Positions 1-64,000 of a stretch of DNA of 64,000 nt are shown here, piece after piece. The position numbers were made by a program, and so were the translations under genes. The notes beneath the pieces were generated by a model. The model was given only the letters and a program-made list of their open reading frames with translations, made no database searches and had not been told where the DNA came from. Origin of the DNA: Litoditis marina (lineage: Eukaryota; Nematoda; Chromadorea; Rhabditida; Rhabditidae); assembly GCA_964036275.1 (NCBI GenBank), contig OZ038433.1, positions 18,730,257 through 18,794,256 on the forward strand. The letters run 5' to 3'. Every line of letters starts with the position of its first letter. Within the stretch, counting starts at the first letter, position 1.

Positions 1-403
1 TTCCGATAACGGGACAATTTCCTAAGATATTCATCGAGAAACGGAAAATTTTCAGAAGCATAGCTGCATGTTACGGATGTGTGGCAACCACTATTTTTTC
101 CGTTCTCCAACAAAATACGTATACTTCATAAATTTTGCATCAAGTATGGCTATTTAAACCAGGTCTATCAGAAATTGGTCACTACTTTTATCACATTTTC
201 ATTTTCGAGTAACACTAGTTAAATTTCAAAACTTTGCGTCGAACATAGCTAAACAATTTAGCCAAACCTGTCACATATTGATCAGGAGTTGCTAACCCTT
301 AACTACAAAGTACAAACTACACAACTGACTCGACCAGATCATCGAGGACTGCATCTAACGGCAAAGTTCAAAAGTCAATAACACCAAAGTACAGAGTACA
401 AAC
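1..403. other. AT-rich intron of dcaf-1 with a partial duplicate of the exon tail
   Basis: No further dcaf-1 exon is visible here. Bases about 310-350 repeat the sequence around the exon end at 404-435 (shared core gactcgaccagatcatc), followed by divergent sequence. It looks like a local duplication of the last exon's donor region, now intronic. Confidence 0.5.
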
Positions 404-3400
404 TGACTCGACCAGATCATCCAAGACGGCGTCGGGCTTCTGGCAGACCTTCTCCATGACGTCTTCGTTGTAGGACAGATAGTAGAAGCAGGTGGCCACG
501 CCCACAGAGGCCATGCAGCCGCGCGGCACTCGCAGCAGCGCGGACACGCCCTCTTTCGAGACGAACTCCAGAGCGAACTTGCGATGGACTAGCAGAGAGG
601 TCAGGTACTGGAATAGAGGCAGGTTGGGAAATATGCAAATATGTCTAGACACACCAGTAAATGTGACTAATCTACCAGAAAGGTCCGCAATTCGATTCAA
701 GCATCATGATTTTGGTTAAAAAATTAGCCATTCTCTCATGATTTTGTGCGAATCGATTTTTTTCTGATTAGTCGGACAAGTCTATAGAGCATGTATGTCA
801 CACACCTCCAAGGCCTCTTATGAGATGAGGGGTTGCGAATTGATTTTCATAAAAAGTGGGGGTCACGAGTTGAGATACAGCGAAATTCATACAAAACTAG
901 TGAAAATAAAACCAGAATTTGATGAAAATCACAGCTTTGAACAATTTTGAAAGGGTCGCGACTCAAAAAAGAAGGGGGTATCGCGAGATTTCAGGAAAAA
1001 TGAGAGACCGTTGGCGGTGTATGATGTATGTATTACAGGGATTTTTTTTGCCTTGTATGTAACAGAACAGACCCAATTTTCGTTTCGTCTAGAAATCGGG
1101 TTATCCGTAGAAAAAAGTACAATAACTAGAACCCACTCTCAGAGCATCAAATGTGAGCCGGACATCTTTGGTGGTTTCCAGATCGATGTAATAGAACACC
1201 AAATCCATCGCACTCCCCTCGTAGGCCAGACTCAGAAGCTGTAATGCGGAAGAGCTGATAGATAATAAAGCATAATTCAACGCATTTTCACAGATTCGAA
1301 CTTCGAGCGACAAACAAAGATATCTATGGGAGAACCAAAACTCAAGCGGTCCCGTTTTCGTGGTGTCTAGTCTGTAGTTTGTAGAAAGGACGACCCATTT
1401 TTTTTAAACTAAACACCGTGGTATACCTCTTTCAACGGGTAATACCAAACGTATGGCACCACTGTGGCCTGGTTCATTGAGACGACCAATTTAATCGAAA
1501 TCGGGATATTGAACTGCCCAAATTTCAACAATAGTCCCACTTTCACTTACTCCTTTACTGATAAAACATATTCTGCCCATAGGTGGGATAGTGTCGGTTT
1601 GACGGTTTGGAGAGTTATACATCCTCTCCAAAGAAAAAGCGAAAAGTTATAGGTCTCCCCTAGGTGATTACCTAATAAACTCAGACTTGTTTAAAAAGTT
1701 ATGGGTCCCCCCTAGCTCAATTAAGGAAAAGTTAAGGCTCTCCCGGTAAGATAACCGGGGTATCGCACCTATGATTCTGCCATCCGGTTTTGTAGTTTGA
1801 TCAGCCAGATGAAGCACCTGACTTTCAACCAATTCATGTGCTCAACTATGTGGACTCGCGATACCAACAACGCGTGTACAGTCTGAAAATTGTGAGAAAT
1901 TGTGTAAAAGAGTGAACTCACATCTTGGTACTCGCCCGTTGGTCCCAGATATTGGAGAATGAGACGTTGATACATTTCCACCGTTAGCGGAAACACCTGA
2001 GCAGAAAAAAATGATAGAAATCTTGAGTCAGCATAGCCTCCGTTAATACACCAGTGAGGTCCGACTATTAGACAAAAAGAGTCCATTTGTGAAATTCAAC
2101 GTAATTGTTCTTGCATAAAAATCTCGTTTTCGGCAAAAAAGTATCTCTTTTTTTTTCTGGCATTCTGGCTATTCGGACAACATTGCTGAAGCTATGTTAT
2201 TGAACACAAGCTCAGCTCAGTCACTAAAACACACACACCAGTAATGTTGTCCGAGTAGCCAGAACAGTTCAAAAAACTAACCACACTTTTGCCAATAACG
2301 TAAGAAATCGCCAATTTTCGTAAAATCATCAAGTGTTGTGTTAATATATCGGAACACGGACTTAGATTTGTCGAGTGATGGGACTTTACTGGTACAACAA
2401 CACGTACACTGGCAGTGCCTTGCGCTAAAAAAACATTTCCAACAAGCAAATAAATAGTTGGAAATAATTCATTCAAATACGTACCTTGTGTTTTCCGATA
2501 ATGTATGGTTGTAGTTTGCTCCAACAGCTGTTGCTGTTCTCCAGATCTTGTATGGAGCCGAACGAGGTACAGCTAGTCAGTGGAGCAACTTGTTCCTAAA
2601 AATGGATGTCGAACAACACTCAACACTGTTGAGAAATAAAAACGTTCTACATGAACATACTGAGAACAAGAGCGATGCAATCAGTTAAATAAGTAGTCCG
2701 CCGAATAACAAAAAAAAATAGATTCATAAACGTAAAATGAGCGTTGTTTTCGCAAATATGGCAGAAATAGTCTATTTTCGAGGCAAACTCATCAAGTTTT
2801 ACATATTTACATGGAAAACGTTCATTTTCGGTTCATTTTCGTTTTGTGGAGTAGTCACACCTTAGAGGTGCATGGGTGTGACAGAAATTCAATAATCACG
2901 CATGAACTTACAACTTACAACTAAAATTGATATACATAATACAAAAACAAATCAACGACTACCTTGGACGTCTTTCTTCTCTTACGAGGCGGAGAGGTAC
3001 TGGTCGTATTCGATATCGATGTGGTCGGCGTCGGCTTAACGCGCAGCGATTGGCGGGAAACTAGAATACAAAATCGTTTGGAAAATAAAATAAATAGAAT
3101 AATGAGAAGATATGAAAGGAAAAGTTCAAATCTCTAGATTCTTTCAGCATTCTGCGACAAAAACTCGGGTCCGTTTCAGCGTCAGCCATACACTAGTGAC
3201 ATTGTTCAAAAAGTCATTAAAGTTTCGTTAACCTAATCCTTTCCGTTAAAGTCAGACAAGTCTGATAACTTTAGATGCCAAACAATACCATTTGAATAAC
3301 GTCTTTTGATAGAGAAACGGTTTGGTTTTCATAGAATAGTGATATATTTCTGGTGTGCTTCAACATGTTTCAACTCCAAAACGACATTTACCAATTCTCA

Positions 3401-6400
3401 AATTAGTCAATTTATGTTTATGTACAATGTTATTATTATTTCAAACCGCACCTCCCCCATATCGACCGTGAGCCGGGTGCGCTACCTCCTCTTGATCTCC
3501 ATTAGCACGACCATTCAAAGCACCATCCAACTGGAAACAGAAAATAATCTCATACTGTCTCTTTATCTTTTATCACATGCTGCACTTGCATAAAACCAGC
3601 AGTCATTCATTCAACATTTCAATGAGATCATTTTAACAGAAACAGAGTACCTTACATACATACCCTAAATGCTCAGCGTTTTGAGAAAAACCCCCTCCGT
3701 TTTTGGTCCGAAGATTTGGGCCATTTACAATTACCCGAAACCCGAACTGTAAGGCCAATCAAATAAGGCCGCTTCGTTTTCAATCAGATCTTCTAACTCA
3801 GACTATGATACTCTTACGCCTGCCTACTTTTTTTTTAATTTTTCCTCAATTTTTCGGATAATAATCTCTAAGGAATATAAAACTTTTCACTTTTCGGAAC
3901 CCTTGATTTTGCACTATCCTACCTATGCGCTCTGATCAATAACTTACATGCTGATCAAACTACAAACCACCACTTTCTGCCCCCCCCCCCCCCTTGAACG
4001 TACCCATACCCAAACACCAGTAGGCTAAGCTCTGACTACGCGACAGAAAGTAGTCGAGTGAACACGTGAAAACTTATAATTTTTCATCAAAAGTAGACGG
4101 ATTTTCTTTTTTCGGCGAAAAAGTAGTCCGTTTTTCGACGTACCGAGTTGGTGTTGCTGCGCGATGCCTCCGCGTCGTCCTCCATGGTCATATGGCCAAA
4201 GGGACCGGGGGACGAGGTCCCCGTTTTCTCGGAACACACCCCATTTCCCTCCTTTTCCACATCTTTTCCTGATTCTCCCTGGATTTCAGACGCACTTCTT
4301 TCCGATTCCATACGCACCTGACAATGGAACATAGTTGAGTTTGAGTTAGTTGTCAGTTTTCTTTGTGTATAGAATAAAAAGTCAAAGATAACTATTAAAA
4401 TTGACAATAGAACCAGTTCACATAGCTGAATGAAATGGGTATGAACCAAACACCAGCAAGGTCCGACTAAGCGACAAAAAGTAGTCCATTTTTAGCTTCA
4501 AACACGTAAAAATTGATGATTTCGCACCAAAATATGAGAAATCCTACAGTTTTCAGCAAAAAAGTAGTCCGTTTTTGAATTTTTCTGACTATTCGGACAA
4601 CCTTACTGGCATATGGTATGAACACCTATAGTAAAGGTGAAAAACAGGCTCCCTATCGGCAAACTCGAAAAAATTGCATACTTCCGATGCAAAAATATTC
4701 TTTTAATAAGAATAATAGTCGCACTTAAATGTTTCAACACCTCCTAACTTCGAAAAACTGCTGAAGTGTGATGAATGAACCTACAAAACCAACCTTCAGC
4801 TCGTTGAGTCTCCTGAGTGCTAGGGGTATGAGCTGAGCGTTGAGAACCCGATGTTTTGAGGCGTTCTCGGGTACTTCTAGTGCCGCGGAGAGCAGACCCA
4901 TTGCGTACGCTTGCAGGGTCTCGTTGTCACTTTGACCGGCCCAATGGTACAGCTGGGGCACGAAGTCATCCGGTTCCTGCAACGAATTCGAATGATTCCC
5001 ATAAACAGAAAATGTGGTTTTTTATTGAATTAGAGGGGAAAATTCTTACACTTTTCATCTTTTCAACTAACAACGAAGAAAATCCTAAAATTTTCGCAGC
5101 AAACCAGTAAACAAGTTTTTAGGTTTTAGCTAAACAATCAGATACAAAAAAAGAAGTTGGATAGGTGGAATATATTTATGCCAATGGAAAAACTATGTGT
5201 ACCTTGAATACCCCCAACCATAAAAACATGATACCAACCAGGGGTGACCACAAGTTGCACGCGTGCCACATTTTTAGGGGGTACCAAAGCCAAAATTCCC
5301 CCCCCCCCCCTGAAACCAACGCCAAAATTTTCAGCATTTTCCGTGCATAAAACAAAGCAGAGTCTGGTTCAAACAACGAATATGATTTTCAACCACAAAC
5401 AAAGTTGTAAAAACAATTATGGAAAATGGCCATCTGCAGTTGAATGTTGGATTGGAACCAGAAAAACAAAACTAACGGAGAAAATGACAGTAGAATCCAG
5501 TCCGGGCACGCAGCTGAGCAGTAGACGAGCCGACACAATACTCAGGTCCGGGTTATCGCGGCCAAGCAGGTATGAGATAATCAACTGAAATAGAAGAGAT
5601 GCTCATAAAAAACATCTAAAAAACAAGGAAAATTAACATAACAGTAAGAATATTATAACAGCTCGAGCAGAGGAAGATTTGAGGTGAGGGAATAACCCCA
5701 TTTAACGTACAAGACTAGATCATGTGTCGCTTGTCATAGCAAAACAGTCAAACTCTGTCAGTTTTCTTAAAATATGGCAAAATACAAGCATTTCGCTACA
5801 ATTTGAAATTACGAATGAAATTTCATGATAGTACGTCTACCTTATTCATGAAATCGTCGTTTCTAAAGAGAGCCTTCAGGAGGTTCCCCAATGCCGAGGT
5901 GGGATGGGTTCTGTGGGGATGGCGATCGTCCAAAGGGTCAGGGTCCTGCTTCAGAAACAGATCCGTCGCCTCTTCAAACAGCTCGCACAGACTGCAACCA
6001 GAGAGATTTGAAAATGAACAATATGCATGGATAGTGGAAAGTTGAATCAAGAATACGGCATATAGCCATTTCTTAATGCCGTAGAGCCGTAGGTACAAAA
6101 TGCCTGCGCGTGCCTACGCCCAAGAATTTGGACATTTTGTTAGGCCCATTCTTACATCCAGATATATTTTGTGTAAAAGAATTCAAGGAGGGTGACGGTT
6201 TACTTGTTGCGTTTGATAGGTATTTTGCTCATTGTTTATGACAGCTTTCCATTTACTTGCAACATAGTTTCCTTCCTCTATTCAGTGTAGAGCCTCTCAC
6301 TTGTATAGAGTTCAATCCTGTAACGGAAACCTGTGGACAAAACCATAAAAACATACTTTTTCAAAGTGGGCAGCGGATCGTAGTTTTCTTCTGAATGATG

Positions 6401-6541
6401 AGCAGTCCATTGTGTGAGGACATCGTTGAGTTGAGCGAGTAGAGATATTTTACCCGACCCACTAGAAGCAGGGGGGACTCGCGAAGAGGTACTTCGGGTA
6501 CCATACTGGTAATCATCTGGATCCATTATATCGTCATCCAT
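404..6541 (-). CDS. dcaf-1: DCAF1 (VprBP homologue), N-terminal 490 residues, runs off the left edge
   Basis: DCAF1 is the substrate receptor that docks on DDB1-CUL4 ubiquitin ligases. Eleven exons join in phase: 6357-6541, 5841-5991, 5477-5584, 4794-4976, 4144-4317, 3452-3530, 2963-3060, 2485-2595, 1922-1996, 1137-1238, 404-607. Conserved DCAF1 blocks appear in family order: DPDPLDDRHP (~83), LLLSCVPGLD (~134), ETLQAYAMGLLSAALE (~168), ENSNSCW (~350), QRLILQYLGPTGEYQ (~373), YIDLETTKDVRLTFDAL (~404) and FYYLSYNEDVMEKVC (~455). This is the armadillo-like N-terminal half; the LisH and WD40 parts must lie left of base 1. A Ser/Lys/Arg-rich insert (residues ~210-326, with PRKRRK) looks disordered and nuclear-localising. 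ATG 6541 follows CCCAG directly, so it is either a trans-splice site or the start of an internal exon. It is divergent from dph-3. The identity is secure. The donor at 5840 and the last donor at 403 are less certain. Confidence 0.88.
2051..2267. repeat. MITE cluster (CCAG...GGTCCGACTA family) in a dcaf-1 intron
   Basis: The segment begins ccagtgaggtccgactatt and carries the attcggacaacatt end near 2171-2184. A second copy of that end lies inverted at about 2243-2264 (aatgttgtccgagtagccag). The same family recurs at 4018-4137 and 4453-4619. Confidence 0.6.
4018..4137. repeat. Truncated MITE of the same family, abutting a dcaf-1 splice donor
   Basis: It matches the 4453-4619 copy (ccag start, agtagtccgtttttcg core) but stops exactly where the exon 4144-4317 donor (acgtac on the plus strand, 4138-4143) begins. 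The right inverted end is missing. Confidence 0.6.
4453..4619. repeat. MITE, 167 bp, ccagcaaggtccgacta ... ttcggacaaccttactgg
   Basis: This is the most complete copy of the family in dcaf-1 introns. The imperfect inverted ends both read CCAGYAAGG when taken inward. The internal motif aagtagtcc occurs twice. Confidence 0.65.
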
Positions 6542-7642
6542 CTGGGATGAAAGTTTGAACGTGAAAAGGACAACTAAAGCCAGAAGTATACAATCCTAGA
6601 CGACGTCTGAATTTTGGTCACCCGAAATTCTTGAAAAACTCCAAAAATTCAGATAATAACCCAACCCAAAAATTCGCCGAAATTGGGTTATTATCTGGAT
6701 TTTGAACAAAAAAATATCATTTTAATCACCCAAAAATAGATAGTTACACCATTTTTTGTTCTGTCACCCAGAATTCAGAGAGTCGTCCAACAATTGTAAA
6801 CGTCTGACTAAAGCTAAAGTCGAATTAAAACGTTAGAAGAAACAAGTGGAGGGAGATGAGCAGAATAAAACAAACTAATTTTGAAAAAGGATAAGATCCA
6901 TGACGCGAGTATTGAGAAGTATATAACTACAATCGTGATTGCGGCTCGGGAAATGAAATTCAAAAAACATTTTGGCGTTTTCTAGATTTTTACATGCGAA
7001 AAAACATATTTTCCAGTAGCCGGCGTTCACTGAAATCGGTCGATTTCAGAACGACTATGCGATATATTCATGCATAAAACAAGAGAACCCAATATCAATA
7101 TTAAATGAAGTGTGAAATTAAATAAAACTAATAAATTTGAATAAAATGCAATGATTTTGAACTTGTTAAGGAGGGTGACGGCATGGTCCCATGTTATGAA
7201 ACAAGTGTACACAGCTGAATGTTTTTGCAAATCGTTGCAGGAGCACGAATAGTTGTTGGTCCTTGAACAGCCGTTATAGCGACGAAATCCACTGCTTTTT
7301 TTCAATTATTTTTTTAGCTTTTCAATCATTTTTGCTTTAGTTTGACTCAAATTTTCTGCCTGTCTGTTTGATTATTGAACTGACGTGGCCGTGTTTAGTT
7401 TATTCAAACAATCTAAGCTAGTTGTTTAGTTTGACTGCTATAGAGCTCTCGCTCGATGATTATTTTTCTTCGTGTCGTTTTTCGCTAATTCGAATGAGTC
7501 AACAAACACGTGAGTTTTCTGTAGTAAGTGTATGTAAAATTTGATTAAACTTGGTTGAAACTTGTTCAAATTAATACCTTGCTTCTGCTATTTGAACTAA
7601 GGAATGGCGCCATTGAAACGAGTTAGATTCGTTTAACTTCAG
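6542..7642. other. Divergent intergenic region between dcaf-1 and dph-3
   Basis: This ~1.1-kb AT-rich region between two outward-facing genes presumably holds both promoters. I see no convincing exon or named regulatory motif. Near 6656-6700 there is a short inverted pair (aataacccaa ... ttgggttatt). Confidence 0.5.
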
Positions 7643-7654
7643 GTCTTCTCCCTA

Positions 7655-9145
7655 ATGTCGGTTTTCCACGACGAAGTTGAAATAGAGGACTTCGAGTTCG
7701 ATGAAGAAAATGACCTCTACCATTATCCCTGTCCGTGCGGAGATCGATTTGAGATTGCCAAGTAAGTTCATTTCCCATCGTAAAATTGCAACACATTTTG
7801 ACAAATTCGCCTAAATACCCCTGCAAAGCATTGTTACTTTCTAATATTGCCTTAGTTCAGTGAGGCTTCACTATTCTCGATTATTGAAGTTCCACCCATC
7901 ATTTTTCTGTGCTTCTATTACAAACGAGAGCTTCAAGTTCTAGCCACCCACTTCAATTACTTGCCTGAAACACGAACGCGATCAGTTGCGGTAGAACCCG
8001 TCTAATCTTTTGAGGTGTTGGATTGAGTGGGGTTGAATATTGAAGTAACACCTTGGGCCTGCTCAAGTAAGGTGGAGATACAACTTCTACTACAGTTTTC
8101 TTAGCCGTGCGCATGTGTTCATTTGTTGTAATACCAGAAACTTACGCGTGTATTCTTCTTAATGGAGCAGTTTTTTAATCGAGATGCGGAAAAAATATGG
8201 TTATTAGCTACGTTCTGTGTAATTACACCAGAACACAGTAGAACACAAAAATAGTGTTGAGGTAAGGTTCAGAGACTAGGGAATCTTTTTTCTTACCCGT
8301 ACCCCGACGTTGGTCAATACGGCCACTTACTGCCATATGGTTCACGGCGTTTTACACAATAGCATTCAGTTTCTGTGAAGTCACCGGCCGCAAAATTTCA
8401 ATTGCAGTTTAAAGGACCGAGTCCGATGGAGCACGATTTCATTGCGCCGCAAAATTATAATTTAAATGATTTCGATTGACGATCATTATTCTGTATAGTT
8501 CTTTTCTCTATTAAACAAGAATAATTTTACGCATTTTTATATACCATAACAGTTATATAATATACATCGCTTTTCCTTATTATGAAAGTTTTACTTATGC
8601 ACCAAATCCGCACCAGCGTTAAGCACGCAAAACACGTCAGCGATGGGCGCTTTCCCGCAAAAATTCGCGTTTGAAAATTTCAAAACTCGGCCGACGCACA
8701 TAAGGCAACCCATTCCAAAAATTTAGCAGAGTTTTAACGCCGTGGGTTTGGTCGAAAGTCAAAGTAAGCAAAACGTAAATCATGGTTAGATTAGTCCAAT
8801 GTACATGCTTAACCGTAAAACGAACAAGGCGCCCTGTAAAAGTGATTATTTTCTCGATTATAACGTTTCAAACAGCTCCCGCTTTCAAAAATAAGCGCAA
8901 GTTCCAGAATTAGGGTATAATAATGAGCATGGGGACGTCCATTCTACCGAGTATACTACAATTCTACTTATGGCCTAAACATATTATTGTTGTTCAGGGA
9001 AATGCTGGAGTGTGGCGAGGACGTGGCCACGTGTCCCAGTTGTTCCCTGATTATCAGGGTCATCTACGATCCCGATTTGTTCATCCAAATGGAAACCCTC
9101 ACCATATCCGGCGACAATCCCGCCAAGGTGACCGATCCTCTTTAG
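7655..9145 (+). CDS. dph-3: DPH3, CSL-type zinc-finger protein for diphthamide synthesis
   Basis: DPH3 is the small metal-binding electron donor to the radical-SAM DPH1-DPH2 complex. That complex carries out the first step of diphthamide formation on eEF2. Two exons, 7655-7761 and 8998-9145, join as AA|G and encode 84 residues, the usual family length (~82-85). The acidic N-terminus ([15 protein letters not shown]) leads to zinc ligands C26 and C28 in YPCPCGDRF, and C48 and C51 in ATCPSCSL. The family signature [10 protein letters not shown] follows. ATG 7655 lies 12 bases after a tttaacttcag acceptor at 7642, which fits spliced-leader addition. The single intron (7762-8997) is long for such a gene. 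It holds a hairpin near 8395-8470 with the tttaaaggaccga motif seen in other MITEs. The gene appears complete and intact. Confidence 0.95.
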
Positions 9146-9859
9146 AAAAACGCAAATTGTACTATGATCGATTGAATTCACGGGTATATTTCTGTTTTAT
9201 GTTTACTCAGTAAACAAGGCGTTAATTTTTTGTTATGTTGGGTAGTTCCTTTTTCTGAATGTTGTTTCTTGTTCTGTTCATCTGTTGATTTGGTATTTGA
9301 CAATTTACACATATGAATTATTTTTGAACTTTTGTTTCGAGAATGAAGTTTATTGAGAATGAAGTTATAGGTTCTGGCATGATTTTAACGAATATCTGCT
9401 TTTGAATCCCGTTTTTGTTTTATCACCTCCATAACACATATTTTGAATAAGAACCTTACTGTACGTGCGTGGGATGTTCGATCACAACTGACAAAATATT
9501 TGAGCGGTACTGAGCAAATACAAACTTATGGCCTAATCTGATTCTGAGACCAAGTAAGTTGAAAGACATATTTTAGAAAGTCAGCGACCCTATTTTTTTG
9601 TTGGGATAAGCTAACAGGACGTGTGCTGTCTTTGATGATGTTAAACTATTTATCTACCGTTTTCCAACTAGCATACACGCGTGCGTTCAGTAGCGTTTTC
9701 AGTAGAGAACGATATGAATTGAAAGTGGTAACTGTAGAAGTTCAGGTAGGGTTGACAAGGACTATAACTGTAAAAAGCACCCGGCTTGACACATTTATTG
9801 TCTCCATAAAACGATGTACGACATGATAAAAAGAATGAGATGCCCGTCTTAGAATACTT
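9146..9859. other. Convergent intergenic region
   Basis: This holds the 3' flanks of dph-3 (plus) and the 9860-21342 gene (minus). No exon or clear repeat is seen. Confidence 0.5.
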
Positions 9860-12800
9860 TTAGAAAGTATTTGTAGAGAACGAGGTAGATTTTCCCTGTC
9901 TTCTCGCTTTCTTTTGATGTTGTTTCACGATACAACTGATGCCCACGGAGACCAGAATGATAGCCCCGATTGTGCCTGAAACATTCAACTGAACTTAAAT
10001 CAACCAATTATAGAAATGTATATTTACAATGTGCAATGACAATACATGGAAAGTTATATTAAGAACGTAAAGTCTAGTATAGGTTTGTCGATCGGGTTCG
10101 AAATCTCGAATTTCGAAAATTTCGTGCGACGGAGTAGTCGGACACGGAATTGAGTAGAAAAGTTTTCGACGAGACCTACCCAGGAATATAGGCGCCAGTT
10201 CGCCCCAACCCTTCTTGAGAATATTTCGGTCCTTCATTCGATGAATTGAATGGGGATAGCTCATACGTCTGGAAGTATGTAGTACAGGGAATTGGGAATG
10301 GCCAAATCTGATTTGTAGTTTGGTGTCATACTTCCTCCAAACTCTTATATTTCCAACTGAAACGCTGCGGAATCAAACTACAAAAACATCAGTTGATGTG
10401 CTGTGTCTGCCTGCTTCTCTTAGAGCCTATTCATAGGGTTTGCTCTTTTCAAATTGTTCAAGAACAGTAGTTCAATATGAGAAGCGGTATATGGTCCGCT
10501 CTACACTTTGCCTGTACATTGTAAGATGTCCCCGCCGATCCTGCTGTGTTTTTAGTTTGATCCCGTTCCTATTCGGTCGGAGTTTGTGAATTATGGCGTT
10601 TGCGACCAAACTACACCAAATTGTTGGTCACTCTGACCGTTCTCTGAAAAACCGTTGCAACTCAAAATACCGGACTCGCAAATTTTGCAATTTAAAATAC
10701 CGGGGTCAGCCCGATGTCGCCTGTACTGTTTGAAATTCATCAGGAGATGCAGGCTAACTCTACACCAGTATTTAAGCCTGCATCTTCTCCGGTATTTTCA
10801 GCTGTCAGCGTTTTTACAGTTTTACCTGTGGAAGTTGCGCTCGTTGAAGAACTTTCTGGTAGTGAACATGTATCCACACTGCAGGGGGCTTGGGATCCTG
10901 TGGAAGACTGAGCCGTTCGCATTCACCTCGTCCTGAGAAACGGAATTTCACGTTTTCCTCCAAGTTTCTGCCCAATGTTTTGAAGAATGACGATTATGTG
11001 CTCCAATCTCAACGCTTCAGTCCTTTAAACTGCAATACATTTTTCAATTGCAGTTTAAAGCACTGACGCGCCGAGATTGGAGCACATATAGTTCGTTTCA
11101 CCCATCGATAGCAGTCAGCCATGCTGGCCGAGCGCACCCTACATTGCAGGCGACTGATCTGGCAGCTTGCCAGTCTTTTCATTGCAAATAAAAATTCAAA
11201 AAGTGGTTATTTTGAGATTTTCCCCAATTTTTCGGTCTCAAAAGGTTACCTCCAAATCGGGGAGTAACTTAAAGAACTTTTTGTGCGATAAAATAAGCAT
11301 TGAAAAACGGCCTGAAAAGGTGATTGGATATAACTGTTTTTAGTTTCGCCCATCATGTTCGATGGCCGTCTGCTTGTGGGCGCCGCGCTACCTATCCCAG
11401 CTGGGTTCAATACCCGGCTGGTGCACAATTTTGATTAAGCGGATCGCTGTTGGAAACTTTCCAACACAATTGACTCCGCCCACTAAAATCCACCGTAACT
11501 GGCTGCTATCGATGGTTGAAACGCACTATAATCGTCCTACTTTGAGTTGAGTTGAGTGTGTGTACGAGTTATTAGTAAACAAAATATGAGTGTTTTGTGA
11601 CTGTGCGGTTCAAACATAGCAATTGAGATTCAAAAAAAAACTACGGATAGGTGATCGTTGAAAAACACGAAATTGACTGCATCTGTCAACTGATGTATTT
11701 GTAGTTTGATCCTTAACAAATTCGTCAAGTTTGCTGTGTATGAGAATCAGCACAGCCTAGATGTGCCACCTCCTGGAGTACGTATGCTAGAAAATCCCGG
11801 CACTTTCATCCCATCCTGCGTCTCTCGCTCTGCCTCACTATTTCACGTCTCTTACGTCCCGGCGGAATGTAAGAGCAGAGAAATAGCGTATGTTTGAGGA
11901 GACGCAGGATGGGATGACGGGGCCGGGATCTACTAGCCAACGTACTCTGAACAAACCGAACCAATTGAAAACTAACGGGAACATAGTAGAGATAAATTGA
12001 GATGGAATTGAGTTTCTCAACACCGTCCTCGTCTAATTTCACGTTAAATAGCTGTCCCTTGGACTCGTAGAGCAGCTGTTCGAAGCGGTGCTGGAGTCTG
12101 GAAACAGAGATACTTATAGTTGTTTGATCTCGAAATGAAAACAGAAACATTCGTTGTAGTTTGATCTCGGAACTCGCAGGAGTTCACGACGCTCGACGGG
12201 AAAGCGAGCGATCAAACTACAAACACAGCGGAATAGGTAAAGGCCCTTATAGTGGGTGCCAAATATATTGATGTTTGTTTTTCGCCGGAATCGAACCTGC
12301 GAGCAAAATATTTGTAGCAGAGCGCTAATCACTGCGCTACGAGAGTGCAAGGCGGACAAACTTTGGAATCAAGAATATCTGTCCGTACACAGCGGGAATT
12401 GAGATTTACAGTACCATCCCGCCTTTCCGTTGGCGACGACTATATGCGCCATGCGCCACTCATTCAAAAGACTGTTATTCTCTAAATATGCACTATAAAT
12501 GTCAAATCTGCGTGCCCTTAAAGTAGGACGAATATGTGGGGTAATCCCGATGTATCATTCCCTGAAACTGCAATTGGAAATGTACTGCGGTCCAAAGGAC
12601 CGAAGCATTAGGATTGATCCACATATTCGTCCTTCTTCAAAGCAACTTTTCTGCTCTCACGTCGCACCGGCAGACAAAACTCGCGACGTAGTGGAAACAA
12701 CAGATACCCAGGAAGTTCTCTAATAGTTTGGTAGTAAGTTTGGTTCATAGTTTGTAGTAGTGAGAGTAGAGAACAACCGTCATAGTGGAAAAGCATTAGG

Positions 12801-15800
12801 AAAACCTTAAAAGTTTGGTTATCATACTGTAGTGGGTAAGAAGCCGGTGAAATAGTGTAGGCGCTGTGTTTGTAGTTCAATTTTGCTTGTTTTCTAGTTG
12901 AAGTTCTTGAACAAAATGAGTGAAATTTTTAAAACAGAGCTTCAAATTGGACAGTCTAGTAATAATAGGACATAAATCGACTTGTTTCAGTTTGATCATT
13001 CATTTGGAAATTCAATGCAGCCCCCCTTTAACCCTATCAAAGTTTGGTTATCATACTGTAGTGGGTAATGAGCGGGTGAAATAGTGTAGGCGCGGTGTTT
13101 GTAGTTCAATCTTGCTGTTTTCTAGTTGAAGTTCGTGAATAAAAGAGAGTATCTAGTGCGAACTACATCTCCGCTATGGTCATCATCTATGATGCGTGCC
13201 GAATTTATGAACTATCCGCCTCATGTGAGACTCGAACCGAGCCCAAAAGTTATAGTCGTTGTCAACGGAAAGGCGGGAGGGTACTGTATATCTCATTTTC
13301 CGCTGTGTAGGCACACATGTCTTCGATTCCAATGCTTGCCCGTTAGGTGCACTAATAGCGCGGTGGTTAGCGGCCTGCTATGAATCTTTTGCTCGCAGGT
13401 TCGATTCCGGCGAGAGACATAAAACTATTAGCACGGTGGTTTTTCGAGTTTCGGGAATTTCGAGTTTTTCGAGTTCGAGTTTCTTGCGTTTCGAAAAAAA
13501 CCGAGTTTTCGAGTTTCGAGTTTGGTCGTCAAGTGTCAGGACTTTATCGAAACAAAAAAATGAGAATTTTTTGAGAAATTCAGATTTATTTACACATGAT
13601 TACGCGAGAATCGTGAAAAAGAAGCATTTTATTTCTGAAATAGCTGAGAAAGTGCTATAAAACGCTCAATTGTATCTCATTCCTGACTTGAAACGAAGCC
13701 AAACTCGAAACTCGAAAAACTCGAACTTTTCGAGTTTCAAAAATTTCGAGTTTTTCGAGTTTCGAGTTATTCGAGTTTTGGAAGTTTCGATTTTTTCGAG
13801 TTCGAGTTTCTTGCGGTTTTTAAAAAACCGAGTTTTTCGAGTTTCGAGTCGAACTCGAAACACGAAATTTCGAGTTATTTCGAGTTTTTTCGAAATTCGA
13901 GTTTGGCTTTAACAACCCTACTGACCACTTACCAACTGGGGCTACAGCCACAACGAATCGTATATATATGTGTTCCCACACAGCACAAAGTGAGATATAC
14001 AGTATGCCCCGCTTTTCTCTGAGCGAATATATACGACTTACACTACGCCTTTAAGAGTTTTGGAGTGTAGCGAGAGAGTGGGTACGGCCGGATGCGCAGA
14101 CGTCATCAGCAGTTTATCCAGGGGAATGAAAATCAGACCGGTAACACTGTAAAATAAACAATCATGTCAAATCTATAAGGTTCGATCAGCCCAAAGCAAA
14201 TCTAGGCGGTGTAATTGCCCCAACTCGCTCTGTTTTTAGTTGGATCACGTGGCTTTTCTGTCGAAATTCTGAAATTTGGCGTGTATAGAGTTCAAAATAC
14301 AATATGGGCATGGTCATTCCCAATATAGAACAGCTCGCGTGATCATTGTCAATGAAGTAAGCGCGACTGACTGTAATCCTCAAATAAACGGAAAAGTAAG
14401 ACAAATCGAGCTATACTCATATGTACAAAACTGAGTAACAAACGTGGATTGAGCATTAAAGGGACCGTTCCTCTTTAATTTAAATTCAATTTAAAGGAGT
14501 TTTGAGCTGATTAGTCGATATTGTTAACATTAAAAACCACACTCATTCATCTAGGAATAGAAAAAATAGAAGAAAGGAATAGGAAGGAATAAGAAGAAGG
14601 AACACTCATTAATCTAGGAATAGAAAGAGTAGAAGAAAGGAATAGGAAGAGGAATAGGGAGAAAACACACATGGAATGGTTGGTTCAAATTGTACACGCT
14701 TTCAAAACCTAATCATCGAGATAAAATCACAGAATGTGAAAAGGTTCAATTTCAGACTTACAATTTGGCTCCTCCACCGCCAAAACCTGGAAAAAGTGAA
14801 AGATCAATAAAATACGTTTCCTCATTTCAACCCCTTTCCTTTTCCTCTCTCCCTTTCCTAACTTTTCCTCTTCTCATTAACCTTTCTTAAGCTAACCCTT
14901 TTCCTCATTAATGTTTGTGAATGATTGTTGTTTTTAAATAACTGACAGTTAGAGAATAACTGATGATTCTGACGTGACTAGAGCAGTGACTGAGATTTCA
15001 TTTGGGTTCAGTCTAAGAATCCCGCTCTACAGAAAACTCGTCAAAGTTGGCCTCGAACTGATTTCATGTTGGAATCAATGAGAAGAATAACACTTCTTAA
15101 CCACCGGAATTATTCACCTACTTAATCGATATCGAACGGATAGTAGCCGCCAGTTTCAAGAATGCTCTCAATCGGCGTGGTTTCTACACTTTTTTCTCAT
15201 GTAACCGTGAGATTTGAAAAAAAAAGTAAATCTAACCGAATTGTCTGCGCACTCTGCTTGGCCCGGCAGCGGGATTCGGAGATGCAGCTGGAAAACACAA
15301 ATACCTCCCGGTTGAATAAGAATATGTTTCTTCCCTTCCCCAGTTCGTTTCAATCCCACTGAGACCCGTTGGCATCGTGCTAAGATTGTCGGCTATTTCT
15401 CAGACCAGATATAAGTTTTCTGAAGATTTCTCTCATTGACTTGCTCTTATGATACTTAACAACCTCTAACAGCGGTTTGCGGTTCATTGGAGAAAACTGC
15501 AGTGGTCAAAAATAGCTTGGAATATTTTTTGGCGCGCTGCCAAGTCTCAGTGGAATGACTGGTACTATAACATTGAGGTGAAGGTAAAGTGACCTGTGAG
15601 TTTTTTGAGTTGCACTCTATCACATTTTCCTCAAACAAAAGATTTGCTGTAACTGGATAAGCAGTTAGCGTATCATTATACTAGAAGTGAATTGAATAGT
15701 CACGTAAAGTTAGCATTCCAACGAAGCATCGTGCACTTTGTCATTGCACGTTTCTGAGTAATTGCTGTGTTTAACAAGTTTTACGTGACTGTGAAATTGA

Positions 15801-16355
15801 CTAGCATTATAGAGAGTGGTTCGTCACGTTTCCAGATTGATGTACTGGTCAACTTTTCATTCATCTTCTAGCTGTGTATTTCGCTTGGCTTACTCGTTTG
15901 TGGTAACTATTAGTGTTACATAAAGTGCATCTGAGTTATTTTTACACATAGTGATTAACACAACTGACCATTCGTTGTGACATTCGGGGATTGGTTTGGC
16001 GGAGCAGCTACCGGTAGTAGTGGTACGGTTGCCGGTTTCGGTGCCGGTACGGGGGTAGGGGCAGGTACTGGCAGAGGCACGGCACCAGTTTGAGGTGATG
16101 GTCCAGGTATAGCTGCCGGTTGAGGTCCAGGTATAGCTGCCGGTTGAGGTCCGGGTTGATTTGCTGGCTGAGGTGGAGGTATCGGTGAATTGTTCGGTGT
16201 AAAGGCTGGTCCGACTCCCATAGGAGGCTGACCACCGACACTAATTGATCCCTGGAAGTGAGATCTACAAACCCAAAGAGCAAATGAATTTAAAAGAGAG
16301 AGAAAGAGAAAAAGAAAGAGAGAAAGAGAGGAGGAGTGAGAGAAGGATGGACAGT

Positions 16356-16391
<36 letters not shown>

Positions 16392-19300
16392 CGAAACAAT
16401 CAGCATACCATACTATTCACTTCTGATGGATCCGGGAGGTTGTGCACCACCCGTACGGCCATTCCCTCGAAAGGCGGCGAGATCAAAAACGGAACGTCTA
16501 TCACTGAAATGAGACACTTCAATCAGTATATAGTCTTTTCATTACAACTCAAACACCTTCAGTACCAAAAAAACCCTAAGTCTGTTTGAAATCTTTCGAC
16601 ATAAAAAAACTGACATGTACTACTACATGCCGAAGGTTTACAATAGCGGAACATGGGAACCACATATAGTCGTAGCCAACGGAAAGGCGGGAGGATACTG
16701 TGTATCTCACTTTCCGCTGTGTACGCACACATGTCTTTGATTCCAATGCACACCGGTCATGTTCTCTTATAGCGCGTTGGTTAACTGGCTGCTACGAAAA
16801 TTTTGCTCGCAGGTTCGATTCCGGCGAGAGAAATAAATTTATAAATTTGGCACCCACTATAGAGGATAACCCATTTACGATTGTAAAGTGTCAGTACCCC
16901 CACGCTCATTTGCAGTCAGTACTCAGACAATTGAACAGTCAGGTGAAACATGTTGAACACAGCAGAAATCAGAAACGTGTAATGTTAAAGTACACGTTGC
17001 CTTACTAGATTGCCCGCATTACGTGACTCTTCAATCGACTTCTATAGTGAGTGCCAAATTTATAAATTTCCGTCTCTCGCCAGAATCGAACCTGCGAGCA
17101 AAAGTTTCGTAGCAGGGCGCTAACCACTGCTCTATTAGAGCACATGATGGACTTGCTTTGGAATCGAATACTTGTGTGCGTACACAGCGGAAAGTGAGAT
17201 ATACAGTTCCCCCCCCCCCCCGCCTTTCCGTTGGCGACGACTATAGTTTAGACATCTGTCCAATGAATCCGAAACTCACCAGTTTCTCGGAAATATGGCA
17301 CAAGTTTGAAGTTGTCATCAATAAAAATACGAAGTTCGTAGATTCTGAAATCCATGAAGACGATGAGATTTTTGCAGAAGATAACAGGTAGAAATATTTG
17401 GATAAAAACAGAAACAAGAATAGTTATAGTTATTTTGTGGTAAAGTTCTTATTTTCAGAATATGTCGTGTTCAACCAATCACACTTTCTGCTACGACTCT
17501 AATCAGGAACCTTCATTTTCCATGCTGTATTGACCAAATTAACACTCGTCACTTGTATATAGTCTTTCTCACCGCTCATACATGGTAACTTGATGGATAG
17601 ATAGTAACCCGCTAACAAACTCAAGAGCAGTCCGGCAAATCAGACCATTCCCAGTCACTTGGCCAGCCACTTCTGTGGTCTTGATGAGAGAGTGTGAAGA
17701 TCAGAGAGACGCAGATGTCTGCGGTCTCATTGGCATACATGCTCTCGCTTTGTTAGCTGGCCAATCGCAAAAAATCGGCTCTAGTCGTTCGCAGCAACTC
17801 AGATCGATTAGCACCAATTTTATGCGATTGGTCAGCTGAAAAAGCGACATCATGCCGTTCCATAAGGGCGCAGAAATCTGCGTCTCTCTGATCTGCACAC
17901 TCTCTCGTCGAGGCCGCTACAAAAGTGGCGGGCCGGGCTCGAAATTGTCTGAGCGAAAGGCGACCGATATTTGACACACTGCCACCGACTCCATTTGAGT
18001 ACATTGAGAACTATACCAATAGGAATGTACCTGGTTTGGATGAAGTTGGTCGTGACCACATAAATACGGTAGTTGGAATTGTAGAACGAATCAATCACAT
18101 AACCTGGAAAATGTGATTTAAAATGACGTCAAGTGAAATCAAACCAATCCAGGAAATATATTCATTTGCAGTTTGTTACATAATGTTTCCCAACTATAGT
18201 CGTCTCCAACGGAAAGGCGGGAGGGTACTGTATATGTCACTTTCCGCTGTGTACCCACACATGTCTTCGATTCCAAAGCTTGGCAAGTGTGTGCTCTAAT
18301 AGCGCAGTGTTTAGCGCCCTGCTACGAATCTTTTGCTCGCAGGTTCGATTCCAGTGAGAACCAGAAATTTATAAATTTGGCACCCACTATATCAACTCTC
18401 TTGTCGGGACTGAACCTTTAACGGAAAGTTTATTATGATGCTCCAACCTGAACGATTCCTTTGAAGTGGAACAGTACAAAATCTTCGGAAATAACAGTTC
18501 TTCAACATTTTTGATGAAAGAGGCAGAAAGGAAAGTAGCAAATGAAAAACGGGCTGCTGGCTGCTCAAGAGAAACCGATATATATCTTTTTCAATTCAAA
18601 CTAACCATTCTGATTTGCATACGGTTCACGTGTTCTAGTCCGTTTTGGCGAGCGCAACGTTATATTTAGGTACACCTGAACTAGCTTTTAGTTCTACCCT
18701 CCCTCAAGTGTTGAATTTGAACGTACACGTTGAAGCACACCTCTTGCAATAGTCTCCGAGTAGGCGTACTCCAATCTATTCAAAGGCAACTTCAACCAAA
18801 TCAGATCCCTCTGTTGAATGACCGCTTTGCCACTGAAATATTGGAATGAAATTCAGAGAAAAATAGACGCAGTAAACGAGGAAATTATAATGTTTGTACG
18901 TTCAGGCAATGGTAAGTTTCCTGAGTACGTATGCTAGAAGATCCCGGCACCTTCATCCCATCCTGCGTCTCTAGCTCTTACGTACTATTTCTCGTCTGTT
19001 ACGTCCCGGCCGGATGTAAGAGCAGAGAAATAGCGTATCTTTGGGGAGACGCAGGATGAGATGAAGGTGCCAGGATCTTCTAGCATAGGTACTCTGGCGT
19101 TTCTACAACAGTCATCCCCATGCTGGATTCCACGCCCTTCTTCTTGAACAGATTCAACACAGGTTGAAGAGATTGAAACCGCTCTACGAATATTCAAGTA
19201 CTTCAATACGTGAATCTGTGAAAAGTTTATGAACTTTTGAAAAACCCTAACATGCCAGAAAGTAGGCTGGAAATTCCATGACACGCTGCCAAAACAGTAG

Positions 19301-21342
19301 TCGTTACGTAATAAATGAGTGATCAATTGAGTCAAATCCCAGTACCAACAAACGATTCTACCTACTAAATTAGGTGTTTATCGGAGTGTAATGTAAGCCG
19401 TCACCGTTCGTGTGGTGGTGAATATTAGGGTTGTTAGAAATATTTCGAGTCGAGTCGAACTCGAAACTCGAAAACTCCAAATTTTCCGAAACTCAGAAAT
19501 TCGTAAATTTGAACTCGATAACAACCCTAGTGAATATGGTGGTAATGTCCCAATCACCTCATCGCGTTCTGAACCCGCACTCTTCGACCCCATCTATCCA
19601 ACACAACTAGCATCTTTTCATCCATACCCTCCTGCAATATAAGATTCAAAATATTCATACAAACTTTTTGTCGTGGTCTCGGTGCAACTTAGTGGCAGAA
19701 TTTATTTCAGACGTAGCCTGATTGGTGGTTTATACAAATTTCTCATTCTGTGTCACCCAATCCCCCACTACAGATGAAAAACCAGTGAAATAGCACGCAG
19801 CACAAGAGACGCAGGATGTGAAGAAGATTCCAGGATACATCCGCGTTGAACATCAAACTGATAAAAACAAAACAGAAATAAAATGAACGTAAAACCCGTG
19901 ACAGAAACATGTTCTTTCTGCAAATAAATTCTATGCACATTGCATACTTCGTAGCGCGCCTACAGTAAGACCTTGAGAAACTACTTTCAGACCTAGCGTA
20001 TGTACTAGCGTTCAGGCTTCAGAGTAGGGCCTTCGCAGCACGTACCGTGTAGATCATCATGATAGTCTTATGGGCGCACCGCCCTTTCGGTCCGAACAAC
20101 GTCTTCTCGTGAATCAAGGTAATTTTGTCTCTTTTCAGGGTCTCGTCCAGAACATCATGCAACCATCCATAGTACACGAAACAGTTGGATGTGAGGCCGA
20201 AAACTGTAAAGATGGAATGCGTATAACGAGGAAAGAACCTGAACGCGATATATAGTGTGCTTCACGGAAATCGGAAGAGCATGGAGGTCAATGAGGGTGC
20301 AGACATCTGCGTCTCTGTGACCTGCACACTCTCTCGTCGAGGTAGGAATGTGGCTGGCCGATTGGCTGAAGTGTTTATGTCCCACGAAGACTTCGGCACT
20401 GTGCCAATGATTTTGATACCTCTGGCCAGTATTCCAGTCTTCCTCATGTTTTCCGGCTCAAACGCTTCCGGATCCAACACGCCCGTTAATCTTGTCATGC
20501 TCTCGTGCACGTGTGCCTGTGGCAAAAATGATTATTTTCGAAGCAATGAACCTAGAAATGATTGTAATAGCTGATAAATTTGTATTATAATGTGTGAAAT
20601 AAACAAAAAAAATCCTATAAAATGCGGGTATGCCCAATGTGACCTATGTGAGTCATGAATTGATGAAGAGCAAACAATACATGTACAGTGGTGTTATATC
20701 AGGGTTTCTCTCAGGAAGGCAGTCCTATACGGTAGAGGTATAATCGTCGCCAACGAAAAGGCGGGTGGGTACTAAACATCTGCATTTCCGCTGTGTACGC
20801 ACTCATTTCTTCGATTCCAAAGCTTTCCGTTCATGACACTAATAGCGCAGTGGTTAGCGCGCGGCTACGAATATTTTGCTCACAGTTCGATTCCGGCGAG
20901 AGGCAGACATTTATAAATTTGGCACTTACTACAGTCGTATCTTTTAGTTTCATTCCACAGACGAAAATAGAAAATGCCGTACTCACCGTGTGAAGTCGAT
21001 AGAGTGGACTGGCAAAACTGGAAGTTTCACACAGAAGAAAAAATGAACCCTGAATAGTGAACGGTTGTTAAATATTCATACTTGTTTCGAGAAAAATGTT
21101 ATTCTAAATAATGTTCCAAGCCATTTTAGAAACTTTCACAAAAGGATTCCGGAAAAAATCTGAAAAAAATTATACTCTCTAAAATATTTTGCTATTTTCT
21201 CTAAATTTTCAGGACACCACCTTAGTTCTATGATTGTTTTCCCTATTCTTCTCTTCTATGATACAATATGATTTTAAGGCTGAACGAGAGAGAATGATAA
21301 TCTCACCAATGGTAGTAGGAGCCATACGACCAGCTGAGCCAT
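9860..21342 (-). CDS. Unrecognised type I membrane protein, ~566 residues, proline-rich stalk
   Basis: I do not recognise the family. Phase-consistent exons are 21307-21342, 20987-21049, 20420-20516, 20046-20203, 19558-19631, 19252-19285 (tentative), 19093-19181, 18741-18832, 18031-18103, 17280-17344, 16409-16503, 15965-16251, 14042-14146, 11977-12097, 10826-10932, 10180-10268 and 9860-9975. The protein starts with a hydrophobic signal sequence (MAQLVVWLLLPL...). Residues ~293-380 are proline-rich with repeated PGPQPAAI units. There are N-glycosylation sequons (NVT, NGS). A transmembrane segment near 530-547 (IGAIILVSVGISCIV) is followed by a basic tail (KQHQKKARRQGK). Every junction except the tentative exon fits without adjustment, which supports a functional gene. 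Introns are swollen with MITEs. The topology is well supported; the function is unknown. Confidence 0.7.
10986..11092. repeat. Hairpin MITE (gattatgtgctccaatc family)
   Basis: Inverted arms (atgtgctccaatctc ... gagattggagcacat) surround a core with cagtcctttaaactgcaa and its complement. Relatives lie at 12523-12638 and 34100-34215. Confidence 0.65.
11087..11530. repeat. 444-bp non-autonomous DNA transposon
   Basis: The left end is tatagttcgtttcacccatc. The right end, read inward, is tatagtgcgtttcaaccatc. Both continue into gatagcag. A second copy at 24006-24318 matches the first ~230 bp well and loses the right end. Confidence 0.75.
11776..11947. repeat. 172-bp palindromic MITE (GAGTACGTATGCTAG family)
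   Basis: The inverted ends gagtacgtatgctagaaaat ... gtactc enclose gcgtctc and its complement, so the whole element can fold back. It is exactly the same length as the copy at 18923-19094. Confidence 0.75.
12248..12444 (-). repeat. tRNA-like MITE/SINE family, 197-bp copy
   Basis: The ends are TATAGT and ACTATA. The minus strand carries an A-box-like tagcgcagtg-type motif and a B-box-like ggttcgattcc motif. It lies in an intron of the 9860-21342 gene. Confidence 0.8.
12523..12638. repeat. Hairpin MITE (aggacgaatatgtgg ... catattcgtcct)
   Basis: The inverted arms enclose a core with ctgcaattg and ctttggaccg-type motifs. It is related to the elements at 10986 and 34100. Confidence 0.6.
13194..13246. 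repeat. Fragment of a second tRNA-like repeat
   Basis: The sequence tgcgtgccgaatttatgaa...gactcgaacc resembles the 36228-36285 repeat end, with a reversed B-box-like gactcgaacc. It lies directly beside the tRNA-like copy starting at 13251. Confidence 0.45.
13251..13420 (+). repeat. tRNA-like MITE/SINE family, 3'-truncated copy
   Basis: It begins tatagtcgttgtcaacgg and keeps the A box (tagcgcggtggttagcgg) and B box (ggttcgattcc). The 3' end is replaced by a ttcgag-rich repeat. Confidence 0.75.
13435..13918. repeat. TTTCGAG-unit low-complexity repeat
   Basis: Tandem tttcgagtt units fill 13440-13550, and both orientations fill 13690-13915. The right edge taacaacccta matches the terminus of the hAT-like element at 19426-19529, so this may be a larger, end-damaged member. 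Confidence 0.6.
15684..15804. repeat. CACGTG-type palindromic MITE copy
   Basis: It runs from gaatagtcacgtaaagtt to gttttacgtgactgtgaaat with cgtgca...tgcacg in the centre. Related copies are at about 16895-17040, 23127-23252, 29131-29236 and 34490-34605. Confidence 0.6.
16290..16392. repeat. GA-rich microsatellite
   Basis: An interrupted (GA)n tract lies in the intron between exons 15965-16251 and 16409-16503 of the membrane-protein gene. Confidence 0.9.
16665..16861 (+). repeat. tRNA-like MITE/SINE family, 197-bp copy
   Basis: Full length with TATAGT/ACTATA ends. It forms an inverted pair with the copy at 17043-17245, with a CACGTG-type MITE between them. Confidence 0.85.
17043..17245 (-). 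repeat. tRNA-like MITE/SINE family, 203-bp copy
   Basis: Full length with a poly-C run expanded in the left part of the element. It ends 35 bases from the splice donor next to exon 17280-17344. Confidence 0.85.
17650..17965. repeat. Foldback element (gagagagtgtgcagatcagag family)
   Basis: Two inverted copies of ggccagccactt...gagagtgtg..agatcagagagacgcaga flank a short centre with gcgattgg. Single-arm relatives are at about 20280-20385, 37930-38055, 38085-38240, 40190-40325 and 55910-55960. Confidence 0.65.
18195..18391 (+). repeat. tRNA-like MITE/SINE family, 197-bp copy
   Basis: The complete copy has TATAGT/ACTATA ends, A box tagcgcagtgtttagcg and B box ggttcgattcc. It lies in an intron of the membrane-protein gene. 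Confidence 0.85.
18923..19094. repeat. 172-bp palindromic MITE at a splice donor
   Basis: It has the same family, ends and length as 11776-11947. Its right terminus (ggtactc) overlaps the inferred end of exon 19093-19181: the GT donor at 19091-19092 and the last two exon bases lie inside the MITE end. Confidence 0.7.
19426..19529. repeat. hAT-like mini-element with 8-bp target duplication
   Basis: The terminal inverted repeat is tagggttgtta ... taacaaccta-type. It is flanked by perfect direct repeats gtgaatat at 19418-19425 and 19530-19537. The body contains tcgag units. Confidence 0.8.
20739..20933 (+). repeat. tRNA-like MITE/SINE family copy
   Basis: Ends are slightly diverged (TATAAT/ACTACA). 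The A box tagcgcagtggttagcg is intact and one base is lost before the B box (cagttcgattcc). Confidence 0.75.
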
Positions 21343-21973
21343 TGTGAAGAGAGCGAATGAATTGGAAATGGAGATATTCCGGAGTTTTCACGTTTTCGCG
21401 TCGAGAATGCCGTAGGAAAACGCGTTCTAACAGGGATGGAGTATTCTCAAACCAACCAGTCTGTATAAAGTTTCATTGCAATCTAAGCCCGGCGAGGCAA
21501 CGACCACCCGCAACGAAAAAAATGTCAATCGTGTTTCTCAAGATTCGGAATAACCGAGTTTTTGAGTATCGACTTTTCGACGATTTCATTTCTGAAGACA
21601 ATTGGAGTTGGACTCAAAAACTTTTGAGAGTTTTCAGACCAAACCTGGTTTCGAGGAAAAGTTTTTTTTTCGAAAGAAATCACGTTTTCTTTTTAAATTT
21701 TCCGAGTAGAATCCAGTTTCAAGATTTCGCGGATCCAAAATTTTCCTCAATATTCTGTTCACTCGAGATGGACAAAAACTATCGTGCGCAGCGCGGAGCG
21801 CTGCGCAGATTAGTTTTTTGCCCTTTTCTCCGTTATTTGTGAACCATTTTCCGAGAAACTTGCCGTGAGCAATTAAAGGGCATACATCTATAAGATGTGT
21901 GTTTGAGTTAAAAATGACTCAGTTGACGTGAGTTGAAAGGGTAAACGTCTCGCAAAAATGACTTCCGTAATGG

Positions 21974-21989
21974 GGCGGCGGCGGCGGCA

Positions 21990-22027
<38 letters not shown>
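21974..22027. repeat. (CGG)n trinucleotide repeat
   Basis: About 17 CGG units with one CAG interruption. CG-rich arrays like this are rare in AT-rich worm DNA. Confidence 0.9.
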
Positions 22028-22309
22028 TACAAAAAATCTCTTCTCTGGGCACAGCTTCGCTCTCAATAAAAAATCTCTGAACACGGTTTACACTGTTGTG
22101 GAGCGAAAAAAAGTTGGGGTATACGTATTTTTCAGTCATAGTTGCAAATTTCATTTTAAGGATGATAGGGCCTTAAATGGTCTCAGGAAAATGTCTAAAT
22201 CGACCGGTTTTGAGAAAATGAAAATGAAAAAAGGAGAATCACGTGAAATTTATTCCTAAACTTCTCAGCTCAGAACTCGGTTGCGCGTACAGCCTAGTTT
22301 TCATTTGGA

Positions 22310-22395
22310 TTCACATGTCTGAGTGGCACAGTGGATATACTTTCTGTTCTAGTGAAATTGGATTGAGGTTCGACTCCCGCCTCGAGCGAAACATT
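22310..22395 (+). other. Degenerate tRNA-like sequence
   Basis: An A-box-like tggcacagtgg and a B-box-like ggttcgactcc lie about 45 bases apart, as in a tRNA. I cannot form a good T stem or acceptor stem, so this is probably a tRNA pseudogene or another tRNA-derived repeat. Confidence 0.4.
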
Positions 22396-22536
22396 TGCAA
22401 TAATTTGCTAGTATAATTTCGAGTTATCCTAATGCTCAATGCTGTGTCAAACTTGTTCAAAAATGACGTGCATTATTTTCACATGGTTATATATTATTTT
22501 GATAAGAGTTTCTCCGTAACTATAGAAAAAGAGGTC

Positions 22537-22868
22537 AATTAGTATAAAAAACGAGTGTAAAGAGGTTAAGATTAGTTTTAGAGATCACATAAACAAAAAT
22601 ATAAAACAGGTCCAATAAACGGATATTAAGAGAGAAAGGCTAATATCGCTTGAAAATTACACAAAGTATCACAGATATTACTCAGTAACGATGATGAAAC
22701 ATCTGAATACAGTACACGAAAATCCAGCTAGAATTTTGCCACATTTCAAACGAGCGAGCTTGGCCTTTCTCTCTTATTATCCGTTTCTTGGACCGGTTTT
22801 ATATTTTTGTTTATGTGATCTCTAAAACTTATCTTTACTTTCTTGACACTCGTTTTTTATACTAATAA
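22537..22868. repeat. Foldback element, ~330 bp with ~100-bp inverted arms
   Basis: The left arm (tagtataaaaaacgagtg...agagatcacataaacaaaa...) and the right arm (ttttgtttatgtgatctct...cactcgttttttatacta) are near-exact complements. The centre is about 100 bp. Confidence 0.75.
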
Positions 22869-23524
22869 GTTTAAAGTTTTTGGGTTTGGCGTTTTTCCAT
22901 TCTGAAAACCGAGACAAAACGGAGTTCTTGGACAAATCTATTGAGTAAGAATCGAAATGCCAATTGTGAAGTTGTTTTGAATCGAGTTTCGAGTTCAGGT
23001 TCAGAAGCTCGTCTCAGCTACATGGAACTTCTTCCCAAAGGTGGAATACAGTGAGCTAAAAAAATTAACCAGTTTTTTCGTGTTTCTCACAGAATGATCA
23101 GGCTTGTTTTGACAGGATTACGGTAGTTTCAATGGGAAAGTCAGTTTCACAGTCACGTGAAACACAGCAGAACTCAGAAACGTGCACTGAAATAGCGCAG
23201 GATGCCTCATTAGAATGATAACTTCACGTGACTATTCAATTTACTTCTAGTATAGTAGAAGTCTGCTGATATTCTTTTTGTGTTGTCCCTTCTGCAAAAC
23301 TGATTGACCATGTCAAAACTATGTCGCGGTAACAAAGAGTTCTCTTATCCATACTCTTCTATTGATGCAATCGATGGAATCTCATAAGAACTTCGTGAGA
23401 TATAACTCATCAAGCATCTCATTAGTTTTTGTTTGAGACATTGGTACGCCGCCTGGGAATTTCCATTCTCCCACGGTTCAATGAAAAATGTCGTTTCGGT
23501 AAATGAAATTCATTTCCAATCTAC

Positions 23525-26500
23525 TTATGTGTTGAAATGTGATCGAACAGTCTCCAGGCCGAGAAGTTGCTTCGAAATCGTCTTCAGCTCGAACTTCTTC
23601 ACCTAAATAGTTTACGATGAAAGTTCAGCCACAAAAGAAATTTTTGAGCTTACTGCAGCCACTCAGATTTTCCACTTCAAGAATTTGGTCAATTCAACTA
23701 TTTATTCAAATCAAAGTGTTGGATGTTAGAATTCGTGGAACTACTTCAAATTCCAGTTCTATCTATGTTAGTCTTACTACTACGAATCCCCAACTACAAT
23801 ATCTGAAATTATGAATCTGTATTAGAAAACCGCCCGTTGAACAGTTGACTAAGTACTGTAGACGGTTATATTGGTGAATTAATATATAGAAGATGTGGAG
23901 ACATACCTTCCCAGTGGCGGTCAGAGGAAAGTCTCGCCCTTCTTTTATCAGAACATACTTGGGCACCTTGTAGTGCGCAATCTGAATGAAAAAGTTGTAG
24001 TCTGATATAGTTCGTTTCACCCATCGATAGCAGTCAGCCATGCTGGTCGAGCGCGCCCTACATTGCAGGCGACTGATCTGGCAGCTTGCCAGACTTTTCA
24101 TTACCCATAAAGTTTCAAAAAGTGGCTATTTTAAGATTTTTGCACAAATTTTGTGTTCAAAGTGTTATCACATAATGGGGGAATAATTTAAAAAAACTTT
24201 TTATTCGCTAAAATTGGCTTTGAAAACGGTCAGAAAAGATGGTTGGATATCACAGTTTTTCGTTCCGGCAATCATATTCGGATGGCCAGCTGCTTGAGTG
24301 CGCCGCGCCACCCATCAGATGTAGAAATATGCGTACGGCAAACATGTGTTACCGTGATGAGAATACAATGAATTGCGCGAATGGAGTGCATATGATTTTC
24401 AGCCACGGTATTCAAGAGCAGTTTGAACCACCCCGAACCGACCACGCTTACTTTTTCTGTTGGGGATATTTGGTAGTTTGTAGCCAATGCTGCTTAAATG
24501 CTTGTATTCTCTTTGGCGGTGTACCAATCCTTCATATCTTCTGTGAAGTTCATTTGAGTTTCTCATGAGACACCTCATGAGCTATTCGTGAGCTCCCAAG
24601 GCTGTAGTATAGTAATCAGTGGAATCTCATCAGAAACTCGTGAGATTTGGCTCATGAGGTATCTCATGAGTTTTCGGAGGGATCGGGCGCCGCCTGATGT
24701 GCTCACCTTTTCTTTGCAGGCGTCGATGATCATCTGGGGAGTGAGTTTCTCCTTGTAGTCATCCTTCAATCGAATCCACGCACAGACGGCTTCTCCTAAT
24801 CGATCGTCTGGTACACCAACGACCTGGAAATAATCAATAAGTCCCCTTGATCTTGATTATTCCGTACAACGTTGATATAAATTAACTCAGATTATAAACA
24901 CCCACCACCCTAGGTTACTCAATAAATGTGACTATTCAGTACCTTTTGATAGTCCTTTGATTTTTATTAACTTGAATTGAAGACACTAACCACCAGTTGT
25001 TCAATAAATATAATATAATAGAGTATAATAGATTTTGCTTGCGATATAGTTCTGAAAGAGGGGAATGGTACATTGCTCTATTGTACAATGCATGTCTTTT
25101 ATGTCCAAATATTTGCTGGCAAACCAAGTATATAGTCTTTGCCGACGGAAAGATGAGAGGGTACTGTATATCTCACTTTCCGCTGTGTACGCACACATGT
25201 TTTCGATTCCAATGTTCCCCGGCTATGTGAATAGCTCAATGATTAGCGCCCTGCTACAAATCTTTTGTTCGCAGGTTCGATTCCGGCGAGAGATAGACAC
25301 GTATAAATTTGGCACCCACCATAGCTGCCGTTTTACAAGACCTATATATAGTCTTTTTCATTCCTACTGAGACTCCTACAGTAGGATTTCAAAACTTCCA
25401 AACCGTTTTCCTCACTTTCTTATGATCTGAAAAGCTGAGGATTTTTACAATTTTTAGCTTCATGACAGACGTTGGAATGTTTGTAGGGTTACTGTAGGAG
25501 TCTCAGTAGGAATGGTGTGAACTATACCGTTTAAAACCAGAAATGTGAAGGAACCTGAGCATCGGCCACGTATCCGAGTGTGTGTAGATAGGTTTCTATC
25601 TCGGTAGGGTAGATGTTCTCTCCGCCACGACAAATCACGTCCTTCGTACGACCGACAACATTCACCGAACCATTCTCGTTCATCGAAGCAGTATCTCTGT
25701 TTTGGTCAATTTGTGGCTTCAACCGGGTTGCTTTAATGAAACTTGCAATGCTTTAGTATACCAACCGAATTGTTTTGCATTGGAACATTTCATCCTACAG
25801 ATATAAGTTTGATCTATGCAACTATGTAACATGAGAAGAGTGACAAATAGTAAAATGTTTAGATACAACATGCTATGAGAACACTATGCCCGCAGTGTGT
25901 TGGTATTATTACTACTACAATAACTTTCATTATTACTATTAATGTTATTATCATAAACTTTCGTTAAATTCGGAAAAATTCAATAGCCAACCCGGTGTGA
26001 TACCAGCGATCGGCAGTCAGATACCTGTGGGAGATATCCTCGCCTGACCAATATCCCCACATCGTATTGTAACTGAAATATATGTCTGTAGCTCACGAGG
26101 TGTCCATGAGATTCTCATGAGAAACTCTTATGAACTTCTTGTGATGTTGGAAGGACACTGTGTTGAAATTGAGAATCTCACATCAAAACATTGAGTTAAC
26201 ATCATGTAGTCAGATGAGTCAAGTAAGCAGTTACACGGATTTTGTCGCGGGTACCAAATGAATGAATGATCTTTTATTTGTATTATCGATTGAGTTAGAA
26301 ACAAAATAAAGTTTCTCTCCATGTTTGACATACACTGAACGCGGTTTGTAGTAGTGAAAGAAGGTCTGTTGCGGAAATTTTACCTTCATGAAAGCAAAAC
26401 AAGTTTCAATTGTTGTGACCAGTTGCCGCAGCATGAAGGAAAAAGAGTGTCCTACAGAAATGATAAGTTACTGCTCACCCTCTGGCAAGAAGTTCGCCTG

Positions 26501-27536
26501 TTTGACCGCGAGGAACTGCTTTTCCGTTTTCGTCAACAATCGCAATCTGAAGTATTCGACTTTTCTGATCTTCAATACTTTACTTTTCGCATCAAATCAG
26601 GGTGATAAATGCGACACCAGTAACAACATACTATATTTTTGAATTTGGTCAACCAACAGAGGAAAGGGGAAGGTTTTTCTCAAAGTGTGAACGTTAAACG
26701 AATAATATAGATGAATAACTCTTTAAAAAAGTGGTACTCAAAACAATATTTCTGAAGTTTGTTTGACTTTGTGAGTTAAATGGTAATTTATTAATTCATT
26801 CCCTCTAGTTCGTACAATTCATAGTTAGGAAGGGCTGAAACAAGTTTCTGTGACACCTACTTCGGTAGCCGGCATGACGTGTCCGACACTTTTGATTCTT
26901 TCCATTGGGGTTTCGGTCGGAACGGACATCGCAACAATGGGAGACAGTTCAGTGGACCCGTATAGGATGTACATATCGGTCATGTTCATCTGGTTGACCA
27001 TGTCCTCGCACAACTTCTGGGGACAGGGCGCCGCGCCAATATACCCTGGAAACGGAGGTTTTTCGTAATAATATAACTTTCATTTGGTAAGGTTACCGAG
27101 CAGGTAACCGGTTGAGTACCTCAAATTAGAAACCGGTCTTTCTTTCATCCTATGGAAGGTTTGCCTCCTACCGTCAGTCTTAACGATAACCGATTTTCGG
27201 TCTAGGGGCACGTTCCGAGAAAATTGGTGACCAACACTCGCAAAAAGGTTGGAAAAATGTCATTTTTTCAACTGAGGGCGCCCATTACCAGACGGTCACG
27301 TTTTCTCCTCACCAAACATCGGCTTTGTTTCGGGCTGGGTACAAGGTAACAACTACTATCTGCAACAAAAACAAACAGAAAAAGGGAGAAAAAAAATGAA
27401 TTTTTTTCTCGTTTGTTTCACAGATGGGGGAGAGAGTGTCGTACCTCCAGTCAACGAAGACAGATCGGTTTGCTTGAAATTCGGAGCAGATAACACGTCG
27501 ATAAACATTGTTGGGGTACCAAACAAGAAAGTACAC
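23525..27536 (-). CDS. ACSF2-like acyl-CoA synthetase, C-terminal ~267 residues only
   Basis: Acyl-CoA synthetases activate fatty acids through an acyl-adenylate. Eight exons join in phase: 27445-27536, 26861-27045, 26479-26546, 26025-26072, 25555-25696, 24707-24823, 23907-23981, 23525-23602. They match ACSF2 in order: FGTPTMFIDVL, the adenylate motif YGSTELSP, GHVMPATE, GRTKDVICRGGENIYPTEIE, VVGVPDDRLGE, HYKVPKYV and PLTATGKVKKF with the catalytic-loop lysine. The N-terminal half with the TSGTTGxPK phosphate loop was not found up to 40 kb, and an unrelated same-strand gene starts only 0.8 kb upstream. The usual WxTGD motif reads SHRDTASM, so its Asp is kept but TG and the residues before it are lost. 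This may be a truncated gene or pseudogene, a gene with a missed N-terminus, or an assembly break. Family assignment is firm; functionality is doubtful. Confidence 0.75.
24006..24318. repeat. Truncated copy of the 444-bp TIR transposon
   Basis: It starts tatagttcgtttcacccatc and follows 11087-11530 through gcgccgcgc, then diverges. It lies in an intron of the synthetase gene. Confidence 0.7.
24549..24697. repeat. CTCATGAG-rich MITE
   Basis: Repeated ctcatgag and catgagntacctcatgag motifs occur in both orientations. The right edge gcgccgcctg stops about 10 bases from the splice donor at 24701-24706. Relatives are at about 23361-23455, 26086-26150 and 36283-36472. Confidence 0.6.
25131..25323 (+). 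repeat. tRNA-like MITE/SINE family copy
   Basis: TATAGT/ACCATA ends. The A box is diverged (tagctcaatgattagcg) and the B box is intact. Confidence 0.75.
25347..25526. repeat. MITE, 180 bp (cctactgagactcctacag family)
   Basis: The inverted ends tatagtctttttcattccta and tatagttcacaccattccta (read inward) continue into ctgagactcctacagta. A 235-bp relative is at 34902-35136 and a decayed one at 60433-60631. Confidence 0.75.
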
Positions 27537-27546
27537 CTAAAACTGA

Positions 27547-27742
27547 TATAGTCGTCGCCAACGGAAAGGAGGGAGGGTACTGTATATCTCACTTTCCGCT
27601 GTGTACGCACACATATCTTCGATTCAAAGCTTGCCTGTTATGTGCTCTAATAGCGCAGTGGTTAGCGTCTTGCTTCGAAACTTTTGCTCGCAGGTTCGAT
27701 TCCGGCGAGCGGCAGAAATTTATATATTTGGCACTCACTATA
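27547..27742 (+). repeat. tRNA-like MITE/SINE family, 196-bp copy
   Basis: Complete ends, A box tagcgcagtggttagcg and B box ggttcgattcc. It lies five bases beyond the acceptor of synthetase exon 27445-27536. Confidence 0.85.
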
Positions 27743-27754
27743 CTCAAATTAGCC

Positions 27755-28040
27755 TATAGAAGTGCAAAAATGATTTCAAAACACTTTATCCCATACGAAT
27801 ACACAATAAAAGACTAAAAAATGAAAATAAATGTGGATGTAAAGGAACCAAGTCAAGTTGCGTCCCAGTGAAAATGTTTATGTCCCATTCTTTATTGCTT
27901 GATATTATGCAAATTTTACAAATTTTCAATTAGAAAGTTTTCTCATGGTCTATAGGAAGCCATTGAGAAACTTTTCTGAGCTTTTTAAATTTTTCGTGAA
28001 ACTGAAATTATAGCGGAACGGTTTCTTTAACTGGTGAACC
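27755..28040. repeat. Dispersed ~285-bp repeat, copy 1
   Basis: It shares long blocks with 48286-48578, for example tatagcggaacggtttcttt and gtcaagttgcntc...agtgaaaatgtt. Roughly one base in five differs. No inverted ends are obvious. Confidence 0.7.
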
Positions 28041-28338
28041 TGTTGCTCTTCCTGTTGGGTTTGAAAATAAGAAAATGAATATTTATTGCATCGTGACTGA
28101 AAGCATAGAAAAAAAGTATTTTGGGTTGAAACAAAACAGTCCAGAAGACTCAAACTTCATTAAACTATTTGCAAGCAAGAGATTGAACAAAATAATGATG
28201 AGCAAATGAATATTTCAAAATTTCATTAATGCTGATATGGAACAAACATTTTCATAATTTTTATCAACAGAAGAGCAAGAAGAGTATTGTTTATAATAAA
28301 TATCAAAGTACAATTAATTACTTTTACTAAGAATATTC

Positions 28339-31926
<3,588 letters not shown>

Positions 31927-32769
31927 TTGAGAACAAGAATGAGCTATCTATGAATGAGAAATCTCACGTGTACTAACGTGAGATGCACTCATCTCACACG
32001 GGTACGTCACGTGATATTCGAATGGGAACGTTGTGAATTATGTACGAACGCGTAGCTCGCGTTATTTTCTTTTTCACATAAACACTGGCACTTTCATCCG
32101 ATTCCAAAGAATCGGATGAATGCACTGGCCCAACAAAAGTTGATGAGTTCACGAAAAATGTCCTTCAATGTAATCATACAAGGTTTGCTCAGAAAAAAGT
32201 GTACTGCGGATAGTGTTAGCTCTGAACCGCTTTGGCTGGTATCATTTGAGTCGTAATTTTTGAGAACTATGCTGTGCCTGCAACGTAAATTGAACAAATC
32301 AGGTTACTTCCTCATTCTCACACTTCATGTCTCAAAAAGATAGTTCTCACACTCGTTCTCACCATACCTGACCACCAATAATACGTACAAATGCATTTGA
32401 ATAAGACTTCTACTGTTTTTTGTCCATCCTGTGAGACTGGCCCAATCACTGTATCCCATTTGTGATTCGTTTATCTTTATTGTCACATGGTTTACTTTTT
32501 CATTTACTTGTGTCGTTTTACCACATGATGTTCGTCGATTTCCGACCCTTCTTTCCGCTTTCGAATGTTTTTGTATCCCACGGTCATATTGTTATTTTCC
32601 CTCTGGTGTATCACATGCTTGCATTTGAATAAATCGATCAATCGAATCCCCTGAACATCTCTTAGTTATGCAATGATGGTCGGTTTCGATAGTTTGTAGA
32701 GATGCGATTGACGTTTTAGTTGTAACTGTACACCTCCCTGTGAAATGGACTACACTTGTGCTTTGCCCT

Positions 32770-32952
32770 TCAATTAAAAAACTGGAATTGAACCTGTGAA
32801 CAAAAGATTCGTAGCTGGGCGCTAACAACCTATACGTTTTGTTATGGATAGGGACCGATACGTTTTGTTATGGATAGGGAAGACATGTGAACACAGCTAA
32901 AAATGAGATACACAGTACCTGCCCTCCTTTTCGTTTGCAACGACTATTTATC
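32770..32952 (-). repeat. tRNA-like MITE/SINE family, decayed copy
   Basis: It keeps a diverged B-box region (ggaattgaacctgtgaac, reversed) and the gagatacacagtacc...caacgactat end. A 25-base internal duplication (gggaccgatacgttttg...) is present. Confidence 0.55.
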
Positions 32953-33012
32953 TTCCTACCACACAGCAGATCGGACACCTGACATAAGCTCATGATCCTG
33001 ATGGGTTCTTTA

Positions 33013-33248
33013 TATAGTCTGTTCCACCAATCGATGTCCTTCTACAGTAATCCGTCAAATATTCAGAGGGGGTTTTCTAATGAATACTTCATTATTTTGG
33101 TTTCAATCTTTCAGAGTTTGTAGTAGTAAACGTACAGAAAACACTACCAGAATTTATAAAGAACCCATAAACACTAATATACCAAACGTTGACCTGGAAG
33201 TTTGAGCAGATTACTGTAAAGGGTTATAAGTGGATGGAACAAACTATA
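33013..33248. repeat. 236-bp MITE (tatagtttgttccacc family), inverted partner A
   Basis: It reads in the opposite orientation to the copy at 33322-33558; ends are TATAGTCTGTTCCACC and GGAACAAACTATA. Confidence 0.8.
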
Positions 33249-33321
33249 GGCATTTCACGTTCTTACGTGAAAAGTGTGTACTGAGGATTAACTAAATGTT
33301 CGTGACCCCAATGCAGATTTG

Positions 33322-33558
33322 TATAGTTTGTTCCACCCACTTATAACCCTCTACAGTAATCTGCTAACACTTCCAGGTCAAAGTTTCTTATATTAGCGTA
33401 TTCAGAACGCCTCAAAATGTTCATAGTGTCTTCTGCGTGTTTACTACTACTAACTCTGAAAATTTCAAACTAAAGTAATGACTTTTTCATTTGAAAACAC
33501 CCCCTTGAATAATTGACGGATTACTGTAGGAGTACATCGATTGGTGAAACAGACTATA
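33322..33558. repeat. 237-bp MITE (tatagtttgttccacc family), inverted partner B
   Basis: It is nearly colinear with copies at 44674-44910 and 49038-49274. Only 73 bases separate it from its inverted partner. Confidence 0.85.
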
Positions 33559-34099
33559 CCCCGTTAGGACTCGATGCAGACATATTATGCGATTCGCGTG
33601 GGGTCAATTTCTGTGATAAGCCCGTGATAGACTGATTATATTGGCGACGAGTTGCGTACGCATGTACCGCCGGTTCAATTGCGGACAAACAAGAATACCG
33701 TACTCTGGTCGGGACAGATCATGTGGAACCTTCACCTTCTTTAGTTTTGAAACAATTCCACGTAGTATCAGTATACATGGATAATTACACATGTTGTGTT
33801 TTCTACGAATGATCAGCCTTTCTCGACATCAAATAATGATAGAGAAATATGGAAACTAGATAAACTAGTCCGAGCAAGAAAGATCAAACACAGATTTTCC
33901 TTCCCCTGTAAAAACTATATTGTCCCCTTATCTTCACGAATGATAGTGGAGCAATCTGTGACCCCTGAAATTGCTTATTTACTTGGACGAGAAGTTGATT
34001 GTACACCACACTTATGTTGATTGATCTCAGTTCCCTTCTATTGGAGGAAAAATGTTACCCTGGATATTGCAACGTTTAGGTCACCGAGATCTAGTTAAA

Positions 34100-34215
34100 G
34101 AAAGATGATTATGTGGTCCAATCCCAACGCTTCAGTCCTTTAGACCGCAATACATTTTTCAATTGCAGTTGAAAGAACCGATGACACGGGATTGGTCCAC
34201 ATAATCGTCCTGCTT
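34100..34215. repeat. Hairpin MITE (gattatgtggtccaatccc ... ggattggtccacataatc)
   Basis: Long inverted arms with a cagtcctttagaccgcaa core. It is closely related to 10986-11092. Confidence 0.7.
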
Positions 34216-34230
34216 TAACTATGACAGTAG

Positions 34231-34403
34231 TCGGGAGAGTGAGTGCCAAATTTATAAGTTTCGTTCTCTTCCCAGAATCGAACCTGCGAGCAAAATATTT
34301 GTAGCAGGCCGCTAACCACTGCGCTATTAGAGCACATGTGTGCGCGCACAGCGGAAAGTGAGATATACAGTACCCTCCCCCTTTTCCGTTGGCAACGACT
34401 ATA
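34231..34403 (-). repeat. tRNA-like MITE/SINE family, internally deleted copy
   Basis: The A and B boxes are intact on the minus strand. About 25 bases are missing between the A box and the gtgtgcgcgcacagcgg segment. Confidence 0.75.
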
Positions 34404-34715
34404 TAGAGTACCCCAGTTACGTGAGTTGGCCGTGAGAACAGTATCACATTCGGGTTGAGCACATATCGCACCATACCGTTAGTCAATTGTACGGTCACGT
34501 GAAACATAAACACAGCAGAACTCAGAAACGTGCAATAAGAATAACAAAATGCCCCATGTCTCGTCAGAACACTGAACGTAAATACGTGTCAATTCAATTT
34601 ACTTCTCTCATGAAGTGTCTTTCTTAGCTTTATAGAGAATTACAAGGTTTGCTTTTCGGTGTGATTTGAACTGCTCAATTTCTGGACGTCTTGATTGTTC
34701 AGCTCGCGAGCTCGA

Positions 34716-34805
34716 TCCCGGGATGTAAGAGACGAGAAATAGTGAGGCAGAGCAAGCGACGCAGGATGGGATGAAGGTGCCGGGATCTTCTAGCATTCGG
34801 TCTCT
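34716..34805. repeat. Half copy of the 172-bp palindromic MITE
   Basis: It contains gatgtaagagacgagaaata...gacgcaggatgggatgaagg and the ccgggatcttctagcat terminus only. Confidence 0.6.
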
Positions 34806-34901
34806 GGTGTTAGTACCTAGGTTTGACCTGCGCTTTCAGTTTTGGCCATTCCCCCCGAGACTTTGAGAGCGCGCAAATTCAATAAATATATTTCATAGAG
34901 A

Positions 34902-35136
34902 TATAGTTCACACCATTCCTACTGAGACTCCTACAGTAACCTTACAAACTTTCCGAAGGTTGTTGTGAAGCTGGAAATGTAGTTCATGGAAAATTCTCTC
35001 GTAAATTTACTCTACCTGAGAAGAAGAATGAGGTGCGAAAATCCTTAACTTCTCCGATCAAAAGTAAGTGAGCAAAACGGCTTGAAAGTTTTGAAATCCT
35101 ACTGTAGGAGTCTCAGTAGGAATTAAAAAGACTATA
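34902..35136. repeat. 235-bp MITE (cctactgagactcctacag family)
   Basis: The ends tatagttcacaccattccta and tatagtctttttaattccta (read inward) match those of 25347-25526. Confidence 0.75.
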
Positions 35137-36227
35137 ACAGGTTTTATGGAAAGAACGTTCGGTCACGTACTGTAGCAAACGTCAACTGCCACTCATGACA
35201 GCCTATAGTGTCTTGCACAACATTAACATTCTTATTAATCGCCTGGATATTTTGCTGGCACGTTGCCGAGGTCTCAGAGGAATGAATGGAACTATATATT
35301 ATTGATTTTTTATTACGCATCAAACGCATTGGGGATTATTTTACTTTCACCCCCCCCCCCCCACTTTTATCGTTTTAGCCTAAATAAGTCCTGTGTTACA
35401 ATTTTCCCACGCATTGGAATCAAACTAAAAACACAGCCGAATCTGACCTTCTTTTACCAACTTTTACCGATTTTCCAACCACTTTATTCCGTCTTAGCAG
35501 GTAGCTAATTGTACAGACTATTCTCTCTCATAGTCAGTTAATAACGAACCGTATAGGGTCAATTGCTGTCACTTTCGGAATGATTTACACCCCGCGCGGG
35601 TTATGCCTATTTACAATCGAAACAGTGGTGATTGTTATGGTTACTTTCTATCTCTCGCCCTCTCTCTCTTCTCCTATCGCTCTCTCCTATTTCTCTGTCA
35701 TTCTCTATCTGTCTCTATTATGTTCTTTCTCTCACTCATATATTGTTTTACTCTCTTTACCGCATCCTATGAGGAATGACCAATTCTTAGTTGTACTATG
35801 ACAAATCTCGGGGGACTTAGCCGTGGAAAATCTGGTACAAAGCCTTGCGCTAACGAACTCCGGACTAAATACCCCCCTAAGTGCCAGATTCTAAAAACGA
35901 AACTTCTCCATCTTAGAACAAAAGAAGATGAAATATATGCATTTGGATCTAATTTTCTCTCCAATTTCCATTTTTCACTCTAAATTCAATTTTATCCACT
36001 CAAAACCGTACTTTTGCCCCACTGAAGACTCAAAAACTGGCGCGTGGCATTGATTCTTCGAGCCACGCTTGAGCCTATAAGCCACGCCCCTTTATGTCCC
36101 CCTCTAACTACTCCAGGTTCTGTCTGAGTAGTTTGAACGCAACGCCCGCCGAAAATTACGAGTTATTATCGAAAATCAATGGGTTCAAACTACAAACACA
36201 GCGTGGTAGGGCACCATACACCGTATA

Positions 36228-36565
36228 CAGTGCGTGCCAAAAATATAAAATATCCGCCTCATGAGCGATTCGAACCAGGCGGCGGAGCAATCCCTCAAAA
36301 ATCTCATGAGATACCTCATGAGCTATCTGCGTGAGCTTCTCATGAGATTCTATTGATTTCTATGCTACAACATTGAGAGTTCACGAGTAGCTCATGGAGG
36401 TATCTCATGAGAAACTCATATGAACTTCTCATGAGGCTGGACGATTTGCTACGCCGCCAGGCCAGAAACTTTGGAAGACGCGAACGGTAACCATTATATC
36501 AACGGGCTTCTAACAATTTTTACACAGCACAAAGCGAGACATACAGTATACCCCGCCTTTCCATC
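36228..36565. repeat. Second tRNA-like repeat interrupted by a CTCATGAG MITE
   Basis: A reversed B-box-like gattcgaacc at ~36271-36280 and the downstream cacagcacaaagcgagacat...ccccgcctttcc look like two halves of one repeat. They are split by a MITE at about 36283-36472 bounded by ggcggcg and cgccgcc. A related end lies at 13980-14025. Confidence 0.5.
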
Positions 36566-36596
36566 GCTATTATGGGCCTAATTTGAAATGAGCGAC

Positions 36597-36826
36597 CCCT
36601 ATATTACACGTATTTATAACCGAAATGGTGTTGATTGTTGTGCGTTTCTCTCTGTGCTCTGGCTCTCTCTGTTCCTCTAAGTTCTCTCTAACTTTATACA
36701 TTGATAGTATTTGCTCTCACCTATTTTTAGTTAAGCGTTTTTATATAAATAGTAATTTAACATAAGCCCTGACATAGTACATGTTTTCATTAATCTCTCT
36801 CGCCTTCTCTCTCTCTCTCTCTCTCT

Positions 36827-36863
<37 letters not shown>

Positions 36864-37238
36864 CCCCCTCTCCCTCTCACTCTCTCAATGTCAGTTTTAT
36901 ATTACGCGTATTTACAATCAAAACAGTGTTGATTGTTGTGGTTTTCCTATCTAGTGGGACCACCAATTATTACCCTCGCCCACTGATAACATAATCAATG
37001 TGGAGACGCAACCCACCCGAAAACGGTACATCTCTCTGTCTCTCTCTCTTTATTTTTCTCTTTATCTTTTACTCCATCTCTCTCTCCATCTTATACCCCA
37101 TATCTGTAATTTTCTATCCCTTCTTTTTTCTCATTCCGTCCGTTCTTCTCTCTTTATCTCTCTCACGTACATACTCATTTTCTCTCCCCCTGTCTCCCCC
37201 CCCCCCCTCTCTCTCTTTCTGCCTCTCTCTCCCTAGCA
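36597..37238. repeat. CT-rich tracts with repeated tatttacaatcnaaacagtg units
   Basis: The unit tattta(c/t)aatc..aacagtgttgattgttgtg occurs near 36608 and 36908 and also at 35607. Each is followed by CT tracts. The block tagttaagcg...cataagccctgacatag at 36728-36780 recurs at 49691-49745, again next to a CT tract. Confidence 0.7.
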
Positions 37239-37924
37239 GTTATATATCGTTTTACTCCTCTCACCATATCCTAATCATGTCATGAATCAATCTTCTATCA
37301 AAGTGTTTTACGCATATAGTTTCTATAGAATTTGAGACTCATGGTGACACATATCCCTATGTCACAAACGCGTAACTCATCCGAATTATTCTACACAACT
37401 TGTATTGTTCAACCGAAGTCATGAACGAAAAATCTTATTTCATCGTCTAAAGTCCAGTGTTTCACTAGTACATTGTATTTATTATTTTCTCTGTTTTATG
37501 CTTTCCAGAAACACACTAAATATCTCTATCGACTAACCCATGCTATTTAGGCATTTTTTTCTACGTTTCAATTTGAAAATGTTCTAATTCTCGGTTAGTT
37601 CACGTTGTATGATTTGTTTATAACAATGTATAACTTCTGATATATCAAATTAACAGTAACCTTACGTGATACAGATTAGAATTCGCAAATGCGTCTAACG
37701 CGGCTTCACGTATCACGTTTTTCCACGTGTGCCACGTGTGCATCCCCTTCCACGTGTCTCTAATTCTTTTGTGTGCGCGGGAATTGTAAAAAGGCGTGAC
37801 AGAAAAGACAAATCTGGTTGATTGTGTTAAGGGGGTAATTGATCATTTAGTCTGCTATTGATCGGGCGAAAGAAGGAGAGATAGCGCGAAAAGTGGCAGA
37901 ATTCCCCTTCTCTCTCTAGCGCCG

Positions 37925-38265
37925 ACTCAGACAATTGGCCAGCCACTTTTGTAGCAGCCTCGACGAGAGAGTGTGCAGATCAGAGAGACGCAGAATCGGT
38001 CGGCCCTTCTGCGCCCTCATTGACCTGTATGCTCTCTGGTTTTTGTAGCTCACATTCTTTCTCTCTCTAGCTCTCTAGCACCGACTCAGACAGTTCCCGG
38101 CCAATTGACCAGCCACTTTTGTAGCAGCCTCGACGAGAGAGTGTGCAGATCAGAGAGACGCATAATATCTCCCTCTTTCTGCGGTCTCATTGACCTGCAT
38201 GCTCTCTCGTTTTTATGGCTGGCCAATCGCAGAGAATGGGCACCAATCTTTTCGAGGATTAACCC
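37925..38265. repeat. Two arms of the gagagagtgtgcagatcagag repeat
   Basis: Direct copies at about 37935-38055 and 38095-38240 share ccagccacttttgtagcagc and gacgagagagtgtgcagatc. These are single arms of the foldback element at 17650-17965. Confidence 0.6.
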
Positions 38266-39359
38266 CCGAAAAGCTCCCAATCGACATCTAGAGTAATATT
38301 ATTACGGATTAAAGGACTGATAGAGCTGTCGGGCACGTTTGGTAAGTTATGTGTACTGTAGAAGACGTTTTCTTTCTTTTAGAGCGGAGTGCATCAGTTA
38401 CAGAATTAGTCTTGGCTTCATTGTCTGTTGGAGACTAAGCAAACCACTACTCTGTAATTGCTCTTTATATATTCTGAAGTCAACAATGAATAATGTTTTG
38501 TAGTGTAAATGTGTGAGTTACAACAGAGGATTTTGGTTTTGAACCAAAATTGGGAGTAGGCTATGTAACCCTACAAGATTGACAACTCACCGACCACCCT
38601 GTTCTCACATACGATTGACCGCCTTTTCGGTTACGTTTTTCAACCAGTTACAAATCCTGTTGCTTGAAATGGAACCCTTGTTCCAAGACCACGTTTTGCA
38701 TCTGCGTGAATCTCTTTTTTCTTCTCCTGCGCCTGCAGCAAAGCGTAGCTTGCAATTTGCAGACAGAATCATACGTCACGTGCACTTAGCGTATCGTAAA
38801 AACCGAATGGTATGGTAGGGAGTACGACTTACTGAATGGAATCAATATGTCGTATTGCAGCTCGTTGTACCTTATATCTTCACGGTTTTAATATATAAGT
38901 TAGTGTTACTACAGTTGTTCAGGACTAAAATTTGTTTTAATGAGCGCTATTATTCATAATTTTCTATTAGATTTGAAGATTGTTCTTAGTTTTAATCGTT
39001 TTTATGTAGACTCTACGGTATACATAAATGTCTCTGCGTCTCTCACCACGTGTGATCTCTAGGTGTTCTGCGAACAGTTTTGCAGCAAGTACAGTCTCAA
39101 TTTATTTGCAGGTGTACTGTCATTCTAGTTTCAATATTCGTCAACACCAGGTTGCTCCTCTCTATGAACTTTCACCTCTCTCACTTTCTCTCTCTTTCTC
39201 TCTCTCTGTCTCTCCATCTCTCATTCTCTCCCTGTCTCTCTATCTCTCATTCTCCCTCTCACTAACCCGTACAAACCATACTAGTGTAACTATGGGCCTA
39301 CACCACTTGTAAACTTCGTGATTTCGCGTGTGGTTTTCTTATAATCTAACGTTTTCTGA

Positions 39360-39595
39360 TCTAGTTCGTTTCACCAATCGATGACTTTCTACAGTAATCT
39401 TTCGAATATTACAGAGCATTTATCTAACCAACAAACATAAATTCAGATTCACTGTTTTCTATGCTTGTAGTAACCCATATGGAAAGCGAAATGACAACGT
39501 TTAAACTGTTCACAATACCTAAATGATATGAAAAATTCACTTGAAAGTTTCATTATCCTACTGTAGACGGCTATTGTTGCGTGAAACAGACTATA
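39360..39595. repeat. MITE of the tatagtctgtttcac family
   Basis: It runs from ctagttcgtttcaccaatcg to gcgtgaaacagactata with ctacagtaat and its complement inside. Confidence 0.65.
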
Positions 39596-40530
39596 CAGGA
39601 CTGGCTTTGTTCAAAAGAAAAGTGTATTCGGTGTATGTCGCTCTGTCAAGCTGTGTTTGTAGTGTGATACCATGATTTTTGGTCAGAATTCGTGAAATCC
39701 AAGTTGTGTCTACGAACTTCACCACTTATTTGATGGTTTTTTTCACACGAAGCTTAGTATAATAAAATTGTGTAACTATTGATTTTTGCCCAATCTCGTG
39801 TCATTTTCGATTACGTGATTAAGACAGATCGAACGCCTTTTGGTCTCATTCCCACGTGACTCTGTTTACTAACTGAGATGTTACCTTCCAATATTTCGTT
39901 TTGTTCCTTTTTTCGCAACTTTATTAATTACACGTCGTAGATCAATTGTTGTTCAAGTTCTATATTTTCATTCTTCTCCATACTGCCAAAATTGTATCCA
40001 AATACAAATTTACATTTTCATTTTTTCGTCTGATTTTGCATAGGTATAAACAAAACCTTGTGAATGACGTACCGCCAGTTGTGTACTCGGAAGAGATCTG
40101 TATCGTAGTCTGCGCATCCTCGATCTACCCACTCTCTCATCTGCTTTCAAACGATCAAAGACCGCTCGTTCCGCATATCAGTCAATTCCCAGCTAATTTG
40201 CCGGCCGCGTTTGTAGCGGCCTAGACGAGAGAGTGTGCCAGTCAGAGAGACGCAGACTATCTTAGCCTGTCTGCGGCCTCATTGACCTTCATGCTCTCTT
40301 ACTTTTGTAGTTTGCTAATCGTGTAAACGTTTCTGAATTTGCGTAATTGATTGGGTAACTTTCACTCTTTGTTGTTCAAAAGAAGAATATCACCTGTACC
40401 CACCCTGGCGTAAATTTTTCTGTGCATTGCGTGAAGTAAGCGATTGAGTCGTTTGCTATCGTTGTTGGTGAAAAATAAATTTAGTTCTATATTTTCAATT
40501 TCAGAATAATTGAGCCTGATCTAATGCGGA

Positions 40531-43500
40531 ATGGCCAGCACATCTAGCCCCTTCGACCAACCCTACAAGACGGTTCACGAACTGGTAAGTTCACTATACT
40601 TTTGATTGTCTTTGCACTTAATTATGATCGGGCTAGCTTTCTGTTCTCTTCTAAGTTCTCTATACCTCTCTTTTTTCTTTCTCTTCTTCTCCTTATTTCT
40701 CTCCTATCTCTCACGTGCTTTTCGATCCATTTATCTACGTAGGGGGTCATAAATAGTGTTGAAACGGGCGAATCTTTCCAGTTCTGTTCAAGATTGCAAC
40801 AAAAAGGGAAAGGAACATACACATTGGTTGATCAGAGTACGTATGCATAAAACATCCCTGGCCAGGTGGGGATGTTTCATGCATACGCCGCCAGAGTACG
40901 TATCCTATAGTGGGTGCCAAATTTATAAATTTCTGTCTCTCGCCGGAATCGAACCTGCGAGCAAAAGATTCGTATCTGTGTGCGAACCACTGCGCTATTA
41001 GAGAACGTAACCAACGAGCCTTGGAATCGAATACATGCGTGCGTACACAGCTGAAAGTGAGATATACGGTACCCTCCCGCCTTTCTTTTTCAGTTGACGC
41101 TGCTTCATGGATCCAATCGACCAGTTGACATCGTTTCCAGTAGTGATGACGTCATCAATTTGTCCAATCAGCTGATTTCAGTCTACGAAACGAAACTCGA
41201 TGGTAACGCATTTTATGGTTATTGATTTATTGTATTCACTAAATTATGCTTTTTATAGTTTTCAGGATTCAGTTGTGTTACAACAATTCTCGATAAAACG
41301 TTCGATTGTGTAAGTGAAAAAAAGTTCACAGTTTCCAACAGTTACACGTAAAACAGAACTAGGACAAATGAGATTTTTTCACCCAAGTGTAACAACGGAA
41401 CAATGAATTCTTTTGCTCACTAAAGTATGTTTCATCAATCTCAGCTGATTTGACTGATCTACGCTGCACGAAAATGAGCGTGTTACCGTATCAAGTACAG
41501 TAATATATACGTTTACCGTATTCAATCTTGCAGAGCTGTCCACAAAAGACCTCTCGATGTCGGAGTTCGAGAGTGAATGGAGCAGTCTCACGTGGCCGCT
41601 TCTCTCCATTGTGAACAGAATGATCATGAGGACCTCCTCCAGCAACGAACTCCGAGTTCAACTCCGACTCAACGCCATCATTGTTTCGCTCGTCAATAAG
41701 GTACTGGTTTGGTTTCGGTCATTGTCACTGAGACTTGGCAGCGTGCCAATGAATATTCCAGGCTATTTTTCACCACCCTGGAGTACTTTTAAAATCTGAA
41801 AAGTTGACTGAAACGCAGTTTAGCAGTTAAGCAAAAGTCCGACCTGTTTCCTGTCTGTGATGCTTGATTTTACCGTCACATGGCAATGTGTTCATAGTTT
41901 TTCCAAGTACAAGCTTCGAATCTTTATCTACCTTTTCTCCAAACTCAATGGGATTGGCTAACTGAAACAAACACAGATGAAAATTTGCGTAATATGGACA
42001 ACCCCGCGAGAATTTGAAAAAAATAGTATGGTTGATTAGTAATATAAGAAACATTACTATTCTATATACAGAAATTTTTGCAGACTCGTCAATCGGCGCC
42101 TCCCCTTGGAATGGCAGAAAACAGCTACGTATGGATCAACTTCTGGAGGGTTAGTGTCAACATAGTCGTCGTCAAACGAACGGCGGTAGAGTACTGTAAA
42201 CCTCGATTTGTGATGTGCAACAACAACCGAGATTTGCTTCACCAGTTGATATAGTGGTCAGCGCCATTTTCTACTACATTTTTATGAGTATCGCGAGATG
42301 GAATTTAAAATGAAGCAAAGCATAGAAAAAATCTTGACTTGACGTGAACTAAAAGTGCATTTTGCTACCACTTTTTTTATCTCTCTCCACCGTGTCTGGC
42401 TTGAAAGGTAGATAACAGTTATTAATGAAAAAACACCTGAAAAAAACACAAAACGACGTGACTACTTAAAGGAATAAGCAGTATTGAAAGAATTCACAAT
42501 ATTACTTGGTTTGTTTACATCGGTTTAAAACTAATTCGTCTATATGGTTTAACGAAATGGGTTTACAAGTAAAATACTTGGAATGACTTGATCTTTACAA
42601 AACGTGAATATCGTCCATACTGTCGAAACTTGTATTGGTGAGTTTGCTCTAAGTTTCACAAAATGAGCGCAAAAAGCTACTCTTACACGACTGAATGAAA
42701 TGAGTTTATTTTTAAAATCCAAACTGTAAAATTTGTCCTATTTTCAGTACTATGGCAATGCCTTGAGGGTGCTGCACGAGTTGTATTCTCAAATCGACCG
42801 ACCCAGCGAGACCCTCGAAAAAGCACTCAACTCATTCGCACAAAACGAGGTTTGTGAGAAACTTCTGTGTTTTCTTCCTTTTCCCAACTTTCTTCCAGGA
42901 ATATGGTGCATTTACCATTTTCAGTTACATTATATCGTAGTAAATATTTAAGCTGATGTACAATACGCTTTATGTACCGTCCACACAGGGTTCGTTTTTC
43001 GACAATTTTTGAAAGCAAGTCCTTATATGCTCTATACCGTATATATGTATATTTGTAGTTTGATTCCTTTACTTTTTGGTCCAAATTTCTAAATCATATC
43101 ATATCGAGATCAAAATACAAGAAACACTCGGTCAATAAAAGTGTATCTTTACAAACAGAAAATAATTGCCGCCAAAGCAAACGATCTTCCCGATTTTCGA
43201 CGATTTCGTTTTATTTTCCTTATCTGAGTTCTTTTTCCTATTATTGACAGCTGTCAGTTTCTATCTCTAAACTGCAATAATATGGCACTTTTTTGACCTC
43301 ACTCGATGATTTCTCCGAGATTATGGAAAACGGCTGGACGCAATGCTTTTTTCTGAAAGTTTCGTTCAAAAGGCTTAGAGAAAGTTTGATGAGACAATGT
43401 TTTGTAGAACTTTTGTACGGTAAAACCGTTTAGTTGACGTTGGAACGAAGTTTACTTCCCAAGGATAGTACACCAATTCCGAATCTCAAAAGTACTTTAG

Positions 43501-46500
43501 CGGAATCAAACTACATACACAGCAGAACCAGAAGAACACTCCACGATTCACAGTGTTTTAATTTGATTAATTTTCAGTTGCACATGTATCTCGAGTCATT
43601 CCGCGAGGTCTGTAAAGCACAAAATCACACTGTTGTATCGTCATTACGGTACGTTACCATCACGTTCATAAAAGTTCTTTTTTCAAGTTTTGTTGAAGTT
43701 TGAATATGTTTTCTATTCATTTCTCAGCGTAACTTACAGCTAGTTAACCAATCTGTTGTGATTTTCTATGCAACGGAAAAGGCGAAAATGGTTGCGTCAC
43801 TTTTACAATTGACAGTTACCTAAGATAAATAACATTACTAAAAAATCAAAAATCAATAATTTAGCTGAATAGAAATAATTTCAGATGTGCGCAGGTGGAT
43901 CGAATGACGTCAATGGGGGAGATAGACAAGGAGCCGGTTGGGATGGCATTGGCATACTACAGTAACCTACAGTATACACTGGGGGTGGTGGCGGCCAGGT
44001 TACAGGTAGGAGAGAGAGAGGGAGAAGCAAAGAGAGAGAGAGAAAGAGAGAGAGAGGAAGAGAGAGGGAGAAGAGAGAAGGGAGAGAAGTTGGGGGAGTT
44101 ACCTACAGTACGCATTAGGGGTGGTTGCGGCCAGATTACAGGTGGGAGCGGGAGAGTTGGAGAGGGGAGAGATGGAGAGAGAAAGAAAGACTGAGCAAGA
44201 ATCACTAAAAACCAACTCATAATCACGTTTTCCAGGGTTTTCGCTGGGAGGCTCTACAAACGAAGTACGTATTCACAGTACGCGACCCTGTTCGACCTCT
44301 CATGCAAATGGTACGTATTGATTATTTTGCATTCCAGAAAGCATTAATCAAGCACACATTACTGAGAACAGGTCCTTTTATTTCCTTTCAGTCATTGCAG
44401 TTTGGATAAGAAAATAAAAATAAGTTCTGAAGATGAAGGTCAGAATATAATGTCATGTCAGTCAACACAGAATCAATTGAAACCCATCACTCGGTATCCT
44501 ACTAATCTGTGTAGAACATGAGATAATGTTTAATCGGGATTCAATACTCATTTTTGAATCCGTTCATTTCATATTTCTTTGCACAGCCATAGGAGTAGAT
44601 TTTTCCTTTGACCGCCGTGTTTGTAGTTTGATTCCATTATCGTAGCGTGTAACGGGATCAAGCTACAATTTGGTATAGTTTGTTCCACACACTTCTAGCC
44701 CTCTACAGTAGTCTGGTAACACTCCCAGGTCAAATTGTGGTATATTAGCGTATTCAAAACTCCTCAACATTTCGATAGCGTCTTCAGCATGTTTACTACT
44801 ACTCAATCTGGAAACTTGAAACCAAAGTAATGACTTGTTCATTAGAAAACGCCCCCATGAATAATTGACGGATTACTGTAAGAGTACATCGATCGGTGAA
44901 ACAGACTATAGCTTTCCCTCATCTGTGAATCTTCCAGGTGTTCTCTATGATGGAGCAATTGGTATCTGATTCCCTATTCGCCACGAAACCGTCGACGACG
45001 GCCATTCTGGTGACGAACAATCTGTTCCCATTCAACTGTGGTCCCCTTTCACGGGGAATCATATTCAAACAGTTCGATGTACAGATTGTCAGTGAGGAGA
45101 CCGCACAGTCGATACAGGTGGGATCAAACTACAAAACTAGGTGAAACGAACTTGAGTTTTTGAACTTTCATCAACCCTCGGGGTCAGGGTTAGATAAATT
45201 CCTCGCATGAGCTCGAGTTCATACGCTTCGATGGCACTTCTATTTAGCTGACTGGTTTCTTTGGGTTTCTAAGCCGAGTCCACCTTGTTAACTAATTTCT
45301 CCCCAAACTCGAAAACAAACTGAAGAAAGCGACAAACTAGAGTTGTTTCCAGTCGTAACGTCGTGCAAGTGTTTTTATTAGGTGAACTCAGAACAAGTGA
45401 AAATGGTTGAATGTAATTTCATGACCCCCACCCCAAAATGTCCGTTTATTCCAGTCCGAGCGGTGTCTGATCCGTTGCGATTCAGTACCCCTGGTCACGC
45501 CACTCAACCCATCGACTACAATGCTTAGTTAACTTTTGAGAGAGAAAAAAACGAGAAAATTACCAAAACTTCAAATATTTTCCAGTCGGAGCTGTGTCTG
45601 ATCCGATGCGGTTCTAGTTCTTAGTCACGCTAATCAACTCACGTATGCTAACATCAAGTTAAATTTTTTGAACGTGAAAAAATCACCGAACTTCTCCTAT
45701 TTCCAGTCGGAGCTGTGCCTGATCCGGTGTGGTTCCCGTCCGGCCAGTTCGGTGACCTCCTTTCCCTCCGCCGCCCTCCTCGCAATGAAACCGACCAGTG
45801 GAGTCAAGAGGAACAACGCCACCGCCAATGCTGGTATGGTCATTTCCAGGCTAGACACGTCTATTCTTTTTGTTGTTTTGTAGTTTGCAGTCGAGATTAT
45901 TGAGGTACGAGCGAAAAGTGTAAGCGAAGCTTGAAACATTTAATTCCAATAAAATCATCATGGGCACTAGGGTGGTTAAGGAATTGAATTGAATTGGAAT
46001 TGGAATTGAAAAGAATTGAAAACCAATTCCGAAGAATTGAATTGAATTGGTTTTTTAAAATGATGAAAGAATTGGAATTGAAATTCCGGAATTTTTCGAG
46101 AATTGGTTGTAATTGGAATTGAATTGAATTGATTTTTGGAATTGGTTAACCACTCTAATGGGCACACAATAGTCGGATTTTTTCGTCTCTGACGTCTCCT
46201 TCTCATGTGTATTCCACGTGGTCATGCATGTGAATACCATTTTCACGTTCATTTCACGTTTACCTTCCTATTAAGAAGGCGGTGGTAACACTGCACACAA
46301 GAAATCCGATGTGAACAGCAAGGAATCGGTGACAATCCAACCGACGTGGAACGAGAAACACCAGTGTTGGAAGGCACAGTATCCACACTTGTTGTGCACG
46401 ACACGACAGAAAGTGGGTTATCAAGTTCACCAATACAATTTCGTACCGATATCTCGATACGGAGATATTGAAGTCTAAATCGATATCAGATTCAAAAGTT

Positions 46501-49500
46501 CCGTACATTCGGTTCATTACGTTTGCTTTTTTGTATAACAATTTCCGTGAACTCTGGGTTGGAAGCGGACAAATAGCGGTGAAGAACCGAAACAACCCAC
46601 TGAACAGCAGGATTAGAAAAAGAAAAACTGGCTTCAGTTTTTTACTCTGAAGTTAAAACCCGAGTTGTTTAGCAAGGTTCGCCCCACCAAATTGGTCACT
46701 AGTTGATATCAAGTTGTGAAATCAAAGATTGGTGCACAATTGTGCACCAAGTTCTCGGTAAAAAGTCTGAACCTTGATTTACAACTTGGGTTCTCGGCGA
46801 ACCTTGGTAAACAACTCGGTTTTTAACTTCAGAGTAGGAAAAGTTAATGTACTCGAACAAAGTTGCGCTTATAGGATACGGTATTGATGGACACTCGTTC
46901 CGGTCAGATGGGAAAGAGACCGCTGTTCTATTTCTACGTGAGAGGAGTGATATTCTCACCGTCTGGCAGTCTCTCGTATACACACACTCTCTCACTTCCG
47001 TTTACTATAGCCACGAGGAGGAATCAGGTGACGAAACGCTTCAAATTCGATGTGTTCAATTGTTGATAAACACAGTGAACTATTTTTATTGAACACTTGA
47101 AAAATTTTTCAAAAGAGCTGGTGTGATATTCATTTTTGAATGAGGCTGCGCACACGTTTTTCGAGCGTCACTACTAAACTCAAATATCACGTGTAAAAGA
47201 TAAGTACAACTTAGTGAAGGCGCAAATCCCTTGCAAACTAGCAAACAAAACTGTGAGAACTTGATTTATTTAGTATAGTTATTTAGTTCATTTCTCTCAA
47301 TTCTCCGCTAGAAGACGGTCAGTAAGTCGTTTCGTCCTGTTTTCATTTTCTCAAAGGGGTTCAACTGATGATGACCCAACCCTCTGATAAAACCCAAAAC
47401 CGTCTTGAATCAGGGTCGAAACGGTTTTGAGTACATCTCTTACTGAGCACATTAACCTAATCATATAGTTATTCAGTTTTCCGTCTCTCCGTCAGTTAAC
47501 TTACCTTTTTTCAGGACTGTCAAGTGCAGCGAATGATGAGCTCGTACACTGCCACCTGTTTTTGGTTGTACGGCCTGCGGGTACTCGATGGGCTCATTCT
47601 GAACTGGTGCGAGGAAGGTCAGATTGTGTTCCTAATAATAATAATAAGCTTTATCAGTATATAGTTGGACAATCATATTTAGGTACGAAAACTGAACCGG
47701 TTGAACTGATATGTGAGAAAAGGAGAAAAACTTGGGAACATGATATTGCATGATAAATGATGTTTAAACAGACATTAGACTAGTTACCATGATGGATTGA
47801 TGTTGTAACGGAAACCATGGCGATCAAAGTAGACATCAGATACAATTGGGGTTCTTATGAACATTTGATTGGGAAATACTAGGAACGACAAAGTTTTCAA
47901 CTTCTCGGGACGGGACATTTCACGTTATTATATACACGTCTCATCAGCACACTACGTTTCTTCCAGCTAAAATCAGCATTTGAATAATTGAAAGATAATG
48001 TTCTTTCAACTTTTCAACTCGCAGGCATACCACCCGTTTCGTGCACGTGTACCGATTCAAGTTTGTAGTTTGATCCGTGCAGCCATAACAGATTGCGAGT
48101 TACAACTGAAAAACTTAAAGAATCCGTCCCGCTCTAATTTTGACTTGTGAGTTAACAATCTGACCTTTTGGCAAATGAAAAACCATTATCAAAAATATAT
48201 ACTTCTATATCTCTATCTCGCTTCGTTTTCTCAGAAAAGCGGGTTACGTAATGACACCGATGGGGGAGTTGCGTACGGGGTATGCTCAAAATAGCCTATA
48301 AAAGTACAAAAACATTTTTAAAACGTTCTATCATATACGACAACACAATTAAAAACAAAAACTGAAGATAACTCGAAACGTAAATAAATCAAGTCAAGTT
48401 GCCTCACAGTGAAAATGTTCATGTGCTCTTTTTTATTGCTCGATTTTATGCAAATTTCGCGAACTTTTTATCAGAAAGTTTTTTCATGGTCTGTGGGAAG
48501 ACATTGAGAGACTTTTTGAGCTTTTTGAATTTTTCGTGAAACTCAGATTATAGCGGAACGGTTTCTTTAACGTTTTAGAGGAGATTCTGCCTTTCTCCAT
48601 GCGTAATCTTCGAAATTTGATTTTTGATTTCAGGCATCGCGTGGACTCGTTTCGTGCACTTGTACCGTTCGTATTTTTCCGTGAACGCCGAAGTTTCGCG
48701 GACACTTTCGGACGACGATTTCAGACTTCTGGACGAGAAATTGGAGTGCGACGACTGTAGGGAGGTCACGTTCAAAGGTAGGCAGAACGCGTGATATAGT
48801 CGTCGCCCACGGAAAGGCGGGAGGGTACTGTGTATCTCAGTTTCCGCTGTGTACGCACACATGTCTTCGTTTCCAAAGCTTGCTCATGATGTGCTCTAAT
48901 AGCGCAGTGATTAGCGCCCTACTACATCTTTTGCTCGCAGGTTCGATTCCGGTGAGAGACAGAAATTTATGAATTTGGCACCCACTATATTTAGAAACGG
49001 TCGACGAAAGATAATGGGTAAACCCCACTCTCATAAATATAGTTTGTTCCAATCACTTATAACCCACTACAGTAATCTGCTAACACTTCTAGGTCAAAGT
49101 TTGGTATATTAGCGTATTTAGAACTGCTCAAACTGTCGATAGTGTCTTCAGCATGTTTACTACTACTAACTCTGAAAGTTTGAGACCAAAGTAATAACTT
49201 TTTCATTAGAAAACACCCCCTTAAATTATTGACGGATTACTGTAGGAGTATATCGATTGGTGAAACAGACTATAACTGGGTAACTACGGTTCTTACATGA
49301 AAAACCGTCCATATTGGCCTTTTGTAGTTTTGCAAGTTGATCCGCTGAAGATTCTAGTTTCACTTGGTGAAATTCGAGAGGTAGATTTATCCTTTTTCAA
49401 AAAAGTATTATATTGCAAAAAATGGTTTTATTCTATATTCCTAATGTGTTCAGACGGTGAGCGTATGGTGACGTTTAAGAATGTTCTATGTCCCCACCTC

Positions 49501-52500
49501 CGATATGACACTGAACAGTCGCAGATGAGGTTCAGCATTTGGAGAGGTACGCTCACTCTTATTTCTTGTTCGCTCCAACTTCATACTCTGTTTTTCTTGG
49601 TTATAGTATCTCTCTCTGTCTTTCTCGTACTGCACTAAATTTATAATATAGCTAACTTCATAAATTAATAGTATGTATTCTCACCTATTTTTAGTTAAGC
49701 GTTTTAAATATAAATAGTAATTTAACATAAGCCCTGACATAGTATATGTTCTGGATTAATCTCTTTCTCTCTCTCTCTTGCTCTCTCTCTCTTTCTCTCT
49801 TTCTCTCTCTCCCTATCTCTCTCTCATTAGTTTACTTTATGCAGGCAGTTCACATATAACTGTCAAAACAACAACCCGACTTCAATGTTTCACACACTCA
49901 CTACTCGACTGAGGAGTGAGGAGTTAGGCTCATTCATTCATATTAGATTATATCTATAGTCCTCTTCTTACGTTTGTTCATTCTTGAACTTATACTTTTC
50001 CCATTTCTGTAGGTCTGCTGGAGGTTCTGCAGATCTTCCAAGACGCCCGAACCAACGTGAAACCATTGTGGAACGACTACGTTCTTATGGGATTCAACGA
50101 TATCGCCGTGGTCAGTGAAAAGAACCCAGTCGAAAATAAATAAAGTGTCACCCATTCACTGAAGATAAATATGAACTGAAATATAAAACTGAACATTCGA
50201 CTGTAACATGTTCATACCGACCAAAGTTGAAAGTATTATTTCACAAACTTTTTGAGTGAACTTGTTAGTTTTAATAATTTCTGAGTTTATAACACAACAA
50301 AAACCAAGTGGAACCATTTCCAAACTGCTGGAGCCTACGATAATGAATGACAATTAAAAGTTTTTTTGTTGTGTGTGTTCAGTTGATGTGAATTGCAGAT
50401 CGAGGACATGCTGCTGCCCCATTCCTCCGTCATGTGTCTGCGCATATCCTACGTCGTCGGAGGCACGTTGAACTCACGTCAAACACGTGAAATTTGGTTG
50501 TGAATAAGTGTATTGCAAAACCATGATTCACCAAAAAGTCACTCACGTTCATTCATGGGTTTTTCAAGTTTTTGTTTTATTAGCAAATACAAAACCGGAA
50601 ATCTTCGTATCTCATTTTCACTCACAGGTGTAACATATTTTCTCACTCGTGGTATAGGGAGGAGTGCGTTTTACTCGTCGTAAGATGGTCGAACGTTCAC
50701 ACTTATGTGGGTGATGGTTAAACTTTTCTATTTGGGGACGAACTTCAACTACCGCCTGTAAAACAAGTTTAGAACGGTAGTACAACTTTGGCAGGTTGCA
50801 GGACCTTGTAGTACTACCTCCTCTCCTTGCTTACCAAATATAGAATTTGAAAACAGAATAACCACCATCTTTTCAGGTAGTATTTGTGTCTCGATCCGTC
50901 CGTCCAACTCGGCCGAAGTCATTCATTTGGAGCCGGTTGACTTGAAGAAGTTGCAGGCCAAAAGTCTCTTCGATTACATGTCCGATATAGCCGAATCGGC
51001 CAAGGTAGGTCAAATGATTCGTAAATAATTTTTCGATCATTAAAGTATAGTACTCAGCTGGGTCATATGTCCTAGCAGTGTTTTCAAAGTGTTAACATTC
51101 CTTTATCATTTGTTGTTCTCATTGACATCGGGCGACGATTGTTGATTTGTATTTTGCTTTGAATACACAACATAATTTTCGAGTTGCTATTCAAAAGCAG
51201 CGGAATATAACCAAAAATACAGCAGATCAGATCGGATTGTACCGGTTTTGGTCCACTTTTCACGAATCATATCATCATGCGATCAAATGTTTCAGATCAC
51301 TTATATATTGACCGCACGACATGAGTTGGTCGCCGTTGCTGATTTGGTAACCAAATACAAAATTGGACTGGGAAACACGAAGGTAAACATACGTTCTGAG
51401 TTAACGTTCATGAAAAACATTTATATCCTAAGAGACATCAAATTTCTCCAACTCGCAGTTTTTGAGAGTTAGCCGGTCCCATCTTTTTTAGACTACAAAG
51501 AAAAATCGTTTGAATCGGAACTGCGTAAGTTTTTATAAATTCGCTCTTTGAGTCCTTACGAAATTATTTCTGATAACCAAATGTCTTATGTGATTTCTTG
51601 CAGGTTCGCCAGATAACGACGAACATCGCACACAGTGGGGCCACAGAGAAGACCACTCAGATCAGGCGGGATATTTGAATTTCAAGTATTGACGTAGTTT
51701 CATTTGATCCGAACTATCTCATATCAGCAATCATATTTATGTTATGATATGTAACTACTTAAACAGTTTCTTAGTACTCAATGTGAAAATCCAAAACAGT
51801 GAAACAGGGGAAATAGCGTAGAAAATGTTTATATGACATTTCATCTACTGAGATCTCTCAAATTCAACACTGAATGATCGCGAATCAAGGTAGAAACTGA
51901 GCACTTACTCAATCATTCAGAAGTTCTCATGATAAGATATGTAAGTTGATTAAAACAAACCGAATACCGAGTTATAGGTTGGATATAATGAATAATTTTT
52001 CTAACTGTTGCGATTTCAGATTCACACCTCTCCGTATAGCCGTGGTGACGTGCTACAATCCACCGACTGCCTCTCTGGACCCTCCTCTTTTACCACAGTC
52101 TCTCAACCAGAATGGATACCCAGTTATCAACGGAAACGGTCATCTAGAGACGGATCACAGCTTACAACAGGTAGTTAACTGATCTAAGTTGTAGTTTGAT
52201 ATCCAAACACACCGCTAGGATCGAAGAGCATGTTCTGTTTCCGTCTGCCTAGCCAAACCGTAATGAACGAACCTATCTGCGAACTTGCCAATCCGTTGCG
52301 ATTTGTTTTGTTATGTGGTATATGTGTAGATCAAACTAGAAGTTAGCTTTGAACTATTGAGTATCGCTTATTTCAGGCCTGTGTGAACCAGTCGTTCGAG
52401 TCCCAGCTGGACCATTTGATGAAGGTCCACGGAAAATCGGCCAACGACGTGGTATCGATGATGGGATACGGGGACCAACCGTATAATCCATATATGCTGT

Positions 52501-52517
52501 CCAATCAGTACGGGTGA
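40531..52517 (+). CDS. sta-1: STAT transcription factor, 693 residues, 19 exons
   Basis: STATs are latent cytoplasmic transcription factors that dimerise through SH2-phosphotyrosine contacts. Exons: 40531-40584, 41094-41202, 41534-41700, 42748-42849, 43578-43648, 43885-44005, 44236-44310, 44938-45117, 45707-45838, 47515-47617, 48634-48777, 49454-49546, 50013-50110, 50399-50462, 50877-51004, 51296-51382, 51604-51665, 52020-52170, 52377-52517. Residues ~55-210 fit the coiled-coil region, ~210-390 the DNA-binding part ([14 protein letters not shown]) and ~373-420 the linker ([10 protein letters not shown]). The SH2 domain starts near [14 protein letters not shown]498 in CLRISY is the candidate phosphotyrosine-binding Arg. 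The tail has tyrosines 678, 683, 686 and 692. The classical N-terminal STAT domain is absent, and the length is close to that expected for nematode STA-1. A TTTCAG site at 40504 suggests trans-splicing. The exon 9 donor (45839) was chosen for phase. sta-1 versus sta-2 is inferred. Confidence 0.82.
40906..41083 (-). repeat. tRNA-like MITE/SINE family copy truncated at a STAT exon acceptor
   Basis: The left end tatagtgggtgccaaattt is intact. The element continues to ccctcccgcctttc, where the family would read ccgttggcgacgactata. Here it runs into tttttcag, the acceptor of STAT exon 41094-41202. Confidence 0.75.
44099..44142 (+). other. sta-1: Duplicate of a STAT exon tail with its splice donor
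   Basis: It repeats the end of exon 43885-44005: acctacagta..ca.t.ggggtggt.gcggccag.ttacag then gtgggag. The intervening DNA is GA-rich. It would encode nearly the same residues ([13 protein letters not shown]). There is no obvious acceptor for it, so it is probably a non-coding duplication or an alternative donor. Confidence 0.6.
44674..44910. repeat. 237-bp MITE (tatagtttgttccacc family) in a STAT intron
   Basis: Full length; it ends 27 bases before STAT exon 44938-45117. Confidence 0.85.
45455..45706 (+). pseudogene. sta-1: Two decayed tandem copies of a STAT exon start
   Basis: Copies begin at 45455 and 45586, each behind a ttccag acceptor. Both repeat the first ~30 bases of the true exon at 45707 (tcggagctgtg.ctgatccg.tg.g). 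Read in the gene's frame, copy 1 gives [10 protein letters not shown] and stops after 24 residues; copy 2 gives [12 protein letters not shown] then a stop. Spacings are 131 and 121 bases, so the unit includes the flanking intron. They look like a tandem duplication in which only the third exon stayed open. Confidence 0.75.
45968..46157. repeat. hAT-like element with GAATTG-repeat body and 8-bp target duplication
   Basis: The ends are tagggtggttaa and ttaaccactcta. Perfect direct repeats atgggcac lie at 45960-45967 and 46158-46165. The body is almost entirely gaattg/ggaatt units. It lies in the intron after STAT exon 9. Confidence 0.85.
46643..46835. repeat. Near-perfect palindromic MITE with a perfect 22-bp palindromic centre
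   Basis: The arms start tactctgaagttaaaa and run about 41 bases with one or two mismatches. The centre contains ttggtgcacaattgtgcacc plus aa. It lies in a STAT intron. Confidence 0.8.
48286..48578. repeat. Dispersed ~290-bp repeat, copy 2
   Basis: It corresponds to 27755-28040 and stops about 55 bases before STAT exon 48634-48777. Confidence 0.7.
48795..48989 (+). repeat. tRNA-like MITE/SINE family, 195-bp copy
   Basis: Complete ends; A box tagcgcagtgattagcg and B box ggttcgattcc. It starts 18 bases after a STAT exon. Confidence 0.85.
49038..49274. repeat. 237-bp MITE (tatagtttgttccacc family) in a STAT intron
   Basis: It is colinear with 33322-33558 and 44674-44910; few differences are visible. 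Confidence 0.85.
49691..49832. repeat. tagttaagcg block plus CT microsatellite in a STAT intron
   Basis: The same block and CT tract arrangement occurs at 36728-36880, suggesting that both were copied as one unit. Confidence 0.65.
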
Positions 52518-54945
52518 GGTTCGTGTTAGGACACACGCAAAACATGAATATAGACTGATTTTGCCCCAAAGCTGGATTCCTCTTAGCTCTTAGATAATCT
52601 CTCTGAAATAGTGAAAATAGTTGTTTAACTGGTGTTTCACTTCGGTTTTATTGAAAGAAACGAGATTTATAGAAAAAAAGGTTTTCCGTGAGGGATACTT
52701 TGTTTCTATCTTAGAAAACCATTTGCAAATCCAATAAAATCACAGAGTTTTCACGTGGTTTGAATTGAGAATTGCAACAAATTTCGACTAACTTCTTCTA
52801 CTTTTCTCTGTTTCTAGATGATAATATAAACATGCTAGAATGGTTCGAAACACACTAATTTAAGGACACAAACAAAGTTTATTCCATATTTATGTAAAAC
52901 TAAAGTCATTCCAGTACCTTCCCGGTGGAAAACCAGATGATGCCACCCTGTGCCCTCTTCACTCATAATACTCTCTCGTCACCGTTTGTGTAACTCTGTT
53001 TAAATCACAAACCATATTTTCAAAGTAGGCTCTTATTAATAGATTAGATTTGTATTTGAGTACATTCCTCACTCTTCACGTGTAACAACTACCAAATTCA
53101 CCGCCGGGAAGCTTCGCCAGTAGTCGATTTTGTTTGATAGAGTTGACCGAATACACTGTGCAGTTTCGTCTCAATACAAGTCATACTGTACAAGTTCGAT
53201 CGAAAACACTGGGATAAAACTATAAACACAGCGAGATACAGCACGATGCACCGTAGACGTGTAAGGGAGCGATAACCGTATACAATGAAGTCGCTCATGA
53301 AAAATAGGCTGTAATGGTGATTCAATCTGCTGTGTTTGTAGTTTGAACCCACCAGTCGATAGCGGAAACAGTTTTACCCGGCTATTGGGCCTTAGTCCCT
53401 ACTAAAACAAATACTGAATACTGGTGAAGTCCCCACATGCCATACTGGTTTCCTAGATCATGAAACCAAAAATATATAAAACTGAACAATTTCTTCATTT
53501 TCTTAGATTTTCCTTCTAAATGTTAATTTTTCCATTCTTTTCAACAACTGCTACATGCATAAACCCCTTTGCTAGTACGAGTTTTGACTGTTTACTTTTC
53601 GTTTTGTTTTGCTCAGGACCAACGAGTTCAACTGTTCACTTATTCTTGAGATTTTCACATGTGGGTCGATTATTTCTAAATTAGCCAAAAGCGTTTTGTT
53701 TTCGGAATAGAACATGTTTGTTTATCTCCGTTGTACTGATTTTGATTGTTTACTCTGTCATTATATTTTTGCTCTATCTGAATCTTGTTAGTGATTTGCA
53801 TTTTTAGTAGTAGTGTAGGTTTAGGTTCGATGTTTCACTTCCAGATATGTTTGTCATATATTCAACGAAAAAAAAACACGTGTGGTCACGTTGAACATGG
53901 AAGACACCAACTACACTTTTTCTGAATTATGATGTACATTCAATCTGACGTTTCACTTGATCTTTTACTAGCAGTATAATGCCTTATCTCTTTTAGATGT
54001 TACAGTACTAGACTGTGCTACTTGTGTTTGAATTCAGAAATTTCTTTAGAACTGATTCAAAGACGAATTTCGTAATGACATTTTTCGATCTCGTTCAAAT
54101 ATCGATTTTTGCCCACCCCATAACTGTTTTTGTCGGTGCATTGATTTTTCGTGAATAAAGATTCTATGGAGTTCCGTTTGGTCTATATATAGCTGCTCCT
54201 CGCTTGAAATTCAATGGTGGGGTCAAGCGACGATTTTAAAAAAGAATACAAGTTGCAAAGGTGAAGCGTGAAATTTTCGTTTTTGGGTTATGTGACACGT
54301 TAACGTACTACAAAGGTATTACTGGGAGCATTACTGATGAGTGAACCTTGAAAAACTTCCAAATCAACATTCGGACCAAACTTGAGAAAGTCAAATTATG
54401 CTCACAGTTCACCACAAACTACACTTTTTCCGTAACATTCAACGAAATTCGCCGAAAATTCTTTTATTTTCATTCAGTTCGGAAAATACAATGAACAAAG
54501 AGATCTTAGCTTTGGACTGATTTTGGCAGGGGCGAAGGGATCTGGAAATACAAAACAAAATTAGGGTATATTGTAAAAGTGTCCTCCTCCCCTTGAGCCA
54601 AAATAGGTTGGAATCCGACCCGTAGTACAATCACGTATTGGGAGGGGGCTACGGGGGGGGACTAATGGTGAGGGGAGGGATTGTACAATTTCCCCCAAAA
54701 ATTTGTACTTAAATCAGTTTATTCTATATTTCTACTGAATTGGAGGTTTTGGTTCCAACAGCGATAGAAGTTATCTCAGTGGTGCAATATGTATCGCTTC
54801 TGTAACTTTCATATAACCAAGGAATGAAGTGATCATTTTCTAAATTCACTACTAAAAAGCTGATCAGAAATCAAAACAGTTCAAATAACTCGAATGATCA
54901 AAAAATCAGAAGATGCTAAGGCAGATAGTTTAGAATACTACCAAC
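52518..54945. other. Convergent intergenic region, AT-rich
   Basis: This holds the 3' flank of the STAT gene and of the 54946-57090 gene. An inverted pair at about 53213-53346 (tataaacacagcg ... ctgtgtttgtagtttg) is one of many 'cacagc/tgtttgtagtttgat' hairpins in the window. No exon is seen. Confidence 0.5.
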
Positions 54946-57090
54946 CTAGGCGAGGAAAGAAAGGAAAGCGACAGTTCTGGTGATGTGTAGAATGACGACA
55001 ATATCAGCCAGAGTAGAGAGCAGAAATACCGCCATGGCAACACCGACGATGGTTGGCCAAATACTCTGGAATTTACAAATACTTAATTTTAATGAAAACA
55101 ATATGTAAAGGTAAAGGTACAGTATATTCACAACCAGTATATTGGTATCTACCTATACAGTGTATATTCAGATAATAAAAATGGAAGTAATAAGGAAGTT
55201 TGCCCTACACCATACAAATACAGAAAGGTGGAGGGTAGTATTTTCTATTTTCAAACAAACTTCTCCAGCAGACTAAATCCATTCTTTCACAAGTTATCCG
55301 GCTTCGTTGACAGAAAAACAAGTAAAAATGCGCGTACTTCACGCAATACGCACTTTACGTTTAAAGTAGAAACGTTGCACGCGCGTAAGGACTGTGAAGA
55401 CAGACTGTGGTACGCGGGCACTATTGTTGACAGGTTGGTGCCAGTTTTCATTCAACGCTATTGGAGAAATAGGAAGCGGTTCATCATGGAAGTTAACGTG
55501 TAAACGATAGCAAAAGTACAAACCTTCTTCACATTCTTGCTGGTCTTCTTGACTTCTTTTTTCTTTGTATCTTTTCCTTTCTTTGTTTTCTCCGAATTCT
55601 TTTCCTCCTCTTTTTCCGTCTTTTTTGTATCTGTTCCTGCTGAAGGATAGAACCATGAAATACCATCGAAAACATACTAATTGGTTGAAAAAAAAACATA
55701 ATTGTGAATACTTTTATGGATTAGAAAAACAATATGGTCGAACAACTCATGAAAGCTCTTCTCAACTGGGTGGATTTATATTACCAGTGAAAAGATTGAA
55801 TTATCTTTGTGAAGTTAGCAGAGGCAGGCTGGAACGGTACGTTTTTCTCTGTGCTTCGTTCAGAGACATTTCTTTCAATTCTGTGCGTTAGGCAATCTAC
55901 AAAAGCAAGAAAGCCGTCTGCGTCTCTTAGACCTGCACACTCTCTCGTCAACGTTTGGAAACGCAGCTATAAAAGAACACATCTTTGACCATATTCAAAT
56001 GACCCGCCCTTCGAATTTCAACCTGCGTCTCTCGTTTTGTGTACTATTTCGTGACACTCGTATCCCGACGGAATGTAAGAGCAGAGAAATAGCATATGTT
56101 CGAGAAGACGCAGGTTGGGATCAGCTGTAGGATTTGTCAAACCGTTGTGAATGACGTACCATCGGCTTTGGTAGGGTTTAGCGAGCGGCCAGCTAGTCTG
56201 CGTATCAATGATCTACACACTCTCTCAAATGCTGGTAAGTAGTCAACGACCGCTCGCCCCGCATCGCTCAAACAATTGAACCCTCTGCTGTCTTTATAGG
56301 GAAAATAGCGACTGTATAACTAACCATTGGCATCTCCTTTTTTCGCATCTCCTTTCTCTCCTTTCTCTCCTTTTTTTCCTTTTGCCGATTTCGGAGCGTT
56401 TCCCTCGCTGTTCAGATTCACATTGTCTTCCGGACTGAAAAAACAAACAAAATTGATAAGAAGATAATAAGAACAATCCAGAAAACAGCGTTCCTTGAAA
56501 AAAACCAATCTTTAGTAAAGGAGAGTTCCTAATTTGTTTTTTTTTTTCATTTTTTCGTAGTTACTGTCGATAATGTGTGCTAAATCGGTGAAAAACTCTA
56601 ATAGGAAATTGAAATTTGTAAAAGAAAACCTGTGGTCATTCTCATTGTGTTTCAATAGGATGTTTTTGTAGTTTGTTTCAAATACTTTCTCGAAATAGTG
56701 TCCAAACTACAACTCTACAAACTAAATGTGGTCGAAATCGGGACCGAACTAAAAAAACAACAACACAGTATTCGCTTGCTTATGGAAGTGCAAACCCTAT
56801 ATAAGAATATGAAGAATAAGGATAAGAATATGTATTGAATCGTGATTCAATTATAGGAAAAGTAATAGACAAAAATATGAAGGCGAAAGAATCAAAAGGG
56901 GAGGAAAAGGGGATATACAGCCAATCTCACCCAAGGGGAATCGCCTCAGGGGATTTTTCAATACCAAACTATAAAGTAAACGTGTTGAGTCTCACCCGAG
57001 TGGTCTGACATCGATAGCCTCAGGAGGAGGAGCGGGAGGAGCTGGAGCATCTCCGCCAGGATTAGGACCCAATTCTTCGTAATCACCCAT
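54946..57090 (-). CDS. Lysine-rich single-pass membrane protein, 146 residues
   Basis: Four exons join in phase: 56996-57090, 56325-56434, 55524-55639, 54946-55065. ATG 57090 lies six bases after a tttttgcag acceptor (spliced-leader site or leader exon). The N-terminus is acidic and Pro/Ala-rich (PAPPAPPPEA). The middle is repetitive and lysine-rich (KKGEKGEKGDAKKGD, then KKTEKEEEK). A hydrophobic segment near 110-131 (TIVGVAMAVFLLSTLADIVVIL) and a short hydrophobic tail close the protein. There is no signal peptide, so it is probably N-in, anchored near the C-terminus in an internal or plasma membrane. I do not recognise the family. All splice sites are good, so it is probably a real gene. 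Function is unknown. Confidence 0.65.
56018..56130. repeat. Internal fragment of the 172-bp palindromic MITE
   Basis: It contains acctgcgtctctcg...actatttcgtgac and gtaagagcagagaaatagca...gacgcaggttgggat, in the order seen at 18960-19060. It lies in an intron of the 54946-57090 gene. Confidence 0.6.
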
Positions 57091-60000
57091 TGTTATCTGC
57101 AAAAACCATTTTTTAAATTGATTATTTGTTTATTCATTGTTCAATGTACCTAAAATAATGAATCTATTTACCTGAGATTTTATTTACGGAGCATTTTGAA
57201 ATTATAAAAAGTGACCATACGATTATTTTGAATCTGATTGACGCGTGAAACACAGATAGATCAAACCACAAACATGCGTAAACAATGAATTGTAAGAAAG
57301 TGTGTTCCTTATTCTTATAAACTCACTTTCACTAAGAAAAGTTTAGTGAAAAGTTTAGGATGAACTGAAAAGTAGGAGAAACTCAACCAACCGACTCCGA
57401 CGAGCAGCAATAGAAATATGAGAACGAAATGGAAAACGGCGGGAGACACGGGGAGGAAAAGGGTTTCACGTGAACGTGAACGTGTACTTTGAGGACGAAA
57501 ACACGTTCAGCTGTCTACTCTGGAGAAATTCTCGTTGGTCTAGTGAAAGAAAAAACAGCCGTAAAGCTATCAAAAAAAGTGGATTTCCTGAAATTTGTTA
57601 TCGAAATCTTGACAGTGGAATTCGTCCAGACCGTTCAAAAACGTGGCGCGTTCTATGACTACGGAAGTTCGGAACGTTTCAATTCTCAATTGGGATCTCA
57701 CAGGGAATCGCACTATTTTATTCTGCCAATTCTCGTTTTCAGGAAAAAAGTTCCTAAAAGAAATCAATTTCTGACTTTCCGTATAGTTTGCATATTTCCC
57801 AACTGGACTTGGGCAGCTTGTCAATGAAATTTCAAGGCAGTTTTTGAACATATTGAAATACTTCAAAACAATAGAAATTCATGGTAAGGGTTCTTCGCCG
57901 TTATTATAATTCGTATCCGAAGACACGTTCTGGAAAACATGTGCTTTCTCTGAATGACAGTCTTCCAAAGTTTTTGGCACGCTGCCAACGAGTCCAGTTG
58001 GGAAATGTGAGCACTATATCGTGGTTATATGATTAAACTTGTATGCGTTCTACAGTTTTGTCTTGGACTACTTTAAAAATGTTTACTTGTTACTGTTCAC
58101 AAGTATTGCATAATATAAATAAATTTTTGTCCATATTTTTATTGATAACTCCTCGAGAGACGTTTGTAGTGAAACTAGTTTCTGTTGATAGAATGTACAC
58201 AGAGACAAACACAGTAGACAATAGGAATACCAGCTTGTTCATTCCATTTCACTCTCATATACACCAGTTATACTCAAGAAACGGTGCCTAAACAGCCAGA
58301 AAAAGCTATCTCTACTTACTTCCCCTCTCCGTTTACCTCTTCCTTTCTCTTTTTCTTCCTGCCGACTCTCATCCCCTTCTCTTTCCTTTCCTTCACCCTC
58401 TCATGTACACTACTTGATTTCACAGAAGTTCTCAATTTATAGACCCAGTTGCCTAACTTAGACAAGATATGAACGGATAAGTGTAGTTTGATGCGCGATT
58501 TTACCGCTTTAATTTCTCTCATCGTTATCTCTCTCTGTTCATTCTCTCTCCGTCTCTCGGTTCCTTCTCTCTTTTATTTTCCTTTTCCTTTTAAATTTTT
58601 TTTCCTTTATAACTTCTTTCCACGCTTGAAAACTAGAACCTGTGTTTTGTTTTTCCGCCCCCCCCCCCCACTCTCGAAATCTCTCGATCTCTCTTTAATC
58701 CCTATCTTCTCTCTCCATTCATTCATACATCTCCCCCCCCCTATCTATCTCTCTCTCTATCTCTCTCTCACATTCCTTTCCTCCCCCCCCCTCTCTCCAT
58801 CTCTATTCCTCTCATCTTTCTCTGTCTCTGTTTCTCTCTCTCTCTATCTCCCTCCCCCCTCTTCCTCTCTCTTCCGTCATCTGATCTCTCCCCCTCCGTT
58901 TGTTTTTCCCAGCCCATCCCAAATGTGCCAGATGCTTTCATGAAACACATGAACGAAGTATAGAGCAAAAAAACTTCACCTGAATTCAATACATACTACT
59001 CCGCTGTTTTTTTATTATTTCTTGAATTTCTGATATTTATACTTCTTTGTAAAATGTTTTCGTCCGCTTATCTTTTTCCTACAATTCTACTGTACGTTCT
59101 CCATGTTATCTATTCTCTCCTTTTTCTATGTCTCTCTTGCTCTTTCTCCGTTCCCCAATACCTTTCCCTCTCCCTCTCTCTCTGTTTCTTCACTCTTCTC
59201 CTCTCTTGTATTTCTCTTGTACTTCTTTCGCGCTCTCTCTCTTCTCCCTCCCTCTCTCTCTCTTCTCTCGCTCTTTTTTCTTTTTCTCTCTCTCTCCCTC
59301 CCTCTCTCCTCTCTATTTGATGTATGCCCTCCGCTTCCCGGATGAATAGTTTTCGCTTCCTGTCTATCTTGCGTGAGCTCCTCGAGCAACCTCCTGTTTA
59401 CCGAACCAATATCTTTCTTTCCGTGAACTTTCTCTTCTCTACTGTCGCACTTTCGGTTTCTTCCTCCCTCTCTCCCTCTCTCTCTCTCACTTTCTCTCGC
59501 TTTTTTTCTCTTGCTTTTTCGCTTTCTATCTCAGCCTACTCCCTCCCTCTTACAGTTTCTTCTCTGTTTATCTTTCAATCCTTCGTTTCTCTCTTTTTCT
59601 CTCCCTCCCTCTCTCTCTCTTTCTCTTTCATCCCCTCTCTCCCCCACTTCGTTTATTTCCATATCTCTTTCTCTTCTTCATACAATGGACTATTCAAGAC
59701 TGAAATTCTGTTTCCAATACGAAATTTCGTCCATTCTTTACATGAAACCCTTTGTATCTTTCATATTTTTTAAGAGAATAATACTCCCTTTCCATTCAAC
59801 TGTATTGACGGTAGTGTCGACCAATTCTATATCTAATCTGGTTTTTTTGGTTACCTAACCGGTTTTGGATGAGCCTTCTTCGGATTACTACGAACTAAAA
59901 TCCGGTCACCTAACAAACTAACGGTGAAAACCAAACCACATTTCGTGTCAGAAAAAAGGTAACCGGTTCTCATTTCAGGTTACCAACTGGTTACCTACTG

Positions 60001-61901
60001 AGGTAACCTGAAAAACGTTACGGAAAACGGTTAGACATAGAATTCATCAGTAGTGTATCACCATTTCTCGTTACTCTCTGTTTGTGCCGAATGCGCGCAG
60101 TTCCGTTGTAAAGAGTGCGCCCCTGGCAGGAGTCAAACGGCAACTGACATAATGTGTTAGCTAACCTCCCCTTGATTGCTCCGTTACCACTCTGAGTACC
60201 CTCAGGCAGTATAATACATCATTACCACAACTATTCATTCGTTCGCTACTTTGTTCTAAGAAACTACAATAGATTAGCGACTATCGAAGAATATTTGTTT
60301 TTATCGTATTAATTTTCAGTTTTTTACCTGTAAATTTCCAATAGTTTATACGTTTCAGAAGGACTGTCTTTGGGGATGGTAGTGTAAGGCATGACTGAGC
60401 TTAGTATCAGTTCATACGCTTTGCCAAACAGAGAATAGTCAATTTCATACCTACTGATGCTCCTACAGTACACAGTCGAACTTGCAAATGAATGATTTTT
60501 GATGTGGACTTCAATTTTGTCGACTGGTGAAACTTTTCATATCTTTTTTTTCTCTTTTTTTACGCTATTCCGAGGCACTGAAAGAAGCATTTTATCCATC
60601 AGAAGGAGTCTCGTTAGAAATGAAAAGACTATATTCTCTCCAAATCCAGCAAGAAACTGGGAGGTTCCTCGGATATTTACTTTGGAGGTATCTCAAGAGA
60701 GTGCCCTCTTTCACACTTGTATTCTCTCCTGACTCTTTACAACTCAATGTAACTTTTGTCTTTCATATCTATTTTCCCCGTTAAAAACTTCATTAATTGC
60801 TTGTGGAGACGACATAATTGAACCAAAACTTCTAACCCATTTAAAACTTTTGAATATAACCTGGGCATTCTACAAGTTTCAGCAGATAGTAAATTGATTA
60901 CCTACGTGAAAACCGCTGCCAAATATTCTGTTGTGTATATGCGATAAAACTACATTCTACATTTTTAAATTGGTCCCATATTACGAAATTCATTAGATTT
61001 GATCGAAGTAGAAACTAAAACGACAATATTTGCTTCTCTTGTATCTCTTCTACAACTCTTCTCACGCCCCAATTTGACCTACTTGACCCGTAATAGGGTA
61101 CTTAGTGCCTAGTGTATTTAGTGTGAAGGCAGTCTAATGTGGGAGAATTGCATTAGCAAGGGGGCATTAGTTAATTCTCACAACCGGACCACCCAAGATG
61201 CTAATTAGACCCCCTTTGAGAGAAGGTTACACGCCGTTTACAACTCTGACATAAGGAATATTTATTCACGATTCACTGTTTGAAACGTATCACGTGATTG
61301 TACAAACTTGTTAATTTGAAAATTCAGCTTGAAAAAACATGAAACATTTCGAGAAAGGTTTGAACAAAAAAAATACGGTTTAGTTAAAATCTCAGGAAAT
61401 ATCCAATTTTCTTCTATGTTGTTTCGTATCTGCAAATGTTGGTAGTTCTTCTCCCTTTCCATTAAAATGAAGCGAATGAATCATGTTCCGCACTCATACA
61501 ACATCATTTTTTTCTGTATAGAAATTGTGTTACTTTCTTAATTCTAGTTCTTGACTTGAATTTAAACTAGCAAAAGTTCATCGTAACCAAAGTTCTGGGT
61601 TATACTTATACTCTGCAGTTTCCTCAAACAAATATTGTTAGAAACGCATTGATAGCACATTCGAGAGAGAGACGCAGACTTTCTATGGCCCTAGGAGTGT
61701 TCACGTCGGAATGACTATGACTATGATATGTATAAAACAGTGATTTGAATCTGAATATTATCATGTTAATATATATTTACAAGGGTGACATTATCAGAAA
61801 ATGGTTTGTTATCATCAAAATAAGTAACATTTTGAGTGTCTCGTAATTATTCAACTTATTTTGAAAGATTACTCTCTTCACTATAACCTTCATGTTTTCA
61901 G
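57091..61901. other. Gene-poor 4.8-kb region
   Basis: It contains fragments of several MITEs, the CT-rich domain at 58310-59690, a ggttacc..ccggtt repeat (59850-60020, also near 27090-27150) and a decayed MITE at 60433-60631. Open frames are mostly low complexity. I find no splice-consistent gene. Confidence 0.5.
58310..59690. repeat. ~1.4-kb polypyrimidine domain, CT/C-rich
   Basis: The plus strand is dominated by ctct, tttct and poly-C runs over most of this span. Interruptions lie near 58400-58500 and 58920-59090. Translated frames here are only Ser/Leu/Pro/Phe repeats. Confidence 0.85.
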
Positions 61902-61904
61902 TAA

Positions 61905-63798
61905 ATGGACGACGTTTGGTTACACGTGTTCTCTCATCTCTCTCCTTCTCTGCTTCTAACCTGCGAGAGAGTGTGTCAGAACTGGAGACAGCTGACGGCA
62001 GAGACATTCGCCAAGTACAATTCTCTCGATGTTGAGAGAGACTTCGGAAAGTGTATTGAGGAACCTGAGGCGATGACCAACATTGTCGGTTGGTTCAAGC
62101 ATCATCATTTGAAATGACGTCAAATATTAATAGTTTATATTTTGAGGTCATTATGAAAATCATACGATCACTTTCCCTGTATTGAGCTGTGATTGTAGTT
62201 TGGACGCGGTAAATGTGTGATTTATGATCAAACTACAATTCACATCTTTTCTTTGCCTGAAATGAGATAAATTCAGTCTCTTGAAACCTCGTCATTTTCG
62301 TTAAATACTATTCAAACTGATGTTCAGAAGTTTTTCACTCTCTAGAGCGGTGATTGTAGTTTGAACTCGGTAAATCTGTTTTACAATATGAATTTTGGCG
62401 TTCCACGTCGGATGCTCTAGCTTGCGTATTCTGACTTCTACTCTCCAGACCGCCACTCGTCCGCCCTCCGTTCCGCGGTGTTCCACGCGAAGGCGACGAC
62501 GGAGAGACACGCGGTTTGCGCCAGTCCCCATCACTTGACGCAGAACGTGATGCGCGCGTTGTGTCGACGGGCCAAGCGGTTGAGAAGTCTACGGATTGAG
62601 AGGTAAGGATAGAATTGTCATTATATTTGACAAACATCGCGCGCAGAGAAAAAACAAACCAACGAATAAGTTGTTATTTTCCAGTGTATTAAAGGTAGCT
62701 TATTAAACGCCTTCAGCTAGCGGTCGGCATTTAGAACCGAATTTCAAAGGCTGAAGTTCGAGAATTGATTTGTTCAGTTGGCGTTCATTCGGTTTGTTTC
62801 ATATATTTCTGTTTCAGAATGATCATCACAGTGGCTGCTCTGGAAATGCTTCCGGAATTACCCGAAACTATTGAGGTAGGTCAATCACCAAAAAATAACC
62901 TTTTTTGTAATCACTAACCGTGATCTACAGTTTTTTCACTGTTCTGCTCATTTCGAAAAACTAGAATTCTTCGAATTTGCACAGGCTTGCTGTTCAACCA
63001 CTTCGAATTTCACTCTGACGGTACTGAATTTGTTACTTGGTTTGAATGTTGATTTCCTCCAGGAGTTATCGATTGTCAACTGTATGATGTCCTGTGATTC
63101 TTTCGAAACAAATCAAATCGTGCGACGGAGTTTTCTCCAACTTCTCAGAAAATGCACGAGGTTGAAAAAGTTCGAAATAGAGGTGAGTTAAATCAAATAC
63201 ATATTCTTTTCTCGACATTTATTATTGCAAAGTTACGGTGGCGTCCCATGTATTTTGTAGTCTTGACTGTTCATTGGGTTATTGTCACATTGGTTTGATT
63301 TTGTAGTTGAACCGTACACGAGGTTGTAATACTTATTTTGGCGACATTTCGGCAAATTCACAACAATGCCGAGGTTCAAATAAAGCAGGACTTGGAGAAT
63401 ATTATTACATTGTCATACTTGGTGATAACGCCAAACGACCAGATCGCTTTATGCCCCAAACCGACTCTTCTCTGCGCTATGGTCGCTAAAAGTCCAAAAT
63501 TGATCATCAGAGATTTCAAATAAACGTTTAGATTTCATTTTTGCAGGGGCGTGGCTATAGCCTTGACCATTTCGAGTTGGACTGCGAACTGTTGAACAGT
63601 CTCCCGTCCACCCTCTCCCATCTATCCATTTCGGCCGGAAAAGCACTCAAAATACAGGATTTGAACTTTCTGCGCGATAAAAGGTTGGTTTTTGAGTGGA
63701 AATTGAGGAAGAGTGCAAGGTGTTTACTCGTTATTCTGCGAAAACTGAACCTTTTACCCTTAGTTTCCCCAACTGTTCGAAGAAAACAAACATTATCC
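61905..63798 (+). CDS. F-box protein with leucine-rich C-terminal region, runs toward the right edge
   Basis: F-box proteins recruit substrates to SKP1-CUL1 ubiquitin ligases. Exons: 61905-62088, 62449-62602, 62818-62875, 63063-63182, 63547-63683, 63764-63798, all joining in phase; the last ends with GTAAGA. Residues 2-31 form an F-box (DDVWLHVFSHLSPSLLLTCERVCQNWRQL). Later parts have leucine-rich-repeat-like spacing: ALCRRAKRLRSLRIE, LPETIEELSIVNC, LLRKCTRLKKFEIE, LPSTLSHLSIS. ATG 61905 is three bases after a ttttcag acceptor, fitting spliced-leader addition. A coding-like frame at 63338-63523 (TLLCAMVAKSPKLIIRDF) may be another repeat exon, but I could not connect it with GT-AG sites. No stop codon is reached, so the 3' end is unresolved. 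Confidence 0.7.
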
Positions 63799-64000
63799 GT
63801 AAGAGTTCTCTCTGCTAAGAAAGCCAGTTCATGTTGTAACTCCTATTTTAGTGTGTAGTCTGACCTGCTTATCGGAGCAGTAGTTGAACACAGTGTGATC
63901 AAACTACACACACGACACTAACTACATGCTAAGAATGATTCCAATCGATAATTGCTTTATTCAGTCTGACGTCATTTGTGCTGCAACGTTCGTTCATCTC
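63799..64000. other. Right edge, probable intron or 3' flank of the F-box gene
   Basis: No further exon could be placed with confidence. A short 'gatcaaactacac' hairpin-type repeat end occurs near 63896. Confidence 0.4.

What the first reader, a model, noticed from the sequence alone, without database searches (positions are those of the whole stretch)
12248..48989. A ~197-bp transposon-like repeat that carries a tRNA-like Pol III promoter
About a dozen copies (12248, 13251, 16665, 17043, 18195, 20739, 25131, 27547, 32770, 34231, 40906, 48795) share two features rarely combined. The ends are imperfect inverted repeats (TATAGTCGTCGCCAA and TATAGTGGGTGCCAA, 12 of 15 identical), as in a TA-inserting DNA-transposon MITE. 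Inside, an A box (TAGCGCAGTGGTTAGCG) and B box (GGTTCGATTCC) sit at tRNA spacing with remnants of paired stems. Several copies are exactly 195-197 bp, in both orientations and in introns of different genes. It could be a SINE that was captured by a MITE, or a MITE able to be transcribed by Pol III.
Basis: partly seen in the sequence, partly recalled or inferred. Interest (0 to 1): 0.75.

Follow-up and report, generated by a model that had tools for sequence, protein, structure and literature searches.

The report
DNA transposon carrying a tRNA-like core
A short cut-and-paste DNA transposon, present in thousands of copies in a nematode genome, carries inside it the control boxes of a tRNA gene, and two other kinds of transposon in the same genome do too, which suggests that jumping DNA may be spreading binding sites for the tRNA transcription machinery.

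Summary
Of 12 copies in the window, 8 are full length (193-203 bp); the 3' end occurs exactly 2202 times in the genome (control 0). The genome is a nematode (765 SL1 leaders). An empty site shows a TA target duplication, so this is a DNA-mobilised MITE, not a SINE. Core and ends belong together: 7 of 7 distinct elements found by the A box have both ends; 19 of 20 loci found by the 3' end carry the core.

A sister family (F2) shares both ends and a diverged core. Two other transposon types, a 947-bp inverted-repeat element (F5, two head-to-head cores) and a Helitron-like element (F4), carry A/B-box cores at the same 32-nt spacing.

Full Pol III transcription of the reported element is unlikely: a TTTT stop lies between its boxes and no cloverleaf scores. 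F5 is the better Pol III candidate.

Best reading: a TA-inserting MITE that disperses TFIIIC-type sites, working like C. elegans CeRep3 repeats. TFIIIC binding is inferred. In an unbiased sample the A box is not specially conserved, so an inert passenger core is a live rival. No transposase was found; the mariner search did not complete.

The parts
12248..12444 (-). F1 copy, full length 197 bp, TA at both ends; A box 12327-12339, B box 12287-12297
13251..13423 (+). F1 copy, 3' end missing; lies next to the 3' end of an F2-type element (13189-13251, minus)
16665..16861 (+). F1 copy, full length 197 bp
17043..17245 (-). F1 copy, full length 203 bp (G-run expanded)
18195..18391 (+). F1 copy, full length 197 bp
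20739..20933 (+). F1 copy, full length 195 bp, 3' end CA instead of TA
25131..25323 (+). F1 copy, full length 193 bp
27547..27742 (+). F1 copy, full length 196 bp, exact 5' TIR and A box
32784..32947 (-). F1 relative, degenerate (72% to the consensus over positions 2-158)
34235..34403 (-). F1 copy with internal deletion (169 bp)
40906..41085 (-). F1 copy, consensus positions 18-197
48795..48989 (+). F1 copy, full length 195 bp
13955..14026 (-). relative matching the 5' block only (profile 9-79, E 2.5e-8)
36226..36575 (-). F2-type element, old, with extra sequence inside: 5' block 36521-36566, A-box region, B box and 3' end 36226-36278
42161..42270 (+). F2-type element, 5' part with TIR, 5' block and A-box region
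46645..46751 (+). paralogous empty site: single TA where locus L033 holds an F1 copy
21782..22865 (+). F4: Helitron-like non-autonomous element (A^TC...CTAA^T), A box 22324-22334, B box 22367-22377

Best explanation
The repeat (F1) is a non-autonomous, TA-inserting DNA transposon (MITE, most likely of the Tc1/mariner type) moved by a transposase supplied in trans that recognises its imperfect TIRs and probably a conserved 5' subterminal block (positions 16-66). Inside it lies a tRNA-derived core that has lost the cloverleaf but keeps recognisable A and B boxes at tRNA spacing. The core was already present in the common ancestor of F1 and its sister family F2 and has been carried along by DNA transposition. 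Its likeliest effect is to offer TFIIIC a binding site without productive Pol III transcription (a TTTT stop lies between the boxes), like the extra-TFIIIC sites on CeRep3 repeats of C. elegans. Shown here: DNA-type ends, TA duplication, linkage of ends and core, sister family, T4 between the boxes, absence of a cloverleaf match. Inferred: Tc1/mariner type, transposase in trans, role of the 5' block, TFIIIC binding.
For: Sharp ends in 43 full copies. Empty site: the joined flanks of the L033 copy match window 46645-46751 (94%) and two further paralogues with a single TA; a second, weaker case is L030 against L019 at 75% (2 of 43 copies gave a junction-spanning match). Linkage: the 8 loci found by the exact A box are 7 distinct elements (L003 and L004 are one) and 7 of 7 have both ends, one of them split by an insertion; of 20 loci fetched from the first 23 listed 3'-end hits (3 skipped because already held), 20 match the F1 profile, 18 from end to end, 19 with the core. 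Sister family F2: 23 copies of 197-199 bp consensus size with the same ends, 5' block, boxes and T4 before the B box. F1/F2 A boxes differ at 4 of 11 positions, all of them degenerate in the consensus TRGYNNANNGG, and B boxes at 2 of 11; random substitutions of that number leave both boxes legal in 0.04% of 200,000 draws. T4 in the A-B gap: 7 of 9 F1 and 13 of 14 F2 copies that have both boxes. Other transposon types with the same kind of core: F5 and F4. In C. elegans 225 of 504 extra-TFIIIC sites overlap repeats and 214 of those are CeRep3, suspected tRNA pseudogenes (PMC6950938, abstract and passages).
Against: Within F1 the A box is not specially conserved: in 29 copies not chosen by the A box its mean match is 0.862 (rank 122 of 187 windows), while the B box is 0.944 (rank 25), and 24% of random window pairs are as conserved as the two boxes together. 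The higher A-box value in the 43-copy set (0.958) is inflated, since 8 loci were chosen by that box. Only 9 of 29 copies have both boxes legal at tRNA spacing. No transposase with these ends was found: PF01498 gave nothing (its controls rang nowhere either), PF13358 only 12 weak matches below cut-off, and PF01359 did not complete. TFIIIC binding has no direct evidence here.
Confidence: 0.5

Rival explanations
1. Inert passenger: an ancestral MITE captured a tRNA pseudogene; the core has no role and is kept only because copies descend from a few masters.
For: A box no better conserved than the rest in the unbiased set; only 9 of 29 copies keep both boxes; no cloverleaf match.
Against: A-box differences between F1 and F2 fall only on degenerate positions; B box among the better conserved internal windows (rank 25 of 187); cores recur in two unrelated transposon types.
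Confidence: 0.33
2. Pol III-transcribed MITE: the A/B boxes drive a small RNA from each F1 copy.
For: Boxes at tRNA spacing (gap 31-33 nt).
Against: T4 between the boxes in 7 of 9 F1 copies with both boxes, and T4 within 30 nt after the B box in 0 of those 9; RNA fold no better than shuffles.
Confidence: 0.1
3. A tRNA-derived SINE (retrotransposed) whose terminal inverted repeats are fortuitous.
For: tRNA-like head with A and B boxes.
Against: TA duplication at an empty site, precise ends CACTATA without poly-A or simple-repeat tail in the full copies, the same ends in sister family F2, TIR identity 12 of 15.
Confidence: 0.03

Closest known systems
MER6/MER6A (mammalian Tc1/mariner MITE with SINE sequence; PMC6887750, abstract and passages seen)
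   Same: A non-coding MITE with TIRs and TA duplication that incorporates SINE sequence and spread as DNA.
   Different: MER6 (865 bp) took the body and tail of the SINE and excludes the tRNA-related head; F1 (197 bp) carries the tRNA-like box region itself and no SINE body or tail.
CeRep3 repeats and extra-TFIIIC sites of C. elegans (PMC6950938, abstract and passages seen)
   Same: Nematode interspersed repeat with A and B boxes suspected to be tRNA pseudogenes; extra-TFIIIC sites form clusters, and exact F1 A-box hits on contig C1 are mildly clustered (22 gaps under 10 kb against 9.8 expected, maximum 21 in 2000 simulations; two of the 22 are pairs 12 and 32 bp apart).
Tc1/mariner MITEs in general
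   Same: TA target, short TIRs, high copy number, no coding capacity; the F1 3' end resembles the Tc1 terminus (recalled, from no call).
   Different: An internal Pol III-type promoter core is not a feature of that group as I know it (recalled).

Membership tests
TA-inserting MITE (Tc1/mariner type) | terminal inverted repeats | tested here: met
   12 of 15 identical in F1; F2 ends less symmetric
TA-inserting MITE (Tc1/mariner type) | TA target-site duplication | tested here: met
   empty site of L033
TA-inserting MITE (Tc1/mariner type) | high copy number, uniform short size | tested here: met
   2202 exact 3' ends; 37 of the 43 full copies are 195-197 bp
TA-inserting MITE (Tc1/mariner type) | related autonomous element with a DDE/D transposase sharing the TIRs | tested here: inconclusive
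   PF01498 none with no control ringing; PF13358 only sub-threshold; PF01359 unanswered in 20 tries
tRNA-derived SINE | internal A and B boxes at tRNA spacing | tested here: met
   consensus gap 31 nt; 9 of 29 individual copies keep both
tRNA-derived SINE | LINE-related, poly-A or simple-repeat 3' tail | tested here: not met
   full copies end in the TIR
tRNA-derived SINE | variable-length target duplications | tested here: not met
   TA at the one clear empty site
tRNA gene | match to the tRNA covariance model | tested here: not met
   none on F1 at E<=1 in 4 loci, none at E<=10 in 7 loci holding F1, F2, F4 or F5 copies; a real tRNA was found in L014
extra-TFIIIC site | TFIIIC bound without Pol III | not testable with these tools
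   needs ChIP data
CeRep3 | sequence homology to CeRep3 | not tested

The most novel reading that the evidence does not exclude
In this nematode, unrelated DNA transposons (the F1/F2 MITEs, the 947-bp TIR element F5 with two divergent complete Pol III-type units, and the Helitron-like F4) have each kept a tRNA-like A/B-box module because TFIIIC binding (or, for F5, Pol III transcription) helps them spread or escape silencing; cut-and-paste transposons are thereby the main distributors of extra-TFIIIC sites and shape chromatin domains.
Probability: 0.25. Interest if true: 0.8.

Novelty: new variant of a known kind. Interest (0 to 1): 0.55.

Why it matters
If the boxes bind TFIIIC, cut-and-paste transposons and not only SINEs can scatter Pol III-type promoter modules and potential chromatin-boundary sites through a genome. 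It would suggest how extra-TFIIIC sites such as those on CeRep3 arise, and F5, with near-identical copies, makes it testable whether a Pol III unit helps a DNA transposon to spread.

Tried and rejected
SINE reading: rejected on the TA empty site and precise 3' end. Cloverleaf: ARAGORN (bacterial code) found no tRNA in the window; relaxed ARAGORN on the consensus gave only implausible folds; Rfam at gathering scores gave nothing in the window. The first conservation profile (43 copies) made both boxes look special; repeated on 29 copies not chosen by the A box, this held for the B box only. A possible third sister (L013:620-830) has no other copy at this sensitivity. Transposase: PF01498, PF13358, PF01359 unanswered. 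The 12 PF13358 matches lie in open frames of 416-1877 aa; I take them for integrases of LTR elements from frame length alone and did not examine them. Papers: (listings) showed no TIR element with a tRNA-like core; the library holds only open-licence papers, and Repbase and Dfam were not searched, so absence from print is not established.
Full report
What is there. The window lies in a 261.8-Mb genome (G000:C4:18730257-18794256) that is a nematode: the SL1 leader (sequence recalled) occurs exactly 765 times, control 0, and TTTYCAG is enriched in the window (34 against 8 for the reversed word, and 30 against 9 on the other strand). The reported repeat, here F1, is real at all 12 places; 8 are full length. 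From 43 full copies (10 partial and 3 duplicate rows dropped; 2 of the 43, L015 and L027, share flanks) the consensus is 197 bp with mean identity 90.3% (range 78.4-96.4); 30 of the loci were chosen by similarity to one copy, so this is not an age estimate.

Copy number. The 3'-end 16-mer TTTGGCACBCACTATA occurs exactly 2202 times (control 0); 7 of the 12 window copies carry it exactly, which suggests roughly 3,800 copies of F1 plus F2 (my estimate). A systematic sample of 80 kb (25 loci at round coordinates: L039-L048, L061-L075) holds three F1 copies (L065, L068, L071) and one F2 piece (L061), so the window, with 12 copies in 37 kb, is unusually dense.

How it moves. Flanks show no similarity beyond the terminal TATAG...CTATA. 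Joining the flanks of the 43 copies across one TA and comparing them with the held sequence gave junction-spanning matches for 2 of 43: L033, whose empty paralogues at window 46645-46751 (94%), window 46834-46796 and L033:1860-1822 have a single TA, and L030 against L019 (75%). That is TA-target DNA transposition, not retrotransposition.

Unity of core and ends. Starting from the exact A box, the 8 loci fetched are 7 distinct elements (L003 and L004 overlap and hold one element with a 12-bp internal duplication), all with both ends; L002 is split by about 450 bp. Starting from the 3' end, 20 of the first 23 listed hits were fetched (3 were already held): 20 of 20 match the F1 profile, 18 from end to end, L127 from position 51, L128 only from 147.

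Sister family F2. Window pieces at 36226-36575 and 42161-42270 led to F2. 23 copies (20 of the 40 listed, plus L076-L078) align end to end: the same ends, the same 5' block (TACTGTATATCTCACTTT), A box TGGTATAGTGG, B box GGTTCGAGTCT, and a TTTT before the B box as in F1. The F1 and F2 consensuses are 69% identical: 5' block 42 of 51, spacer 23 of 39, A box 7 of 11, gap 20 of 32, B box 9 of 11, last 27 nt 24 of 27. Because functional tRNA genes avoid TTTT inside (general knowledge), the shared TTTT argues for common descent of the core rather than two captures. All four A-box differences lie on degenerate positions; with 4 + 2 random substitutions both boxes stay legal in 0.04% of draws. Two independent captures of real tRNAs would also put differences there, so this test rests on the descent argument.

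Result against constraint. In 29 copies not chosen by the A box (18 TIR-selected, 9 from the window, 2 from the 80-kb sample) mean match to consensus is 5' TIR 0.933, 5' block 0.921, spacer 0.772, A box 0.862 (rank 122 of 187), T4 0.94, B box 0.944 (rank 25), 3' end 0.934; 24% of random window pairs equal the two boxes. Only 9 of 29 have both boxes legal. Individual copies decay and show no A-box constraint.

Transcription. The T4 between the boxes and the lack of T4 after the B box (0 of 9), the absence of any tRNA-model match and an unremarkable fold speak against a stable Pol III product. TFIIIC binding without transcription is known for C. elegans repeats with both boxes (PMC6950938, passages).

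Other carriers. F5 (L001:1591-2537 and 8 fetched copies): 947 bp in full copies, 34-nt TIRs TATAAGACGAC... present at both ends in 9 of 9, A as outer flanking base on the right in 9 of 9 and on the left in 8 of 9; listed genome matches to its centre are 96-100% identical over 40 rows plus one short piece. It holds two head-to-head cores; in 9 of 9 copies each has A and B boxes with a 32-nt gap, no T4 inside and a T4 within 30 nt after the B box. The F1 profile finds both cores (E 5.7e-7 and 3.9e-6), so they share ancestry with F1 beyond the boxes. F4 (window 21782-22865): in 9 aligned copies (8 of the 40 listed, plus the window) the 5' end is A^TC in 9 of 9 and the 3' end CTAR^T in 6 of the 7 that reach it, as in Helitrons; 7 of 9 have both boxes, with no T4 in the gap or within 30 nt after. 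F4 was not matched by the F1 profile. F4 and F5 classes are assigned from ends only.

Conclusion. F1 is a TA-inserting MITE with an inherited tRNA-like core. The most likely role of the core is as a TFIIIC site; that it is inert is nearly as likely. Membership in Tc1/mariner is inferred from TA and TIRs, without a transposase.

Noticed in passing
L001:1591-2537, L112-L119: F5: 947-bp TIR element with near-identical copies on several contigs and two divergent, complete-looking Pol III-type units; probably recently active.
   Followed up: partly
window 21782-22865: F4: Helitron-like non-autonomous element with an internal A/B-box core; first-look candidates in the genome 276, 40 scored.
   Followed up: partly
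window 33012-33248, 33322-33558, 44674-44910, 49038-49274: A 237-bp repeat family, 81-90% identical between copies, whose ends also begin TATAGT (TATAGTTTGTTCCAA).
   Followed up: no
window 37926-38241, 17640-17953, 20276-20368, 40178-40321; 11776-11947, 18920-19096: Further short repeat families, several matching in both orientations (hairpin-like).
   Followed up: no
G000:C4:16287343-16292445: Three F2 copies spaced exactly 2452 bp apart, suggesting a tandem array of a larger unit that contains F2.
   Followed up: no
G000:C1:64508-90920: SL1 leader sequences in tandem at about 1367-bp spacing, beside many dispersed single SL1 copies.
   Followed up: no
L013:2395-2442; L010:2775-2836: Further weak matches to the F1 profile with tRNA-like core sequence but no F1 ends.
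   Followed up: no
window 29700-30520: Long CT-rich simple repeat that gives long Ser/Leu open frames.
   Followed up: no
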